64,000 nt of DNA from Burkholderia sp. BCC0506 (GTDB lineage Bacteria > Pseudomonadota > Gammaproteobacteria > Burkholderiales > Burkholderiaceae). This document shows positions 1-64,000 of this stretch, in pieces; within the stretch, counting starts at the first letter, position 1; each line of letters begins with the position of its first letter. A program made the position numbers and the translations under genes. Under the pieces are notes generated by a model. It did not search any database and was not told the origin of the DNA. It saw only the letters and a program-made list of their open reading frames with translations. The DNA is taken from NCBI RefSeq assembly GCF_902833145.1, contig NZ_CADFEN010000001.1:187994-251993 (forward strand). The letters are read 5' to 3'.

Positions 1-413
1 TAGCCGTGGCAGACCGACGACACGACGCCGCCGTGCTCGTAGATCTCGCGCGTGAGCCGCTGCAGTCCCGCATCGTCGGGGTAGTCCCACATCACCGCGT
101 GGCCGCCGGTGAAGTAGATCGCGTCGAACTCGCCCGGATCGATCTCGTCCGGGCGCGCGGTGTGCGCGAGCAGCGCCTCGTTCGCCTTGTCGGCGCGCCA
201 TGCCTTCGACGCGGCGTCGGCGTGCGGCCATTTGAGCGAGCGCGGCTCCAGCGGCGACACGCCGCCTTTCGGGCTCACGAGCTGCTGCTCGTAACCCCTC
301 GCCGCGAAGATGTGATGGGCATGGGTGAGTTCGGACAGCCACAGGCCGGTCGGTTGCGACGGATCGGCGTAGTGCGCGACATTGCTGACGACGTGAAGGA
401 TGCGCTTGCTCAC
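1..413 (-). CDS. DJ-1/PfpI-family class I glutamine amidotransferase-like protein (partial)
   Basis: The minus-strand reading frame starts at a GTG at 413 and runs off the window edge, so about 137 N-terminal residues are visible. They include ILHVVSNVAHY at the start, then a FDAIYFTGGHAVMWDYPDD segment and, at the edge, GGVVSSVCHG. That last segment is the nucleophile-elbow Cys with its Gly-rich turn typical of the DJ-1/PfpI/HchA fold. Members are glyoxalase III, deglycase or chaperone-like stress proteins; which activity applies here cannot be told. An AAGGA ribosome site lies 9 nt before the GTG. The gene lies downstream of the tetR gene on the same strand but has its own MerR-type promoter (518-548). 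Confidence 0.8.
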   Translation of the reverse strand, partial: MSKRILHVVSNVAHYADPSQPTGLWLSELTHAHHIFAARGYEQQLVSPKGGVSPLEPRSLKWPHADAASKAWRADKANEALLAHTARPDEIDPGEFDAIYFTGGHAVMWDYPDDAGLQRLTREIYEHGGVVSSVCHG

Positions 414-517
414 GATGCGGTTTCCTTGTGACCGGCCACGGGCGGACGTCTTCGACGCGCCGCCGGATTGTCGGATGGCAGTGTTCATACCATGGCCTCG
501 ATACGCTGCCGACGCAA

Positions 518-548
518 ACCATAACCTTTAAGTGAAGTTCAAGGTCAA
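518..548 (-). promoter_or_regulatory. MerR-type promoter with 19-bp spacer upstream of the DJ-1/PfpI gene
   Basis: Reading the minus strand, TTGACC (548-543) and TATGGT (523-518) form -35 and -10 hexamers separated by exactly 19 bp. The spacer region carries an imperfect 22-bp dyad (524-545) with outer arms ACCTT and AAGGT; 8 of 11 pairs match. An overlong spacer with a dyad centred between the hexamers is the hallmark of promoters twisted open by MerR-family activators such as SoxR, CueR or ZntR. The -35 overlaps the stop codon of the upstream tetR gene. No MerR gene lies inside the window. Confidence 0.6.
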
Positions 549-1198
549 GTCTTTTTCCCTTTGGTCGCCCGTGCGCGCTTCTCAGGCAGCAAGAGTCCGT
601 CCAGCAACGTCGTCAGCGCGTCTTCGATCGCGTGATCGCCGACCTTCTCGCGCACCAATCGCCCGTCGATCGCGAGCATCGTCAGGCCATGGAGGTGCGC
701 CCAGCACGCGGTTGCCTGACCCAGCGCCGGGCGCGGGCGAATCGTGCCGGCACGCTGCCCGTGTTCGAGGATCTCGACGACCAGCAGGAACGGCGCCTGC
801 ACGCGCGGGTCGAGATGGATATCCGAAGGCTCTCCGGCATCCGCGGCAAACATCAGTCGATACAGATCCGGGTTGCGTTGCCCGAACGCGAGATGGGCAT
901 GGGCGAGCGCCAGCAGGACGTCCGGTGCGTCGGCCGCATGATCGACGGACGCGACGAGATCGTCGTGCAGGCGATCGAAACCGATCAGCGCGAGCTCGTG
1001 CAGCAGCGCGGCCTTGTCCGGGAAATGCCGGTACGGCGCGGAATGGCTGACGTTCGCTCGCCGCGCGATTTCGCGCAACGTGAACTGCCAGCCCTGCTGC
1101 TCCTGCAGCGTATCGAGTGCCGTTTCGATGATCGCGCGACGCAGATCCCCGTGGTGGTAAGTCTTTTGGCCGGCATCTGCCTCCCCATCCGACGACAT
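545..1198 (-). CDS. TetR/AcrR-family transcriptional regulator
   Basis: A 217-residue protein with an N-terminal TetR DNA-binding domain (about residues 14-65). The helix-turn-helix reads TLREIARRANVSHSAPYRHF, followed by the usual FPDKAALLHELA helix. The C-terminal part is an all-helical ligand and dimer domain of normal length. It diverges from the aldehyde dehydrogenase gene, with 99 bp between the start codons, and that gap holds two matching imperfect palindromes (1211-1229 and 1255-1273). The arrangement is typical of a repressor that controls itself and the neighbouring dehydrogenase gene and is released by an aldehyde or aromatic ligand; the ligand is not visible from sequence. Confidence 0.9.
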   Translation of the reverse strand: MSSDGEADAGQKTYHHGDLRRAIIETALDTLQEQQGWQFTLREIARRANVSHSAPYRHFPDKAALLHELALIGFDRLHDDLVASVDHAADAPDVLLALAHAHLAFGQRNPDLYRLMFAADAGEPSDIHLDPRVQAPFLLVVEILEHGQRAGTIRPRPALGQATACWAHLHGLTMLAIDGRLVREKVGDHAIEDALTTLLDGLLLPEKRARATKGKKT

Positions 1199-1210
1199 CG
1201 TATTGCTCCT

Positions 1211-1273
1211 ATGTTGACAGGGAACACATTGTGGCCCTATGATCCGTCTCAGGCAAGTTGACAGTGTCTACAT
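1211..1273. promoter_or_regulatory. two TetR operator candidates in the tetR/aldehyde dehydrogenase gap
   Basis: Two 19-bp sites, ATGTTGACAGGGAACACAT (1211-1229) and AAGTTGACAGTGTCTACAT (1255-1273), share 14 of 19 positions. They are imperfect versions of one palindrome, roughly ATGTTGACA-N-TGTCAACAT. Their 44-bp centre spacing places both on nearly the same face of the helix. They sit between divergent starts, as expected for operators of the adjacent TetR regulator. Confidence 0.6.
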
Positions 1274-1297
1274 AGGCGCAACCTCGTGAGGTGCATC

Positions 1298-2773
1298 ATG
1301 GCCGTTCCCGCAGCATCCAGTTCCAGCATCGACCCGGCGGCGTTGCTCGCCCGCCAGCGCAGCGCGTTCGTCGCCGAGGGGCCGCCGGGCCTGCAGCAGC
1401 GCAAGGCCCGGCTCGCGCGGCTGCGGGCCGTGGTGCTGGATCACCGTCGCGACGTGGAGGAAGCGATCAGCGCCGATTTCGGACATCGCTCGCGCCATGA
1501 GACCGCGATCATGGAACTGGTCGGCGTGATCCAGGCGATCGATTACCTGACGCGCAACCTGCGTCGCTTCATGAAGCCGCAGCGCCGGCACGTCGGTCTC
1601 CTCTATCGCGCCGGGCGGGCGCATGTGGAATACCAGCCGCTGGGCGTGATCGGCGTGATGGCGCCGTGGAATTACCCGTTCTCGCTGACGTTCATTCCGC
1701 TGGCCACCGCGCTGGCCGCCGGCAACCGCGCGATGCTCAAGCCGTCGGAGCTGACGCCGCGCACCAGCGAGCTGATGCGGCGCATGCTCGCGGATACCTT
1801 CCCGAGCGAGGAAGTCGCGGTCGTCCTCGGCGGCCCCGACGTCGGCGCCGCGTTCAGCGGGCTGCCGTTCGATCATTTGCTGTTTACCGGCAGCACGCAA
1901 GTGGGCCGCAAGGTCATGAAGGCGGCGAGCGACAATCTCGTGCCGGTCACGCTCGAACTGGGCGGCAAGAGCCCCGTGATCGTCGCAAGAGGGCATGTCG
2001 ACGGCCGAACGATGTCGAGCATCGTGTTCGGCAAGCTGTCGAACGGCGGACAGACGTGCGTGGCGCCCGACTATGCGCTGGTGCACGAAGACGATCTGGA
2101 CACGTTCGTCGCGCAATACGACGCGGCCGTCGCGCGTTTCTATCCGGACGGGCCGACCAGCCCGGACTATACGTCGATCGTCAGCGACCGGCATTACGAC
2201 CGCCTGAAAGGCCTCGTCGACGAAGCGCGCAGCCGCGGCGCGCGGGTGATCGAGGCCGGCGTGAATCCGCGCGGCGCGGCGACCCGCAAGCGGACGCTCG
2301 CGCCGACGCTGATCGTGGGAGCGGCCGACGACACGGCCGTCATGCAGGAAGAGATCTTCGGGCCGATCCTGCCGGTGCGCACGTATCGCACGATCGACGA
2401 GGTCGTCGATTACGTGAATGCGCGTCCGCGGCCGCTGGCGCTGTATTACTTCGGCGTGCGGGACGACGACTGCGAGACGTTGCTCAAGCGCACCACGTCG
2501 GGCAATGTCGGTATCAACAACACGGTCCTGCACGTCGCGCAGGAAGACTTGCCGTTCGGCGGCGTCGGCCCGAGCGGGATGGGCGCATATCACGGCATCG
2601 AGGGATTCCGCGCGATGAGCCACGCGAAGGGCGTGTTCGTGCAGGGGCGCTGGAACCTGCCGAGCCTGCTGCGTGCGCCGTTCGGCAAGCTCGCGGACAT
2701 GTCGCTGGCGGCGCTGCTCGGGCGGAGCCGCGAGCCGGCCGGCGGGCGTGTCGAATGGAGCGCGAAGCGTTGA
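1298..2773 (+). CDS. calB: coniferyl-aldehyde-dehydrogenase-type NAD(P)-dependent aldehyde dehydrogenase
   Basis: An aldehyde dehydrogenase of 491 residues from the ATG at 1298, which has GAGG six bases before it; an upstream in-frame GTG at 1286 lacks a better site. The cofactor-binding stretch VMAPWNYPFSLTFIPLA, the FTGSTQVGR turn, general base Glu in LELGGKSPV (about residue 220) and catalytic Cys in NGGQTCVAPDY (about 254) are all present. The C-terminal PFGGVGPSGMGAYHG motif and the membrane-leaning C-terminus match the coniferyl aldehyde dehydrogenase subgroup, which oxidises phenylpropanoid or other hydrophobic aldehydes to acids. It is probably repressed by the divergent TetR protein. 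Substrate assignment is by subgroup resemblance only. Confidence 0.85.
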   Translation: MAVPAASSSSIDPAALLARQRSAFVAEGPPGLQQRKARLARLRAVVLDHRRDVEEAISADFGHRSRHETAIMELVGVIQAIDYLTRNLRRFMKPQRRHVGLLYRAGRAHVEYQPLGVIGVMAPWNYPFSLTFIPLATALAAGNRAMLKPSELTPRTSELMRRMLADTFPSEEVAVVLGGPDVGAAFSGLPFDHLLFTGSTQVGRKVMKAASDNLVPVTLELGGKSPVIVARGHVDGRTMSSIVFGKLSNGGQTCVAPDYALVHEDDLDTFVAQYDAAVARFYPDGPTSPDYTSIVSDRHYDRLKGLVDEARSRGARVIEAGVNPRGAATRKRTLAPTLIVGAADDTAVMQEEIFGPILPVRTYRTIDEVVDYVNARPRPLALYYFGVRDDDCETLLKRTTSGNVGINNTVLHVAQEDLPFGGVGPSGMGAYHGIEGFRAMSHAKGVFVQGRWNLPSLLRAPFGKLADMSLAALLGRSREPAGGRVEWSAKR

Positions 2774-2825
2774 GCAAGGCGGAGCGCCGTGCGTGCGCCG
2801 CGGGTATCGTCGCGGGCGCGGCCCG

Positions 2826-3704
2826 CTATACGCGGGTGCGCTTGCCCGCGCCCGTGCGAGCCGCCGTTTCCTCCAGAATCGTCGTGGCGAATTCGACGGC
2901 CGCCGGCATCCGCGCGTCGTGCATCATCACGAACTCCATCTCGGGCAGTTCCGGCAAGCCTTCGGGCAAGCCCAATTCGCGAAGCGTGTCGTCGATCGCG
3001 CTGCGCGGCACCGGCGCGATCGCGATGCCGGCCCGCGCGAAGGTCCGGATGCCGGTGACGCTCGGGCTTTCGCACGCGATCCGGTAGTGCATCCCGGCCA
3101 GCGCGAGCGCCGTGATGGCTGCGCCGCGGTACGGGCATGGATCGGGGAAGCACGCGAGCGGCACGTCCCCTTCCGGAAGCGGCTCGTTGCGCGCGAACGC
3201 CCAGACGAGCGGCTCTTGCCACAACGTCGCGCCATGGCCCGCGTGCGAGCACCGGCTGCCGATCACGAGATCGAATTCGCCGTCGGCATGCCGTCGAAAC
3301 AGGCTGTCGCCGATATCGACGACCAGATCCAGCCGCAGGCCGCGCCGCGCGGCGCCATGGCGGCGCATCAGGTCCGGCAGCCAGCCGCCCGCGAAATCCT
3401 CCGACACGCCGATCCGCAGCCTGACGTCGACGATATCGGCCGTTCCCAGCCTTGCGCGGGCTTCCTCGCTCAGATTGAGCATCGCACGCGCGTAGCCCAG
3501 CAGCGTTTCGCCATGCCCGGTGAGCGCCACGCTGCGGGTATTGCGCACGAGCAGCGTCTGGCCGACCTGTTCCTCGAGCCGAACGATCTGCGCGCTGACC
3601 GCGGACTGGCTGAGGTTCAGCCGGCGTCCGGCACCGGTGAAGCTGCGCACGTCGGCGACCGCAACGAACGTATGAAGCAGCGCCGTGTCGAGAGGAGCAT
3701 TCAT
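2826..3704 (-). CDS. LysR-family transcriptional regulator
   Basis: A 292-residue LysR regulator. The winged helix-turn-helix lies at about residues 8-66, with RSFTGAGRRLNLSQSAVSAQ as the recognition region, followed by a periplasmic-binding-like effector domain from about residue 92. It is convergent with the aldehyde dehydrogenase gene and divergent from the azoreductase gene, 132 bp apart, so the azoreductase is the likeliest target. An inverted repeat (3710-3725) lies directly before its start codon and may serve autoregulation. The effector is unknown. Confidence 0.9.
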   Translation of the reverse strand: MNAPLDTALLHTFVAVADVRSFTGAGRRLNLSQSAVSAQIVRLEEQVGQTLLVRNTRSVALTGHGETLLGYARAMLNLSEEARARLGTADIVDVRLRIGVSEDFAGGWLPDLMRRHGAARRGLRLDLVVDIGDSLFRRHADGEFDLVIGSRCSHAGHGATLWQEPLVWAFARNEPLPEGDVPLACFPDPCPYRGAAITALALAGMHYRIACESPSVTGIRTFARAGIAIAPVPRSAIDDTLRELGLPEGLPELPEMEFVMMHDARMPAAVEFATTILEETAARTGAGKRTRV

Positions 3705-3709
3705 TCATC

Positions 3710-3725
3710 ACCAATCCGGGTTGGT
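3710..3725. promoter_or_regulatory. inverted repeat between the lysR and azoreductase genes
   Basis: ACCAA and TTGGT arms separated by 6 bp (ACCAATCCGGGTTGGT) lie 5 bp upstream of the LysR start codon, followed by an A+T-rich stretch (GATCAATTAATAT). Its place between the divergent genes suggests a regulator-binding site, but no binding consensus is known to me. Confidence 0.4.
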
Positions 3726-3836
3726 TTGATCAATTAATATCGTTTCCGGATTATAGGCCGACCCGATAGGCTGCGAGATGCCGTGGGCGAGCGCGCATCC
3801 CGCGCGCCGTCGTCACGCCTGGCAAGGATCGGCACC

Positions 3837-4469
3837 ATGACACGCGTGCTCTATATCGAAGGCTCACCCAACAAGGCCTATTCGGCGTCCATCGAGGTGT
3901 GCAATGCATTTCTCGACACATACCGGCAGGTTCATCCCGATCACGAGATCCGCAAGCTCGATATCTGGGATCTGCCGTTGCCCGAATTCGATGCCGCCGC
4001 GCTGGCCGCGAAATATGCCGGCCTGAGCGGTACGACGTTGACGCCGGAACAGGCTGCTGCGTGGCGGCAGATCGAACGGCTCGCGGCGCCGTTCCACGAA
4101 GCGGACAAGTTCCTGTTCGGCGTGCCGCTGTGGAATTTCAGCATTCCGTACAAACTCAAGCACCTGATCGACGTGATCTCGCAGAAGGACGTGTTGTTCA
4201 CGTTCGACGCAGCGGGGTTTACCGGGAAGCTGGCCGGAAAGAAGGCGGCGGTCGTCTACGCGCGCGGGCTCGCGTACCAGTCGCCGGGGTCGTTCACACC
4301 GGCCGCCGAGTTCGATCTGCAGCGCCCTTACATGGAAACGTGGCTCAAGTTCGTGGGCGTGACGGACATCACGGGGATCGTCGTCGAGCGCACGCTGTTC
4401 GGCCCGGACGGGACGGTCGACCGCAGCCGGGCAATCGACGAGGCACGGGCGATCGCGCGGACGTTCTGA
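3837..4469 (+). CDS. azoR: FMN-dependent NADH-azoreductase / flavodoxin-fold quinone reductase
   Basis: The start is the ATG at 3837, where MTRVLYIEGSPNKAYSASIE opens with the first beta strand and the phosphate-binding SPNKAYSAS loop of the flavodoxin-like fold; the longer frame from 3783 adds an unstructured leader. This gives 210 residues, the usual AzoR length. The FMN-contact segment GVPLWNFSIPYKLKHLIDVI is intact. The family reduces quinones and azo dyes by two-electron transfer from NAD(P)H and protects against thiol and quinone stress. It diverges from a LysR gene that probably controls it and is convergent with a LysE-type exporter gene. Confidence 0.85.
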   Translation: MTRVLYIEGSPNKAYSASIEVCNAFLDTYRQVHPDHEIRKLDIWDLPLPEFDAAALAAKYAGLSGTTLTPEQAAAWRQIERLAAPFHEADKFLFGVPLWNFSIPYKLKHLIDVISQKDVLFTFDAAGFTGKLAGKKAAVVYARGLAYQSPGSFTPAAEFDLQRPYMETWLKFVGVTDITGIVVERTLFGPDGTVDRSRAIDEARAIARTF

Positions 4470-4474
4470 CGTTG

Positions 4475-4495
4475 CCGCGCGCTGCATCCGCGCGG
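4475..4495. terminator. short hairpin between convergent azoreductase and LysE genes
   Basis: Arms CCGCGCG and CGCGCGG with a 7-nt loop lie 5 nt after the azoreductase stop and just before the LysE stop. There is no T-tract, so this is only a weak bidirectional terminator candidate. Confidence 0.35.
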
Positions 4496-4503
4496 GTTGG
4501 GTG

Positions 4504-5157
4504 TCAGCGCGCGCCGCGTGCGATGGCGAGCGCGACGCCGAAGCCCACCAGCAGGCATCCGAACGTGCGATCGATCCAGTGTCGCAGCGACAGCAGGCGA
4601 TCGCGGACCGCCGTGGCCGAGAAACAGACCGCCACGACGGTGAACCAGCAGGCATGCGCGGCCGCGATGAATGCGCCGTAGCCGATCTGCACGATCGACG
4701 GCGTGTCGGGCCGGACGGCCTGCATGAACAGGCTGACGATGAATACGGTGGTTTTGGGGTTCAACACATTGGTCAGGAAGCCCGTGCGCAGCGCGGCGAG
4801 ATCGGACAGCGGCGCGACGCGGGTGTCGGCTTGCACGCTGCCGGCTTTCGTCAGGAGCATCCTTGCGCCGAGGTAGATCAGGTAGATCGCGCCGACCAGC
4901 TTGACGGCATTGAAGAGCCACAGCGACTGACGAATCAGGAGCCCGACACCCAGCAGCGTGTAGGTCACGTGAACCGTTACGCCGAGCCCGATCCCGCATG
5001 CGGTGAGTACGCCGGAACGGCGCGACTGCATCAGGCTGTTGCGCGTGACCATCGCGAAGTCCGGCCCGGGACTGATCACGGCGAGCAGCGTGATGGTGAC
5101 GACGACTATCAGTTCGGTCATGGTGTCGCTCCCGAGGGAGATATCTTGATGGCACAA
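4504..5157 (-). CDS. LysE/RhtB-family amino-acid exporter
   Basis: A 217-residue integral membrane protein with about six hydrophobic helices and the family signature near the N-terminus, LLAVISPGPDFAMVTRNSL, in which the SPGPDF motif is diagnostic for LysE/RhtB exporters. These carriers export amino acids or related metabolites by proton antiport. The gene starts 31 bp from the divergent LysR gene, a classic exporter-regulator pairing (compare lysE with lysG/argP types), so the LysR protein probably induces it in response to its substrate. The substrate cannot be inferred. Confidence 0.88.
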   Translation of the reverse strand: MCHQDISLGSDTMTELIVVVTITLLAVISPGPDFAMVTRNSLMQSRRSGVLTACGIGLGVTVHVTYTLLGVGLLIRQSLWLFNAVKLVGAIYLIYLGARMLLTKAGSVQADTRVAPLSDLAALRTGFLTNVLNPKTTVFIVSLFMQAVRPDTPSIVQIGYGAFIAAAHACWFTVVAVCFSATAVRDRLLSLRHWIDRTFGCLLVGFGVALAIARGAR

Positions 5158-5188
5158 TCGTACCGATCGTGCTTCATCAGGAAAAACG

Positions 5189-6112
5189 ATGATTTCTGAC
5201 CGGAATGGTGAATCTGACTCACAATCGATTCGTGCGGACCTGCCGTCGCTGATGGCGCTGCGTTGTTTCGACGCGGCGGCGCGTCACGAGAATTTCAGTC
5301 GCGCGGCCGACGAGCTGTGCCTGACCCATGGCGCGGTCAGCCGCGCGGTGCGTCTGCTCGAGGACGATCTGGGCGTGGCGTTGTTCGAGCGGCGCAGTCG
5401 TCGCGTGTTCCTGACCGATGCGGGCCGCACACTCGCGCAGGCCGTTCATGATGGCCTCGGCCTGATGCGTCACGCCGTACACGCGTTACGCAGCGAGGCC
5501 GCCCGTGCGCGGCGTTCGGTCCTGTCGTGCGAGCCGACGCTCCTGATGCGCTGGCTGATCCCGCGCTGGCCGGATTTCCAGGCGCGGCATGCGGGCATCG
5601 ATATTCATCTGGCCGCCGCGGGCGGGCCGTTCTCGTTCGACAGCGGTATCGACATGGCGATTCGTCGCAACGACTTCGCGTGGCCGGCGGCGTATCACGC
5701 CGAGCATCTGTTCGCCGAACGGGTGGGGCCGGTTTGCCGGCCGGACAAGGTCGGTGCGTGGTTTGCGTCGCGTCGCGGCGGTCGTGTGTTGAAGCCCGAC
5801 GCCGCGCTACTGCATACGCGGACCCGGCCGGACGCATGGCGTACATGGGCGGTGGCGGCGAATCAGCCGGCCGCGAGCGGGCGCGGGCAGCGGTTCGACC
5901 ACTTCTACTTCAGTCTGCAGGCGGCCGTCGCGGGGCTGGGAGTCGCGATCGGGCCGTGGCATCTGGTGCGCGACGATATCGAAAGCGGTGTGCTCGTTGC
6001 GCCGATGGGGTTCGTCGAAGATGGGTCGGACTACTACCTGCTGACGCCGGCGCCGGTGGCGGACGGGAGTGCGCAGGCGGCGTTGCTGGGGTGGTTGAGG
6101 GGGACGGTGTGA
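5189..6112 (+). CDS. LysR-family regulator, GcvA-like
   Basis: A 307-residue LysR protein. The DNA-binding domain (about residues 16-75) carries NFSRAADELCLTHGAVSRAV, where THGAVSRAVR followed by LFERRSRRVFLTDAG is characteristic of the GcvA-like subgroup. The effector domain continues to a VAGLGVAIGPWHLVRDDI segment near the C-terminus. The very short divergent gap (31 bp) to the LysE exporter gene means the two promoters must overlap, which argues for direct control of that gene. It is unrelated in sequence to the other LysR proteins in the window. Confidence 0.9.
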   Translation: MISDRNGESDSQSIRADLPSLMALRCFDAAARHENFSRAADELCLTHGAVSRAVRLLEDDLGVALFERRSRRVFLTDAGRTLAQAVHDGLGLMRHAVHALRSEAARARRSVLSCEPTLLMRWLIPRWPDFQARHAGIDIHLAAAGGPFSFDSGIDMAIRRNDFAWPAAYHAEHLFAERVGPVCRPDKVGAWFASRRGGRVLKPDAALLHTRTRPDAWRTWAVAANQPAASGRGQRFDHFYFSLQAAVAGLGVAIGPWHLVRDDIESGVLVAPMGFVEDGSDYYLLTPAPVADGSAQAALLGWLRGTV

Positions 6113-6260
6113 CGCCTTGCAGTCCCGGGCCTGAATGAAATACGGTGCGTTTGGTCTTGAGGTCGATACCGCACCAGTCGAAATAGCAGCGAACCTGTTC
6201 CGTCCATGCATCGGCATTCGGCGCATCGATATCCGCGATCCAGACGATGTCGTCGCTCAC
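5910..6260 (-). other. possible truncated gene opposite the end of the LysR gene
   Basis: From an ATG at 6260 the minus strand encodes a protein-like start, MSDDIVWIADIDAPNADAWT, followed by about 28 more residues of ordinary composition (to FHSGPGLQ). It then reads antisense through the last 200 bases of the LysR gene as low-complexity Pro/Ser/Arg. The first 48 residues may be the remnant of a gene whose 3' part was lost when the LysR gene was joined here. I do not recognise a family, and it could also be chance. Confidence 0.3.
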
Positions 6261-6850
6261 GAGATAAACGCGGCTTCGAATCGAAATAAAGAATGAAATG
6301 TACTGGCCAGGGCTGATTCGTGCTTGTCTGCGGCCCGTCTGCTAACGACCGACGCGTGGATCGCGGCGCCGACGTAGGCGAACGACGTACGTTGGCGGCA
6401 TCGGAAACTTGTCGCCGCGAATTGCCGTGCCCGGCGTACGGTATCGCGCGCACACGATCGCGTTCTTCCGCATTCGCGTGCTTTTGAATTGCGGCAAGTG
6501 CGTGGGGCGGCTTCAACGCCGCTTCCGGCACGGGGTAGCGACTTTCTCCGCATCCGGAATTGGCAGCGCCGTGGTTCCGCGCTACGCTCGTCTACGTTGA
6601 ACGATGCAGATGTCGGGCTTTGACGGGCTTTATCGAAATGGCGCGTGATGGCGCGCGCCACTGAAAAATGTCGCGATGTGCTTTATCGGGCCAATGAATG
6701 AGCGCAGGTAAAGCTGCGCACATTCTTCATCTTTTTTATCAGACGTTTGACGACGTTCGTGAAACCAGCGCGATGCCAGGCTGCAACGGACATTTTCCGT
6801 CGCCTTTAAACCCGCAGCCTTTACCCGAAGATCAACGACGAGGCGAAGCC
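6261..6850. other. intergenic region without a convincing gene
   Basis: About 590 bases between the LysR gene (with the remnant opposite it) and the cupin gene. Composition is less G+C-biased than in the flanking genes. Open frames present here are Arg/Ser-rich without domains and read as noise. Possible decayed coding sequence; the cupin promoter should lie towards the right end. Confidence 0.4.
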
Positions 6851-7183
6851 ATGCCACTTCAAACCGGTAATTTATTCAGCGTCGAAGGGCGGCGCGGCGG
6901 CGACGAGCGAATCGACATGCTTGCCACGGGCCCGCGCGTGAACGTCGAGCGAATCGTGTCGATGGGCCATGCGAGCCCCGACGGGTTCTGGTATGACGAC
7001 CCGCGGGCCGAATGGGTCGTGTTGCTGTCCGGTGCGGCCGTGCTCGAATTCGAAGAGGGCGCGACACGGCTCGATATGCGCGCAGGCGATTACGTGCTGA
7101 TCGAGCCGCATTGCCGTCATCGTGTCGCGTGGACGCATGACGAAGTGCAAACCGTCTGGCTTGCCGTCTATTACGAACGCTGA
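6851..7183 (+). CDS. small cupin-domain protein
   Basis: The ATG at 6851 gives 110 residues; the open frame extends upstream to 6698 but that part is not protein-like. One cupin barrel fills the protein. The first conserved motif is around DGFWYDDPRAEWVVLLSG and the second around GDYVLIEPHCRHRVAWT, where the GDYVLIEPHCRHR stretch supplies metal-ligand His residues. The EWVVLLSGAAVLEFEEG segment is typical of stand-alone cupins annotated as phosphoribosylaminoimidazole-carboxamide-like or general metal-binding proteins. It has no operon partner and its function is unknown. Confidence 0.8.
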   Translation: MPLQTGNLFSVEGRRGGDERIDMLATGPRVNVERIVSMGHASPDGFWYDDPRAEWVVLLSGAAVLEFEEGATRLDMRAGDYVLIEPHCRHRVAWTHDEVQTVWLAVYYER

Positions 7184-7352
7184 AGAAAGGATTGGCGTGC
7201 GGCGCGATCGGCCGATTGACCGGTGCGCAACACGCCGATCGGGCAAAACCTCGTCAACCGGAGCGGCCATGGAATACCGCCGGTATCGATGCCCCAATCA
7301 ATGCCTGAATCGCCGGACAGCGCATTGAATCGCGCGGCCCATGCCGGGGATC

Positions 7353-7652
7353 TTATTCCTGGATCAGGAATCGATTGCGATTCTTCGCATCCTTGATCCA
7401 TGCGGGCGCGCGACCGCGGCCCGACCAGGTCGCCCCGGTCTTCGGATCGCGATACTTTGCCTGCACGGGGGCGCCCGCCTGTCTGGCCGGCCGACCGCGG
7501 CGACTACCGAAAATGTCTTTTTCGGTAATGCCGTATTCCGCGACTTTGGTGCGGATGTCGTCGACGATCGCCTGGAATTCGGCGATGCGCGCTGCTTCGG
7601 CTTTCTCGGCCAAAGCATCCATTTGGGCTTTCAGTTCCTTGTAAGTTGCCAT
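7353..7652 (-). CDS. H-NS-family nucleoid-associated DNA-binding protein
   Basis: A 99-residue H-NS-like protein. Residues 1-45 form the charged helical oligomerisation region (MATYKELKAQMDALAEKAEA). The C-terminal DNA-binding domain reads KYRDPKTGATWSGRGRAPAW and then IKDAKN; SGRGRAPAWI is the family core that inserts into the minor groove of A+T-rich DNA. A short Arg/Gly-rich linker with RRGRPARQ is the AT-hook-like extra found in many Burkholderia members. Such proteins silence A+T-rich, often acquired DNA. The unusually A+T-rich gaps at 41977-42594 and 55953-57415 would be natural targets. It is convergent with the cupin gene. Confidence 0.93.
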   Translation of the reverse strand: MATYKELKAQMDALAEKAEAARIAEFQAIVDDIRTKVAEYGITEKDIFGSRRGRPARQAGAPVQAKYRDPKTGATWSGRGRAPAWIKDAKNRNRFLIQE

Positions 7653-7880
7653 ATATCACTCTTCAGGTTGTGTCCATACATGATAGCGGTTTCAACCGGA
7701 AATGACGAAGAAAATTGCTCCGACTACGAATTTCATTGTCGATATGGCAATACACCACTGCTTCGAACACCTGAGAAGTGGCTCGATTGGATCGTTTGCC
7801 GCCGATCTTCTCATGCGGGACAAGCTTCGGAGACTCAATTATTCTTTATCTTTTTTTCATAAGGATCGGGGAATTCACTG

Positions 7881-8369
7881 ATGAACAGGGATGACAAACT
7901 GAAACAGGTCGCAGCGGGATTCGGATTCGATCCGGACGAAACGATCAGGATCGGCGGAAAGTACACGCCCGTTCTGGTCGATGGAAGCACGGCCTACATT
8001 GCCGGCCAGATTCCGCGAATCGGGGAAATCGTGCATTTCGTCGGCATCGTGGGCGACACCGTTTCGCTGGACGACGGCCGCCGCGCGGCCGGCATCTCGG
8101 CGCTGCGTGCGCTGTCGCTGATTCGCAAGCAGTGCGGCACGCTCGATGCGATCGCGACGGTGCCGCGCATGACCGTGTACGTGCGAAGCGCGCCCGGCTT
8201 CACGATGCAAAGCGAAGTGGCCGACGGCGCGTCGGACGTGTTGTACGCGGTGCTCGGCGATGCCGGCGTTCATACGCGTTCGTCGGTCGGCGTACTGCAA
8301 TTGCCGAAGGGCGCGGCGGTGGAAGCCGATTTCATTTTCGGGCTGAATCGCAGCGGCGCGGCCGGTTGA
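7881..8369 (+). CDS. RidA (YjgF/YER057c/UK114) family protein
   Basis: A 162-residue protein of the longer RidA subgroup. AYIAGQIPRIGEI near residue 38 and the C-terminal HTRSSVGVLQLPKGAAVEAD are the family landmarks. The Arg of TRSSVG is the residue that binds the carboxylate of the imine/enamine substrate in active members, so it may deaminate reactive 2-aminoacrylate-like intermediates, although subgroup functions vary. An A+T-rich upstream stretch (7653-7880), shared with the divergent H-NS-like gene, should hold its promoter. Confidence 0.88.
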   Translation: MNRDDKLKQVAAGFGFDPDETIRIGGKYTPVLVDGSTAYIAGQIPRIGEIVHFVGIVGDTVSLDDGRRAAGISALRALSLIRKQCGTLDAIATVPRMTVYVRSAPGFTMQSEVADGASDVLYAVLGDAGVHTRSSVGVLQLPKGAAVEADFIFGLNRSGAAG

Positions 8370-8426
8370 TCGAACGCGCCGTTTGTATCGATCGACGCGC
8401 GGCGCCTGAGCGGGCGGCTTCGGGTG

Positions 8427-8672
8427 TCATCCCGCTCCATTCATTGAATGCGCGGGAGAACGAATCCGGATCCTGGGAATCGAGCGGAAAGCGATCTGGC
8501 CGTAGCCCAGCTCCGGGCGTTCGAGGTAATGCCACGCGCGCTTCGCGCGAATTTCCGCGAGCAGGGTCTTGAAGCTCGCGAGCGGGCCGGCCCGCGACGA
8601 CGGCCGTTTCGGCAAAATGCGCCGCGGAATCGGGTCGTCGGCGCCATGCCGTTCGAGCGGCGTGGCGGCCAT
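8427..8672 (-). CDS. hypothetical short ORF, uncertain
   Basis: A minus-strand frame of 81 residues fills most of the 360-base gap between RidA and the YezG-like gene. Its middle, SFKTLLAEIRAKRAWHYLER, looks like an ordinary amphipathic helix and is less Arg/Ala-biased than antisense noise in this genome, but I recognise no family. The start is only 57 bp from the YezG-like GTG start, leaving little room for two promoters. It may be a real small gene or a gene remnant. Confidence 0.35.
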   Translation of the reverse strand: MAATPLERHGADDPIPRRILPKRPSSRAGPLASFKTLLAEIRAKRAWHYLERPELGYGQIAFRSIPRIRIRSPAHSMNGAG

Positions 8673-8729
8673 TGACGCATCGTGCCGTGTCCGATTACGC
8701 TCGTCGCGATCTCATTGCGGGGGCGATCG

Positions 8730-9134
8730 GTGAACGACGACGCGACAGAAAGGGTGATCGAACTTGCCCGGCACGTGATCGGCTACATGCAGGCCGCCTT
8801 CCCCGGCTGGCGCGAAGTTTACGTGTGTTTCAGCGCGCCGGGCGACGTGCAGTACGGCGTGCGTGCGTCCTACGCGACCGCGGCGGGCGTCGAGCTCGTT
8901 TCGACGATGCAGCATCGGGATTTCATCGACGGGATCATGCGCATCGGGCCGCAACTGCGCGATGCGCTCGCCAACGACGGCAGGAAATTCCGCGCCGCGC
9001 TGTTTCGTGCCAATGCGCGGTTTTCCTATCGAATGGATTACGACTGGAACGACGCCGCACGCTGGAACATCACGAAGCTCGGCGGCGCATCCGGCCGCCC
9101 GGACGGGCTGGACGCGCTGGAGCCGCTGGATTGA
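8730..9134 (+). CDS. YezG-like (DUF600-type) protein, possible antitoxin/immunity protein
   Basis: A protein of about 134 residues from the GTG at 8730, with a GGGGGC stretch before it (another GTG at 8682 adds 16 residues). The order of features, a PGWREVYVCFSAPGDVQYG strand pair, a DFIDGIMRIGPQLRDAL helix and then a closing RFSYRMDYDWNDAARWN, resembles the YezG/DUF600 family. That family includes immunity partners of contact-dependent and LXG-type toxins. The next gene encodes an ankyrin protein, another fold common in immunity islands. No toxin gene is visible, so this would be an orphan. Family assignment is by pattern and needs a profile search. Confidence 0.5.
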   Translation: MNDDATERVIELARHVIGYMQAAFPGWREVYVCFSAPGDVQYGVRASYATAAGVELVSTMQHRDFIDGIMRIGPQLRDALANDGRKFRAALFRANARFSYRMDYDWNDAARWNITKLGGASGRPDGLDALEPLD

Positions 9135-9237
9135 CGGGGCAGCGGGTTGCATGCGCACCGGCAACGGATGCAAAGCCGCGTTATCACATTGACGAATGCC
9201 CGACGATACGGACGCGATCGAAGGCAGGAGAGCCGCC

Positions 9238-10290
9238 ATGCCGAAAGCAAAAAAGAAGCTGCTGCCGAAGGACTTCGACGCGCTGCTCGACGAAGGCGAC
9301 CTGGCGAAGCTTCAGGCAGTATTCGACACCTGCGACGTGAATGCGCGCGGCGGGCCGAGCAAGCGGACCGCGCTGTCGTTCGATCGGTGTCCCGACGATC
9401 TCGCGCGCTGGCTCGTCGCGCAGGGCGCGGATATCGGCGCAGCCGACGCGTACGGCAACACCGCATTGCACGTGCGTGCCCGCAGCCGGCGCAGCCGCAT
9501 CGACGTGCTGCTCGAACTCGGCGCGGACGTTCACGACGACCGGGCATCGATCGGTACGCCGCTGCATGCGGCGGCCGACTCGCGTCATGCGCTGTCCGCG
9601 CGCGTGCTGCTCGAGCACGGCGCGCGCGTCGACGCGTTGAACCGGGACGGGCAGACGCCGCTCGAGCGCGCGTTGCACACCTGCGGCAATGCGGACCTCG
9701 AGCACATGGCGGCACTTGCCGACGTGCTGCTCGACGCCGGTGCGGCGAAGACGCCGCGGATGCAGGCCAGCGTCGCGGAAATCGGCGAGCGTTTCGAGTT
9801 CATGCGCGAGCGCTACAACGCGCAAACCGTCGACGCCGCGAGTGCCGCGCTGGACCGTCTCTACACGTTGTTCGGCGTGCCGCCGGCGCCGCACCGTCGG
9901 TTGCACGACGGCCGGTCGCCGATCGTCGTCGCGGCCGGCACGTGGCAGGCGCAGCATCAGGCGCTGTGGACGCAACTCGTGCCGGGAACGGGGCACGCGG
10001 CGACGGTGCAGGGCGAACTCGTCCGGATCTCGGGCCGCATCGCGCATGAACTCGAACACAACGGCGGCTGCAACTGGGACGCCGATTTCAGGAAGATGGC
10101 CGACGCGTTCGCGGCGATCGTGCGTACCGGTACGCCGTTGCCGGCGGCCGATCTGTCGGACATGGAGGCCGTCGTGCAGGACGTCAAGCGGCAATCCGGC
10201 GACCCGGCGCAGCTGTGCCGGCTCGCGGTTGCGTGGGTGCGCCTGAACCCCGATCCGGTCGAACTCGCGCCGCCGTCCTATCGCCGGTAG
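9238..10290 (+). CDS. ankyrin-repeat protein
   Basis: A 350-residue cytoplasmic protein starting at the ATG at 9238, preceded by AGGAGA at good spacing; an in-frame upstream ATG at 9196 is less well placed. Residues about 15-150 form four ankyrin-like repeats, seen as GDLAKLQAVFD, DDLARWLVAQGADIGAADAYGNTAL, then the GADVHDDRASIGTPLHAAAD and GARVDALNRDGQTPLERAL units. The C-terminal 200 residues (with DAASAALDRLYTLFGVPPAP and a helical end) are not ankyrin and I do not recognise them. It follows the YezG-like gene by 103 bp in the same direction. The function is probably protein binding. Confidence 0.8.
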   Translation: MPKAKKKLLPKDFDALLDEGDLAKLQAVFDTCDVNARGGPSKRTALSFDRCPDDLARWLVAQGADIGAADAYGNTALHVRARSRRSRIDVLLELGADVHDDRASIGTPLHAAADSRHALSARVLLEHGARVDALNRDGQTPLERALHTCGNADLEHMAALADVLLDAGAAKTPRMQASVAEIGERFEFMRERYNAQTVDAASAALDRLYTLFGVPPAPHRRLHDGRSPIVVAAGTWQAQHQALWTQLVPGTGHAATVQGELVRISGRIAHELEHNGGCNWDADFRKMADAFAAIVRTGTPLPAADLSDMEAVVQDVKRQSGDPAQLCRLAVAWVRLNPDPVELAPPSYRR

Positions 10291-10646
10291 CGCGCGGCGG
10301 CGTCGCCGGGCCGCGCCGGCCGGCATCCCGATGCCGGCCGTTCGTCGCCCGTCATTTCCGCAAGCCCTCGCCCGACTCCTGTCGGCCCGCATCCCCACTT
10401 TTGGGGATGCCGGCGCCGGGCGCTGCGCCTACGATGATCGACAAGGCACCGTGGGCCGCCGATATCATCAGAACAATCGAACAGGCCTGTCGTCCCGCGC
10501 CGGTCGCCGTAAGCGGCCGCACGGTCGATTGACACAGTCGTCGCATACGCTGATGCCTATCGTATGCGCGGCGCCGTTGGCGCCGCGACCGACGGCGCGT
10601 TGATGACGAAAGGCCTGATGTCGTATTTCGGGGGATTTCAATCAAT
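10291..10646. promoter_or_regulatory. intergenic region with a strong hairpin at 10389-10410
   Basis: A gap of 356 bases with no gene. It holds a perfect inverted repeat, GCATCCCCA (10389-10397) and TGGGGATGC (10402-10410), with the 4-nt loop CTTT. It sits 99 nt after the ankyrin stop codon and 237 nt before the next start, and no T-run follows. It could be a factor-dependent terminator element or an operator (CCCC-N6-GGGG core). Confidence 0.45.
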
Positions 10647-10898
10647 ATGCTCGCACGAGACTATGTGGAACGAGAGCTCTCGCACATCCAGCGGATGGTG
10701 GCGCTGCTGGACAGCGAGACGAACGTCGACGATGTGTCGATGTGGAGCGCGGGGCGTGTCAGGCATCCGAGCTACTGGCGCGGGCGTATCGAGGAACTGC
10801 TGTCGACGCCCGACGTGCCGCGTCACGTCAGAAAGCTGAGCGAAGCGGTGCTCGCGAAGATCGACGAGATGGAAGTGCGGTTCGCGACGATGAAGTAA
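10647..10898 (+). CDS. small hypothetical protein
   Basis: An 83-residue, helical, highly charged protein (MLARDYVERELSHIQRMVAL at the start; LSEAVLAKIDEMEVRFATMK at the end). A GGGGGA sequence lies shortly before the ATG. Composition and codon use match real genes of the window, and a 22-bp palindrome follows the stop, supporting an intact single-gene unit. I do not recognise a family. The coiled, soluble look would fit a small regulatory or DNA-associated protein, but that is a guess. Confidence 0.6.
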   Translation: MLARDYVERELSHIQRMVALLDSETNVDDVSMWSAGRVRHPSYWRGRIEELLSTPDVPRHVRKLSEAVLAKIDEMEVRFATMK

Positions 10899-10915
10899 GT
10901 GCATCGTCGGACCGG

Positions 10916-10937
10916 GCGGCGAAACGCGTTTCGCCGC
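10916..10937. terminator. perfect palindrome after the small gene
   Basis: GCGGCGAAA and TTTCGCCGC arms with CGCG at the centre make a perfect 22-bp palindrome 18 nt after the stop codon at 10898. It can form a 9-bp stem with a 4-nt loop. No T-tract follows, so it is a terminator candidate of the kind common in this genus. Confidence 0.5.
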
Positions 10938-11105
10938 GTCGTCCGCGCTTGCGTCGCCATGTCGACAACGACCCTTACGTCTGACGAGAAACGGTAACAA
11001 ACGTGGTATTTCGACCAAACCCGCATCGGCGATTTGAACAATCGGATCGATTGACTAAGATGCCCGAACGGCGTTCGACAAAAACGCACGGCGTGGGGTG
11101 GCCAG

Positions 11106-12197
11106 ATGCAGACGAACGGGTTGGTTCCATCGGCATGGATCGATGACGTCTACGCTGCGGCACTGGGCGATCAACGATGGGAAGCGGTGCTGGACGGGCT
11201 GCGTTTGTCGGTCGGCGTCCGCATGGCCACCCTGCTGTCGTTCGACGATGCGGCGAGGCTGCCGGCGATCGAGCAGGCGGCCGGCGACGATCCGTCATGG
11301 GTCGCCGCCTGCCAGCGCCGCTACAACACCGAGTTCTACCTGTACGACCCGGTCGTGCCGGTTGCCGCCGACTGGCCGGCCGGGCGCTGGTTCGAGGACA
11401 CCAGGCACCTGTCGGTGCGCGAGCGCACACATGGCGTGTTCTATCGGGAGTTCATGCAGCCGTTCGGGCTCGGCAGCATCTCGGGCCTGTACCTCCATCG
11501 CGGCGAGGGCGCCGGCGCTTTCCTCAGCGTACAGGGCGGCCCCGAATCGCAAGGCTTGTCCGACGAGCAGCGCCGCACCATCGAAATCATGGGCACCCAC
11601 ATCAGCCGCGCGCTGCGCATCCATGCGCGCATCGGCGAGCTCGAAGCGCGCGTGGCCGCCGCGGAATCGGCGCTCGATGCGGTGCCGGTGCCGGTATTCC
11701 TGCTCGGTGCGCTGCGCGAACTGCGTTATACGAACCGCGCGGCCGATCAACTGATCGCCGCCGAACCGGCGCTGCGGATCGTGAACGGCCGCTTCGCGCC
11801 GGAAGGCTGCATCGACGATGCGCAATGGCGGCACGCGTTCGCGCGCGGCGGGCTGTTGCTGCGGCGCAAGACGGGCGAGCCGCTGGCGCTCGCGCTGATT
11901 CCCGTTCCCGAACAGTCGCGCCTCGCGCGCGAGCGGCCGGGCGTCGCGGCCTTGATGACGGCCGCCGATCTGCGTTCGCCGTCGGCGCGCGCGCAGCGTT
12001 TGCGGGTGTTCTACGGGCTGTCGTCGGCCGAGGCCGAGCTTGCCGTGCTGCTGTGCTGCGACGGGCGCTCGCCGCAGGAATGCGCGGCGCTGCGCGGCGT
12101 GTCGATCGGCACGGTGCGCGCGCAGATCAAGTCGATCTACACGAAGACGGACGTGGCGCGCGCGGCCCAGCTCACGTCGCTGGTCATGCAGACCTGA
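11106..12197 (+). CDS. LuxR-type helix-turn-helix transcriptional regulator
   Basis: A 363-residue protein. Residues about 300-360 form a LuxR/GerE helix-turn-helix: YGLSSAEAELAVLLCCDGRS and then PQECAALRGVSIGTVRAQIK, with the SIGTVRAQIKSIYTKT recognition helix. The first 290 residues are a large sensor-like part with no acyl-homoserine-lactone-binding signature; a helical linker (HISRALRIHARIGELEARVA) leads into a PAS-like region. Regulators of this build are common in Burkholderia and their ligands are mostly unknown. The gene stands alone. Confidence 0.85.
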   Translation: MQTNGLVPSAWIDDVYAAALGDQRWEAVLDGLRLSVGVRMATLLSFDDAARLPAIEQAAGDDPSWVAACQRRYNTEFYLYDPVVPVAADWPAGRWFEDTRHLSVRERTHGVFYREFMQPFGLGSISGLYLHRGEGAGAFLSVQGGPESQGLSDEQRRTIEIMGTHISRALRIHARIGELEARVAAAESALDAVPVPVFLLGALRELRYTNRAADQLIAAEPALRIVNGRFAPEGCIDDAQWRHAFARGGLLLRRKTGEPLALALIPVPEQSRLARERPGVAALMTAADLRSPSARAQRLRVFYGLSSAEAELAVLLCCDGRSPQECAALRGVSIGTVRAQIKSIYTKTDVARAAQLTSLVMQT

Positions 12198-12229
12198 GCG
12201 GCCGATGCGCCGGGCGACCGCCTTTTCGT

Positions 12230-12424
12230 CTATCCGCCGCCGATTCCCTGCAGTATCTTGCCGGTCCCGCCGCAAACGGTGCAGGGCCGACCCTCCACCC
12301 GGCCGGTGCCGCGGCAGACGCGGCACGTGTCCTCGCCGATGCCCGGCGCGTCCGCCGGGCCTTCGTCGCCGGCATTCGGCGGCGTATCCGGGGCGGGGGT
12401 CGCTGCTGGCTTCGTGGTCGACAT
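12230..12424 (-). CDS. small CxxCxGxG zinc-finger protein
   Basis: A 64-residue protein from the ATG at 12424 (the frame begins 24 bases earlier, but MSTTKPAATPAPDTPP looks like the natural start). The N-terminal half is Pro/Ala/Asp-rich and disordered. The C-terminal half carries two DnaJ-type CxxCxGxG units, CRVCRGTGRVEG and CTVCGGTGKILQ, which bind one zinc ion in DnaJ-like central domains. There is no J domain. It may be a small metal-binding or chaperone-associated protein. It is convergent with the LuxR-type gene. Confidence 0.7.
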   Translation of the reverse strand: MSTTKPAATPAPDTPPNAGDEGPADAPGIGEDTCRVCRGTGRVEGRPCTVCGGTGKILQGIGGG

Positions 12425-14552
<2,128 letters not shown>

Positions 14553-14556
14553 CGCC

Positions 14557-15909
14557 ATGGAACTCGCGATCCTGTCCGTCAGTTTTCTGATATTTCTCGT
14601 TCTCGGCGTGCCCGTGTCGTTCGCGCTCGGGATAGCGTGCGTGCTGACCTACATGGTCGAAGGCCTGCCGATCGCGACCGCGATGCAGGCGATGATCTCG
14701 GGGATGAACGCGTTCTCGTTCCTCGCGGTGCCGTTCTTCATCTTCTCCGGCGAACTGATGCTGCATGGCGGCATCGCGGACCGGATCCTGCGCTTCGCGC
14801 AGGCGACCGTCGGCCACTTCCGCGGCGGCCTCGGGATGGCGAACGTCGTCGCGTGCACGCTGTTCGGCGGCGTGTCGGGCTCGCCGACCGCCGATACGTC
14901 GGCGATGGGCGGCGTGGTGATTCCGCTGATGAAGCGCGAAGGCTACAGCGCCGCGTACGCGGTCAACGTGACCACGCATGCGTCGCTCGCGGGCGCGCTG
15001 ATGCCGACGTCGACCAACATGATCATCTACGCGTTCGCCGCGCAGGGCATCACCGGGATGCTGCACGGCCAGCCGGTGAGCGGCGTGTCGATCGGCGACC
15101 TGCTGTTCTCGGGGCTCCTGCCGGTGTTGTGGGTGATGGGCTTCGTGCTCGCCGCCGCGTACTGGCAGGCCGTGCGTCACGGCTATCCGCGCCGTGAAGA
15201 CGGCTCGTCCGCGCTGCCGCGGTTTCCCGGCTGGTATGCGGTGCTGCGCAGCTTCGTCGGCGCGGTGCCCGGGCTGATGGTGATCGCGATCATCCTCGTG
15301 TGCGTCGCGAAGGGCATCGCCACTGCGACGGAAGCGGCCGCGATCGCCGTCGTCTACTCGCTCGTGCTGACCGCGGTGGTCTACCGGACGCTGACGGCCG
15401 AGAAGCTGCGCCGTGCGCTGTCGCATGCGGCGCGCACGACGGGCGTCGTGCTGCTGCTGATCGCGGTGTCCAACATGCTGCGCTTCCAGATGTCGTACCT
15501 GGAGATTCCGGATGCGATCGAAGGGCTGCTGAAGCAGTCGACCGCGGCGCCGTGGCTGATGCTGCTGTACATCAACATCATCCAGGTGTTTCTCGGCACG
15601 TTCGTCGACATGGCCGCGCACATCCTGATCACGACGCCGCTGTTCCTGCCGATCGCGATGGCGTGCGGCGTCGGGCCGGTGCAGTTCGGGATCATGCTGC
15701 TGCTGAACTGCTCGCTCGGCCTCGTGCACCCGCCGATCGGCTCGGTGCAGTTCGTCGGCTGCGCGATCGGCAACGTGTCGATCGGCGAGACCACGAAGAT
15801 GGCGTGGCCGTACTACCTCGCGATCTTCAGCGCGATCAACATCGTCACGTACATGCCGTTCTTCTCGACGTGGCTGCCGAGCCTGATCAGCGGGCACGCG
15901 GTGTTCTGA
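14557..15909 (+). CDS. dctM: TRAP transporter large permease DctM
   Basis: The ATG at 14557, 4 bp after dctQ, gives 450 residues; the open frame extends upstream but overlaps dctQ. The protein has 11-12 hydrophobic helices, starting with MELAILSVSFLIFLVLGVPV. It has the DctM landmarks GGVSGSPTADTSAMGGVVIP, MPTSTNMIIYAFAAQGITGM and FVDMAAHILITTPLFLPIAM. It is the sodium-coupled transport subunit completing the DctPQM operon. A strong hairpin (15927-15962) follows the stop. Confidence 0.93.
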   Translation: MELAILSVSFLIFLVLGVPVSFALGIACVLTYMVEGLPIATAMQAMISGMNAFSFLAVPFFIFSGELMLHGGIADRILRFAQATVGHFRGGLGMANVVACTLFGGVSGSPTADTSAMGGVVIPLMKREGYSAAYAVNVTTHASLAGALMPTSTNMIIYAFAAQGITGMLHGQPVSGVSIGDLLFSGLLPVLWVMGFVLAAAYWQAVRHGYPRREDGSSALPRFPGWYAVLRSFVGAVPGLMVIAIILVCVAKGIATATEAAAIAVVYSLVLTAVVYRTLTAEKLRRALSHAARTTGVVLLLIAVSNMLRFQMSYLEIPDAIEGLLKQSTAAPWLMLLYINIIQVFLGTFVDMAAHILITTPLFLPIAMACGVGPVQFGIMLLLNCSLGLVHPPIGSVQFVGCAIGNVSIGETTKMAWPYYLAIFSAINIVTYMPFFSTWLPSLISGHAVF

Positions 15910-15926
15910 CGGCGCGTGTGGCCCGT

Positions 15927-15962
15927 CGCGGCGCCGGACGACCGAGGGGGTCCGGCGCCGCG
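15927..15962. terminator. bidirectional hairpin between dctM and the large minus-strand operon
   Basis: Perfect 13-bp arms CGCGGCGCCGGAC and GTCCGGCGCCGCG with a 10-nt loop lie 18 nt after dctM and 44 nt beyond the last stop of the minus-strand operon. No T-run is present, but position and strength suit a shared terminator for the convergent units. Confidence 0.7.
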
Positions 15963-16005
15963 CCCGCCCATGCGGCGCGCTCGCCGGGCGCCGGGCGCCG
16001 GCCGC

Positions 16006-16248
16006 TCAATCCGGCCGTCCATCCGGTGCGACGTCGCGATCGACCGACCGTTCGTCGCGCCAGTCCGCCAGTTCGCGCCACAGCGCCGGGCGCGCATGGT
16101 CGCGCGGCGGCAACGGGATCACGCACGCGACGCCCCGCACGTTGACCACCACGCCCGAATCGGGCAGCGTGGCCGGGATGCCGGAGGACGAAAGATCGGC
16201 GTCGGGTTCGGAAGGGGTGCCCTGGCCGGGCGGGTGTCGAAACATCAT
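16006..16248 (-). CDS. small hypothetical protein at the end of the afc-type operon
   Basis: An 80-residue frame from the ATG at 16248 with GGAGA upstream (spacing 6), 32 bp after the FAD oxidase gene. The N-terminal third is Pro/Ser-rich. The middle, DSGVVVNVRGVACVIPLPPR, is the only hydrophobic stretch, and the C-terminus is charged (LWRELADWRDERSVDRD). I do not recognise a family. The ribosome site, position and terminator beyond it support a real last gene of the operon. It is easily missed because longer frames overlap it. Confidence 0.55.
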   Translation of the reverse strand: MMFRHPPGQGTPSEPDADLSSSGIPATLPDSGVVVNVRGVACVIPLPPRDHARPALWRELADWRDERSVDRDVAPDGRPD

Positions 16249-16280
16249 GCGAAATCTCCGTGGCGCCGCGAACCGGCGCG

Positions 16281-17699
16281 TCAGTAGCGAACCCGCCCGA
16301 TCAGGCCGAGCGGGTCGACGGCGTGCTGGATGGCGCGGGCGAGCTGCCGTTGCGTGGCCGGCACATGCTTGCGGTAGTACGCGATATTGACCGGCCCGAC
16401 GCCATGCTCCGCGCTGAAGCAGCCGCCTGCCTGCGCGACGCGGTCGTACAGCGCGCCGCGCAATGCCACCTGCTGCAGCGGCCCGTAGCGGTGCGCGTCG
16501 GCATGCGGGATCGACACGACGAGATGGCAGCCGCCGTCGCCGAAATGCCCGAACGCATGGCAGCGCAGCGACGGGTGCGCGGCGGCGAGCCACTGCTCGG
16601 CGTCGGCGACGAACCCGGCCAGCGCGCCGCGCGGGAACGACACGTCGAACGACAGCGGCAGGCCGTCGTGCGCGACCGCGGCCGGCAGCGCGTCGCGAAT
16701 CCGCCAGAACCGTTCCGCCGGCGCGCATGCCGCGTCGAGCGCCACGCGTTCGGTCGCGAGCGCGTCGAGCGTCGCGACGGTGCGCGCCTCGAGCAGCGCG
16801 TCGAGGCCCGGCATGCCGGTCGCGATCTCGACGAGCGCGTAGCACGCGGCGGCGCTCGCCTCGAACGGAATGCGCAGCGCCGGATATACCGCCGCGACGC
16901 AACCGACCGCCGCCGCCGACATGAATTCGAACGCCGACAGCATCTCGCCGAACGCGCGTTCGAACGCGAGCAGGCCGGCGAGCGCCGCGTCGTACGACGC
17001 GAACGCGACGAACGACGCGCACGATGAGCGTTCGAGCGGCGCGAGCGCGAACGACACGGCCGTCACGAGTCCGTTCGCGCCATTCGCGCCGATGAAGCAC
17101 TGCGCGACGTCGAAGCCCGCGTTGCGCTTGCGCAGCGGCGCGAGCGCGTCGATCACGGTGCCGGCTTCGTCCGCCAGCACGACTTCGACGCCGAGCACGT
17201 GACGGCGCACGTCGCCGTACTTGATCAGGCGGCTGCCGCCGGCATTCGCGCCCACGAGGCCGCCGGCGGCCGGATCGCTGCCGAGATCGATCGGCATGCA
17301 GAGCCCGGCTTCGCCCGCCACGCGGTTGATGTCGGACAGCCGCACGCCGGCCTCGACCGTGATGCTGCGATTGGCCGGATCGAACGCGCGAACCGCGCGC
17401 ATCCGCTCGAACGACACCACGCATTGCGTGCCGCCGCGATCGGGCACGGCGGCGCCGACGAGCCCGGTGCGCGCGCCCTGGGCGACGAGCGCGATCCGGT
17501 GCGCGACGGCCACGCGGGCGAGCGCGCGCACGTCGGCGGTCGACGCCGGCCGCGCGACGCCGAGCGGCACGCCGCCGTGGCGCGCGACGTCGGTCGCATA
17601 CGGCTCGCAGGCCGCGCCTTCGAGCCAGCCGTCGCCGAGCGCCGCGGCGAGCGCGTGCCGTTGCGTGGCGGGTGCCGCGTGTGCAGGCAGCGCGTTCAT
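16281..17699 (-). CDS. FAD-binding oxidoreductase of the GlcD/D-2-hydroxyacid dehydrogenase type
   Basis: A 472-residue flavoenzyme from the ATG at 17699; the open frame is longer but runs into the neighbouring gene. The FAD-binding PCMH domain has VAQGARTGLVGAAVPDRGGT early and DLGSDPAAGGLVGANAGGSR as the pyrophosphate/flavin motif. The C-terminal substrate domain ends with CFSAEHGVGPVNIAYYRK, the usual GlcD-like signature. Such enzymes oxidise 2-hydroxy acids or related alcohols. It sits 2 bp after the membrane-protein gene within the operon. From memory, an FAD oxidoreductase at this end of the B. cenocepacia cluster is called AfcF; I leave the symbol open. Confidence 0.85.
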   Translation of the reverse strand: MNALPAHAAPATQRHALAAALGDGWLEGAACEPYATDVARHGGVPLGVARPASTADVRALARVAVAHRIALVAQGARTGLVGAAVPDRGGTQCVVSFERMRAVRAFDPANRSITVEAGVRLSDINRVAGEAGLCMPIDLGSDPAAGGLVGANAGGSRLIKYGDVRRHVLGVEVVLADEAGTVIDALAPLRKRNAGFDVAQCFIGANGANGLVTAVSFALAPLERSSCASFVAFASYDAALAGLLAFERAFGEMLSAFEFMSAAAVGCVAAVYPALRIPFEASAAACYALVEIATGMPGLDALLEARTVATLDALATERVALDAACAPAERFWRIRDALPAAVAHDGLPLSFDVSFPRGALAGFVADAEQWLAAAHPSLRCHAFGHFGDGGCHLVVSIPHADAHRYGPLQQVALRGALYDRVAQAGGCFSAEHGVGPVNIAYYRKHVPATQRQLARAIQHAVDPLGLIGRVRY

Positions 17700-17701
17700 C
17701 G

Positions 17702-18244
17702 TCAGCCGGCCCGCGCGAGCTGCCTGCGCAGCCGGCCGCGCACGACGACCAGCGCGATCAGCGGCACGACGCCGCCCCACAGCGGGCTGTGGCGCATCGC
17801 GATCGATACCGCGAGCGCGACGGCGGTGACGGCGAGCAGCACGAGCGACAGCGAACGCGCACGCGCGTGGTCGACGAACGTGCCGTCGACGAAGCCGCCG
17901 TCCGACCACGCCGTATGCACGATGCCGACCACCAGCACGCAGACGAGCATCGCGGCCGGCCCGAGTTCCTCGCCCCACAGACGGCTACCTGTCGGCGAGA
18001 CGAGCGCGAGCACCGCGCCGATCACGAGGAACAGGTCGACGCCGATCGCGATGCTGTTGCGCTCGGCGCGGCGGATCAACCACGCGCCGTGCACGAGCGC
18101 GAGCACGCCGCCGATCAGGAACGCGTGGGTCCAGCGCAGGTCCGGCTGCCCGGGGCCGAGCCGGCCGTAGAACAGGAACACGATCGCCGGCAGGAAGTTG
18201 CTCGCGTGCAGCAGGTAGCCGGTTATGGGATGGGTCGATTTCAT
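17702..18244 (-). CDS. small integral membrane protein of the afc-type operon
   Basis: A 180-residue protein with five to six predicted membrane helices, for example HASNFLPAIVFLFYGRLG, WTHAFLIGGVLALVHGAWLI, IAIGVDLFLVIGAVLALVSP and SLSLVLLAVTAVALAVSIAM, and a basic C-terminal tail (RGRLRRQLARAG). I do not recognise a family. It lies between the ABC permease and the FAD oxidase genes with gaps of 37 and 2 bp. It might anchor the oxidase or act as an accessory membrane factor in lipid handling. Confidence 0.75.
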   Translation of the reverse strand: MKSTHPITGYLLHASNFLPAIVFLFYGRLGPGQPDLRWTHAFLIGGVLALVHGAWLIRRAERNSIAIGVDLFLVIGAVLALVSPTGSRLWGEELGPAAMLVCVLVVGIVHTAWSDGGFVDGTFVDHARARSLSLVLLAVTAVALAVSIAMRHSPLWGGVVPLIALVVVRGRLRRQLARAG

Positions 18245-18281
18245 CGGTGTTTCTCCTTCGTCGAAACTGCGGGGCGACGCG

Positions 18282-19361
18282 TCACGCGTCGTGCCAGCGG
18301 AACAGCCGCGCGGCGGCGAACAGGAACAGCGCGGTGCACACGGTCATGCCGAGCAACTGCGGCGCGAGCTGCGCGTACGGTGCGCCGTCGACCAGCGCGC
18401 CGCGCAGCGCGACCGCGAACTGGTTGGTCGGCAGGAACGCGAGCGCGGCCTTCAGCCACGCGGGCGCGTCGTGCATCGGGATCGTCAGGTCGCTGAAGAA
18501 CAGCAGCGGGTAGTAGGTGACGTTGCACGCGAGTTCGGCGGCCGCGAGCGAGCGCGTGCGGCTGGCGAGCAGCACGCCGATGCTCAGCACCATCGCGGCG
18601 CCGAGCAGCACGATCGGCAACGCGCGCAGCCCGTCCGGCGTCGCGATCGGCAGCGCGATGCCGAACGCGACGCGCGCGACCGTCAGCAGCACGAGCGCCG
18701 ACAGCGCCATCATCGCCATGCGCGCGACGATCAGCGCGGCGAGGAATACGCCGCGCGACACCGGGAAGCACACGTACAGCTTGAACGTATTGCGCTCGCG
18801 CAGCGCGGCGATCGCGGTGGTCGTCGAGTTGAGGCCGATCGCCATGAACGCCATCACCAGGATGCCGGTCGCGAAGAACGCGCCGTAGTCGAACGGGCGG
18901 CGCGCCGGCGCGGCATTCTCGAAGCGCGCCTGCGCGGCCGGCAGCCCGAGCCGCTGCGCGGCGCAGCGCGCGAGCGCGATCTCGACGACGCGCGACGCGG
19001 CCTTGACCGCGAGCGAGCCGTTGAAGTCGTAGCGGATCGTCGCCGGCGTGCGCTCGTCGGCGCCGAGCACGACGGTCACGCGCTCGGCCGGCGCGCCGCG
19101 GCCGCCGAAGGTCGCCTTCACCGTGTCGCTGTGCGACAGGCTGGCGACGATCTCGGCCTTGCACGCCTGGTTGTACGGCGTCGCGCCGCCGGGCAAGTCG
19201 AATGCGATGTCGGCCGTGCCGAGCGAGCCCGAGCCGCCGAACGCGAACAGCATCACGCTCAGCAGGAACACCGGGAACACGAGCGTCCAGAACAGCGACG
19301 AGCGGCTGCGCAGATAGCCGAGCAGCTCGTTGCGCACGAGGATCAGGAATACCTTAGTCAT
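18282..19361 (-). CDS. ABC-2-type transporter permease
   Basis: A 359-residue permease from the ATG at 19361. It overlaps the ATPase gene by 8 bases, and the longer open frame upstream is not protein-like. One N-terminal membrane helix (about residues 21-42) is followed by a periplasmic domain of roughly 130 residues (GGATPYNQACKAEIVASLSH and on). Five helices follow, with LRERNTFKLYVCFPVSRGVF as the cytoplasmic coupling region. This is the ABC-2 layout used for drugs, lipids and polysaccharide intermediates. With the upstream ATPase it makes one complete exporter within the operon. Confidence 0.88.
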   Translation of the reverse strand: MTKVFLILVRNELLGYLRSRSSLFWTLVFPVFLLSVMLFAFGGSGSLGTADIAFDLPGGATPYNQACKAEIVASLSHSDTVKATFGGRGAPAERVTVVLGADERTPATIRYDFNGSLAVKAASRVVEIALARCAAQRLGLPAAQARFENAAPARRPFDYGAFFATGILVMAFMAIGLNSTTTAIAALRERNTFKLYVCFPVSRGVFLAALIVARMAMMALSALVLLTVARVAFGIALPIATPDGLRALPIVLLGAAMVLSIGVLLASRTRSLAAAELACNVTYYPLLFFSDLTIPMHDAPAWLKAALAFLPTNQFAVALRGALVDGAPYAQLAPQLLGMTVCTALFLFAAARLFRWHDA

Positions 19362-20367
19362 GGGTCGGCCCCTCGGTGCACAGGCGCAGCAGGTCGCCCG
19401 GCGTGCTTGGCGCGAGCGCGAGATGCTGGATGCCGCGTTCGCCGACGATCCGGTGCACGTTCGGATGCAGCGTCGCATCGCCGAACGCCTCGACCACGTG
19501 CGCGGCCGACACGCGCACGCCGGTCACGCCCGGCAGCGCCGCGAGCCGCTTGCGCAGCGCGCGCGCATCGGCTTCGTCGCGGCAGTGCAGCACCGCGCGC
19601 GCATCGCCGACGAGCTCGGCGCGCAGCGTGTCCTGACTGCCCTGGTAGCGCACGCCGCCGTCGCGCACCCACACGAGATCGTCGACCACGCTCAGTTCTT
19701 CCTCGGAATGGCAGATCATCGCGACGCTCGTGCCGCTCGCGCGGTGCCGCAGCAGGTCGATCACGACGCCCGCATAGCGGCGATCGAGCCCCGTGAACGG
19801 CTCGTCGAGCACGGCCAGCTCGGGCCGGTGCGCGAGCGCGACGTAGAGGTCCACGCGCTGGCGCTGCCCCTTCGACAGCGCGCGGCACGGCTTGGCGAGC
19901 AGTTCGGCGATGCCGAGCGCGTCGGTGATCGCCGCATCGGTGTGCGCATACATCGCGCGGTGCAGCGCGACGATCTCGGATACGCGCAAGTGATCGGGAT
20001 ATTCGACCTTCTGCAATTGCGCGCCGATCCGCCGCAGCGAGCGCGAATCGCGCATGAAGCGTTCGGCCGGCACGTCGAGCACGCGCACGTCGCTGCCGCC
20101 GCGCCGGAAGCCGAGCAGCGTTTCCAGCAGCGTGGTCTTGCCCGAGCCGTTGGGGCCGACGATCGCGGTGATCGCGCCGCGCCGGAACCGCACGTGGCGC
20201 GCGCGGAAGCGGAAATCGCCGGCCGCGACGTCGATCGCGCGCGCGCCGAGCGCCGCGCCCGGCGCATGCGCATCCGGCTGCGACGGCGTGCCCGCGCGCC
20301 GCGGCCGGTCGAACGCGGCGGGCGGGCCGAACATCGCGCGCACCGAGGAGAGAAACGAAACGCTCAT
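19354..20367 (-). CDS. ABC transporter ATP-binding protein
   Basis: A 337-residue ATPase from the ATG at 20367. Walker A is IVGPNGSGKTTLLETLLGF (about residue 70) and Walker B is LAVLDEPFTGLD. The signature loop is CRALSKGQRQRVDLYVALA, where the Ser-Lys-Gly-Gln form is an accepted variant of LSGGQ. A switch His follows in ICHSEEELSVVDD. A C-terminal domain of about 80 residues is typical of DrrA/ABC-2 ATPases. It is coupled to the permease gene by an 8-base overlap. An unusual 50-residue N-terminal extension, Pro/Arg-rich, precedes the nucleotide domain. Confidence 0.9.
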   Translation of the reverse strand: MSVSFLSSVRAMFGPPAAFDRPRRAGTPSQPDAHAPGAALGARAIDVAAGDFRFRARHVRFRRGAITAIVGPNGSGKTTLLETLLGFRRGGSDVRVLDVPAERFMRDSRSLRRIGAQLQKVEYPDHLRVSEIVALHRAMYAHTDAAITDALGIAELLAKPCRALSKGQRQRVDLYVALAHRPELAVLDEPFTGLDRRYAGVVIDLLRHRASGTSVAMICHSEEELSVVDDLVWVRDGGVRYQGSQDTLRAELVGDARAVLHCRDEADARALRKRLAALPGVTGVRVSAAHVVEAFGDATLHPNVHRIVGERGIQHLALAPSTPGDLLRLCTEGPTHD

Positions 20368-20378
20368 CGCCCGCGCCC

Positions 20379-21452
20379 TCAGTCGAACAGCATGACCTGC
20401 GTGTCGCGCGCGCCCCGGTACGGGTTGCGGCCGTGCGCGACCAGCATGTTGTCGACGACGAGCACGTCGCCGGCCTGCCACGGGAACGCGAATTCTTCGT
20501 CGTCGAGCGCGTCGTAGATCGCCACGAGGTCGTCGAACGGCATCGGCGAGCCGTCGCCGTAGCGGATCTCGTACGGGAACGCGGCGCGCGTGCCGTACAT
20601 CCGCTGCAGGTAGCGGTAGCTGAGTTCGCCCATCGAGCGCGGGTTCGGGTGCTGCGCGCTCGCCTGGTTGAACCACACCGTCTCGCCGGTGCGCGGATGC
20701 GTGCGCAGCGCGCTGCCGACGTGCGACACGGTCACGCTGCCGTCGTCGAGCCAGCGGCAGCCGACGCCGCGCTGCGCGCACAGCCGCTCGACTTCGTCGC
20801 GCTCCGTCGTGCCGAACGCGTCGTCCCACGGCCGGTGGTACGCGGCGAACGGCAGGTTCGGGTTCGCGGCGAGGCCGTCGGCGCGGTCGCCCGGCGCCGC
20901 GAAATTGCGCAGGTACATCACGCCGCGCTCGGCGAACCGTGCGCGCAGCGCGGCCGGCACGCGCGCGGTCACGCGCCGCATGTCGCAGATCGGCGTCTCG
21001 CCGCCGGCGTCGGCCGGCAGCCGGCAGTAGAACGCGACGAGGCGCGGGAACGCGGGCATGTAGGCCATCTCCTGGTGCAGCCCGATCCTGAACGGCGGCG
21101 GCATGCGGGTCGACTCGTAGACCTGGCCGTCGATCTGCCGGCGCGGGGCGGCGCCGGCCGTATAACCGTTCGCGTGCGGCGGATACAGCGCGCCGAGGCG
21201 GCCGAACGCGGCGGTGTCGGGCACCGCGAAGCCGCGCCACAGCAGCGCGCCGCATGCGTCGAGCAGCGTGTCGATCGTGTCGAGCCGCGAGCGGTACCAC
21301 GCGACGAACATGTCCGGCGACGTCGCGAGTTCGGCGCTGCGCGGCGTCACGCACAGCGGCAGCGTCGCGCCGGGCGCGACCGGCGCGCAGTGCACGTCGT
21401 CGGCGCCGAGCCGTACGGCGGCATGCGCGGCGAGGAAGGCGAGATCGGTCAT
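20379..21452 (-). CDS. TauD/TfdA-family Fe(II)/2-oxoglutarate dioxygenase, SyrP-like
   Basis: A 357-residue dioxygenase. The iron facial triad is visible as His and Glu of GLHQEMAYMPAFPRLVAFYC (a HxE in place of the commoner HxD) and the distal His in VVDNMLVAHGRNPYRGAR, with the last Arg placed to bind 2-oxoglutarate. The HxEM-Y form is characteristic of SyrP-like hydroxylases in natural-product clusters, which hydroxylate carrier-bound or free acyl/amino-acid substrates. It sits between the methyltransferase gene (3-bp gap) and the ABC ATPase gene (11 bp). It likely hydroxylates or desaturates the operon product. Confidence 0.85.
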   Translation of the reverse strand: MTDLAFLAAHAAVRLGADDVHCAPVAPGATLPLCVTPRSAELATSPDMFVAWYRSRLDTIDTLLDACGALLWRGFAVPDTAAFGRLGALYPPHANGYTAGAAPRRQIDGQVYESTRMPPPFRIGLHQEMAYMPAFPRLVAFYCRLPADAGGETPICDMRRVTARVPAALRARFAERGVMYLRNFAAPGDRADGLAANPNLPFAAYHRPWDDAFGTTERDEVERLCAQRGVGCRWLDDGSVTVSHVGSALRTHPRTGETVWFNQASAQHPNPRSMGELSYRYLQRMYGTRAAFPYEIRYGDGSPMPFDDLVAIYDALDDEEFAFPWQAGDVLVVDNMLVAHGRNPYRGARDTQVMLFD

Positions 21453-21455
21453 CGC

Positions 21456-22118
21456 TCAGGCCAGCGCCGGTTTCTTCAGCAGGATTTCGAAGCCGAGCGC
21501 GCCGAGCCCCGCGCTCGGGCTGTAGATCGACGCAACCTCGGCCAGACCGGCTTCGGCCACCAGCGCATGCGCTTCGTCGAGCGTGATCTTTTCCTCGACG
21601 TGGGTCGGCGGATAGTCGGCGGCGGCGCGCATCTCGGTGAAGCGGTCGAGCAGGTGCTGCGGCGCGTCGCGGCGCATGTCGTGCACGAGCGCGATGCCGC
21701 CCGGCTCCAGCACGCGGTACATCTCGGTCAGGCTGAGCGCCTTGTCGGGCAGATGGTGCAGCGTCGCGCGGCCGACCGCCATCGTCAGCGTGCCGTCGTC
21801 GAACGGCAGCGCGAGCGCGTCGCCGACGCGCATCTCGATCGTGTCGTCGAGCCCGAGTTCGCGGATGCGCGGGCGGCCTTCGTCGAGCATCGCCGGATCG
21901 AGGTCGATGCCGACGTAGCGCCAGCCGCGCATCGCCGGATCGGTCGCGAGCCGCACCGGCACGACGCCGGTGGCCGTGCCGATGTCGGCGATCGTGCCGG
22001 GCGTCATCCCGCGCGCCAGCTGGCGGATGCGGCTGATGAACAGCAGGTCCCACGGTTCGAGCGTTTCGGTGGCGAAGCGATCGTAGTCGTTCGCCGGGCG
22101 CAGGTTCTTGAGCAGCAT
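21456..22118 (-). CDS. SAM-dependent class I methyltransferase
   Basis: 220 residues from the ATG at 22118 (the frame extends upstream without protein character). The Rossmann-type SAM motif I is TIADIGTATGVVPVRLATDP, motif II holds YVGIDLDPAMLDEGRPRI, and the post-motif MRVGDALALPFDDGTLTMAV follows. This is the Methyltransf_11/UbiE-like build that acts on small molecules. The acceptor is not identifiable. Context suggests O- or C-methylation of the lipid product. Confidence 0.85.
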   Translation of the reverse strand: MLLKNLRPANDYDRFATETLEPWDLLFISRIRQLARGMTPGTIADIGTATGVVPVRLATDPAMRGWRYVGIDLDPAMLDEGRPRIRELGLDDTIEMRVGDALALPFDDGTLTMAVGRATLHHLPDKALSLTEMYRVLEPGGIALVHDMRRDAPQHLLDRFTEMRAAADYPPTHVEEKITLDEAHALVAEAGLAEVASIYSPSAGLGALGFEILLKKPALA

Positions 22119-22146
22119 GACGTTCCTTGTGCGAAAGGGTGAAGGT

Positions 22147-23391
22147 TCACAGCCAGCCGACCGGCACGGCGGCCAGCAGCCGTCGCGCGGTCGCGCTGTT
22201 GACGCCGAACGCCGGGCGGCGGCGCCGTTCCACTGCATGCGCGGCCATCGCCGCGATGCGTGCGCCGAGCCCGACGCCGACGCCCCACGACGACGCGGCG
22301 ACGCCGAGTTCGAGCAGCGTCGCGGCGGTCAGGAAATCGATGTTCGGCCGCAGCGCGCGGCGCGCGTCGGCCTGCGCGCAGCACGCGTCGAACAGCGTCA
22401 CGTAGCCGCCGTCGAAGCCGCATGCCGCGAACCGGCCGCGCAAGTGCGGCGGCCGTGGATCGGCGACGAACAGCGGGTGGCCGAAGCCGTACAGCGTGCG
22501 TTTGGCGTCGAGCGCCGCATCGATCGCCGCGCGCCCGGCCGCGTCGAGCGCGGCGGCCGGCGCGCCGGCGCCGCCCGGCACCGACCGCGCGAGCGCCGTG
22601 AGCCACTGCATCGCTTCGAGCGCCGCGCCGACGTGCGACGGCCCGCTCGCGAGGAAGCCGGACGCGATCGCCTGCGTGAGCGTGACGCCGGTGCCGATCG
22701 CGACGCGCGGCGCGAGCACGGTCGGCGTGATGTAGCCGAAGCCGGCGTGCCACGCGACGAGCAGCATGTCCATCGCCGCTTGCGCCGGCGCGTCGGCGCG
22801 CGTCGCGCCGGTCAGCACGAGCATGCGTTGCGCGTGCGTCCGCGCTGCGTCGAGCGCGGGGCCGCCGCGGGCGTGCGGGCCGGCGGCGAACGGCCGGCCC
22901 TCGATCGCCGCGTGCAGCAGGAACGGCGCGGCGGCCGCGCACAGCAGCATCGTGTCGAGATCGGCATCGTCCGGCGCCGGGCCGCGCACGCGGTCGGTCA
23001 CGTCGTCGAGGCCGCGCAGCAGGCCGGACGCAGCCGCGAATACCGGCGCGACGCCCGCCGCGCCGAGGTCGGCGGCGACCGACTGGGCGACCGAGCCCGG
23101 CGCCAGCGCGTCGGCGAACGCGGCGAGCCGCGCGCCGATCGTCGCCTCGTGCGCATGATGGTCGGCGTGGCCCGGCGCGACGTCGAACCACAGATGCGCG
23201 AGCGCGCCTTCGAACGTCGTCGCGCCGATCAGCGCGTTCAGGTCGAGGTCGCGCACGCGCAGCGCTTCGGGGTCGAGCGTCGCACCGTCGATGTCGGTGC
23301 CGCGATGGCGCGTAGTCGGCCGGCCGAGCAGGTTGCGCGGCGCGTCGTTGGCCGCGGTGGCGGCGGTGCGGGAGTCGAGTGTCGTGTCCAT
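22147..23391 (-). CDS. citrate-synthase-family enzyme of the biosynthetic operon
   Basis: A 414-residue citrate synthase homologue (ATG at 23391, 1 bp after the dehydrogenase stop). All three catalytic residues of the family can be placed: His in FLASGPSHVGAALEAMQW, His in LYGFGHPLFVADPR, and Asp in LRPNIDFLTAATLLELG. The protein should therefore be able to condense an acyl-CoA with a 2-oxo acid. It is clearly diverged from housekeeping citrate synthases (short, Ala-rich, LSGGxH variants). In this setting it may make an alkylcitrate-type head group or perform a 2-methylcitrate-like step. Product and substrates are inference. Confidence 0.8.
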   Translation of the reverse strand: MDTTLDSRTAATAANDAPRNLLGRPTTRHRGTDIDGATLDPEALRVRDLDLNALIGATTFEGALAHLWFDVAPGHADHHAHEATIGARLAAFADALAPGSVAQSVAADLGAAGVAPVFAAASGLLRGLDDVTDRVRGPAPDDADLDTMLLCAAAAPFLLHAAIEGRPFAAGPHARGGPALDAARTHAQRMLVLTGATRADAPAQAAMDMLLVAWHAGFGYITPTVLAPRVAIGTGVTLTQAIASGFLASGPSHVGAALEAMQWLTALARSVPGGAGAPAAALDAAGRAAIDAALDAKRTLYGFGHPLFVADPRPPHLRGRFAACGFDGGYVTLFDACCAQADARRALRPNIDFLTAATLLELGVAASSWGVGVGLGARIAAMAAHAVERRRRPAFGVNSATARRLLAAVPVGWL

Positions 23392-23392
23392 G

Positions 23393-25246
23393 TCATTCCG
23401 CCGCGGCGAGTTCTTCGGTGCTGACGCTGATCGCCGCATGCGCCATCGCGGCGATCACGGCCGCGTGCTGGTCGACGACGGGCAGCACGTTCGCGAAGTA
23501 GTAGCGCGCGCTTTTCAGCTTGCCGCGATAGAACGCGAGTTCGGCCGGCGCGTCGGCCGTCTCGGGCGCATCGAGCCGGCGCGCGGCGATCGTCGCCGAT
23601 TCGAGCAGCACCCACGCCGACGTGACGACGCCGAACATCTCCAGGAAGCGCGTGTAGAACTGGCTGCTGCGATGCGTGTGGCCGTCCTGCACGTCGCGCG
23701 CGATGTCGTCGAGCGCGACGCCGATGCGGTCGGCGCCCGCGCGCAGCGCGTCGAACAGCGGCCGCAGCTCCGCGTGCGTGCCGGCGTGATGCTGCTGCGC
23801 GAGGAACGCGTCGAGTTCGTCGCGGTAGTACTGGATCAGCCGCGAATGGCGGCCGAAGCCGAGCTTGTCGCGCACGAGATCCTGCGCCTGGATGTAGTTC
23901 GTGCCTTCCCAGATCGACAGGATCTTCACGTCGCGCGCGTTCTGCTCGACGGGGCTCGCGTCGGTATAGCCGAGCCCGCCGTGCACCTGGATCGCCGTTT
24001 CGCAGATGCGCCACGCCTGGTCGGAGATGAACGCCTTGCAGATCGGCGTCAGCAGCAGTTGCAGCTTGCGATGGCGCTCGATCTCGGCCGGGTCGGCGTC
24101 GGGCGTCGCCTCGAGCATCGCCGCGCGCGTCGCGGTGGCCGCGAGCTTGCCGAGCAGGCCGCGGCAGCCGTCGACGCGGCTCTTCATGTCGACCAGCATG
24201 CGCTGCACGTCGGCATGCTCGACGATCGCGACGCGCGCCGCGTTCGTATTCGACGCGCGCTCGATCGGCCGGCCCTGCAGCCGGCGGCCCGCGTATTCGA
24301 CCGCATGCAGGTACGCGCTCGACGCGACGCCGACGCCGAACATCCCGGTGCTCATGCGCGCCTGGTTCATCAGCGGCATCAGCTGCAGCAGGCCGACGTT
24401 GCGCCGGCCGCCGAGCAGCCAGCCTCTGGTCGTGCCGTTCGCGCCGAACACGAGATGCGTGTTCGCGCAGCCCTTGAGCCCCATCTTGCGCGGCAGGCCG
24501 ATGCAGTCGACGTGGTTCGGCTGCAGTTCGCCGGTTTCCTCGTCCGGCCAGAAGCGCGGCACGACGAGGCACGACAGCGAGAACGAATCCGGCGACGCGG
24601 TATCGATGCGCCCGAGCACGAAATACAGCGTGTTTTCCGTCAGCTCGTGCATGCCGGCCGAGATGTACACCTTCTCGCCGTCGATCGCGTAGATATCGCG
24701 TTCGAGCGGCGTCGCGCGCAGCGCCACGGCGGTGAGGTCGGTGCCGGCCTGCGGCTCGGTCGCGCAGAAGCACGCATCCCAGCGGTACGCTTCGAGCGGG
24801 GCGATGAGCGCTTTCTGGTGCGGCGTGCCGTGCATCTGCAGCAGCTTGATCGCGGGGCGCGTGAAGCCGCCGTAGGTCATGAACGACGGATTCGCGCCCA
24901 TGAACATCTCGTAGATCATCTGCGTGACGATCGGCGGCAGCCCGTGCGCGGTGCCGAACAGCGTGTTCGACCATTCGTCGCGAAAGCGCGCCCACAGTGC
25001 GTGGAAATGCGAAGGAATCCGGACCTGGCCGTCGTCGAGCAGCGTGCAGCCCTCGACGTCGGCCTGCTGGTAGCTGCGGCCGAGGTCGAGCGCGAAATCG
25101 CGTGCGCGTTCGAGCAGCGCGTCGACCGATGCGCGGTCATGCGTGCCGTACAGGCCGTGTTCCGCCAGGAACCGCTTGTCGGCCTCGAACAGTTCCCACA
25201 GAAAGAAGCGCAGCTCGCGCAGGCTCACCTTGTATGCGCTCATCAT
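23393..25246 (-). CDS. acyl-CoA dehydrogenase with C-terminal extension domain
   Basis: A 617-residue flavoenzyme starting at 25246; its ATG overlaps the TGA of the preceding gene (ATGA), implying translational coupling. Domain order is an N-terminal helical extension, the helical ACAD domain with FGTAHGLPPIVTQMIYEMFM, and a beta domain with DACFCATEPQAGTDLTAVAL. A C-terminal helical domain carries ILSIWEGTNYIQAQDLV, whose Glu is the expected catalytic base, and the last 120 residues match the large-ACAD C-terminal domain. It belongs to the long-chain/FadE5-like group. From memory an acyl-CoA dehydrogenase in this cluster is AfcE; the symbol is left open. Confidence 0.88.
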   Translation of the reverse strand: MMSAYKVSLRELRFFLWELFEADKRFLAEHGLYGTHDRASVDALLERARDFALDLGRSYQQADVEGCTLLDDGQVRIPSHFHALWARFRDEWSNTLFGTAHGLPPIVTQMIYEMFMGANPSFMTYGGFTRPAIKLLQMHGTPHQKALIAPLEAYRWDACFCATEPQAGTDLTAVALRATPLERDIYAIDGEKVYISAGMHELTENTLYFVLGRIDTASPDSFSLSCLVVPRFWPDEETGELQPNHVDCIGLPRKMGLKGCANTHLVFGANGTTRGWLLGGRRNVGLLQLMPLMNQARMSTGMFGVGVASSAYLHAVEYAGRRLQGRPIERASNTNAARVAIVEHADVQRMLVDMKSRVDGCRGLLGKLAATATRAAMLEATPDADPAEIERHRKLQLLLTPICKAFISDQAWRICETAIQVHGGLGYTDASPVEQNARDVKILSIWEGTNYIQAQDLVRDKLGFGRHSRLIQYYRDELDAFLAQQHHAGTHAELRPLFDALRAGADRIGVALDDIARDVQDGHTHRSSQFYTRFLEMFGVVTSAWVLLESATIAARRLDAPETADAPAELAFYRGKLKSARYYFANVLPVVDQHAAVIAAMAHAAISVSTEELAAAE

Positions 25247-26334
25247 GCGTCTCCTTCGATATCGAGCGCGGCGTCGAGACCGCCGGCGAGATCCACGACG
25301 GCGGCCGCCGCCGCGCCATGCAGCGCCGCGTCCCACACGAGCACCGCGCGGCGTTCGCCTTCGTCGAGCGCGCCCGCGAGCCGGATCAGCGCGGCGGCCG
25401 ATTCGGCCGACGACAGGTGGCCCGACCCGTCATGCTGGATGCGCGCGCCGACCGGGATCGACGCGGCGTCGGCCACGCGCGCCGCGAAGCCGGGATCGAA
25501 GCCGGGCGGCACGCACCAGTCGATCTGGTTCGCGCGCAGCCTGGCCTGCTCGAGCGCGCGGCGGATCGCGCGGGCGGCGACCGGCGCGAGCGTGTCGCGC
25601 AGCGCGGCCGGCGCATCGGCCCACGGATCGGCGATCGACGGCCCGAACTCCATCGCGACGGCGCGTACGCCGCCCCACGCGGCCGGCTCCGCCGCCGGGC
25701 CCGCGCGCGATACGAGCAATGCGGCGGCCGCGTCGCCGTAGCCGACCAGGTCGCCGAACTGGCGGAAGAACGGGTAGAGCCACTTGTCGCTGAGGATCAC
25801 GAGCGCCTGGTCGCCTTCGTCGAGCAGCCCGTCGAGCAGCATCAGCGCCGAATACCAGCCGAGCGTGCCGTTCTGGCCGAGCGCGAACGGCGTTACGCGC
25901 TGCAGCCCGAGTTCGTACTGCATGCGGCCGACGACCGAATCGCCGATGCCTTCGTTGAGCGCGCTGCTCGCGACGATCACATGCGTCGTGCGCGCCAGCG
26001 CGCCGGAGCCGAGCTGGTCGCGCAGGTCGAGCGCCGCGTCGGCGGCGAGATCGGCGAGGCTGCGCCCGGGCGGCGCGACGCGCAGCGCGGGCCGGCCGCC
26101 CGGCGCGAGGCGCGTGCCTTCCTCGGGCGTGAGGGCGCCCATGCCGCGCGGCCGCGCAAAGCGCGCCTGCGGCAGCAGCAGATGGCGGTAGCCGGGATGG
26201 CGCTCCTGCGCCTGGATCGCGCTGAACACGACGGCGGGCGGCAGCACCACGACGCCGCCGGACAACGCGAGCATGCCGGGCGCCGCGACGCGCGGCGCGC
26301 CGACACAGGTTTCATCGAGCGTCGACAAGGTCAT
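25243..26334 (-). CDS. thiolase-fold beta-ketoacyl synthase-like protein, catalytic residues lost
   Basis: A 363-residue protein of KAS III shape (VIVASSALNEGIGDSVVGRM, later DLVGYGDAAAALLVSR). The catalytic Cys region reads PFALGQNGTLGWYSALMLLD, with no Cys at the ACAG-equivalent position. The His site reads CVPPGFDPGF, and the Asn site is GSGHLSSAESAAALIRLAG. All three catalytic positions are therefore altered. The gene overlaps the AMP-ligase gene before it and the dehydrogenase gene after it by ATGA junctions. It probably acts as a structural partner for the active KAS III at 29087, as PqsB does for PqsC. Confidence 0.75.
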   Translation of the reverse strand: MTLSTLDETCVGAPRVAAPGMLALSGGVVVLPPAVVFSAIQAQERHPGYRHLLLPQARFARPRGMGALTPEEGTRLAPGGRPALRVAPPGRSLADLAADAALDLRDQLGSGALARTTHVIVASSALNEGIGDSVVGRMQYELGLQRVTPFALGQNGTLGWYSALMLLDGLLDEGDQALVILSDKWLYPFFRQFGDLVGYGDAAAALLVSRAGPAAEPAAWGGVRAVAMEFGPSIADPWADAPAALRDTLAPVAARAIRRALEQARLRANQIDWCVPPGFDPGFAARVADAASIPVGARIQHDGSGHLSSAESAAALIRLAGALDEGERRAVLVWDAALHGAAAAAVVDLAGGLDAALDIEGDA

Positions 26335-27905
26335 GCTGCGGTCTCCTCGAGGTTCGGGCGCGCGAACGCGTCGCGATACTGCGCTTTCAGCGCCGGTCGG
26401 TCGATCTTGCCGTTCGGGTTGCGCGGCAACGCCGGCAGCGGCTCGACGACGAGCGGGCTCATGTAGGTGGGCAACGCGTCGCGGCATGCGCGGGCGATGT
26501 CGGCGCGGCACGCGTCGGCGTCGAGCGTCGACACGACGCACGCGGCGATCGCCTCGCCGAGCGCCGGGTGCGGGACGCCGAACACGGCGGCCTCGCGAAT
26601 GTGCGGCAGCGCGAACAGCACGTCCTCGACCTCGGTGGGGCTCACGCGATAGCCGGACGTCTTGATCATGTCGTCGCCGCGCGCGACGAAATACAGATAG
26701 CCGTCCGCGTCGCGCCGCACGATGTCGCCGGACCACACGGCGACGTCCGGACGCGGGATCTCGCCGTGCCGGCGCGGCAGCGGGCGAAAGCGCTGCGCGG
26801 TCAGCTCGGGCCGGTTCCAGTAGCCGAGCGTGACGAACGCGCCGCGATGCACGAGTTCGCCGGGCTCGTCGGCCGCGCATTCGCTGCCGTCCGCGCGCAG
26901 CACGAGGATCTCCGCGTTCGGCACGGCCTTGCCGATCGACGTCGGGCGCAGCGCCGCGTCGGCCGGTGCCAGATAAGTCGAGCGGAATGCCTCGGTCAGC
27001 CCGTACATCAGGTACGGCGACGCGTGCGTGAACAGCGCCTGCAGGCGGTGCAGCAGCGGCGTCGCGAGATGGCCGCCGGTGTTCGCGAAGCGGCGGATCC
27101 GCGTGCGTGCGGCGTCGCTCCAGCCGGCGGACGCGAGCTGCATCCAAAGCGGCGGCACGCCGGTGATCGACGTGACGCCGAACGCATCGCAATGGCGCGG
27201 CACTTCGGCCGGCTGCAGGAAGTCGAGCGGCGTGTAGCACGCGCCGGACGCGAGCGCGGTCGTGAGCTGGCTCAGGCCCGCATCGAAGCTGAGCGGCAGC
27301 ACGCCGAGCACGACGTCGTCGTCGGCCAGCCGCTGGTACGCGGCGACGCTGAACGCGCCCGACACCAGGTTGCGGTGCGAGACGACGACGCCTTTCGGCT
27401 TGCCGGTCGAGCCGGACGTGTAGAGCAGCGCGGCCGGATCGTCGTCGACCGGCCGGCCGGCGGGCGCCGCGGGCGCGTCGGTGCCCGGCGAGTCGATCGC
27501 GTCGGCCAGCTCCTCGATCAGCAGCGTGCGCGCGCCGACGAGCGCGGCGAGCGCCGGCAGGCGCTTGAGCCGCTGCGCGCCGGTCACGAACAGCGCGGCG
27601 CCGCTGTCGGTGACGATGTGTTCGATCTGCGCTTCCTTCAACTGCGGATTGACCGGCACGAAGATCGCGCCGAGGGCGTTGGCCGCGAGCATCGCGACGA
27701 CGGTCTCGATGCGCTTCGGCGCGTAGATCGCGACGCGTTCGCCGGGCTGCACGCCGCGTGCCGCGAGGACGGCGGCGGCGCGCCGCACCGCGCGGGCGAG
27801 CTGGTCGTAAGTCAGGGTGCCGCCGCCGTCGGCATACGCCGGACGATGCGGCCAACGCTCGGCGCCGTGTTCGAGCAGGTCGGCGATGCTGATCAATGCG
27901 TTCAT
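26331..27905 (-). CDS. AMP-forming acyl/aminoacyl-CoA ligase
   Basis: A 524-residue ANL-superfamily ligase. Motifs in order are AALLYTSGSTGKPKGVVVSH (P-loop), YLMYGLTEAFRSTYLAP (A5), AVWSGDIVRRDADGYLYFVA (A7/A8) and ARNPNGKIDRPALKAQ-like LPRNPNGKIDRPALKAQYR with the C-terminal catalytic Lys. It lies next to a PLP-dependent decarboxylase gene. The ligase/decarboxylase pair resembles the two enzymes found with exosortase A systems. It activates a carboxylate with ATP, then transfers it to CoA or a carrier. It is not the FAAL of this operon (37958) and so handles a second building block. Confidence 0.88.
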   Translation of the reverse strand: MNALISIADLLEHGAERWPHRPAYADGGGTLTYDQLARAVRRAAAVLAARGVQPGERVAIYAPKRIETVVAMLAANALGAIFVPVNPQLKEAQIEHIVTDSGAALFVTGAQRLKRLPALAALVGARTLLIEELADAIDSPGTDAPAAPAGRPVDDDPAALLYTSGSTGKPKGVVVSHRNLVSGAFSVAAYQRLADDDVVLGVLPLSFDAGLSQLTTALASGACYTPLDFLQPAEVPRHCDAFGVTSITGVPPLWMQLASAGWSDAARTRIRRFANTGGHLATPLLHRLQALFTHASPYLMYGLTEAFRSTYLAPADAALRPTSIGKAVPNAEILVLRADGSECAADEPGELVHRGAFVTLGYWNRPELTAQRFRPLPRRHGEIPRPDVAVWSGDIVRRDADGYLYFVARGDDMIKTSGYRVSPTEVEDVLFALPHIREAAVFGVPHPALGEAIAACVVSTLDADACRADIARACRDALPTYMSPLVVEPLPALPRNPNGKIDRPALKAQYRDAFARPNLEETAA

Positions 27906-27921
27906 GATCGGCTCCTCTGGT

Positions 27922-29097
27922 TCAGGCAGGCCGCACGTACACGTGCGCGGCTTCGTGGGACAGGAAATGCGCCATCGAGTACGTGCGGTGATAGGCGCCG
28001 CAGCGCGCGAACACGGCGATGTCGCCGACCTGCGGCGGCGCGCCCGCGTCGTCGCGGCCGATCACGTCCGCGCGGCTGCAGGTGCTGCCGACGTAGAGCG
28101 TCGGCACGCCGCGCGACGGCGGCGCGGGCGTGCGGCGCACGAGCGACGGCGTGGCCAGCCGGCGCATCACCGATTCGGTCTGCGCGAGCAGGAATGCATG
28201 CGACAGGCCGCCGTCGCAGACGGCGATCGTGCGGTCCTGCCACGCTTTCACCGCGACGACGCGCGTCGCGAACACGCCCGCATCGGCGAAGATCGCGCGG
28301 CCGGATTCGTGCGCGAGCGAATGCCGGCCGGCCAGCGGCGCGAGCGCGGCGGCGTAGCGCTCGAACGCCGCGTCGCCCGGGTGATCGTCGGCAAAGCCGC
28401 CGCCGAGGCTCAGCGCGCCGAGCGGCGCGCCGTTGGCCGGCGCGAGATCGCGCGCCAGCGCCGCGAGCAATTCGGGCAAGACGAGCGTGTCGGGCTGCGT
28501 CGCGTCCTGACGGATGAACGAATGCGGGCCGGAGAATACGTGCAGCCCGGCCACCGGCAGGCCGGCGGACGCAAGCGTGCGCACCGCGTCGTGGGCCTCG
28601 TTCGGCGTCATCCCGAAGTGGTCGTGCCACGATGCGCGCGCGTGAGCGCCGGCCAGCGCACCGGCGTTCACGCGCAGCAGTACGGCGCCCGGCGTGCTGC
28701 CGCCGGCCGCCGCTTCACGCGCGAGCGGCACGAAACGCGCGACCGCGTCCGGGTTGTCGAGCACGAAATGGCAGCGCGACGCGAGCCCCGCCCGCATGAA
28801 CATCTCGTCCATCGACGGATTGTTCAGGTAGCGCGGCGTCTTGATCCGGCCGATCACCGCGTCGAGTTCGCCGCGGCTCGCGAGTTCGACACCGTCCTCG
28901 TACGCATGCGCGCAGCGCGCGAGCATGTCCTGGTTCGGGTTCGCCTTCAGCGACACGATCAGCCGCGTGCCGAGCCGCGCCTTCAGCGACCGGTAGCGGG
29001 CGATCGCGACCTCCGGCTCGTACACGTAGCACGGCGTGCGCAGGTCGGCGATCCATGCGTGGTCGCCGGCGGGCGGAAGCGGGCGCTCAGGCGTCAT
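27922..29097 (-). CDS. PLP-dependent amino-acid decarboxylase (fold III)
   Basis: A 391-residue alanine-racemase-fold (type III PLP) decarboxylase like LysA and ornithine/DAP decarboxylases. The Schiff-base Lys is in RLIVSLKANPNQDMLARCAH, the glycine-rich phosphate loop in GALSLGGGFADDHPG, and AHESGRAIFADAGVFATRVV supplies the EPGR-like turn. The dimer-contributed Cys is in LYVGSTCSRADVIG. It would convert an amino acid to an amine, or remove an alpha-carboxylate from an amino-acid adduct. The start codon overlaps the KAS III gene by 11 bases. The substrate is not assignable from sequence alone. Confidence 0.87.
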   Translation of the reverse strand: MTPERPLPPAGDHAWIADLRTPCYVYEPEVAIARYRSLKARLGTRLIVSLKANPNQDMLARCAHAYEDGVELASRGELDAVIGRIKTPRYLNNPSMDEMFMRAGLASRCHFVLDNPDAVARFVPLAREAAAGGSTPGAVLLRVNAGALAGAHARASWHDHFGMTPNEAHDAVRTLASAGLPVAGLHVFSGPHSFIRQDATQPDTLVLPELLAALARDLAPANGAPLGALSLGGGFADDHPGDAAFERYAAALAPLAGRHSLAHESGRAIFADAGVFATRVVAVKAWQDRTIAVCDGGLSHAFLLAQTESVMRRLATPSLVRRTPAPPSRGVPTLYVGSTCSRADVIGRDDAGAPPQVGDIAVFARCGAYHRTYSMAHFLSHEAAHVYVRPA

Positions 29098-30076
29098 GGC
29101 GGCCCACCGGATGGAGCGTGGCGGCCGCGTACGCGCCGCAGTTCGACTGCATCACGCCGAGCACGCGCTGGCCGCGCGCGAGCGCATCGAGCCCGACGTC
29201 GGCCAGGTTGATCGGAAAATCCGAACAGCACGCGTGGCCGCGCGCATGGATGTTGTCCGCGTAGAGCCGCTCGGCCGGCACGCGCATCGCGCGGCACAGC
29301 GCGTTCCAGCCGGGCAGGTCGGCGTTGTGCGGCAGCACCAGGTCGTACGCGTCGAGCGCATGCGGCTCGAGCGCGACGGCCGCGTCGATCGCGCGGCGCG
29401 TGTACGGCCACTCCATCATGATCAGGTCGGCCTCGTTCGCGGCGACGGTGTCGGAGCCGCGATGCCATTTCGCGTGCGTCTCGATCGCGATGCCGCCGAG
29501 CCGGTTCTTCGTGCTGTTGCGCGCGATCAGCATCGCGGCCGCGCCGTCGCACTGCACGCCCGTCATCTGCCGCATCCGGTAGTCTTCGCCGTACACGCGG
29601 TCGGACGACACGACGAGCGCCGCGTCGAGCTGCGGATGGCGGCGCATCAGCGCGCGCACGGTCTCGATGCCGGCCGCGACCGACACGCAGTTCAGTTGCG
29701 CGACGGAGCCGAGCCACAGCGGCTCGATGCCGAACTGCGCCGCCACTTCGTGCGGCAGGCTGCGCGGCGCGGGCGGCACGCTGAATTGCTGTGTGTGCAC
29801 GTGCACGATCGCGCCGACGTCGGACGGATGCACGCGCGCGGTGTCGAGCAGCCGGCCGACCGCCGCGATCGCGAGATCGGTCTCGCTCGTGTCGAGCGCC
29901 ATGTGGAAATAGCGGCTGCCCGACTGCGCGATCGCGGCCGCCCGCTGCGCCGGATAGTCGCGTTCGGCGGCCCAGGCCTCGATATCGACGGGTGGGCCCG
30001 GCAGCTCGTAGGCCACCGCGTCGATGCCGATCCAGAAGCCGGCGTCGCGGGATGCGTGGGAAGAAGGCATCGTCAT
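29087..30076 (-). CDS. beta-ketoacyl-ACP synthase III-type condensing enzyme
   Basis: A 329-residue thiolase-fold enzyme. The nucleophile Cys130 sits in GSVAQLNCVSVAAGIETV, the catalytic His250 in DLVLPHNADLPGWN, and the usual GN of the third motif is GH (His281) in ARGHACCSDFPINLADV. Cys and His are thus kept while Asn is changed, as in KAS III relatives of secondary metabolism. It probably uses an activated acyl group and a nucleophile other than malonyl-ACP, or a modified decarboxylative reaction. The gene is 1 bp from the diiron-protein gene. Confidence 0.85.
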   Translation of the reverse strand: MTMPSSHASRDAGFWIGIDAVAYELPGPPVDIEAWAAERDYPAQRAAAIAQSGSRYFHMALDTSETDLAIAAVGRLLDTARVHPSDVGAIVHVHTQQFSVPPAPRSLPHEVAAQFGIEPLWLGSVAQLNCVSVAAGIETVRALMRRHPQLDAALVVSSDRVYGEDYRMRQMTGVQCDGAAAMLIARNSTKNRLGGIAIETHAKWHRGSDTVAANEADLIMMEWPYTRRAIDAAVALEPHALDAYDLVLPHNADLPGWNALCRAMRVPAERLYADNIHARGHACCSDFPINLADVGLDALARGQRVLGVMQSNCGAYAAATLHPVGRHDA

Positions 30077-30077
30077 G

Positions 30078-31061
30078 TCAGTTGAGCGGCATCGCCGCGT
30101 AGTCGAGGACGTCGAGCTTTTCGAAGGTCGCCTGCACGGTGGGCGTGAGCAGGCCCATTTCGCGGATCGTCGGCACGAGGCGCCGGAAGATCGAGCGGCG
30201 GATCGAGCTCGACACCGGCGATTCGCGCACCATCGCGCTGCATTCGCGTTTCGACAGCCCCATCGGTTCCCAGATGTCGTCGGCGCACAGGTGTTCGTAC
30301 AGCACGGCCGCGCCTTCGCAGACGAACTCCTCGCGCTCGCGCAGCTCGTGCGCGCTCATCTCCGCGTACACGCGGCACAGCGTGATCCGGCCGACCGCGA
30401 AATGGCGCGATTCGTCGCGCTGGATGCGTACGAACAGGTCCTTGATGAACGGATCGGTGCTGTACGCGACGACGCTCTGGAAGATCGACAGCGCGATGCC
30501 TTCGACGAGCACCTGCATCCCGAGGTTCGTCATGTCGAGCGCGCTGCTCGTGATCGTGTCGTGCAGCAGCCCTTTCAACGAGCGGCTCATCGGGTAGCTG
30601 ACGTCGAGCTTCTCGTTGACGAGCTTCGCGTACGCCTCGACGTGGCGCGCTTCGTCCATCATCTGCGCGGCCGCGCACAGCCGCGCGCTCAGGCCGCTCT
30701 CGGCCGACGCGAGCTTCGACGCGCAGATCAGCGCGGCCTGCTCGCCGTGCAGGATCTGCGACAGCAGCCAGCCCTGCGCGTGATGGCGCACCTCGCGCTT
30801 GTCGGCGTCGGCCAGCTTGCCCCACAGCTCGGTGCCGTAGATCAGCAGCGTCGGGTCGGGCATGCCGAGCGGATTCGCCGGGTCGAGGTCGTGGCTCCAG
30901 TCGACGTCGGTCGCGACGTCCCACTGCGCGGCCTTCGCCTTCTCGTACAACCGGTTCAGCGCCTCTTCGCGCAGCGCGTAGTCGTTCGACATCAGTGCGT
31001 CGACGGGCATCGACCAGCGGATATCGGCGGTGTCCTGCATCACGGTCAGCGTGTCATTCAT
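30078..31061 (-). CDS. ferritin-like diiron oxygenase-type protein
   Basis: A 327-residue all-helical protein (ATG at 31061). Diiron ligands can be placed in four helices: Glu of QILHGEQAALICASKL, the ExxH of AAQMMDEARHVEAYAKL, Glu of MQVLVEGIALSIFQSV, and the ExxH of RIQRDESRHFAVGRI. This is the carboxylate-bridged diiron layout of ribonucleotide reductase R2, AurF-type N-oxygenases and ACP desaturases. It would carry out hydroxylation, desaturation or N-oxygenation of a carrier-bound chain or amine. A second diiron protein is encoded at 41125 on the opposite strand. Confidence 0.85.
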   Translation of the reverse strand: MNDTLTVMQDTADIRWSMPVDALMSNDYALREEALNRLYEKAKAAQWDVATDVDWSHDLDPANPLGMPDPTLLIYGTELWGKLADADKREVRHHAQGWLLSQILHGEQAALICASKLASAESGLSARLCAAAQMMDEARHVEAYAKLVNEKLDVSYPMSRSLKGLLHDTITSSALDMTNLGMQVLVEGIALSIFQSVVAYSTDPFIKDLFVRIQRDESRHFAVGRITLCRVYAEMSAHELREREEFVCEGAAVLYEHLCADDIWEPMGLSKRECSAMVRESPVSSSIRRSIFRRLVPTIREMGLLTPTVQATFEKLDVLDYAAMPLN

Positions 31062-31062
31062 C

Positions 31063-31692
31063 TCAAGGTCTCCCCGGCCGCGCGGCGGCGCCGGAATGAT
31101 GGGCGGAATCGGTGAACGGGGCGGCGCCGCGCAACGCGCCCGGGTGAGGCGCGAGGCGGATCGCGAACGACGGCCACGCGCCGCGCAGTTGCGCATCGAA
31201 CGCGTCGGCGAGCCGCGCGGGCCAGATCGCGCAGCACACGCGGTTGTCGCCGGCGAATTCCGCGTCGCGCAGGATGCGGTCGCCGATCCAGACGACCGGC
31301 GCGCCGCGCGCGGCGTCGCGCAAGGCTTCGTCGTACAGGTGCACGCCGAGCAGCACGTGCGGCGCGAGCAGGTCGGCCGGCAGCGCGCCGAAATACGGTG
31401 CGCACACTTCGATGAACAGGCGCGCGTCCGGATGCACGGCCTCGCGAATCCGTGCGGTGACTTCCGCGAGGAACGCGAAATACTGGACGTGGTCGAGCAG
31501 CACGCGGCGCTCGCCGCCGGCCGCGTCGTACGTCTCGCCCGCGTCGTACGCATCGCCGGCCGCTTCCGCGAGCGCGGCGCGCGCATAGTCGGCCGGCGTG
31601 TCGAGCGGCATCCGGTACGCGCTGGCCGCGACCGCCACCGGCCGCCGCGCATCGCGCTCGATCCGGTAGGTGAAGTGAACGGGTCGCACCAT
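31063..31692 (-). CDS. hypothetical protein of the afc-type operon
   Basis: 209 residues from the ATG at 31692, 1 bp from both neighbours, so clearly operonic. The N-terminal MVRPVHFTYRIERDARRPVA opens a beta-rich region. A middle segment, HVQYFAFLAEVTARIREAVH, is helical, followed by PHVLLGVHLYDEALRDAARG. I do not recognise a family and see no catalytic motif. Tight spacing between the diiron protein and a thiolase-like gene suggests a structural or scaffold role in the same step. Confidence 0.7.
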   Translation of the reverse strand: MVRPVHFTYRIERDARRPVAVAASAYRMPLDTPADYARAALAEAAGDAYDAGETYDAAGGERRVLLDHVQYFAFLAEVTARIREAVHPDARLFIEVCAPYFGALPADLLAPHVLLGVHLYDEALRDAARGAPVVWIGDRILRDAEFAGDNRVCCAIWPARLADAFDAQLRGAWPSFAIRLAPHPGALRGAAPFTDSAHHSGAAARPGRP

Positions 31693-31693
31693 G

Positions 31694-32575
31694 TCACGCC
31701 TCGCCGTCGAGAGAGAACGTCGCATCCGGCGCGAACGCGACGTCCGCGATCGCGTAATAGCCGTTCAGCGCGAGCGAGCAGACGGCCGCGCGGCGCGGCG
31801 TGTCGCCGTCGCGGTGCGCGAGCAGCACCGACAGCCACGGGTCGCTGCCGAACGCATGACCGAACACGCCGTGGCCGTCCGGCAGCAGCGGCGTCTTGCC
31901 GACCGACGCAAGCAGCGCGCGGCGCGACGTGGCCGGGAAGAACGGCAGCGCCGCGTGCAGCCCGGGGCGTGCCGCGCAGAACGTGCGGATGTCGCGGCCG
32001 AGCCGCACGACGGCGCTCGCCGGCGGCGCGGCGTCCGCGATCACCGACTGCGCCGGTTCGCGGCCGACGTCGACGAGCAGCGTGCACACGCCGAAGCCCG
32101 AGCGCCCCCAGGCGGGATTGCCGTGCCAGTACGTGTAGCCGTGCACGTCGAGGTCGACGATCTGCAGCAGCAGCGTGCGCGGCCCCGTTTCGGCCGCGGT
32201 CGCGAGCGTGCGGCGCAGCACGTAGCCCCAGCCCGCGCATTCGTACGAGCAGGTCATCCAGTCGGGCGTGTAGTCGTTCGCGCCGGCGAGCGCCTGCGCG
32301 AACACGCGATGCTGCGGCGAGTCGTTCATCAGCAGCATCGACAGGATCGTCGAGCTCACCACGTAGTCGTCCGCGCCGACCGCGCCGCACAGCCGCTCGC
32401 GTTCGGCGCACGCGAGCGTGCCGATCGCGCGGGCCGCGTCGTCGAGCGGCACGGCCACGCCGTCGCGCGACGGCGCGACGCGCCGGTACGCGAGCGCCTG
32501 CACGGTCAGCGCGGTCGCCGGGGCCGGCTGGACGGCGGCGGGCGCGGCCGCCGCGGGGGCAAGGGGCGCGAGCAT
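31694..32575 (-). CDS. hypothetical protein, probably a third (divergent) thiolase-fold protein
   Basis: A 293-residue protein with no family I can name directly. Several landmarks line up with condensing enzymes. MTCSYECAGWGYVLRRTLAT (Cys113) resembles the ACAGW nucleophile elbow. GRSGFGVCTLLVDVG resembles the GDGAAA strand. GHAFGSDPWLSVLLAHRDGD with the following RRAAVCSLALNGYYAIADV resembles the GN-x-SA motif and closing strand. The GH in place of GN matches the two KAS-like proteins of this operon. It is shorter than a full KAS III (about 330), lacking an N-terminal strand set. The function is inferred as a partner subunit. Confidence 0.6.
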   Translation of the reverse strand: MLAPLAPAAAAPAAVQPAPATALTVQALAYRRVAPSRDGVAVPLDDAARAIGTLACAERERLCGAVGADDYVVSSTILSMLLMNDSPQHRVFAQALAGANDYTPDWMTCSYECAGWGYVLRRTLATAAETGPRTLLLQIVDLDVHGYTYWHGNPAWGRSGFGVCTLLVDVGREPAQSVIADAAPPASAVVRLGRDIRTFCAARPGLHAALPFFPATSRRALLASVGKTPLLPDGHGVFGHAFGSDPWLSVLLAHRDGDTPRRAAVCSLALNGYYAIADVAFAPDATFSLDGEA

Positions 32576-32582
32576 CGCCGTA

Positions 32583-32837
32583 TCAGGCCGCGTGCTGCTG
32601 GCGGCGCAGTTGCGCGTCGAGCTGCTGCAGCGTCGTGTATTGCGTGATGTTCAGCGCTTCCGGGTCGATCGAACCGTACAGCTGTTCGCAGAACACGATC
32701 AGCTCGACGATGTTCAGCGAATCGATGCCGAGTTCGCCGATGCCGGCGTCCGTGTCGACGGTTTCGACGTTGAGGATCTTCGCGACTTCGCGGGACAGGA
32801 TGTCGAGCGCGTCGGCCGGAACGTTCTGGGTCGTCAT
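32583..32837 (-). CDS. acyl carrier protein
   Basis: An 84-residue acidic helical protein with the phosphopantetheine site GELGIDSLNIVELIVFCEQL, Ser40 being the attachment residue. The DSL motif and a following helix II with NIVELIVFCE are canonical. ATG at 32837 with GGAG just upstream. It is the only carrier protein in the operon, so it probably receives the fatty acyl group from the FAAL at 37958 and presents it to the condensing and diiron enzymes. Confidence 0.93.
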   Translation of the reverse strand: MTTQNVPADALDILSREVAKILNVETVDTDAGIGELGIDSLNIVELIVFCEQLYGSIDPEALNITQYTTLQQLDAQLRRQQHAA

Positions 32838-32895
32838 GAGGGGAGCTCCTGAAGTTGAGTTGAATTGATCGGGATCGATCGGCCTGTCGCGTGGG

Positions 32896-33981
32896 TCAAC
32901 TGCCGGCTTCGCAGCGCAGGCTCTTGCGAAGCTCGTGATAACACCGGTACGAACTGCCTTCCATCTTCGAAAACGCCAGCAGGTCGCGCTGGTCGTCGAA
33001 CAGCGCGACCTTGCCGTCGCGCACGAGCGCGGTGAGGAACTCGTTCGACAGCAGCTTGATCGCGAGCACGCGCTGCACCTTGCCGAAGCTGTAGTGCGCG
33101 TCGTCGGTCTGGCTGCGCGCGGCGTCCGCGATGAAACGGTGCACGGCGCGCGCGTCGGCATCGAGCTCGACGCGGCCGGTTCGTTCGAGCCAGCCGACGT
33201 GCGCCATCAGTGCGCGGACGAAGTACGGCCGCACGACGGTCAGGTATTTGTTGAACACGGTCGGGCCGCCGATCCGCAGGCGGTCCTCGGCGGCGACGCG
33301 TACCTGGCCGCCGACGTTCGCGAGCTGCAGGTTGCCCGCGAGGAACGGCGCGCCGCAGGTCGTGCGCGCGAGCTTGCGGTATTCGTCGGGCCACACGAGG
33401 TACGCGGCCGGGAACATCACGCCGGGCAGGCGCGCGGCGACGACGGCCATGCAGTCGCGATGCGCCTCGATGCCCCACACCTTGTCGACGGTGAGCGCGA
33501 GCCCGCTGTCGTCGCTGCGCACGACGGTGCGCCACGCGGCCAGCGTCGGGCCGCCGCCGTCGCTCATCAGGAACGCGAAGTTGTGGCCGGCGTCGATGCA
33601 GTCGCAGGCGCGGCGGTTCTGGTCGTCGGAGAAGAACAGCCCGAACATGATGCGGATGAACGCGCGCATGAACGGCTTGAACAGGTGATGAAACCCCTCG
33701 CGGCCGATCTGCTCGAGCAGCGCTTCGGTGAGCGGCGCCTCGTCGTGCCGCAGCGGCGTCGACGCGGACGCATCGGGCAGCACGTCCGGCATGGACGCGC
33801 GCAGCGCGATCACCATCTCGCTGTCGAGCAGCCGCACGGCGGCGGCTTCGACGAGCCGGGCGGCCGCGCGCGGCGGCGTGCCGATGGCGTCGAGGTGGCG
33901 CAGTACCGGATACGCGGCCTGGTCGGCCACGCGCAGGAGCGGTGGCGGTGCGACCGGGGCGGGGGCGGAAAGCGTGGACAT
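32896..33981 (-). CDS. acyl-CoA dehydrogenase-like protein, divergent
   Basis: 361 residues from the ATG at 33981. The middle part, FAFLMSDGGGPTLAAWRTVV followed by LTVDKVWGIEAHRDCMAVVA, copies the beta-domain pattern of acyl-CoA dehydrogenases (TEP-GGSD then a GxKxWI turn). The helical flanks (FVRALMAHVGWLERTG, KVQRVLAIKLLSNEFLTALV) fit the helical domains. I find no equivalent of the catalytic WEGT Glu. It may bind an acyl-ACP or FAD without classical dehydrogenation, or use another base. It precedes the ACP gene by 58 bp. Confidence 0.6.
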   Translation of the reverse strand: MSTLSAPAPVAPPPLLRVADQAAYPVLRHLDAIGTPPRAAARLVEAAAVRLLDSEMVIALRASMPDVLPDASASTPLRHDEAPLTEALLEQIGREGFHHLFKPFMRAFIRIMFGLFFSDDQNRRACDCIDAGHNFAFLMSDGGGPTLAAWRTVVRSDDSGLALTVDKVWGIEAHRDCMAVVAARLPGVMFPAAYLVWPDEYRKLARTTCGAPFLAGNLQLANVGGQVRVAAEDRLRIGGPTVFNKYLTVVRPYFVRALMAHVGWLERTGRVELDADARAVHRFIADAARSQTDDAHYSFGKVQRVLAIKLLSNEFLTALVRDGKVALFDDQRDLLAFSKMEGSSYRCYHELRKSLRCEAGS

Positions 33982-33994
33982 GGCTGGGTTCCTG

Positions 33995-35332
33995 TCAGAA
34001 ACGCACGCGCACGGCGGCGTCGATACGGGTGCCGAGACCGACCATCCGGTACTCGGACTGGCTGTCGGAAAATGCGCGGGTGAGCGCGACATCGACGCTC
34101 ACGCGCTTGTTCACGTCGGCGACGACCTGCGCGATCGCGAGCAGGCCCTTGTCCTGCGGCGAGTACACGCCGCGCAGCGAATACTCGACGCGGCCGACCT
34201 TCTTGCCGAGCCGAGCGAACAGGTAGTCGCGCAGGCTGCCGTCGACGCTCACGAAGTTGGCCGTGCCGCCGAGGCCGGCCAGCGCGGCGCCGGGCGCGAC
34301 AGGCAGCAGCGCGTTGTTCGCCTGCACCGCGCCGACCATCCGGCGCCACTGGCGCGCGTCGTAGCGCGCTTCGTCGTGCGACCACTCGACGATCAGCGAC
34401 AGGTTGCCGGGCAGCGCGCTCTGCATGCCGAGCGCGCTGCGCCACATGTACTGGCGATCGTTGCGGCGGTCGACGGCGTCGTAGGCCGCCGCCGAATCGA
34501 GCGGCGTGCCGTTCGCGATGAAGGCGGGCAGCGGCCGCGTCGTGCCGTGTTCGAGCCACGCGCTCGCATAGACGGTGTTCGAGCGCGCGACGTCCAACGA
34601 CAGCGTCGCGCCCGCGCCGCCGCGGCCCGCGTGACGGCCGGCCAGCAGCGCGGCCGAGCCGCCCGACCAGTTGTACGCGCCACGCACGAGCTGCGTCGCG
34701 CCCTCGACGTCGCGGTTGTCGACGTCGTTGCGCAGCGTGCGGTTCTCGCCGGCGATGAACTGCAGCGTGGTCTGCTCGCCGGCCCATTTCGCCTCGACGA
34801 GCGGCGTGCCTTCGACGTCGCCGTAGCGATCGTAGATGTCGGCCGTCGCGGCGCGTTTCTGGAAGAAGCCGAGCGGGAAGAACGCCTGCGACGTGTCGAG
34901 CGCGTCGATCCGCTTGCCGGCCGTGAGCGTGATGCCGTTGTCGAACGCGTAACGCATGCCGGCTTCGTTGAAGCGGCTCGCCTGCGCGCCGAGCGAATGG
35001 TTGCTGGCGACGACGCGGGCATTCACGAACAGGTTCTCGCCGTCGATGCGCGCGAGCAGGCCGGCTTCCTGCTGGTTGCGCGGCGTGTCGCCGATCAGGC
35101 GGCCGAGCAGCGCGTGGCCGTCCATGCTGTCGACGGAGCGCACGTAGCCGATGCCGTTGAGCGTGCCGAGCTGGTCCATCAGCGAATCTCCGTGCGCAAG
35201 CGTGCAGCCGAGCGCGAGCGGGAGGGCAAGCGCGACACCGGGCCAGCCGCGGCGGGCGCGGCGGGCGCAGCCGGACGATGAACGGAGGCGGTCACGATGA
35301 GCATCGGCATCGGCGTCGTACTCACTGGCCAT
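33995..35332 (-). CDS. outer-membrane beta-barrel protein
   Basis: A 445-residue exported protein. A long basic leader precedes the hydrophobic core GWPGVALALPLALGCTLAHG, which looks like a signal peptide with cleavage near AHG-DS. The mature part alternates polar and hydrophobic residues in strand-length runs (AGMRYAFDNGITLTAGKRID, GNLSLIVEWSHDEARYDARQ, GKKVGRVEYSLRGVYSP) and ends TRIDAAVRVRF, with the terminal Phe of outer-membrane barrels. It overlaps the LolA-like gene by 11 bases. It is likely the outer-membrane acceptor or pore for the product of this operon. Confidence 0.8.
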   Translation of the reverse strand: MASEYDADADAHRDRLRSSSGCARRARRGWPGVALALPLALGCTLAHGDSLMDQLGTLNGIGYVRSVDSMDGHALLGRLIGDTPRNQQEAGLLARIDGENLFVNARVVASNHSLGAQASRFNEAGMRYAFDNGITLTAGKRIDALDTSQAFFPLGFFQKRAATADIYDRYGDVEGTPLVEAKWAGEQTTLQFIAGENRTLRNDVDNRDVEGATQLVRGAYNWSGGSAALLAGRHAGRGGAGATLSLDVARSNTVYASAWLEHGTTRPLPAFIANGTPLDSAAAYDAVDRRNDRQYMWRSALGMQSALPGNLSLIVEWSHDEARYDARQWRRMVGAVQANNALLPVAPGAALAGLGGTANFVSVDGSLRDYLFARLGKKVGRVEYSLRGVYSPQDKGLLAIAQVVADVNKRVSVDVALTRAFSDSQSEYRMVGLGTRIDAAVRVRF

Positions 35333-36065
35333 CGGCGAGCGTGTCGGGGTTGAACCAGCCCGACGGAATCTTGCGCGGCTGGCCGTCGAGGATGTCGACG
35401 ACGCTCGCGCGCTGCTTCTCGACCTCGTTGCGATACGTGATCTTGCGGATCACCTTGCGACCGTTCGCGTCGACCGGCGCGGAGAAATCCGCGCTGCGAA
35501 ACAGCAGGCCGCTTGCCAGGAAGAACTGCGCGCGCAGCGGCACGTCGGTATCGGGCGATACCCACAGCTTGATCGTCGGGTACACGTTGTCGGGATCGGT
35601 CGCGGTCAGGTCGAGCTCGGTGGCCGGCTTGCCGGCGATCGGCGTCGTGCCGGGCGCGGCCGTCGCGCGATAGCTGTCCGCCCAGTGCGTGCGCGTGATG
35701 TCGCTGATCACGACTTCGCCCTGCAGCCGCTGCATCCCGTTGATGCGCACCGCGCTGCGCGTGTTCGGCACGTAGAACCAGTGCCCGCGCGTGGTCGCGA
35801 GGTACTTCTGGCCGTCGTTCTCGCCGCTGCGCGTCAGCGCGAGCGTGTCGCCGTTGCCGCGCGTGTAGACGAGATAGCGGGTCGCGTCGCCGGCTTGTCC
35901 GCCGACTTCGTTGGTGATCTGGATGTTCGTCTGCGTATCGGCGGCCGTGCTCCGGTAAGCGTCGGCGCGGGCGAGCATGGTCTGGGCCGTCGGCGCGTCG
36001 GCCGCCGGCGCGGCGAGCGGCGCGCACGCGACGAGCGCGGCGAACGTAAGGCGAATGCGATTCAT
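35322..36065 (-). CDS. LolA-like periplasmic carrier protein
   Basis: 247 residues with a signal peptide (MNRIRLTFAALVACAPLAAP, then AADAPTAQ). The mature protein is a half-barrel of the LolA_like / outer-membrane lipoprotein-sorting superfamily: DGQKYLATTRGHWFYVPNTR, ELDLTATDPDNVYPTIKLWV and RKVIRKITYRNEVEKQRA are characteristic strands. Such proteins chaperone lipids or lipoproteins across the periplasm. The gene overlaps the permease gene by four bases (ATGA) and the barrel gene by 11, forming a four-gene export module with the ABC proteins. Confidence 0.82.
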   Translation of the reverse strand: MNRIRLTFAALVACAPLAAPAADAPTAQTMLARADAYRSTAADTQTNIQITNEVGGQAGDATRYLVYTRGNGDTLALTRSGENDGQKYLATTRGHWFYVPNTRSAVRINGMQRLQGEVVISDITRTHWADSYRATAAPGTTPIAGKPATELDLTATDPDNVYPTIKLWVSPDTDVPLRAQFFLASGLLFRSADFSAPVDANGRKVIRKITYRNEVEKQRASVVDILDGQPRKIPSGWFNPDTLADGQ

Positions 36066-37279
36066 GGGGCGAGTCCTTCGAGGATGTTGCGTTTCGCGAG
36101 CCCGAGCGTCGCGAGCAGCGCCGCGGCCACGCCGAGCACGACGAACGCGGCTTCGACGGCGGCCACGGCGGCCGGCGACACCGTGAATTCGAGCAGGATC
36201 GGTTTCACGCGGCCGGGCGGCGCGGGCAGGTGGATCTGCGCATGATTGAGCGCGACCATCGTCAGCAGCGCCACGGCGATGCCGGCGGCCGCACCGAGCA
36301 GCCCGAGCAGCGCGGTTTCCTGGACCAGCACGCCGCGCACCGTGACGGCCGGCACGCCGAGCGCGCGCAGCGTCGAGATCTCGCGGCGTCGCTCGACGAT
36401 GCTCATCAGGATCCAGTTGCTCATCGACAGCAGGATCGTCACGCAGAGGATCGCGCCGAACACCGAGAACTGGTTCTTGTACAGCGCGACGACCTGGTGA
36501 TAGAGCGACACGAGCTGGTCCCAGGTCTTCACGTCGAGCGTCGGCAGCGCGGCGCGCAGCGTCGCGGCGGCGGCCGGCGTGCCGGCGGTGTCGTGGAGAA
36601 ACACCGCGATGCGCGACGCACGGTCGGTACGCAGCAATGCCTGTGCGGCCGTGAACGTCACGTTGACGATCCGTTCGTCGACGTCCTTGTTGCCCGTGCT
36701 CATCACGCCGACGATCTGCGCGTCCGTCGCGTTGATGCCGCCGTGCGCGGTCGACGCCATCAACTGCACGACCGAGCCGACGTGCACGCCGAGCTTGCGT
36801 GCGAGTTCAGCGCCGACGACGACTTCGGTACCGGCATTCGTCGGCGACAGATAGCGGCCCGACAGTACCGTGTGATAGTCGAAGAAGCCGGGCGGTTCGC
36901 GGTTCGGCTCGATGCCTTCGCCGACGAAGCCGTAACTGAGATCGCCGTTCGACACGAGCCCGTCGAAGTCGATGCCGCGCGCGGTCGTCGCGACGTCGTG
37001 CAGCGTGGCGATCGCGCGGGCGGCGGCGGCTTGCTCGTCGGCGCTCAGCCCGTACTGCAGCGGCCGCTCGCCGATCAGGTCGAGATAGCCGTGGTGCAGC
37101 ACCTGCACGTGGCCGACGCCGCTGTCGATCGAGCCTTCTCGCACCGCGTCGAACGTCGCGATCACGTAGCCGAGCGCGAGGCTCGACGCGAACGCGGCGA
37201 CGCCGATCATCGCCATCGTCAGCACGGTGCGGCGCCGGTTGCGCCAGAGGTTACGCCACGCAAACGTCGACCAGTTCAC
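36062..37279 (-). CDS. FtsX/MacB/LolC-type ABC transporter permease
   Basis: A 405-residue permease with one N-terminal helix (VLTMAMIGVAAFASSLALGY), a large periplasmic domain of about 220 residues and three C-terminal helices. The cytoplasmic coupling loop reads SIVERRREISTLRALGVPAV, the classic FtsX/MacB/LolCE sequence. This class does not translocate across the inner membrane but drives periplasmic events such as extraction of lipids onto LolA. It overlaps the ATPase gene by 29 bases. Confidence 0.9.
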   Translation of the reverse strand: MNWSTFAWRNLWRNRRRTVLTMAMIGVAAFASSLALGYVIATFDAVREGSIDSGVGHVQVLHHGYLDLIGERPLQYGLSADEQAAAARAIATLHDVATTARGIDFDGLVSNGDLSYGFVGEGIEPNREPPGFFDYHTVLSGRYLSPTNAGTEVVVGAELARKLGVHVGSVVQLMASTAHGGINATDAQIVGVMSTGNKDVDERIVNVTFTAAQALLRTDRASRIAVFLHDTAGTPAAAATLRAALPTLDVKTWDQLVSLYHQVVALYKNQFSVFGAILCVTILLSMSNWILMSIVERRREISTLRALGVPAVTVRGVLVQETALLGLLGAAAGIAVALLTMVALNHAQIHLPAPPGRVKPILLEFTVSPAAVAAVEAAFVVLGVAAALLATLGLAKRNILEGLAP

Positions 37280-37961
37280 GATTCACTCCCGGTACGCCAT
37301 CGCGCATCTCGATGCGGCGCGGCAGGTGCGCGCACAGACGATCGTCGTGCGACGCAATCAGAAAGGCGGTGCCCAGCGTGCGGTTGGTGTCGAGGATCAG
37401 CTCGGCCACCGCGCGCGCGTTGGTGCTGTCGAGGCTCGCGGTCGGCTCGTCCGCGATCACGATCGCCGGCTCCTTGGCGAGTGCGCGGGCCAGCGCGACG
37501 CGCTGTTGCTCGCCGCCGGACAGCTCGCCGGGGCGGTGGCGTTCGCGCGCGGCGAGCCCCACCGCGTCGAGCATCGCGCGGGCGCGTTCGCGCCGTGTGC
37601 GCGGCGTGCCCCACGCGAAGCAGCCGAGCTCGACGTTCTCGAGCGCCGACATCACCGGAATCAGGTTGAATTGCTGGAACACGAAGCCGATGCGTTCGCG
37701 GCGAATCCGTTCGAGCGTGTCCGGCGTGTCGTCGATGCGGCGGCCTTCGAGCCAGCGTTCGCCGCTGCTCGGTACGTCGAGAAAGCCCGCGAGATTGAGC
37801 AGCGTGCTCTTGCCGCTGCCCGACGGGCCGACGAGCGCGATCACGTCGCGCCGGCCGATCGAGATCGTCGCGCCGCGCACCGCGACGACGCGGCCCGCGC
37901 CCTCGTACACGCGCGTGACGTCGCGCAGCTCGAGCACGGCGCCAGGCGAGGCGGCCGTCAT
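37251..37961 (-). CDS. LolD/MacB-type ABC ATPase
   Basis: 236 residues from the ATG at 37961, which overlaps the FAAL stop (ATGA). Walker A is ALVGPSGSGKSTLLNLAGFL, the signature is RPGELSGGEQQRVALARALA, Walker B with the D-loop is IVIADEPTASLDSTNARAVA, and the His switch is in FLIASHDDRLCAH. The FVFQQFNLIPVMSALENVEL Q-loop is standard for the MacB/LolD group. It energises the FtsX-type permease encoded next. Confidence 0.93.
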   Translation of the reverse strand: MTAASPGAVLELRDVTRVYEGAGRVVAVRGATISIGRRDVIALVGPSGSGKSTLLNLAGFLDVPSSGERWLEGRRIDDTPDTLERIRRERIGFVFQQFNLIPVMSALENVELGCFAWGTPRTRRERARAMLDAVGLAARERHRPGELSGGEQQRVALARALAKEPAIVIADEPTASLDSTNARAVAELILDTNRTLGTAFLIASHDDRLCAHLPRRIEMRDGVPGVNRELVDVCVA

Positions 37962-39721
37962 GCGAACGCTCCCTGGCCCGCTTCGACGGCGGCCGACGCG
38001 GGAATCACGGGCAACGCGCCGTTCGCATAGAGATCGCGACACTTCAGGCGCTGCAGCTTGCCGCTCGTCGTGCGCGGCAGCGAGCCGGGCTCGACGAAAC
38101 ACAGATCCTGCGCGGCGAAGCCGATGCGCGACGCGAGCAGTTGCTGGCATTCGGTGCGCGTTTGCGGCGTCGCGTCGACCGGCCGCGCCTCGATCGCGAC
38201 GACCAGCCGCTCGGTGCCGGTTTCGGGGTCGGGCAGGCCGAACGCGATGCACGTACTCTTGCGCAGCGCGCTGTGCGACGCCAGCGCCTCCTCGATCTCG
38301 TGCGGGAAATAGTTGCTGCCGCGAATGATGATGACTTCCTTCTTGCGGCCGAGGATATGCAGCTGGCCGTCCGCGACGTAGCCGATGTCGCCGGTGCGGA
38401 ACCAGCCGTCGGCCGTCAGCGGCGCGGCGATCGTGCCGTCGGCGGGGTTCAGGTAGCCGAGCATCACCGACGTGCCGCGGATCGCGACTTCGCCGACGGC
38501 GCGATGGCCCAGCACATGGTCGCCGTCGTCGAGGATGCAGAACGCCATCCCGTCGATCGGCGTGCCCATCGCGAGCACCGTCTCGGTCTCCGTATCGAGG
38601 CCGTCGTTCGCGGCGGCCGGCTGCGCGTCGCGGCGCTCGATCAGCGCGCGCCGGTCGAGCGTATCGGCGATCACGTACGGCGCGCCGTCGACCGTGCCTT
38701 CGTGCCACGCGCGATGCATCGATACCGCGAGCGTCGATTCGGCCATCCCGTAGCATGGCTGCAGCGCCGACGCCGCGAGGCCGTACGGCGCAAACGTCGC
38801 GGCGAAATCGCGCAGCGTCGCGTCGTCGACGCGTTCGCCGCCGATGAAGATGTTGCGGCACGCGGACAGATCGACGCCGTCCATCGCGGCGGCATTGAAG
38901 CGGCGCACGCAGTAACGCAGCGCGAAGGTCGGCACCGACGTCGTCGTCGCGCGTGCCGACGCGATGCGTTTCAGCCAGCCGAGCGGGTTACGGATGAAAC
39001 TGTTCGGCTGCATCATCAGCAGCGGCGCGCGGTAATGCAGGTTCGACAGCAGCGTGAGCAGCCCCATGTCGTGATAGAGCGGTAGCCACGACGCGGTGCC
39101 GTCGCCGGCCGCGATATCGAAGCGCACCGACCCGCCGATGCCGAGTACGTTCGCGATCACGTTCTCGTGGCTGAGCACGGCAGCCTTCGGATGCGACGTC
39201 GACCCCGACGTGAGCTGCACGTGATGCGGATCGCGGCCGCTCTTCGCGCTGATCAGTGCGCGCGTGCCGGCATCCGCGGCGCTCGACAGCGTCGCGAGAT
39301 CGACGACGCGCGTGGCGGCGGCGGGAAACGCGTCGTCGCGCCAGGTCGCGGCCTGCGCGTCCGCGGCGATGACGAGGCGCGGCCGGTACAACTCGCACGC
39401 GACGTCCGCCACCTGTCGCCCGGCCGCGGCACGCCGCGCGGGAACGGGCACGGTACACGGCAGCGCGCCGGTCATCACGCAGGCCATCATCGCGGCCGCA
39501 TGCTCGACCGACGCGGGCAGCGCGAGCATCACCAGATCGTTCTCGCGCACCCCGAGCTCGCGCAATGCGCCGGCCTGGCGAAACACCTCTTCCGCGAAGT
39601 GCCGGTACGTGATGCCCGCTTCGCGGCCCGCGTCGTCGACGAACGTCATGCGATGCATGGCGCCCGCCACGTCTTCGAGCGATTCGATCAGGCGATGAAT
39701 GGTGGATGCGCACTTCGTCAC
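37958..39721 (-). CDS. fatty acyl-AMP ligase (FAAL), first gene of the afc-type operon
   Basis: 587 residues from a GTG at 39721 that has GGGGAG seven bases upstream; an ATG frame from 39760 would add 13 residues without a ribosome site. ANL motifs: HVQLTSGSTSHPKAAVLSHE (P-loop), ASWLPLYHDMGLLTLLSNLH and SALQPCYGMAESTLAVSMHR, all of FAAL type, then GWFRTGDIGYVADGQLHILG and a C-terminal SLPRTTSGKLQRLKCRDLY with the catalytic Lys. FAALs form acyl-adenylates from free fatty acids and load an ACP, here presumably the one at 32583. It opens the 23-gene operon. Confidence 0.88.
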   Translation of the reverse strand: MTKCASTIHRLIESLEDVAGAMHRMTFVDDAGREAGITYRHFAEEVFRQAGALRELGVRENDLVMLALPASVEHAAAMMACVMTGALPCTVPVPARRAAAGRQVADVACELYRPRLVIAADAQAATWRDDAFPAAATRVVDLATLSSAADAGTRALISAKSGRDPHHVQLTSGSTSHPKAAVLSHENVIANVLGIGGSVRFDIAAGDGTASWLPLYHDMGLLTLLSNLHYRAPLLMMQPNSFIRNPLGWLKRIASARATTTSVPTFALRYCVRRFNAAAMDGVDLSACRNIFIGGERVDDATLRDFAATFAPYGLAASALQPCYGMAESTLAVSMHRAWHEGTVDGAPYVIADTLDRRALIERRDAQPAAANDGLDTETETVLAMGTPIDGMAFCILDDGDHVLGHRAVGEVAIRGTSVMLGYLNPADGTIAAPLTADGWFRTGDIGYVADGQLHILGRKKEVIIIRGSNYFPHEIEEALASHSALRKSTCIAFGLPDPETGTERLVVAIEARPVDATPQTRTECQQLLASRIGFAAQDLCFVEPGSLPRTTSGKLQRLKCRDLYANGALPVIPASAAVEAGQGAFA

Positions 39722-39906
39722 GAGGATTCTCCCCTTGAGGAACACGGCCGCTCGCGCCACGGTGCCGGCGGCGCCGTTCGTCGAGTGAGGAGGATTCTTG
39801 CCGGATCGATACGCGGCGACAAACGGAATCTATGCAGGCTATGCATGAGCGGAGCGCATCCACCCGGGCCTGCGCAAGCCGCTATTCATGTGACCGAGCG
39901 CCAGGT

Positions 39907-39932
39907 GACCGGTCGGTCTCATTCGACCGGTC
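39907..39932. promoter_or_regulatory. 9-bp inverted repeat, operator candidate
   Basis: GACCGGTCG (39907-39915) and CGACCGGTC (39924-39932) are perfect inverse copies with 8 bp between them. Each arm itself contains the 8-bp palindrome GACCGGTC, so the site can also be read as two tandem palindromes 18 bp apart centre to centre. Confidence 0.55.
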
Positions 39933-39980
39933 GTCTAGTTCACGATGTGGTGCGCTCATGCGCGGGCGTCATGCAATGCG

Positions 39981-40003
39981 TTCGGAAAATTCGTTTGTCC
40001 GAA
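39981..40003. promoter_or_regulatory. TTCGGA-N11-TCCGAA inverted repeat
   Basis: Perfect 6-bp arms with an A+T-rich 11-bp middle (AAATTCGTTTG). The T-N11-A-like spacing of the dyad suits a LysR-type regulator such as ShvR. It lies 88 bp before the TTG start of the desaturase gene. Confidence 0.45.
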
Positions 40004-40090
40004 ACATCGACTCACAGAAGAATTGCAACCCGGCAGCGCGCCAGCGTCGCCGCGTCATCGTGCCGGGCAGCCCGGCCCAAGGAGAGCGTC

Positions 40091-41086
40091 TTGTCCGTCA
40101 CCTCATCGCTTGTCGCCCGCCCGAAACCCGTTACAGACATGAAGAGCCGCCCGAGCGGCGTGGTCTTCTCGCTGAAGCTGGTCGTATACGTCGCGCTCAT
40201 CGCGCACGGGATGATGTTCGCGCTGTCGGCGCTCGTGATCCTGAAGGTGGCCGGCATCCTGCTGATCGGCGCGATGTATGCGCACGGCGTCGAGCTGCAG
40301 CACCAGGCGCTGCATTACCAGGGGTTCCGCAGCAAGCGCCTGAACATGGTGTTCGGCGTGCTGCTCGGCATGCCGATGCTCGTGTCGTTCCATGCGTACC
40401 AGGACAGCCACCTGCGTCATCACCGGCTGCTCGGCACACCGGAGAACAAGGAGTTCTTCGACTACGGCGACCAGTACGGCGCGAGCCCCGTCGTCCATGT
40501 CGGGCTGTGGGTGTGGCGCCTGTCGATGGCCGCGCACTATATCCAGTTCGCGAAGAACGTCGCGAAGCTCGTCGTGCCGGGCGCGCGCTTCGGCGACAAC
40601 GCGCTCGTGTCGCGCGCGATCCGCCGCGACTACCTGCTGATGGCGGCGGCGATCGCGCTGCTGGCCGCGCTGTCGTTCGCGTTGCACACGTGGTTCGTCG
40701 TGTGGGTGTGGATCGTGCCGCTCGTGTTCGTCGCGGCGCCCGTGCATGCACTGGTCGAGATGCCCGAGCACTACCGTTGCGACCTGACGAGCACCGACCC
40801 GTTCCGCAACACGCGGACGATCGAGAGCAACGCGTTCATGACGTGGTTCACGAACGGCAACAACTATCACGTCGAGCATCACATGATGCCGAACCTGCCG
40901 ATCGAGCGGCTGCACGACCTGCACGGCGCGATCGCCCCGCGCATCCGCTATTACCACCGCACGTATCGGCAGTTCTACTACGCGTTGCTGCGCGGCCGGC
41001 TGTCGCCGCGTTCGGTGGACGACGATCGGGACGACCGCGAGCCCGACGCCGAAGCGGCTGCGCCGGCGTCCACCCAGTCGGCGTGA
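40091..41086 (+). CDS. membrane fatty acid desaturase / hydroxylase
   Basis: 331 residues if translated from the TTG at 40091, which is preceded by AAGGAG six bases upstream; the first ATG (40139) has no ribosome site and would give 315. The three His boxes of membrane diiron desaturases are present: HGVELQHQALHYQG (HxxxxxHxxxH region), DSHLRHHRLLG (HxxHH) and NGNNYHVEHHMMPNLP (HxxHH), with four long hydrophobic helices between. It would desaturate or hydroxylate an acyl chain in the membrane. Its stop overlaps the start region of the next gene (GTGA at 41083). From memory the divergent pair corresponds to afcAB. Confidence 0.85.
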   Translation: MSVTSSLVARPKPVTDMKSRPSGVVFSLKLVVYVALIAHGMMFALSALVILKVAGILLIGAMYAHGVELQHQALHYQGFRSKRLNMVFGVLLGMPMLVSFHAYQDSHLRHHRLLGTPENKEFFDYGDQYGASPVVHVGLWVWRLSMAAHYIQFAKNVAKLVVPGARFGDNALVSRAIRRDYLLMAAAIALLAALSFALHTWFVVWVWIVPLVFVAAPVHALVEMPEHYRCDLTSTDPFRNTRTIESNAFMTWFTNGNNYHVEHHMMPNLPIERLHDLHGAIAPRIRYYHRTYRQFYYALLRGRLSPRSVDDDRDDREPDAEAAAPASTQSA

Positions 41087-41124
41087 GCGCCGATGCCGAA
41101 TACCTTGCGACGACGGTGACGACG

Positions 41125-41976
41125 ATGCTCTATCCGGAACTTTTCAGGTCGCTGGAAGCGGTTCGCTGGGACATGGAGAAGGACATTCCGTGGAACCGGT
41201 TCGATCCGACGTTGCTCACCGACGAGCAGGCCGAGACGATCAGGATGAACGCGATCACCGAATGGTCGGCGCTGCCCGCGACGGAAATGTTCCTGCGCGA
41301 CAACCGGCACGACAGCGACTTTTCCGCGTTCATGAGCGTGTGGTTCTTCGAGGAGCAGAAGCACTCGCTGGTGCTGATGGAATACCTGCGCCGTTTCAGG
41401 CCGGAGAGGGTGCCGACCGAGGCGGAGCTGCATGCGGTGCGCTTCGAGTTCGATCCGGCGCCGCCGCTCGAGACGCTGATGCTGCACTTCTGCGGCGAGA
41501 TCCGCCTGAACCACTGGTACCGCTGCGCGGCCGACTGGCATACCGAGCCCGTCATCAAGCAGATCTACGAAACGATTTCGCGCGACGAAGCGCGTCATGG
41601 CGGCGCGTACCTGCGCTACATGAAGAAGGCGCTGAACAACTGCGGCGACGTCGCGCGTGCCGCGTTCGCGAAGATCGGCGTGCTGATGGCGTCGGCGCGC
41701 CGTACCGAGAAGCCGCTGCACCCGACCAACCTGCACGTGAACCAGGCGCTGTTCCCGCGCGACACCGTGCAATCGCGTCTGCCGGATCCGGAATGGCTCG
41801 AGCGCTGGCTCGACGAGCAGATCCGTTTCGACGGCGAGTGGGAGAAGAAGGTGGTCGAGCGGATCCTGCACAACCTGTCGATCCTGTTCGGGCGCACGTT
41901 CGCGACCGCGCAGGAGCTGAACCGCTATCGCCGCGAAGTGACGGCGCGGGCGACCGGCGCGGCGGAGCGCCCCTAG
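41125..41976 (+). CDS. ferritin-like diiron protein, second of the cluster
   Basis: 283 residues from the ATG at 41125; a GTG at 41083 that overlaps the desaturase stop would add 14 residues and allow coupled translation. Diiron ligand helices include SVWFFEEQKHSLVLMEYLRR (ExxH) and YETISRDEARHGGAYLRYMK (ExxH), with further Glu in TEWSALPATEMFLRD and MLHFCGEIRLNHWYR. It resembles acyl-ACP-desaturase/AurF-like diiron oxygenases. Together with the membrane desaturase it modifies the acyl chain. It is more hydrophilic than, and only distantly like, the diiron protein at 30078. Confidence 0.82.
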   Translation: MLYPELFRSLEAVRWDMEKDIPWNRFDPTLLTDEQAETIRMNAITEWSALPATEMFLRDNRHDSDFSAFMSVWFFEEQKHSLVLMEYLRRFRPERVPTEAELHAVRFEFDPAPPLETLMLHFCGEIRLNHWYRCAADWHTEPVIKQIYETISRDEARHGGAYLRYMKKALNNCGDVARAAFAKIGVLMASARRTEKPLHPTNLHVNQALFPRDTVQSRLPDPEWLERWLDEQIRFDGEWEKKVVERILHNLSILFGRTFATAQELNRYRREVTARATGAAERP

Positions 41977-42594
41977 CCGATCGACACGTATCGCTGCCGT
42001 GCGGCGCGGGCCGGATGGCGGCCGACACGCGAGTCCGATGCACGCCGACCGGCGCCGCCGGCCGGCGGATTATTCATTTCCGGACATAATCGGCTCATCC
42101 GTTCATTGAAATGACATGACAGGATTAATTTGTCATGTTTAGCAAGTGTTAATAAACGCTGAATTCCGGATTAAGCGATACTTTGGATGTCTGTTGCAGA
42201 CTGTTTGTTTTTCGTGATCCGGAAAATAAAATGGAAAAGTCGGGTCATTGAAACCTGATTGTAGGAATCGGATGGTGCCTCTGCCAAGGCGGTGCATTCG
42301 TCGCAATAACGGCGGATTCGGCCTGAAATCGCCTGTTTTTGCGACGATTTATCGGTCATTTCGGGCACTGGAATCATTCATATATTAATTTACAAAATCA
42401 CTACTCGATAATGTTGGTGAAAGCATATCGATGCGGTAAAAATTGATAGATAAATACAAGTGTCACGATTGAAAATAAGAATGATATGTATCCATGCTTC
42501 AATATAAAATCGTTTCCGAATCCAAATAGGAGAGACGACACAGGGAGACGAACGGCAACTTGTCTGTCGATGGGTGCAACTTTGAGGAGGCGGT
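41977..42594. promoter_or_regulatory. A+T-rich region upstream of shvR
   Basis: 618 bases without a gene, markedly richer in A+T than the rest of the window from about 42060 on, with runs such as TAATTTACAAAATCACT and GATAGATAAATACAAG. Three TCCGGA-centred words occur: TTTCCGGA at 42077, AATTCCGGATTA at 42162 and ATCCGGAAAAT at 42217. It should contain the shvR promoter and is a likely H-NS target. Confidence 0.5.
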
Positions 42595-43587
42595 ATGGCT
42601 AATGTGAGATTGGCAAAGCGATTGAGGAGTCTGCCTTCGCTGGACTTCCTGAGAGGCTTCGAATGCGCGGCGCGCCATTTGAGCTTCACGCGTGCGGGGC
42701 AGGAACTGAACGTCACGCAGTCGGCCGTGAGCCGACAGGTCAAGGCGCTCGAGGAGCAACTGCGGATCGAGCTCTTTCATCGACATATTCGTTCGCTGAC
42801 GCTGACCGACAAGGGGCGCGAGCTCTACGACGCGATCTCGTTCGCGTTGTCCGACCTCGAATCCGTGGTCGGCAAGCTGTCGTCGAGTGTCGGCCAGCGT
42901 GCCATCTCGTTGTCGACCACCGTCTCGTTCGCCGCGCTGTGGCTGATTCCGCGCCTCGGTTCGTTCCGCGCCAGCTATCCGGACATCGACGTGCGCGTAT
43001 CGGCAACGAGCGAAATTGAAGATCTTAAGCGCAAACGTTTGCATTTGGCCGTGCGCTATGCCGGGCCGTACACGTCGACCGACGATACGGACGTGCTGTT
43101 TCGCGAGCGTGTCGTGGCCGTGTGCAGCCCGAGCCTGATGACGGCGACAGGCGACGCCGCGTCGATGAAGCCCGCCGATCTCGACAAGCACGTGCTGCTG
43201 CATCTCGACGACCCGCGCGGCGAATGGCCGTGGCACGGGTGGAGCCATCTGCTGAAGGAACTCGGCGTGCCGCGGCTGCGGCCGGCCGGCGCGCTGCACT
43301 TCAGCCAGTACGATCAGCTGGTCCAGGCTGCCGTCGACGGGCACGGCATCGCGATCGGCAGGCGGCCGCTGGTCGACGGGCTGTTGAAGCAGGGGCGGCT
43401 CGTCGAACTGTTCCCGCATTGCACCGTTGCATCGGGCAGCTACGTGCTCGTGCAGAACCCCGATGCGTGCAACGAATTCGATATCGCGGTGCTGACCAAC
43501 TGGCTGCTCGAGCAAGCGTGCGATCCGCCCGCGTCGGAGCAGGGCGCGGCCGGCAGCAACGTGCTGCCGATGTATCGCGTCGGATAG
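42595..43587 (+). CDS. shvR: LysR-family regulator, probable ShvR
   Basis: 330 residues with a GAGGAGG ribosome site 5 bases before the ATG. The helix-turn-helix is LSFTRAGQELNVTQSAVSRQ within residues 19-78; the effector domain follows from about residue 107 (ISLSTTVSFAALWLIPRLGS). It belongs to the GcvA-like subgroup. In B. cenocepacia a LysR regulator immediately beside the afc cluster is ShvR, which controls rough/shiny colony form, antifungal activity and the afc genes. Position and orientation here agree, so the symbol is given with that reservation. The long A+T-rich leader suggests it is itself silenced or strongly regulated. Confidence 0.7.
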   Translation: MANVRLAKRLRSLPSLDFLRGFECAARHLSFTRAGQELNVTQSAVSRQVKALEEQLRIELFHRHIRSLTLTDKGRELYDAISFALSDLESVVGKLSSSVGQRAISLSTTVSFAALWLIPRLGSFRASYPDIDVRVSATSEIEDLKRKRLHLAVRYAGPYTSTDDTDVLFRERVVAVCSPSLMTATGDAASMKPADLDKHVLLHLDDPRGEWPWHGWSHLLKELGVPRLRPAGALHFSQYDQLVQAAVDGHGIAIGRRPLVDGLLKQGRLVELFPHCTVASGSYVLVQNPDACNEFDIAVLTNWLLEQACDPPASEQGAAGSNVLPMYRVG

Positions 43588-43740
43588 CGCGGCGCGCGGC
43601 TAATGCATGGTGCGCGGTGTCATGCGCCGCATCGGCAAGCTGTGCTATGATGCACCGCTTCGCGTTCGTCGCGGAACGCCACCACCGACCGCGGCGCCCG
43701 TTCCCGGGCCGCCGCCGGGTCCTGACATCCCGGAGACAGC

Positions 43741-44565
43741 ATGCCCGCACACAGTATTCACGGCAGTACCCTGCATTATCTCGATCGCGGCGCCGGTTTT
43801 CCGGTGCTGCTCGGGCACAGCTATCTGTGGGACGCGACGATGTGGGCGCCGCAGATCGACGCGCTGTCGCGCCGGTATCGCGTGATCGTGCCGGACCTGT
43901 GGGGGCACGGCGGATCGGGCGCGCTGCCGGACGGTACACACACGCTCGACGATCTCGCCGCGCACGCGAGCGCGCTGCTCGACGCACTGGAAATCGAACG
44001 GTGCGCGATCGTCGGGCTCAGCGTCGGCGGCATGTGGGGCGCGCGGCTCGCGTTGCGCGAGCCGCAGCGCGTGCGCTCGCTCGCGATCATGGACGCGTCG
44101 CTCGAAGCGGAGCCCGATGCGACGCGCACCCGCTATTTCGGAATGCTCGATGCGATCGAGGCCGCGGGCCGCATCGCACCGCCGCTGCTCGACGCGATCG
44201 TGCCGCTGTTCTTTCGGCCGAACGTCAATCTCGCGGACCCGGTGCCGACGGCGTTTCGCGATGCGCTCGCGAATCTGCCGGCCGACCGGCTGCGGCAATC
44301 GATCGCGCCGCTCGGCCGGCTGATCTTCGGCCGGCCCGACACGCTCGCGACCCTCGCCGGACTCGATGCCGAACGCACGCTGCTGATGTGCGGCGCGGGC
44401 GACATGGCGCGCCCGCCGTCGGAAACCGTGAAGATGGCGGGCGTGATCGGCTGCGCGCATGCGCTGGTGCCCGACGCCGGCCATATCTCGAACCTGGAGA
44501 ATCCCGCGTTCGTCACGCGCACGCTGCTCGACTGGTTCGATGCGCAGCAATTGCCGGCGAACTGA
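43741..44565 (+). CDS. alpha/beta hydrolase
   Basis: 274 residues, ATG at 43741 with GGAGA upstream. Alpha/beta-hydrolase fold: an oxyanion strand with FPVLLGHSYLWDATMWAPQI, the nucleophile elbow in CAIVGLSVGGMWGARLAL (Ser in GLSVGG), the acid in the TLLMCGAGDMARPPSETV region and the His in VPDAGHISNLENPAFVT. It resembles 3-oxoadipate enol-lactonase/peroxidase-type hydrolases, but the family is too broad for a substrate. It is a stand-alone gene between shvR and the convergent MFS gene. Confidence 0.88.
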   Translation: MPAHSIHGSTLHYLDRGAGFPVLLGHSYLWDATMWAPQIDALSRRYRVIVPDLWGHGGSGALPDGTHTLDDLAAHASALLDALEIERCAIVGLSVGGMWGARLALREPQRVRSLAIMDASLEAEPDATRTRYFGMLDAIEAAGRIAPPLLDAIVPLFFRPNVNLADPVPTAFRDALANLPADRLRQSIAPLGRLIFGRPDTLATLAGLDAERTLLMCGAGDMARPPSETVKMAGVIGCAHALVPDAGHISNLENPAFVTRTLLDWFDAQQLPAN

Positions 44566-44579
44566 CGGGGATGCGAATG

Positions 44580-44609
44580 GCGACGCGCGCGCAGGCCGCG
44601 CGGCGTCGC
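44580..44609. terminator. hairpin between convergent alpha/beta hydrolase and MFS genes
   Basis: GCGACGC and GCGTCGC outer arms, with further G+C pairing inside (GCGC/GCGC) and one bulge, lie 14 nt after the hydrolase stop and 10 nt before the MFS stop. No T-tract; a likely shared terminator. Confidence 0.5.
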
Positions 44610-44619
44610 ATCGATCGGT

Positions 44620-46089
44620 TCACGCGCGCTCGCTGACCGGCGTGAACGTCCGGTCGCGCCCATGTGCTTCGCCGGCACCGCCGCGCACGAGGCTCAGCGC
44701 TTCCGCGCGGCTCGCCACGCACGGCCCGGAGCCGGGCAGCGGCTGGCGCGCCGTCTCGCGCAGCGCGAGCACCGACACGATGCCGATGAACGACGCGCCC
44801 ATCAGGTAGTACGCGGGCATCATCAGGTCGCCGGTGCGATCGACCAGCCACGCGGTGACGAGCGGCGTCGTGCCGCCGAACAGCGACACCGACACGTTGA
44901 AGCCGATCGCGAGCGCGCCGTAGCGGATGCGCGTCGGGAAGAGGGCGGGCAGCGCCGACGGCATCACGCCCGTGAACGTCGACAGCAGGACGCCGTAGAT
45001 CAGCATTCCGCCGAAGATCGGCAGCATGCCGCCGGTGCGGATCAGCATCAGCGCCGGCACCGACAGCGCCAGCAGGCCCACGCAGCCGGCCATCATCACC
45101 GGCTTGCGGCCGACCTTGTCCGACAGGTGCCCGGCGTACAGCGTCATCGGCATCATCAGCACCATCACGAGCAGCACCATGAAGAGCCCGTGCGATTCGC
45201 GCACGTGCAGCGTCGCCGACAGGTAGCTCGGCAGGTACGACAGCGCCATGTAGTCGGTCACGTTGAAGATCAGCACGAGGCCGACGCATTGCAGCAGCGG
45301 CTTCCACTGTTCGGCGAGCAGCGTCGCGAAGCGCTGCTTCGGACGTGCGCGCTCGTCCGCCTCGCGTGCTTCGGCCTCCTTCCTGAATGCCGGCGTTTCC
45401 TCGAGCTTGAGCCGCACGTAGAGACCGACGAGGCCGAGCGGGCCGGCGATGAAGAACGGCACGCGCCAGCCCCACGACAGCAGCGCGTCCTGCGACAGCG
45501 TGGCCGTCAGCAGCGCGACCGTGGCCGCGCCGAGCGTATAGCCGATCAGCGTGCCGAATTCGAGGAAGCTGCCCATGAAGCCGCGGCGCTTGTCGGTCGA
45601 GAACTCGGCGATGAAGGTGGCGGCGCCGCCGTATTCGCCGCCGGTCGAGAAGCCCTGCACGAGGCGGGCGACGAGCAGCAGGATCGGGGCCATGATGCCG
45701 ATCGACGCATAGCTCGGGATCAGGCCGATCGCGAAGGTGCCGACGGCCATCATGATCATCGTCGCGGCGAGCACGCGCTGGCGGCCGATGCGGTCGCCGA
45801 GCGGGCCGAACACCATGCCGCCGAGCGGGCGCACGAGAAACGCGGCCGCGAACGTGCCGAAGGTGGCGAGCAGCTGCGCGGACGGGCTGCTGGACGGAAA
45901 GAACACCTTGCCGAGCGTGACGGCGATGTAGCTGTAGACGCCGAAGTCGAACCATTCCATCGCATTGCCGAACGCCATCGCGCCGACCGCGCGCTTGAGG
46001 ACGGCAGGATCGACGATCGTGATGTCATCCAGCTTGACGGACGGGCGCGAAGGCCGGGCTTTCGCGGGGTGCGCTTGCGATGAACTCAA
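44620..46089 (-). CDS. MFS transporter, ProP-like metabolite:proton symporter
   Basis: 489 residues with 12 hydrophobic helices. The start appears to be a TTG at 46089 preceded by AGGAG six bases upstream. The loop 2-3 motif GPLGDRIGRQRVLAATMIMM and ARLVQGFSTGGEYGGAATFI mark the metabolite:H+ symporter family (ProP, ShiA, KgtP). SWGWRVPFFIAGPLGLVGLY is also characteristic. It probably takes up an osmolyte, betaine or organic acid. It stands alone, convergent with the hydrolase gene. Confidence 0.9.
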   Translation of the reverse strand: MSSSQAHPAKARPSRPSVKLDDITIVDPAVLKRAVGAMAFGNAMEWFDFGVYSYIAVTLGKVFFPSSSPSAQLLATFGTFAAAFLVRPLGGMVFGPLGDRIGRQRVLAATMIMMAVGTFAIGLIPSYASIGIMAPILLLVARLVQGFSTGGEYGGAATFIAEFSTDKRRGFMGSFLEFGTLIGYTLGAATVALLTATLSQDALLSWGWRVPFFIAGPLGLVGLYVRLKLEETPAFRKEAEAREADERARPKQRFATLLAEQWKPLLQCVGLVLIFNVTDYMALSYLPSYLSATLHVRESHGLFMVLLVMVLMMPMTLYAGHLSDKVGRKPVMMAGCVGLLALSVPALMLIRTGGMLPIFGGMLIYGVLLSTFTGVMPSALPALFPTRIRYGALAIGFNVSVSLFGGTTPLVTAWLVDRTGDLMMPAYYLMGASFIGIVSVLALRETARQPLPGSGPCVASRAEALSLVRGGAGEAHGRDRTFTPVSERA

Positions 46090-46360
46090 TGAACGCTCCT
46101 GGAATTGCCTTGGCGGCCGGCCGGCGGGAATGCGGCGGGGTCGTGCGGACCGACGGACAGCGAAGGCGGATGTCTCGGGGATGTCTCGATGCCGGTGGCG
46201 TGACGCGCGCGACGGACGCCGCCGGGCAGGTGTGTTGTGCGAACCAGTTTAGAGAAACGGGCGCGAGCGGCTATCGGTCATGCGCCTGGAAAGCGGTGGT
46301 AAACGACACGCGGGGAGGGGCGCCGATCGCGTCCGTCGGGCGGCGGCGCGACGTCGACGA

Positions 46361-47452
46361 TCATTTCGCCGCGCGCCGGCCCGCGGAGACGAGCAACGCC
46401 ACGAACGCCGCCTCATCCGCGCGCAGGCCGCGCGGCGTACGCTGGACCGCGAGCGCGGCGAGCGCGCCCGACTCGAACGCGTCGAGCACGACCGGATGGA
46501 TGTAGCAGCGCCGGCACACGGCCGGCGTGTTGCGCAGCAGGTCGGCCACCGCGCGCACGGTCTCGACGATCTGCTTCCTGGCATGCGTGACACCGCGGTG
46601 CTCGACGCGCCGCAACAACCCGAGTGCGTGCACGCTGCCGGCCCACGTCCGGTAATCCTTCGCGGTGAAATCGGCGCCGCCGGCCTCGCGCAGGTAGTCG
46701 TTCACGTCGGACGACCCGACCGGACGGCGTGCGCCGTCGTCGTCCACGTACTGGAACAGCTCGTGACCGGGCAGCTCCGCGCAGCGCCGGACGATCCGCG
46801 CGACCCGCGCGTCGTCGACCGTCACGTCGTGTTCGATCCCGCTCTTGCCGGCGAAGCGCAGCCGCACCTGGCCGGGCTGGATCTTCAAATGGCGCTTGCG
46901 CAGCGTCGTCAGCCCGTACGAACCGTTGTCGCGCGCGTATTCGGCGTTGCCGATCCGTGCGAGCGTCGTGTCGAGCAACCGGACGATCGTCGCGACGACC
47001 TTGTCGCGCGGCATGCCCGGCAACGCCAGATCGCGGGTGACGCGGGCGCGGATGCGCGGCAGCGCACGCGCGAATGCGGCCATCCGCGCGTACTTGTTCG
47101 CGTCGCGGGTCTCGCGCCACTGCGGGTGATAGCGGTATTGCTTGCGCCCGCGGGCATCGCGGCCCGTGGCCTGAAGATGGCCGCGCGGGTCCATGCAGAT
47201 CCACACGTCGGTGTATGCGGGTGGAATCGCCAGCGCGTCGATCCGGGCGATTTCGTCGGCATCGCGCACCCGCACGCCGTCCGGCCCGTAATACGCGAAG
47301 CCGTTGCGCAGCCGCCGGCGCGTATAGCCGGGCTGACGGTCGTCGACATGGCGCAGCGCGACGCCGCCGCTCGAAGCGGGCTGCTTCATGTCGCGACGGG
47401 CCGGCCGGCGGCGGTCGGTGCGCGGCGACCCGCGTTCACGGGCGGCGATCAT
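46361..47452 (-). CDS. type IB DNA topoisomerase, bacterial (poxvirus-like)
   Basis: 363 residues from the ATG at 47452. An Arg-rich leader precedes the N-terminal domain (NGFAYYGPDGVRVRDADEIA, IPPAYTDVWICMDPRGHLQA). In the catalytic domain ARDNGSYGLTTLRKRHLKIQ gives the Arg-Lys pair, AKDYRTWAGSVHALGLL the second Arg, and NTPAVCRRCYIHPVVLDAF the nucleophilic Tyr (CYIHP). All catalytic positions appear intact. These enzymes relax supercoils by a 3'-phosphotyrosyl intermediate and are common on Burkholderia secondary replicons. It is monocistronic. Confidence 0.92.
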   Translation of the reverse strand: MIAARERGSPRTDRRRPARRDMKQPASSGGVALRHVDDRQPGYTRRRLRNGFAYYGPDGVRVRDADEIARIDALAIPPAYTDVWICMDPRGHLQATGRDARGRKQYRYHPQWRETRDANKYARMAAFARALPRIRARVTRDLALPGMPRDKVVATIVRLLDTTLARIGNAEYARDNGSYGLTTLRKRHLKIQPGQVRLRFAGKSGIEHDVTVDDARVARIVRRCAELPGHELFQYVDDDGARRPVGSSDVNDYLREAGGADFTAKDYRTWAGSVHALGLLRRVEHRGVTHARKQIVETVRAVADLLRNTPAVCRRCYIHPVVLDAFESGALAALAVQRTPRGLRADEAAFVALLVSAGRRAAK

Positions 47453-47764
47453 GCTTGTCTCCTTTGGGTTCGCGTGAAGGGCGGGTGCCTGGCATGGGGT
47501 GCGAACAGCCGTTGCGACGGAGCAAGAACCGTGCGCCGGGTCGCGCGGGCCGGTCTCAGCGTTTAGGTGTTTATACGTATGCCGATTCCGGCATCGCCCC
47601 AATCCAATATTTCATTGGAAGGTTATCGGACTTGTTCCTAGACTGATGCGGGGCCTGTATACCGCGCCGGCAGGACACGCCGGCCGGCGCAGCCCGATCC
47701 GCGCCAGCGCCATCCAGAAACACAACAGCGCCGCGGCACACAACGACATCATCGGAGACGGACC
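47453..47764. promoter_or_regulatory. divergent topoisomerase/ytfQ control region
   Basis: 312 bp without a gene. It contains TCCAAT-N5-ATTGGA (47603-47619), a perfect 6-bp inverted repeat, close to a smaller TGCCG-N4-CGGCA repeat. These are placed about 150 bp before ytfQ and may bind the sugar-responsive regulator of the transporter. Confidence 0.45.
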
Positions 47765-48727
47765 ATGACATTCATCAGGAAGCTGGCGGCCGGCGCGATC
47801 GTCGCCGCGGCGACGGTGCTGGCAGGCGGCGCGCACGCGCAGCAAAAGCCGATCACGCTCGGGTTCTCGCAGGTCGGCGCGGAAAGCGCGTGGCGCACCG
47901 CGAACACCGTGTCGGTGAAGAGCGCGGCGAAGGAGGCCGGCATCAACCTGAAATTCTCGGACGCGCAGCAGAAGCAGGAGAACCAGATTCGCGCGATCCG
48001 CTCGTTCATCGCGCAGAAAGTCGACGTGATCGCATTCTCGCCGGTCGTCGAATCGGGCTGGGAGCCGGTGCTGAACGAAGCGAAGGCCGCGCATATCCCG
48101 GTGATCCTGACCGACCGCGGCGTCGACGTGAAGGATCCGTCGTTGTACGTGACGATGATCGGCTCCGACTTCCTCGAGGAAGGGCGGCGCGCCGGCCACT
48201 GGCTGGAAGAGCGCTACAAGAACGACGCAGGCCCGATCAACATCGTCGAATTGCAGGGCACGGTCGGCTCCGCACCGGCCAACGACCGCCGCGCGGGCCT
48301 GCTCGAGGTGATCAAGAACAATCCGAAATTCAAGGTGATCGCGTCGCAGAGCGGCGACTTCACGCTCGCCGGCGGCAAGCAGGTGATGGAAGCGTTCGCG
48401 AAGACCTACGGCAAGCAGATCAACGTCGTCTACGCGCACAACGACGACATGGCGCTCGGCGCGATCCAGGCGATGGAGGAAGCCGGGATCAAGCCCGGCA
48501 AGGACGTGAGCGTCGTGTCGTTCGACGCGACCAAGGGCGGCTTCCAGGCGATGGTCGCCGGCAAGATCAACGTCGACGTCGAATGCAGCCCGCTGCTCGG
48601 CCCGCAGCTGATGACCGCGGTGAAGGACGTGGTCGCCGGCAAGCAGTTGCCCAAGCGCATCGTGACCAACGAGACGGTGTTCCCGATGAACGTCGCGGCG
48701 CAGGTGCTGCCGACCCGCAAGTACTGA
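47765..48727 (+). CDS. ytfQ: galactofuranose-type sugar ABC transporter, periplasmic binding protein
   Basis: 320 residues with a signal peptide (MTFIRKLAAGAIVAAATVLA, cleaved after AHA). The mature protein opens LGFSQVGAESAWRTANTVSV and continues FSDAQQKQENQIRAIRSFIA, PVVESGWEPVLNEAK, ELQGTVGSAPANDRR and VYAHNDDMALGAIQAMEEAG. This sequence of motifs is nearly that of E. coli YtfQ, which binds galactofuranose and related pentoses/hexoses. It is followed by the ATPase and two permease genes in the same order as in E. coli. High confidence for the family, moderate for the substrate. Confidence 0.92.
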   Translation: MTFIRKLAAGAIVAAATVLAGGAHAQQKPITLGFSQVGAESAWRTANTVSVKSAAKEAGINLKFSDAQQKQENQIRAIRSFIAQKVDVIAFSPVVESGWEPVLNEAKAAHIPVILTDRGVDVKDPSLYVTMIGSDFLEEGRRAGHWLEERYKNDAGPINIVELQGTVGSAPANDRRAGLLEVIKNNPKFKVIASQSGDFTLAGGKQVMEAFAKTYGKQINVVYAHNDDMALGAIQAMEEAGIKPGKDVSVVSFDATKGGFQAMVAGKINVDVECSPLLGPQLMTAVKDVVAGKQLPKRIVTNETVFPMNVAAQVLPTRKY

Positions 48728-48787
48728 CCTGTCCGCCCGGACGGCGGCCCTGGCGGCCCCGTCCGGCGACGCTTCGACGGAGGATGC

Positions 48788-50302
48788 ATGGAGAGTGCGC
48801 CGGTGGTCGAGATGATCGGCATCGACAAGTCGTTTCCGGGCGTCAGCGCGCTGCAGCGCGTGGATTTCCGGCTGTTTCCGGGTGAGATCCACGCGCTGAT
48901 GGGCCAGAACGGCGCGGGCAAGTCGACGCTGATCAACGTGCTCACCGGCGTGCATGCGCACGATGCGGGCGAGATTCGCGTCGGCGGCGCGCCGGTGAAT
49001 TTCGCCGCGCCGCGCGAGGCCGAGGCGGCCGGCATCCAGACGCTGTACCAGGAAGTGAACCTGTGCGCGAACCTGTCGGTCGCGGAGAACATCTTCGCGG
49101 GCCGGCAGCCGATGCGGCGCGGCGCGATCGACTGGAACACGATCCATGCGCGCGCGCGGGCCGCGCTCGCCGAGCTCGACCTGTCGCTCGACGTCACGCG
49201 CTCGCTCGACGCGTATCCGATCGCGGTGCAGCAGATGGTCGCGATCGCGCGTGCGGTGTCGGTCGACGCGCGCGTGCTGATTCTCGACGAGCCGACCTCG
49301 AGCCTCGACGACGGCGAGGTCGCGCGGCTGTTCGACGTGCTGCGCCGGCTGAAGGCGTCGGGCATCGCGATCCTGTTCGTCACGCATTTTCTCGAGCAGA
49401 CCTATGCGGTGTCCGACCGGATCACCGTGATGCGCAACGGCGAGCGCGAAGGCGAGTATCTCGCGCGCGACCTGCCGGTCGACCTGCTGGTCGCGAAGAT
49501 GACCGGCCGCGAGCGCATGTCCGACACGCTGCAGGCGGGCGCCGCGGCGGTCGAGCGTGACGTGGCCACCACCGCGCCGTTCCTGTCGATGCAGCAGGTC
49601 GGCCGGCGCGGGATGATGAGCGCGCTCGATCTCGACGTGCGCCCCGGCGAGATCGTCGGGCTGGCCGGGCTGCTCGGCTCGGGCCGCACCGAAACCGCGC
49701 AACTCGCGTTCGCCGCGGCGCGCCCGGATACCGGCGCGATCGAGATCGACGGCGCGCGCAAGCGGCTCGCGTCGCCGCACGACGCGGTGCGCAACGGCAT
49801 CGCGTATTGCCCGGAAGACCGCAAGAAGGAGGGCATCGTCGCGGCGCTGTCGATCCGCGAGAACATCGTGCTCGCGCTGCAGGCGCGGCGCGGCTGGTGG
49901 CGGCTGATCGGGCGGGCGCGCCAGCGCGAGATCGCCGATACGTACATCGGGCGGCTCGGCATCAAGGCGCGCGACGCGGAGCAGCCGATCGGGCTGCTGT
50001 CGGGCGGCAACCAGCAGAAGGTGCTGCTCGCGCGCTGGCTCGCGACGGACCCGAAGCTGCTGATTCTCGACGAGCCGACGCGCGGCATCGACGTCGCCGC
50101 GAAGTTCGACATCATGGAGCGCGTGCTGGCGCTGTGCGCGCAAGGGCTCGCGATCCTGTTCATCTCGTCGGAGATCGGCGAGGTCGTGCGCGTGAGCCAC
50201 CGGATCGCGGTGCTGCGCGACCGGCGCAAGGTAGCGGAACTGACGGGCGCCGATGCGTCCGAGGAGCAGGTTTACCGGTTGATCGCGGGAGGCCAGTCAT
50301 GA
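48788..50302 (+). CDS. ytfR: sugar ABC transporter, double ATPase
   Basis: 504 residues containing two nucleotide-binding domains, as in all CUT2 sugar transporters. In the first, Walker A is LMGQNGAGKSTLINVLTGVH and Walker B VLILDEPTSSLDDGEVARLF. In the second the Walker A is degenerate (VGLAGLLGSGRTETAQLAFA), with an intact signature LLSGGNQQKVLLARWLATDP and Walker B LLILDEPTRGIDVAAKFDI. The 3' end overlaps ytfT by the ATGA junction. Confidence 0.93.
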   Translation: MESAPVVEMIGIDKSFPGVSALQRVDFRLFPGEIHALMGQNGAGKSTLINVLTGVHAHDAGEIRVGGAPVNFAAPREAEAAGIQTLYQEVNLCANLSVAENIFAGRQPMRRGAIDWNTIHARARAALAELDLSLDVTRSLDAYPIAVQQMVAIARAVSVDARVLILDEPTSSLDDGEVARLFDVLRRLKASGIAILFVTHFLEQTYAVSDRITVMRNGEREGEYLARDLPVDLLVAKMTGRERMSDTLQAGAAAVERDVATTAPFLSMQQVGRRGMMSALDLDVRPGEIVGLAGLLGSGRTETAQLAFAAARPDTGAIEIDGARKRLASPHDAVRNGIAYCPEDRKKEGIVAALSIRENIVLALQARRGWWRLIGRARQREIADTYIGRLGIKARDAEQPIGLLSGGNQQKVLLARWLATDPKLLILDEPTRGIDVAAKFDIMERVLALCAQGLAILFISSEIGEVVRVSHRIAVLRDRRKVAELTGADASEEQVYRLIAGGQS

Positions 50303-51342
50303 CGGGTTTGCGCACGCTGTTTCGTCATCCGCTCGCGTGGCCGATGCTGACGCTCGCACTGCTGTTCGCGCTGGACGTCGCGCATCGGCCGGGCTTCCTG
50401 TCGATCGCGCTGCTCGACGGCCACCTGTTCGGCGCGCCGATCGACATCCTGAACCGCGCGGCGCCGCTCGTGATCGTGTCGCTCGGGATGACGCTCGTGA
50501 TCGCGACGCGCGGGATCGACATCTCGGTCGGCGCGATCGTCGCGATCGCCGGCGCGGCGGCCGCGATCGTGCTCGAGGCGGATCCGTCGCGCGTGGGCGC
50601 GGCGCTGGCCGCCGCGCTCGGCGTCGGGCTGCTGGCCGGCGCATGGAACGGGCTGCTCGTCGCCTTCGTCGGGATGCAGCCGATCATCGCGACCCTGATC
50701 CTGATGGTGGCCGGCCGCGGCGTCGCGCAATTGCTGACGGGCGGCCAGATCATCCCGATCGGCGCGCCCGGCTACCTCGCGCTCGGCGGCGGCTATCTCG
50801 CGACCGTGCCGTGCGCGGTGTGGATCGCACTCGCGACGATCGGCGCGATCGCGCTGCTGGTGAACCGCACCGCGCTCGGGCTGTTCATTCGCGCGATCGG
50901 CGTGAACCCGGTCGCGACGCGGCTCGTCGGGCTGCGCTCGGGCGCGGTCGTGTTCGGCGTGTATCTGTGCTCGGGCGTGATGTCGGCGCTCGCGGGCATC
51001 CTCGCGAGCTCGAACGTGCGCAGCGCCGACGGCAACAATGCCGGGCTGCTGCTCGAACTCGACGCGATCCTCGCGGTGACGCTCGGCGGCACGTCGCTGC
51101 TCGGCGGCCGCTTCAGCCTCGCGGGCTCGGTGCTCGGCGCGCTGATCATCCAGACGCTCACCTACACGACCTATTCGATCGGCGTGCCGCCGGAGGCGAC
51201 GCTCGTCGTCAAGGCGGTCGTCGTGATCGTCGTGACGCTGATCCAGTCGGACGCGGCGCGCGCACTGTTCGTGCGGCACGCGTCGCGGCTGCTGCCCTCC
51301 GCGCGATCGCGCGCCACCACCACCGGAGCGACGCCGCGATGA
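50299..51342 (+). CDS. ytfT: sugar ABC transporter permease
   Basis: 347 residues, ATG overlapping the ytfR stop. Eight to ten hydrophobic helices of the AraH/RbsC family. VIVSLGMTLVIATRGIDISV near residue 70 is the family signature, and ILAVTLGGTSLLGGRFSLAG lies before the last helices. It pairs with the YjfF homologue to make a heterodimeric channel, the E. coli YtfT-YjfF arrangement. Confidence 0.92.
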   Translation: MTGLRTLFRHPLAWPMLTLALLFALDVAHRPGFLSIALLDGHLFGAPIDILNRAAPLVIVSLGMTLVIATRGIDISVGAIVAIAGAAAAIVLEADPSRVGAALAAALGVGLLAGAWNGLLVAFVGMQPIIATLILMVAGRGVAQLLTGGQIIPIGAPGYLALGGGYLATVPCAVWIALATIGAIALLVNRTALGLFIRAIGVNPVATRLVGLRSGAVVFGVYLCSGVMSALAGILASSNVRSADGNNAGLLLELDAILAVTLGGTSLLGGRFSLAGSVLGALIIQTLTYTTYSIGVPPEATLVVKAVVVIVVTLIQSDAARALFVRHASRLLPSARSRATTTGATPR

Positions 51343-52427
51343 CCCGTTTCCTTGGCCGCCTCGCCGATCCGCGCACGCTGCCGATCGTCGTGACGATCGT
51401 GCTGTTCGTCGCGCTGTTCGGCTTCGGGTCCGTGATGTACACGGGCTTTTTCTCGATGCAGGTGCTGACCGGGCTGCTCGTCGACAACGCGTTCCTGCTG
51501 ATCGTCGTGATCGGGATGACGTTCGTGATCGTGTCGGGCGGCATCGACCTGTCGGTGGGCTCGGTCGTTGCGCTGACAACGATCTTCTGCGCGGTCGGCG
51601 CCGAGCGGCTGCACTGGCCCGTGTGGGCGATCGTGCCGCTGGTGCTCGCGTTCGGCGCGCTATATGGCGCGGCGATGGGTGCGCTGATCCATTATTTCCG
51701 GCTGCAGCCGTTCATCGTCACGCTCGCCGGGATGTTTCTCGCGCGGGGCGCGTGCTTCCTGATCACCACGCAGTCGATCACGATCAACGAGCCGGCGTTC
51801 CATGCGATTGCGGGCATCAGCGTGCCGGTCGGCGGCGGCACGCTGAGCGCCGGCGCGCTGATCGCGCTCGCGACGCTGGCCGTCGCGATCTACGTCGCGC
51901 ATTTCACGCGCTTCGGCCGCAACGTGTACGCGGTCGGCGGCAACGAACGCTCGGCGTTGCTGATGGGCCTGCCGGTCGCGCGCACGAAGATCGGCGTCTA
52001 TGCGCTGAGTGGCTTCTGTTCGGCGCTCGGCGGCGTGGTGTTCACGCTGTACGTGCTGTCGGGCTACGGGCTGCAGGCGCAGGGGATGGAGCTCGACGCG
52101 ATCGCCGCGACCGTGATCGGCGGCACGCTGTTGACGGGCGGCGTGGGCTACGTGATCGGCTCGGTGTTCGGCGTCGGCATCCTCGGCACGATCCAGGTGC
52201 TGATCACGTTCGACGGCACGCTGAGTTCGTGGTGGACGCGGATCGTGATCGGCGCGCTGCTGTGCGTGTTCTGCGTGCTGCAGCGGGTCATCGAGCGGCA
52301 CGCGACGCGACGCCGTACCGGCGGCACCGGGCTCGGCGCGCGGCGGCCGGCGCGCGATACCGCGGCCGCGCGGCCGGCGCCGCCCGAAGAGGACGCCGCG
52401 CTGGTATCGACGATGCGGCGGTTGTAG
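51339..52427 (+). CDS. yjfF: sugar ABC transporter permease
   Basis: 362 residues, again started at an ATGA overlap with ytfT. AraH/RbsC-type permease with VIGMTFVIVSGGIDLSVGSV and FTRFGRNVYAVGGNERSALL, the latter the cytoplasmic EAA-like coupling loop. The C-terminal tail after the last helix is long and Arg/Pro-rich (about 40 residues) and is not part of the fold. It completes the four-gene transporter. Confidence 0.92.
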   Translation: MTRFLGRLADPRTLPIVVTIVLFVALFGFGSVMYTGFFSMQVLTGLLVDNAFLLIVVIGMTFVIVSGGIDLSVGSVVALTTIFCAVGAERLHWPVWAIVPLVLAFGALYGAAMGALIHYFRLQPFIVTLAGMFLARGACFLITTQSITINEPAFHAIAGISVPVGGGTLSAGALIALATLAVAIYVAHFTRFGRNVYAVGGNERSALLMGLPVARTKIGVYALSGFCSALGGVVFTLYVLSGYGLQAQGMELDAIAATVIGGTLLTGGVGYVIGSVFGVGILGTIQVLITFDGTLSSWWTRIVIGALLCVFCVLQRVIERHATRRRTGGTGLGARRPARDTAAARPAPPEEDAALVSTMRRL

Positions 52428-52459
52428 GCGACCGATCGCCTTTGCGCAAGGAGAACGGG

Positions 52460-52747
52460 ATGAAGCGCGATGATCCGACGATGGACCTGGCCGATGCACC
52501 GGCCGTCGAGCATGGCCGCCGGCCGCTGCTCGACCTGGGCGACGCGCGCGACTGCCGGATCGTGGCCGATGCGCTGCGCGTGCTGCTGCGCGAGCGCTCG
52601 GAGGCGCTCGCGTTCGCGATGCGCGTGGCCGACGAGCATGGTCGCCCGCGTCCGGACGCCGGCGACTTCGGCCTGACCGACATCATTCGGCTGGCCCGCG
52701 TCGTCGAGCGGGCCGACCGGCAGCGCGAGCGAACCGCGGTGGAATGA
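52460..52747 (+). CDS. small hypothetical protein at the end of the ytf operon
   Basis: A 95-residue soluble protein with AAGGAG before the ATG and 32 bp from yjfF, so co-transcription is likely. It is charged and helical in its C-terminal half (IVADALRVLLRERSEALAFA then IIRLARVVERADRQRERTAV). I do not recognise a family. It shows no membrane segment or catalytic motif. Confidence 0.65.
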   Translation: MKRDDPTMDLADAPAVEHGRRPLLDLGDARDCRIVADALRVLLRERSEALAFAMRVADEHGRPRPDAGDFGLTDIIRLARVVERADRQRERTAVE

Positions 52748-52783
52748 CCGGCGCGGCGGAACGCACAGCGCGTGCTCGCGCCG

Positions 52784-55126
52784 TCAGGCCGGCCCGGTCG
52801 CGTCCGCTTCGGTGTCGAACGACGTATCCGCCACGCGCGTGCGTTTCAGCGAGCCGGCCAGTTTTTCGATCGCGTGCAGGTCCAGCGCATCGAGGTGCGC
52901 GCGCATTTCGTGCACGAATGGCCCGTGGTCCGGCTCGTCCACATACTGGCCAAGCCATTCCTCGATATCGGTCAGCCGGCCTTCACTGGCGAGCACGGCC
53001 AGTTCGGCGAGCGCATCGGCGGGCGGGCTGCGCATCGCCGGCGCGGCGCTGGCCGGTTTCGCTTCGTCGGCGGGATCGAACCGTCTGACGAGCCCCGACA
53101 CCGGCGCGAGCGCATGGCCGAGGGCCGGCGCGACGACCGCGAACGAGAACGTGGTGCCGACGCCCGGCCGGCTCGCGACGGCCAGCTCGCCGCCCATCGC
53201 GGCGACGATGCGCTGCGCGATGAACAGGCCGAGCCCGGTGCCGCCGTTGACGGCCTGCACCTGCTGGTACGCGCGGAAGATATCGGTGGTCGCGGTGATG
53301 TCGATGCCGATACCCGTATCGGCGACCTCGAACCGCAGGCGCCACGCGTCGCCTTCGCGCGACGCATGAACCGACAGCGTGACCGTGCCGTCGCGCGTGA
53401 ATTTCGACGCATTGGACAGCAGGTTCAGCAGCACCTGTTGCAGCCGGATACCGTCGATCAGCACCGTGCGTGGCAGCGGCGTGACGGGTTGGTAGACGAA
53501 GCGGTTGTCCTGCTGCGCGCACAGCGCGAGCGCGTAGTGGCCGATGTCGTCCAGCAGCCCGGGCAGGTCGGTGCGGTCGGGCGCGATGCCGAGCGGCTGG
53601 AGTTCGGCCTTCGTGAACGCGAGCAATTCGTCGATCAGCGCGAGCTGATAGCGGATGCTGCGGTCGATCGACCGGATCAGCCGCGCCTGGCCGCGCGTCG
53701 CGCCTTGCAGCAGCAGCTTCGCATAGCCGTTGATCGTCGACAGCGGCGCGCGCAGGTCGTGGCTGACGTAGCCGAGCGTCTCGATCTTCTGCTGCAGGTG
53801 CGTCTTCGACTGCTGCAACGCATCGTTGAGCGCGACCGTGCGCCGCGCGACCTCGTCGCGCAGCCGATCCTGCTCGGTGAGCTGCCAGTGTTCGAGCCGC
53901 TTGCGCGCCTCGGTGCGTTGTTTGCCCACGTGGTTGATCCACGCGGCCAGCACCAGCAGATGTGTGGCGAGACCGATGATCGAGGTCACCGGGTTGGGAT
54001 AGATGTCGGACTTGAGCCAGAACAACCAGGCCGGCAGCGCGTCCAGGCCGTCGAGCAGACGGATCAGGAAATTCAAGCTCCCGAACGCCACGGCGATCAG
54101 CATCACGCGGCCCGTTGGTGTTCTGCGGATCGCGAGCGTCAGCGCGATGCCGAGGTTGACGATCGAAAGCGCGGTGTTCAGCCACAGGCAGAACCCGGCG
54201 AAGATCACCAGATCGCCGAACGCCGCGCCGGCCATTCCCGCGCATTCGAGCGCGAGAAACGCCACGTACACCGCGCGCATCGGCAGCTTCGCCTTCTCGC
54301 GATGCGCGACCATCAGGATGAAGACGATGAAGCACACGATCGACAGGTACGCGAAGATCGTCTCGCCGCGCGTCGACCATTCGCGCGCGCCCGGCGCCAG
54401 GGCCATCGCGATGTAGCCACGGTACGCGGCCTCGAACAGCGCGGTGTTCAGGGTCAGCACGGCCAGCACGTGGAACATCCCGCTGCGCGAGAAAAAGCCG
54501 ATCAGCAGCGCGCACCAGACGAGGGCGAGCAGTCCGCCGAAGAAGCCGAAGTTCCACATCGACGCGTGCAACTCCTGCGCGATCCACGCGTCGCGCGTGA
54601 ACGCCACCGGCGCAAGCCGCATTCCCTTGCGCGACGTGATGCGGATCAGCACGGGGAGTTGTTCGCCCGCGCGCAGCGTGACGTCGAGCGTCGGGTAGCG
54701 CGACGACGCGTCGTGCGCGCCGCCGCGGTCGGCCGGGAAGCTGCGCTCGAGTCTCCATCGACCGTGCTGGCCGACATAGAAGTCGGCGCGGTCGACGCGC
54801 GCATCGCGAATCGCGAGCACCAGCGGGCGCGTGTCGCTGTCGCGATTGATCAGCGTCGCACGGACCCACCACGCCGAGCGCGAAAACGACACGTTGAACG
54901 ACGGGCGGGCCGCCGTGGCCGCGTGGCGGGCTGGATCGTCGAGCCGGGCGGCCACGTCGTCGACGGACAGCGTCGTGCCGGCGTCTTCGAAAACCGATAC
55001 GGCGTCGAGTTGCGCAGGATTCGGCGTCGTTGCGGCACGGGCCGTCGCGCACGTGACGGCCAGCGCCGCCAGAAGCAGGAGCAACACGCGACATCCCGCT
55101 GCCCATGCCGCGTATCGACTACGCAT
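52784..55126 (-). CDS. 7TM-DISM membrane sensor histidine kinase
   Basis: 780 residues. Signal sequence (VLLLLLAALAVTCATARA), then an extracytoplasmic 7TMR-DISM-type beta domain (about 40-180, FSRSAWWVRATLINRDSDTR). Seven membrane helices follow (about 193-400) and a coiled-coil linker (about 405-445). HisKA has His456 in ETLGYVSHDLRAPLSTINGY, and HATPase has LLNLLSNASKFTRDGTVTLS and VADTGIGIDI. A C-terminal tail of about 100 residues carries a conserved-looking GRLTDIEEWLGQYVDEPDHG segment. The DISM domain is thought to bind carbohydrate. The gene overlaps the response-regulator gene by 8 bases. Confidence 0.92.
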   Translation of the reverse strand: MRSRYAAWAAGCRVLLLLLAALAVTCATARAATTPNPAQLDAVSVFEDAGTTLSVDDVAARLDDPARHAATAARPSFNVSFSRSAWWVRATLINRDSDTRPLVLAIRDARVDRADFYVGQHGRWRLERSFPADRGGAHDASSRYPTLDVTLRAGEQLPVLIRITSRKGMRLAPVAFTRDAWIAQELHASMWNFGFFGGLLALVWCALLIGFFSRSGMFHVLAVLTLNTALFEAAYRGYIAMALAPGAREWSTRGETIFAYLSIVCFIVFILMVAHREKAKLPMRAVYVAFLALECAGMAGAAFGDLVIFAGFCLWLNTALSIVNLGIALTLAIRRTPTGRVMLIAVAFGSLNFLIRLLDGLDALPAWLFWLKSDIYPNPVTSIIGLATHLLVLAAWINHVGKQRTEARKRLEHWQLTEQDRLRDEVARRTVALNDALQQSKTHLQQKIETLGYVSHDLRAPLSTINGYAKLLLQGATRGQARLIRSIDRSIRYQLALIDELLAFTKAELQPLGIAPDRTDLPGLLDDIGHYALALCAQQDNRFVYQPVTPLPRTVLIDGIRLQQVLLNLLSNASKFTRDGTVTLSVHASREGDAWRLRFEVADTGIGIDITATTDIFRAYQQVQAVNGGTGLGLFIAQRIVAAMGGELAVASRPGVGTTFSFAVVAPALGHALAPVSGLVRRFDPADEAKPASAAPAMRSPPADALAELAVLASEGRLTDIEEWLGQYVDEPDHGPFVHEMRAHLDALDLHAIEKLAGSLKRTRVADTSFDTEADATGPA

Positions 55127-55952
55127 CGCCGTGGTGCCCCCCCGGTGCGGCCGGCGCGTCGACCGCGTGGCGCTGGCGCCGCCAGTCGGACGGCGTCGTG
55201 CCGAAGCGTTCGCGGAACGCCGTCGCGAAATTGCCGGGCGTGGAAAAGCCGATTTCCTCCGCGATGTCGCCGATGCCCATCGACGTTTCCGACAGGAAGT
55301 GCATCGCGGCGCGCAGGCGCGTGTCGCGCAGGTATTCGAATACGGTCTGGCCGAGATGGTCGCGAAACGCGCGCGACAGCCGCTTTTCGTGGGTGCCGAC
55401 CTGCCTCGCGAGATCCTCGAGAGAGGGCGGATGGCGCAGGTCGCGCAGCAGTACGTCGCTTGCCGCGCGCACGAGGGCCGCGTCGCGATTGTCGGGCAAT
55501 TCGGGCAGGTGCGCGAACGGCTGGCTGGGTCGCACGCGTTTCAGGTGATTGCGGATTCGCGCGATGACTTCCGCCGGTTCGAACGGCTTGACGATGTAGT
55601 CGATCGCACCCGTTTCGAGTCCCGCGATGCGATCCTCGAGATCGCCCGCGGCGGTCAGGATGATCACCGGAATGGATTGCGTCGACGGTGTGGACGCCAG
55701 CAGCCGGCTCGCGGCGAAACCGTCCATGCGCGGCATGCGGACGTCCATCAGGATCAGGTCGGGCGCGATGGCCTGCGCGCGGTGATAGGCCTGCAGCCCG
55801 TCGAACGCGACGCTGATCCGGCACTGCGCGGTGCGCAGGATTTCGGTCAGGAGCCGCAGGTCGTTCGGGCGGTCGTCGACGAGGAGGATATGTGCGCCGG
55901 CGAGTTCCGGCGTGGTGCGTGGCGACGCCGAACTGGGCAAGCGGGATGGCAT
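55119..55952 (-). CDS. response regulator with AraC-type output domain
   Basis: 277 residues from the ATG at 55952. Receiver domain: acidic DD at about residues 26-27, phospho-acceptor Asp70 in DLILMDVRMPRMDGFAASRL, Thr in VIILTAAGD and Lys in IDYIVKPFEPAEVIARIRNH. The C-terminal AraC-family double helix-turn-helix contains SLEDLARQVGTHEKRLSRAF and MGIGDIAEEIGFSTPGNFAT. It is transcribed with, and overlaps, the sensor kinase gene. The adhesin gene diverges from it across 1.46 kb, so the adhesin is a candidate target. Confidence 0.93.
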   Translation of the reverse strand: MPSRLPSSASPRTTPELAGAHILLVDDRPNDLRLLTEILRTAQCRISVAFDGLQAYHRAQAIAPDLILMDVRMPRMDGFAASRLLASTPSTQSIPVIILTAAGDLEDRIAGLETGAIDYIVKPFEPAEVIARIRNHLKRVRPSQPFAHLPELPDNRDAALVRAASDVLLRDLRHPPSLEDLARQVGTHEKRLSRAFRDHLGQTVFEYLRDTRLRAAMHFLSETSMGIGDIAEEIGFSTPGNFATAFRERFGTTPSDWRRQRHAVDAPAAPGGHHGDA

Positions 55953-56363
55953 GGTTGCGAACGCGTGGGAAGGGAGTGGCCTGTCAGGTCGGAGGCATCG
56001 CAATCTGTACGATTGTTGCAAAAAATTATATGCCGACAACAGTGTCGGTTGTGAGGATTCCGTGCGGCACGTGTGGGCTTGTCGGGCGCGCGTGGCGGCG
56101 CCGTCTGCACTGGAGAAAATGAATCGGAAAAATGTGCCGAGTCGATTTCCGGAATTCCGGTCTTTATTTCCGGCTAAATGAATTTTGTAATATGAATGGC
56201 CCGGATGATGAATTCATCCTTTCGATGTCGAAATCAGAGTGTGCCGGTGTAAATGGATTCCGATAATTCCTTGTTAGTCAGATTGAATCTCCATCGATGC
56301 CAGGCGGATATTCCTCTTTCCGGAAAATCTGATTTCCTGAAGGTATGTATGAATGTAAATGCC

Positions 56364-56405
56364 GTCCGCTACGGAAAAGAATTTGTCCGCTGCGGAAAAG
56401 GTTTG
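56364..56405. repeat. 21-nt tandem duplication, each copy a mini-palindrome
   Basis: Two adjacent copies of a 21-nt unit begin GTCCGCTACGGAAAAG and GTCCGCTGCGGAAAAG. Each contains a short hairpin, TCCG-CTA-CGGA or TCCGC-T-GCGGA, followed by A4. The 21-nt period is two helical turns, so both copies present the same face. A protein-binding tandem site is plausible. Confidence 0.5.
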
Positions 56406-56736
56406 TTCGGGAGAATGCCGGCACACTAGCCCCGACGCGGCTGGAATCGGTTCGTTCACTGTCTCCGGTTACCGCGAAGATTGCTGTTTCCTTTGCTTTC
56501 ATTACATTCGACATTCAATGTCACATTGGATGATGTCATTGTCGGACGATGGGCGGGCGGCAACAAGAAAATAACGGGCACGAGGGTAATGAAACCGTCA
56601 TGATTCGCGAAATGGTTCGATATAAAAGATGAATCGAAAAATGACGGGATGGGGCTGGATGTAAGGCATCGAGCGAGAAGAAATCGTCAAGTAAATTCGA
56701 TCGATTAATTCGATGCCGGGGCCGTTCGGCGACTGA

Positions 56737-56766
56737 CCGGGTTTTCCGGAAATCCGGAAAACCCGG
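56737..56766. terminator. strong hairpin in the gap before the adhesin gene
   Basis: Perfect 13-bp arms CCGGGTTTTCCGG and CCGGAAAACCCGG with a 4-nt AAAT loop. No T-run follows on the plus strand. It lies about 650 bp before the adhesin start and 785 bp beyond the response-regulator start, so it ends no known gene. It may be an attenuator in a long adhesin leader, the end of an unannotated small RNA, or a binding site. Confidence 0.45.
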
Positions 56767-57415
56767 CCCGCGCGCCGGACGGAAAGGGGTGAGTGACTTC
56801 GCGTGGGTCTTCGGGCGGTTCGATCGATCCGGTTGCCGCGCGCGGCACTCTGTCGAATCAGGCGGATACGAAAAATATGAACACGACAAGCATGGCAGGT
56901 CAGGGCGTCGGGTCGATCGATCCGGGGCCGGCTGTCAGCGCCGGCGATCCGGCGGCGCGTGCTTCAGATCCGGGGACTGCACGGCGTCTTTCGCCGCCTG
57001 AATGAAACGTGACGGGCCGCCCGCGATGCGGGCCGGCATTCGCTCGTCCTGCGTCCGAGCGACGCTTTTCCGATGAGATTCGAGGTCGCCCTTCGGCGGG
57101 GGCGACGGTGTGCGCGCGTGCGGTTTCGCGGCGCGTCGTGCGCCGTGTCGTCGCCGGGCCGGCGATGTCGGCTTCCGTGAGCCGCTGACCGGCGATCGCC
57201 ATCGCGCATCGTGCCGAACGGGCATGCGCGGCGACCGGCCGGGCCGTCGAGATGTGTATCGAGCATGTCGGGCAACGCTGTTCGTAGTCTTTATTAGTTA
57301 TACGAAGTGAGAGGCGGGCGGCGCGAGGCAGGCGAACGCGGAGAGGGTCCGCGCTTCGTTCGGCGTCGCGCTCGCCGTCGCGTCATCCAGCACATGAGAA
57401 CCGAGGGAACACGAG

Positions 57416-60400
57416 ATGAACAAGTCGTTCAAGTCGATCTGGAACGAAGCACTGGGAGCCTGGGTTGCGGCTTCGGAACTCGATCGGGCACGCGGCAAGC
57501 GTGTGGCGTCGTCGAGAAGGGTGACCGAGCACGTCACGCATGCGGGTGCCGCCATGCGCCCGGCCGCGCATCCAGGGCTGTCGCCGCGGCGTATCGTGAT
57601 GACGCTGGCGGCCGCGTATCTCGGGCTGTTTCAGGCCGGCGCGCACGCGCAGTATTCGGCGGGCGGCGGCTCCGCGACCGGCGGTGCCAGTTCGATCGCG
57701 GTCGGTAACGGTTCGGTGGCCACGCAGGTGAATTCCACTGCGTTCGGTAACCTGTCCACGGCGGCAGGCACATCAGCCACGGCACTGGGCCCGGGTGCGC
57801 ACGCGATGGGTGACGGATCGACGGCCATCGGCATCAATGCGCAGGCGACCGGCGTCAACAGTGCATCGCTCGGCGTTCAGGCGATCGGTTCCGGGAACTA
57901 CTCGGTCGCGATCGGCAACCTGTCGAGTGCGACCCAAAGCGGCGCGGTGGCGATGGGCAGCGGCGCGGCGGCGACCGGTGTTTCCGCGGTCGGGCTGGGC
58001 AACAACGCGCTGGCGTCCGGTCAGTATGCGGCCGCGCTGGGTCTCGGGGCGAGCGCGGCCGGGGCGCAAAGCGTCGCGCTCGGCTATGCGACGCATGCGA
58101 CGGACACCGGCAACGTCGCGATCGGCAATCAGGCGACGAGTACGGGCACGGCAGGTGTCGCACTGGGCAGCGGCGCACTGGTAACCGGCAATTCCGGTCT
58201 CGCGATGGGCGTGAACAGCGGTGCGAAAGGCACCTCGTCGATTGCGATCGGCTGGGGCGGAACCGCCGGTGTGCCGGGCTCGGGCACGCAGTCGCTCGGC
58301 ACGAGTTCGATCGCGATGGGCTCCAACGCGACGGCCGGTGCCAACAGTTCACAGGCATTCGGCCTGAACGCGAACGCGTCGGGCGTCAGCTCGATCGCGA
58401 TGGGCGTGCAATCGACCGCGACGCAGCAGTTCGCGACCGCGCTCGGCAATCTGGCGCTGGCGACCGGCATTTCCTCCAGCGCACTGGGGCCGGGTGCGAC
58501 GGCGTCGGCCGCGAATGCGACGGCCGTCGGCATCAACAGCGTCGCGGCAGCTACGTCGACCGTCGCGATCGGCGACAGCAACTCGGTCGCCGCCACCGCC
58601 GGCGCGGGTTCGATCGCCGGCGGCAACCTGTCGAAGGTGCTGGGCGGTACCGGCGCCGTCGCGCTCGGCTTCGGCCAGACCGTGAGCGGTGACGGCGCGG
58701 TGGCGATCGGCGATCCGAGCAGCGCGATCGGCACCGGCGCGGTCACGATGGGTTCGAACAACACCGCGAACGGCAACGGCGCGGTGGCGATCGGCAATAC
58801 GAACAATGCGCAGGGCACGGGTTCGCTCGCACTCGGCAACACGTCCACCGCCGCAGCGGCGGGCGCGGTCGCGTTCGGCGCGTCGGCCATCGCGAACAAT
58901 GCAAACGATGTCGCGCTCGGCTCCGGTTCGGTGACGGACGTGCCGCATCCGACGGCGACCGGCACGCTCGGCGGCGTCACGTACAACTACAACGGTACGA
59001 ATCCGACGAGCGTCGTCAGCGTCGGCGCGGCGGGCACCGAGCGCCAGATCACCAACGTCGCGGCCGGGCGCGTCAATTCGGCGAGCACGGATGCGATCAA
59101 CGGCTCGCAACTTGCCGCGACGAACACGGCGCTCGATTCGCTGTCGACATCGACGGCGTCGAGCATCACGTCGTTGTCGACCGGGGTTTCGTCGTTGTCG
59201 ACAGGGCTGAGTTCGACCAACAGCGCGGTGACGTCGCTGTCCACGTCGACGTCGACGGGCATCGGCTCGTTGTCGACGGGGCTGAGTTCGACCAACAGTG
59301 CGGTGACGTCGCTGTCCACGTCGACGTCGACGGGCATCGGCTCGCTGTCGACGGGCTTGAGCTCGACCGACAGCACGGTCGCGTCGCTGTCGACGTCCAC
59401 ATCGACGGGGCTGTCGTCGGCCAATAGCTCGATCACGTCGTTGTCCACGTCGACCTCGACGGGTATCAATTCGTTGTCCACCGGGTTGAGTTCGACCGAC
59501 AGCGCGGTCACGTCGCTGTCGACTTCCACGTCGACGGGGCTGTCGTCGGCCAATAGCGCGATCACGTCGTTGTCGACATCGACGTCGACGGGCATCAGCT
59601 CGCTGTCCACAGGTCTGAGCTCGACGAACAGCGCGGTCACGTCGCTGTCGACGTCCACGTCGACGGGCCTGTCGTCGGCCAATAGTTCGATCACGTCGTT
59701 GTCCACGTCGACGTCGACGGTCGTCGGTTCGCTGTCCACCGGCCTGAGTTCGACGAACAGCGCAGTGACGTCATTGTCCACGTCGACTTCGACGGGCATC
59801 GGTTCGCTGTCCACCGGCCTGAGCTCGACCAACAGCACGGTGACGTCACTGTCGACGTCGACGTCGACGGGCATCAGCTCGCTGTCCACCGGCCTGAGCT
59901 CGACCAACAGCACGGTGACGTCACTGTCGACGTCGACGTCGACGGGCATCAGCTCGCTGTCCACCGGCCTGAGCTCGACCAACAGCACGGTGACGTCACT
60001 GTCGACGTCCACGTCGACGGGCATCGGCTCGCTGTCCACTGGCCTGAGTTCGACCAACAGCACGGTGACGTCGCTGTCGACGTCCACGTCGACGGGCATC
60101 GGCTCGCTGTCCACCGGGCTGAGTTCGACCAACAGCACGATCACGTCGCTGTCCACGTCGACCTCGACGGTCGTCGGCTCGCTGTCCACCGGCCTGAGCT
60201 CGACGAACAGCAGCCTGACGTCGCTGTCGACCGCCACATCGACCGGGATCGGTTCGCTGTCGACGGGCCTGAGCTCGATCGCGAACAACAACACGAACCT
60301 CGGTAACAGCACGGCCGGCGCGATCGGCGGCGGCGCGACCTACGATCCGACCACCGGCACGATCTCGGCGCCGTCGTACGTGACCTACAACAGCGACGGC

Positions 60401-62023
60401 TCCACGACGATCAACAACAACGTCGGCTCCGCGATCGACAACATCAACGCGCACGGCATCAAGTATTTCCACGCGAACTCGACCGCGCCGGACAGCCAGG
60501 CGGTGGGCGTCGACAGCGTCGCGATCGGCCCGAACGCGATCTCCAGGGTCGACGGCAGCATCGCGCTCGGCTCGGGCTCGGTGGCCGACCGCGCCGTGGT
60601 GCCGTCGTCGGGCATCCTGCGCAACGGCAGCGCGTCGATCCCGTTCGACACGACCGACCAGACGCTGCTCGGCGCGGTCTCGGTGGGCGATGCGACGAAC
60701 AAGACCTACCGCCAGATCACCAACGTCGCAGACGGCACCGGCCAGCAGGACGCGGTGACGGTGCGGCAGTTGACCGGCGCGCTGCAGTCGTTCGCGGTCA
60801 CGGCGCAGAAGTACTTCCACGCGAACTCGACGGCGGCGGATTCGCTCGCGGTCGGCGCGGAATCGGTCGCGGTCGGGCCGACGACGGTCGTCAACGGCGA
60901 CAACGGCGTGGGCATCGGCAACGGCGCGATCGTCGACCAGACCGCGCCGGGCGGGGTCGCGATCGGCCAGGCGGCCAGCTCTGCGCAGGCCGACGCGATC
61001 GCGCTGGGCAGCGGCGCGACGGCGACCGGCGCGCAGTCGGTCGCACAGGGCGCGAACGCGGTGGCGGTCAGCGTGGGCAGCGTCGCGCTCGGCTCGGGTG
61101 CACGCGGCACGGCGACCGACGCGCTCGCGCTCGGCGCCGGTGCGTCGGCGACGTTCGCGAACAGCGTCGCGCTGGGCGCCGGATCGCTGACCACGGTCGG
61201 CGCGCTGACGAACTACGTCGCGTACGGGCTGAGCAGCCCGCAGTCGTCGGCCGGCGAAGTGAACGTCGGCAACCGGCAGATCACGGGTCTCGCGGCCGGC
61301 AAGAACGGCACCGACGCGGTGAACGTGTCGCAGCTCGATTCGGTCGCCAACCAGCTGACGACGCTGATTAACCAACGCGGCGGGCAGTACACGACGAACC
61401 CGAGCGGCGGCAACGTGCCGCCGGGAGCGAGCGGTTCGAATTCGTCGGCGGGCGGTTCGGGGGCGGTCGCATCGGGCTCGAACAGTACGGCGGTCGGCAA
61501 CAGTTCGCTCGCATCGGGCAACGGTTCTTCCGCGATCGGGGTGGGCGCGACCGCATCGGGCAACAACTCGACGGCGATCGGCGCGGGCAGCAACGACGGC
61601 GGACGCTCGAACGTGGTCGCGGTCGGCTCGGCGGATTCGGCGCGGCAAGTCGTGAACGTCGCGGCCGGCACGCAGGGCACCGACGCGGTGAACGTGAACC
61701 AGCTCAATGCGGTATCGAACCAGTTCACGCAGTCGCTGAACACGGTCAACAACCAGCTCACGCAGATGCAGCAGCAGATCCAGCAGACCGATTCGATGGC
61801 CCGCGAGGGGATCGCCGCGACCGCCGCGATGGCGTCGATCCCGCACATGGACCGCGATTCGAACTTCGCGATGGGGGTCGGCACGGCGACGTTCCAGGGC
61901 CAGAAGGCCATGGCGGTCGGCGTGCAGGCGCGCGTCACGGAGAACCTGAAGGCGACGCTGAACGGCGGTTTCGCCGGCAGCCAGCGCGTCGTCGGCGCGG
62001 GCGTGCTGTATCAGTGGAAGTGA
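57416..62023 (+). CDS. trimeric autotransporter adhesin (YadA-like)
   Basis: A 1,535-residue surface adhesin. Residues 1-50 form an extended signal peptide region ([20 protein letters not shown]) with the export cleavage site near AHAQYSA (about 80). A YadA-type head follows (about 85-510) with many SxAxGxxxxA repeats. A neck [20 protein letters not shown] (about 542) leads into 354 residues of coiled SLST repeats (598-951). Two more head/neck blocks follow ([16 protein letters not shown] at about 1017, [16 protein letters not shown] at about 1133). The C-terminal membrane anchor is [20 protein letters not shown] to LYQWK. The position after shvR and ytf genes matches the BCAS0236-type adhesin by memory. 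It mediates attachment as a homotrimer. Confidence 0.93.
59207..60268 (+). repeat. SLST stalk repeat array inside the adhesin gene
   Basis: 1,062 nt encode 354 residues built from two modules only: fifteen copies of an 18-residue unit ([18 protein letters not shown] and variants) and twelve copies of a 7-residue unit (IGSLSTG and variants), usually alternating to give a 75-nt period. Modules 3, 5 and 7 lack the 7-residue unit. Two consecutive 75-nt units (59819-59893 and 59894-59968) are identical at the DNA level and the next differs at only a few bases, so slippage is likely. Confidence 0.95.
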
Positions 62024-62138
62024 TCGCGCGCAGCGGTTCGTTCCGGCACGCGTTGCCGGAGCGGGCCGCGCCGAACGCAAACGCATGCGCGTGCGGCCGC
62101 GCCGCACGCTGCGCCCATCGCATTCTCGGAGTCATCAA

Positions 62139-62801
62139 GTGAAAAACATCCATCTTGCCCTGCTGGCGTCCGTCGTTTCCCTCGCGGCCTGTTCGAGTGC
62201 GTCGGGGCCGACGTACAACGCGTACGAACTGCAGCCGCGCGACGGCATCCGCACGTTCCGGGTCGACTGCCACGGCATCCTGTCGACCGCGAAAACCTGC
62301 ATGAAGGTCGCGACGCGCATGTGCGGCAACGAGCCGGTGCGCCTCGTCGACACCACCACGCCGTACCGCGACGGCGCCGATCCGCATTCGATCCTGTTCC
62401 AGTGCGGCGCGGCGCCCGCGCCGGCCGCCGCGGCCGTCGCGCCGGCGCCCGTGCCGGTCGAGAAAGTGAACCTGACCGGCGACGCGTATTTCGCGACCGA
62501 CTCGGCCGTGCTGACGCCCGCGGCCACCGCGGCGCTCGACAAGCTGCTGAACCAGCAGGCCGACCGGCATTTCGCGCGCGTGGAAGTGGACGGCTATACC
62601 GACGCGACCGGCTCGGATGCGCACAATCAGGCGCTGTCGAAACGCCGGGCGGACGCCGTTGCCGGGTATTTGCGCGAGCACGGGCTGAAGGCGGATGCGT
62701 TCGCCGCGACCGGCCACGGAGAAGCCAATCCGGCGGCGTCGAACGATACGGCCGAAGGGCGTGCGCGCAATCGCCGCGTGGAAATCTCGCTGCAGAAGTA
62801 G
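62139..62801 (+). CDS. OmpA-family outer-membrane lipoprotein
   Basis: 220 residues from a GTG at 62139 with CGGAG upstream; an earlier frame start adds an unlikely Arg-rich leader. The lipobox is LALLASVVSLAACSSASG, with Cys as the lipid-bearing residue. Residues 25-110 hold four Cys. The C-terminal OmpA/MotB peptidoglycan-binding domain includes YFATDSAVLTPAATAALDKL, VDGYTDATGSDAHNQALSKR and NDTAEGRARNRRVEISL, with the Asp and Arg that grip diaminopimelate. It follows the adhesin by 115 bp, a conserved pairing in Burkholderia, and probably helps anchor or assemble the adhesin. Confidence 0.92.
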   Translation: MKNIHLALLASVVSLAACSSASGPTYNAYELQPRDGIRTFRVDCHGILSTAKTCMKVATRMCGNEPVRLVDTTTPYRDGADPHSILFQCGAAPAPAAAAVAPAPVPVEKVNLTGDAYFATDSAVLTPAATAALDKLLNQQADRHFARVEVDGYTDATGSDAHNQALSKRRADAVAGYLREHGLKADAFAATGHGEANPAASNDTAEGRARNRRVEISLQK

Positions 62802-62818
62802 GACGCTGCGACCGGATT

Positions 62819-62860
62819 GCCGCAAGCGCGGCCGTCGAAGCCGGACGGCTCGCTTGCGGC
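62819..62860. terminator. long hairpin between the OmpA gene and a convergent small gene
   Basis: Outer arms GCCGCAAGCG and CGCTTGCGGC enclose an inner pair GCCGTC and GACGGC with loop GAAGCCG. It starts 17 nt after the OmpA stop and ends 21 nt before the convergent small-gene stop. A strong shared terminator. Confidence 0.7.
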
Positions 62861-62881
62861 GATGATGACGCCCCGGTGCGC

Positions 62882-63070
62882 TCAGTGCCTGATCATGCAG
62901 ACGGCCACGATCTCGTACCCCGGGTCGGCATGCGCGCTCGCGGCTTTCTCCGCTTCGTCATACGAACCGAAGGAGGCGGCATCCTCGATGGCCGGCGCCA
63001 TGCCGATATCGCCGTCCTCGGCGGTGCACAGGAACTGCTCGCCGGTCTTCACGACGTAGACGGACATCAT
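62882..63070 (-). CDS. small hypothetical protein
   Basis: 62 residues from the ATG at 63070, with GGAGGG just upstream; the longer frame starting at 63115 lacks this. MMSVYVVKTGEQFLCTAEDG looks like a small beta-strand protein, and the C-terminal GYEIVAVCMIRH is strand-like too. I do not recognise a family with certainty. It is a single convergent gene with strong translation signals and typical codon use, so probably real. Confidence 0.7.
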   Translation of the reverse strand: MMSVYVVKTGEQFLCTAEDGDIGMAPAIEDAASFGSYDEAEKAASAHADPGYEIVAVCMIRH

Positions 63071-63258
63071 GATTCCCTCCATGGTTGGCAGGGGAAATTC
63101 CAGTCTAGCAGGCACGAACGAAGTCGGCGGCGACGCGATACGCGGCCCTCGACCGCCGGTTCGTCGATCCGGCCATTCCGTGAAGGGCCGGATGCGCGGC
63201 CGCGGGCCGGTGTGGGCCGGCGAGCGCGCGGCGGCGCAAAGCCGTGCACAATACGCGC

Positions 63259-63474
63259 ATGCGCGCCCCCGATCTCGAATGCCTTGTCGCCGTCACCATG
63301 CCCTTCGGAAAATACCAGGGCCGACTCGTCGCCGACCTGCCCGGACCTTACCTCAACTGGCTGGCCCGCGAAGGGTTCCCGCGCGGCGAACTCGGCCGAC
63401 AGCTCGCGCTCATGCACGAGATCGACCATAACGGCTTGCGGCACCTGCTGGAGCCGCTGCGCAAACCCGCATAG
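63259..63474 (+). CDS. DUF3820-family (putative quorum-sensing-regulated virulence factor-like) protein
   Basis: 71 residues from the ATG at 63259 (a GTG five codons upstream is possible). The sequence VTMPFGKYQGRLVADLPGPY and then LNWLAREGFPRGELGRQLAL is the DUF3820 signature: a compact domain with a FGKYxGxxxxDLPxxYLxWL core also found in nuclease-associated proteins. The Pfam description calls it a putative quorum-sensing-regulated virulence factor; the molecular role is unclear. Confidence 0.85.
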   Translation: MRAPDLECLVAVTMPFGKYQGRLVADLPGPYLNWLAREGFPRGELGRQLALMHEIDHNGLRHLLEPLRKPA

Positions 63475-63558
63475 CACGGCACACGCCCGGTCGATCGCGC
63501 CACCCCGATCCGCGTGCCGCGCGCAGACCGACTCCTCCCGCGTACCTCGAGGGCCGAC

Positions 63559-64000
63559 ATGGAAATCAAATGGATCGAGGACTTCCTCGCCCTCGCCCAA
63601 TATCAAAGCTTTTCCCGGGCCGCTGAATTTCGCAACGTCACGCAGTCGGGTTTCAGCCGCCGCATCCAGTCGCTCGAACAATGGATCGGCGCGGAGCTGA
63701 TCGATCGCAGCAGCTTTCCGCCGGTGCTGACGCCGGCCGGCCGCCTGTTTCGCGAGACGGCCGAGGACGTGCTCAGCCGCCTGTTCGACACCCGCGCGAT
63801 CATCCGCACCGAGCAGCGGATCGCCGGCAAGAGCCTGCAGATCGCCGCGGGCCACACGATCGCACTGAGTTTCCTGCCCGGATGGCTCAAGGCGCTCGCA
63901 CCGCATTTCGGCGAAGTGCGGGCGCGCGTCATTCCGACCAATGTCCACGATTCGATCCTGATGCTCGTCAACGGCAATTGCGAGCTGATGTTTGCGTACC
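63559..64000 (+). CDS. LysR-family regulator, HypT-like (partial)
   Basis: 147 residues visible before the window ends. MEIKWIEDFLALAQYQSFSR, AAEFRNVTQSGFSRRIQSLE and the linker SLQIAAGHTIALSFLPGWLK resemble the HypT/YjiE subgroup of LysR proteins, whose E. coli member senses hypochlorite by methionine oxidation. The close match is in the DNA-binding helix and the start of the effector domain; the sensing Met residues lie beyond the edge. Gene and terminus are incomplete. Confidence 0.82.
   Translation, partial: MEIKWIEDFLALAQYQSFSRAAEFRNVTQSGFSRRIQSLEQWIGAELIDRSSFPPVLTPAGRLFRETAEDVLSRLFDTRAIIRTEQRIAGKSLQIAAGHTIALSFLPGWLKALAPHFGEVRARVIPTNVHDSILMLVNGNCELMFAY

What the first reader, a model, noticed from the sequence alone, without database searches (positions are those of the whole stretch)
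16006..41976. A 25-gene lipid-type biosynthetic and export locus in two divergent units
Seen: 23 minus-strand genes (39721 to 16006) are packed with gaps of at most 58 bp and mostly overlaps or 1-3 bp spacings, next to two plus-strand genes. They encode a FAAL, an ACP, an acyl/aminoacyl ligase, a PLP decarboxylase, three thiolase-fold proteins, a citrate synthase homologue, two acyl-CoA dehydrogenase-fold proteins and two diiron proteins. A membrane desaturase, a SyrP-like dioxygenase, a methyltransferase, an FAD oxidase and two ABC export systems complete the set. Known from memory: the afc cluster beside shvR affects antifungal activity and colony form. Inferred: the product is a modified acyl (perhaps acyl-amine) lipid whose structure is, to my knowledge, not settled. 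The combination has no NRPS or PKS module.
Basis: partly seen in the sequence, partly recalled or inferred. Interest (0 to 1): 0.85.

Follow-up and report, generated by a model that had tools for sequence, protein, structure and literature searches.

The report
Known antifungal lipopeptide gene cluster (afc)
This is the known afc gene cluster of the Burkholderia cepacia complex, whose product, an antifungal lipopeptide built without the usual condensation domains, was solved in 2025; comparing it with distant relatives suggests that its peptide-making part is a separable cassette found outside Burkholderia too.

Summary
In detail: 23 minus-strand genes (39721 to 16006, largest gap 58 bp) and two plus-strand genes, next to a LysR gene. 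It is the afc cluster with shvR. So it is a peptide, not an acyl-amine lipid, and the locus is already known. What I add is comparative. Searches with AfcL, which forms the last peptide bond, found near-full clusters in Trinickia and another genus of the family, and core-only clusters in a Ramlibacter MAG, an ambiguously binned MAG, a member of the same class and another Burkholderia. In all eight AfcL-bearing lineages examined there is also an AfcM homologue; AfcM is essential and called glycosyltransferase-type in print, yet shows no invariant catalytic residue. A bolagladin-type cluster lacks AfcL, AfcM and AfcJ but shares the citrate genes. This splits afc into a citrate-lipid module and a beta-peptide module, suggests that AfcM is AfcL's partner, and, with the published mutant formulae, favours citrate-primed fatty-acid synthesis over the late coupling suggested in the paper.

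The parts
37958..39721 (-). afcA, fatty acyl-AMP ligase (caps the beta-Ala trimer)
   Evidence: AMP-binding PF00501 8e-50; function from PMC12186527
37251..37961 (-). afcB, ABC ATPase of a MacB-type exporter
   Evidence: ABC_tran 5e-30
36062..37279 (-). afcG, MacB/FtsX permease
   Evidence: MacB_PCD, FtsX
35322..36065 (-). afcH, LolA-like lipoprotein-sorting protein
   Evidence: LolA_like 4e-24
33995..35332 (-). afcI, outer-membrane protein by the paper
   Evidence: no Pfam hit; dispensable in print
32896..33981 (-). afcJ, acyl-CoA-dehydrogenase-fold protein, candidate dehydro-beta-alanine dehydrogenase
32583..32837 (-). afcK, sole carrier protein
   Evidence: PP-binding 7e-7; Ser40 present
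31694..32575 (-). afcL, KAS III-like peptidyl transferase
   Evidence: Cys113/His240/Asp245 invariant in 11 of 11 copies
31063..31692 (-). afcM, linked partner of AfcL (my proposal)
   Evidence: homologue in each of the eight AfcL-bearing lineages examined; only P105, G148 and N150 invariant in 10 sequences
30078..31061 (-). afcN, AurF-like diiron protein
   Evidence: AurF 3e-15
29087..30076 (-). afcO, KAS III-like, candidate citryl-CoA starter condensing enzyme
   Evidence: ACP_syn_III 2e-5; present in 5 of 5 citrate-synthase-bearing lineages examined (window)
27922..29097 (-). afcP, PLP decarboxylase (aspartyl to beta-alanyl)
   Evidence: Orn_DAP_Arg_deC 6e-9
26331..27905 (-). afcQ, stand-alone adenylation enzyme
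   Evidence: AMP-binding 3e-82; Arg308 and Lys500, read from the printed stretches, match the paper's R311/K503 with one 3-residue offset
25243..26334 (-). afcR, KAS III-like by the paper
   Evidence: no Pfam hit; present in 5 of 5 citrate-synthase-bearing lineages examined (window)
23393..25246 (-). afcE, acyl-CoA dehydrogenase (BolQ homologue)
   Evidence: Acyl-CoA_dh_C 3e-22
22147..23391 (-). afcS, citrate synthase homologue
   Evidence: Citrate_synt 1e-20
21456..22118 (-). afcT, O-methyltransferase
   Evidence: Methyltransf_11 2e-17
20379..21452 (-). afcU, TauD-family dioxygenase
   Evidence: TauD 2e-33
19354..20367 (-). afcV, ABC ATPase
   Evidence: ABC_tran 1e-19
18282..19361 (-). afcW, ABC-2 permease
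   Evidence: ABC2_membrane_3 1e-19
17702..18244 (-). afcX, membrane-associated by the paper
   Evidence: no Pfam hit
16281..17699 (-). afcF, FAD-linked oxidase
   Evidence: FAD-oxidase_C 2e-32
16006..16248 (-). 80-aa ORF of unknown role, coding status uncertain
   Evidence: 82-89% identity over 80 residues in two relatives
40091..41086 (+). afcC, membrane desaturase (lysine desaturation in print)
   Evidence: FA_desaturase 3e-39
41083..41976 (+). afcD, acyl-ACP-desaturase-like protein, dispensable in print
   Evidence: FA_desaturase_2 2e-7
42595..43587 (+). shvR, LysR-type regulator of afc
   Evidence: LysR_substrate 4e-28, HTH_1 3e-21
39722..40090 (.). divergent control region between afcA and afcC
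   Evidence: lies between the two start codons

Best explanation
The locus is the afc cluster, 24 afc genes plus one small ORF, with its regulator ShvR, and most likely makes AFC-BC11 or a close congener. Shown in print with homologous proteins or mutants of other cepacia-complex strains: AfcQ adenylates aspartate and loads it on the carrier AfcK; AfcP decarboxylates it to beta-alanine; repetition gives a trimer; the FAAL AfcA caps the trimer with an acyl chain; AfcL takes up beta-alanyl peptides and passes the trimer to lysyl-CoA; AfcC desaturates the lysine; AfcT methylates the malate end; AfcS and AfcF are needed for the citrate-derived end. Inferred here: (1) the acyl chain is made by priming fatty-acid synthesis with citryl-CoA (AfcS) through the KAS III-like AfcO, helped by AfcR, with seven malonyl extensions, rather than by late coupling of citrate to the methyl end of myristate; (2) AfcM is not a tailoring glycosyltransferase but a partner protein of AfcL; (3) AfcE and AfcJ together make the dehydro-beta-alanines, AfcE perhaps the E one and AfcJ the Z ones; (4) the two ABC systems (B/G/H/I and V/W/X) export the product.
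For: Identity: gene set, functions and divergent layout match the 25-gene afc cluster in PMC12186527. Key residues agree. In a named B. anthina locus (L034) the 19 genes that the stretch covers, D to T, are all present in the same order at 93-99%. Priming: the acyl acids deduced from the paper's formulae are C21H36O7 (wild type), C20H34O7 (afcT mutant), C18H32O5 and C18H32O4 (afcS and afcF mutants). These equal citrate, malate and succinate starters plus exactly seven C2H4 units and one double bond. The main text I read reports no plain myristoyl product for the afcS mutant, and the afcO mutant makes nothing. AfcO and AfcR are present in five of five citrate-synthase-bearing lineages (cepacia complex, G505, Trinickia, G036, bolagladin-type G014) and absent from three of four without it (the exception is in the Against line). 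AfcM: each of eight AfcL-bearing lineages has a homologue. Five are found by direct comparison (window, G505, Trinickia, G036, Ramlibacter MAG) and three only by a profile search of 2,064 ORFs from overlapping stretches (G048 1.2e-16, G908 1.9e-14, C201 9.3e-15 and 2.7e-5). The L-less bolagladin-type locus has none (best E 0.88 in 770 ORFs). Only P105, G148 and N150 are invariant across ten AfcM sequences.
Confidence: 0.9

Rival explanations
1. Late omega-coupling, as discussed in PMC12186527: myristate is loaded first and a citryl unit is later joined to its methyl end.
For: AfcA prefers myristic acid and refuses dicarboxylic acids in vitro. AfcO- and AfcR-like proteins also occur without citrate synthase in G048.
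Against: The afcS mutant products fit C18 dicarboxylic and hydroxy-dicarboxylic chains, with no plain myristoyl peptide in the main text. AfcO is essential. AfcO and AfcR are present in five of five lineages with citrate synthase and absent from three of four without. Citrate priming was already proposed for the matching acyl group in bolagladin.
Confidence: 0.3
2. One reading: a modified acyl or acyl-amine lipid.
For: FAAL, desaturases and dehydrogenases are present, and no condensation domain appears.
Against: The solved product of the orthologous cluster is a peptide, and the AfcQ, AfcK and AfcP genes are intact here, with the key residues of AfcQ and AfcK.
Confidence: 0.03
3. AfcM is a glycosyltransferase-type enzyme, acting on a transient sugar or another substrate.
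For: It is named so in PMC12186527.
Against: No Pfam family at E 0.001, no PDB sequence relative below E 2, no invariant acid, base or nucleophile in ten sequences, no sugar in the product, and co-occurrence with AfcL.
Confidence: 0.1
4. This strain makes a congener that differs from AFC-BC11, for example in chain length or in the number of dehydro-beta-alanines.
For: Minor congeners are reported for other strains.
Against: The enzymes are 93-99% identical to a relative in the complex over 19 genes.
Confidence: 0.1

Closest known systems
afc cluster / AFC-BC11 (Burkholderia cepacia complex; PMC12186527, PMC6301696)
   Same: Gene set, divergent layout, neighbouring shvR, carrier Ser40, AfcQ Arg/Lys residues, AfcL catalytic triad; 93-99% identity and same order over 19 genes of B. 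anthina.
   Different: No difference that would change the chemistry was found. One extra 80-aa ORF at the end is of uncertain status; the paper's supplementary gene table was not seen.
bolagladin cluster (B. gladioli; PMC7756342), seen here as the matching unnamed locus G014
   Same: Shares shvR-, A-, K-, N-, F-, D-, O-, P-, Q-, R-, E-, S-, T- and U-type genes; matching citrate-derived acyl end in print.
   Different: Has a large NRPS reading frame (3,601 codons seen); no match for B, G, H, I, J, L, M, V, W or X and only a weak C match in about 94 kb.
Partial afc cluster on chromosome 1 of the pseudomallei group (reported in PMC6301696), resembled here by the unnamed locus G036
   Same: A, J to R, E and S to X present.
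   Different: No G, H, I, F, D or shvR match; B only as a cross-match to V; only a weak C match.
VinN/VinO-type beta-amino acid loading (as described in PMC12186527 and PMC7756342)
   Same: Beta-carboxyl activation of an aspartate and decarboxylation on a carrier.
   Different: Belongs to vicenistatin biosynthesis, where it supplies a polyketide starter (recalled), not an iterative peptide.

Membership tests
afc / AFC-BC11 cluster | 24 afc-type genes beside shvR in two divergent units | tested here: met
   order over 19 genes against B. anthina
afc / AFC-BC11 cluster | Stand-alone Asp-type adenylation enzyme with the Arg and Lys named in the paper; carrier with Ser40 | tested here: met
   (S40 exact; R308/K500 against R311/K503, same offset)
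afc / AFC-BC11 cluster | KAS III-like AfcL with Cys/His/Asp triad | tested here: met
   window C113 is the cysteine of the CAGW stretch and would be the paper's C111 if the annotated start differs by two residues
afc / AFC-BC11 cluster | No NRPS condensation domain | tested here: met
   no condensation domain among Pfam matches of 26 proteins
afc / AFC-BC11 cluster | Production of AFC-BC11 | not testable with these tools
   needs LC-MS
Classical modular NRPS | Condensation, adenylation and carrier domains in one chain | tested here: not met
Bolagladin cluster | Tetramodular NRPS (BolH) | tested here: not met
   no such gene among the 26 proteins of 16006-43587
Citrate-primed fatty-acid pathway | Citrate synthase homologue with KAS III-like enzymes | tested here: met
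   afcS with afcO by Pfam; afcR by the paper; co-occurrence
Citrate-primed fatty-acid pathway | Citryl-CoA used as starter | not testable with these tools
   needs isotope feeding or in vitro assay
Glycosyltransferase (AfcM) | Recognisable glycosyltransferase sequence family or fold | tested here: inconclusive
   no Pfam hit; fold comparison weak

The most novel reading that the evidence does not exclude
AfcL plus AfcM, with the carrier, adenylation enzyme, aspartyl decarboxylase and dehydrogenase, form a separable and probably mobile cassette for making beta-amino-acid peptides without condensation domains. Nature joins it to different acyl-chain or precursor modules: citrate-primed lipid in afc; FabA-like, ketoacyl synthase and reductase genes in another Burkholderia (G048); a duplicated set beside a methylaspartate mutase chain in an ambiguously binned MAG, predicted to make methyl-dehydro-beta-alanine. 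AfcM would be a new kind of essential partner of a KAS III-like amide-forming enzyme.
Probability: 0.6. Interest if true: 0.6.

Novelty: already known. Interest (0 to 1): 0.4.

Why it matters
For this locus the long-open structure question is already answered in print, so a reader who knows the 2025 paper would not be surprised. The comparison still makes several open points of that paper directly testable: how the citrate end is attached, what the essential AfcM does, and why there are two dehydrogenases. It also points to related clusters outside Burkholderia, for which I found no report in the searches named, that should make new dehydro-beta-peptides.

Tried and rejected

Slips: the BLAST database file L001.fa held several loci, so its rows mix records, and no file L002.fa existed; I use its residue checks, and for the small ORF. 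In one search some profiles (D above all, also J, U, M) were built from over-long reading frames, so some of its rows, such as D hits antisense to afcA, are artefacts; one search repeats the comparison with the window proteins alone and is what I cite for presence and absence. In one search the bolagladin line left out one water; corrected by hand it is C21H34O7, citrate plus seven units, two double bonds and O-methyl. In one search the AfcJ of G908 was cut at a locus end; it was translated correctly, but the bad row stayed in the AfcJ comparison. In one search the fourth protein was given in a wrong frame, so the LuxI-like reading there is by eye.
Full report
What is there. The window lies in a 7.29 Mb, 45-contig genome whose locus is closest to the Burkholderia cepacia complex; AfcL is 98% identical to B. 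anthina. Between 16006 and 39721 the minus strand carries 23 genes in a nearly gapless relay, and two plus-strand genes lie at 40091-41976. A LysR gene follows at 42595-43587. Gene letters are mine, assigned from order and function against the paper's text. They fit the gene numbers printed for afcE and shvR in PMC6301696 and the one I recall for afcF, and the positions of Ser40 in AfcK and of the AfcQ arginine and lysine.

It is a known cluster with a solved product. A literature search for afc and shvR listed PMC12186527 (J Am Chem Soc, June 2025). I read parts 1 to 4 of 5 of its text, which cover all results and conclusions; the rest is references, and the supplement was not seen. It reports AFC-BC11 as an N-acyl tetrapeptide: an O-methylated malate-ended fatty acyl group, three dehydro-beta-alanines (Z, Z, E) and gamma,delta-dehydro-lysine. 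AfcQ, AfcK and AfcP build the beta-alanine trimer, AfcA caps it, and AfcL passes a beta-alanine trimer to lysyl-CoA. PMC6301696 (abstract and one results section read) describes shvR and the cluster in ten species of the complex and a partial copy in the pseudomallei group. PMC7756342 on bolagladin was read in parts 1 to 3 of 5.

Conservation. In the named B. anthina locus L034, the 19 genes D to T that the fetched stretch covers are all present in the same order. In the genus, strong AfcM matches were found in 20 of 65 genomes, plus one weak match that I judge chance. AfcS matches at E 1e-40 were found in 21 of 65: the same 20, plus G014. The AfcL profile matched 25 of 398 genomes of the family, two of them weak and partial, and 4 of 398 of the phylum, two of them weak. 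AfcL alone matched 2 of 399 genomes of the order, one of them weak.

Relatives outside the complex. A scan of named genomes with an AfcL alignment gave 14 loci: ten in Burkholderia, one in Trinickia symbiotica, one Ramlibacter MAG, and one contig present under two MAG names of different phyla (the two stretches are identical). Gene content, compared with the window proteins alone, is as follows. G505: all afc genes but D, and shvR. Trinickia: all but C and shvR, the contig ending inside D. G036: A, J to R, E and S to X, a weak C. Bolagladin-type G014: A, K, N, O, P, Q, R, E, S, T, U, F, D and shvR, and a large NRPS frame, but no B, G, H, I, J, L, M, V, W or X in about 94 kb. Core only: Ramlibacter MAG K, P, M, J, N, L, E, Q and an ABC exporter; contig C201 with three K, two Q, two P, two L, two M, one J, one E and a methylaspartate mutase E chain; G908 with K, E, L, J, P, Q and B-, G- and H-like genes, M by profile and a weak I-like hit; G048 with K, P, Q, E, two L, V and W, M by profile, O-like and R-like proteins, and FabA-like, ketoacyl synthase, SDR and two Rieske genes nearby.

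Reading of the pattern. Two modules separate. The citrate-lipid genes S, T, U, O and R are shared by afc and the bolagladin-type cluster, as are D and F, although D is missing from G505 and D and F from G036. K, P, Q and E, which make and oxidise beta-alanine, occur in all nine lineages. L and M occur together in all eight AfcL-bearing lineages and are both absent from the bolagladin-type locus (best AfcM profile E 0.88; the best AfcL profile hit, E 0.008, falls on its AfcR homologue). J is with them in seven of eight, missing in G048. L and M are neighbours in the window (1 bp apart) and overlap by 4 bp in one C201 unit, but are apart in the Ramlibacter MAG. AfcL keeps Cys113, His240 and Asp245 in 11 of 11 copies, whereas Cys109 is not kept in the distant ones. 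AfcM shows only P105, G148 and N150 invariant in ten sequences, with R142 and D35 among those kept in nine. That is unlike an enzyme, and does not fit the name glycosyltransferase-type used in print for this essential gene. I propose that AfcM is a partner of AfcL. Its fold model is moderate and has no telling match.

The acyl chain. From the printed formulae, the acyl acids are C21H36O7 in the wild type, C20H34O7 without AfcT, and C18H32O5 and C18H32O4 without AfcS or AfcF. These equal citrate, malate or succinate starters plus seven C2 units and one double bond. Bolagladin A gives the same count after a hand correction. Had myristate been loaded first and citrate added later, the afcS mutant should give a plain myristoyl peptide, which the main text does not report; the afcO mutant makes nothing. 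AfcO and AfcR accompany citrate synthase in five of five lineages and are absent from three of four without it; the exception, G048, has O-like and R-like proteins together with other fatty-acid-type genes, which fits a role in chain initiation but not a tie to citrate alone. I therefore favour citryl-CoA priming, as proposed for bolagladin, at about 0.65, against the late coupling discussed in the 2025 paper. The preference of AfcA for myristate speaks the other way.

Literature limits. Searches for AFC-BC11, AfcL/AfcQ/AfcJ, Trinickia with afc, dehydro-beta-alanine clusters, enamidonin and citations of the 2025 paper were seen as listings only. None of the titles or abstract openings listed describes the AfcL-AfcM pairing or core-only relatives, but only openly licensed papers are held, and I did not open the six papers that name both Trinickia and afc.

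Noticed in passing
L046 and L047 (JAFAXZ010000033.1, JAFAUQ010000134.1; G462:C201): The same 46.6 kb contig appears under MAGs of two different phyla (the 13 kb stretches held are identical); it holds a duplicated afc-like core with a methylaspartate mutase E chain, so its true owner is unclear.
   Followed up: partly
L096 6578-11048 (G908:C27:26577-31047): An AT-rich afc-like island beside GC-richer genes, in which the B-like and G-like exporter genes are each split into two reading frames; a recombinase-like ORF (read by eye) lies near it.
   Followed up: no
L045 2990-5055: LuxR-like and LuxI-like ORFs, recognised by eye only, lie directly upstream of the core cluster in the Ramlibacter MAG, suggesting quorum control.
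   Followed up: no
L094 and L095 (G048:C157): A further Burkholderia cluster combines the beta-peptide core with FabA-like, ketoacyl synthase, SDR, KAS III-like and two Rieske genes, suggesting a dedicated acyl or polyene chain.
   Followed up: partly
L105 7366-8304 (G014): A ShvR homologue, 59% identical, lies beside the FAAL gene of the bolagladin-type cluster, so the regulator occurs with both cluster types.
   Followed up: partly
window 16006-16248: An 80-aa ORF behind afcF, conserved in two relatives but not matched in the more distant clusters; not clearly in the published gene list.
   Followed up: partly
window 43741-44565: An alpha/beta hydrolase next to shvR, kept there in 6 of 7 further cepacia-complex loci examined.
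   Followed up: partly
window 12991-15909: A DctP-DctQ-DctM TRAP transporter operon abuts the 3' end of the cluster.
   Followed up: no
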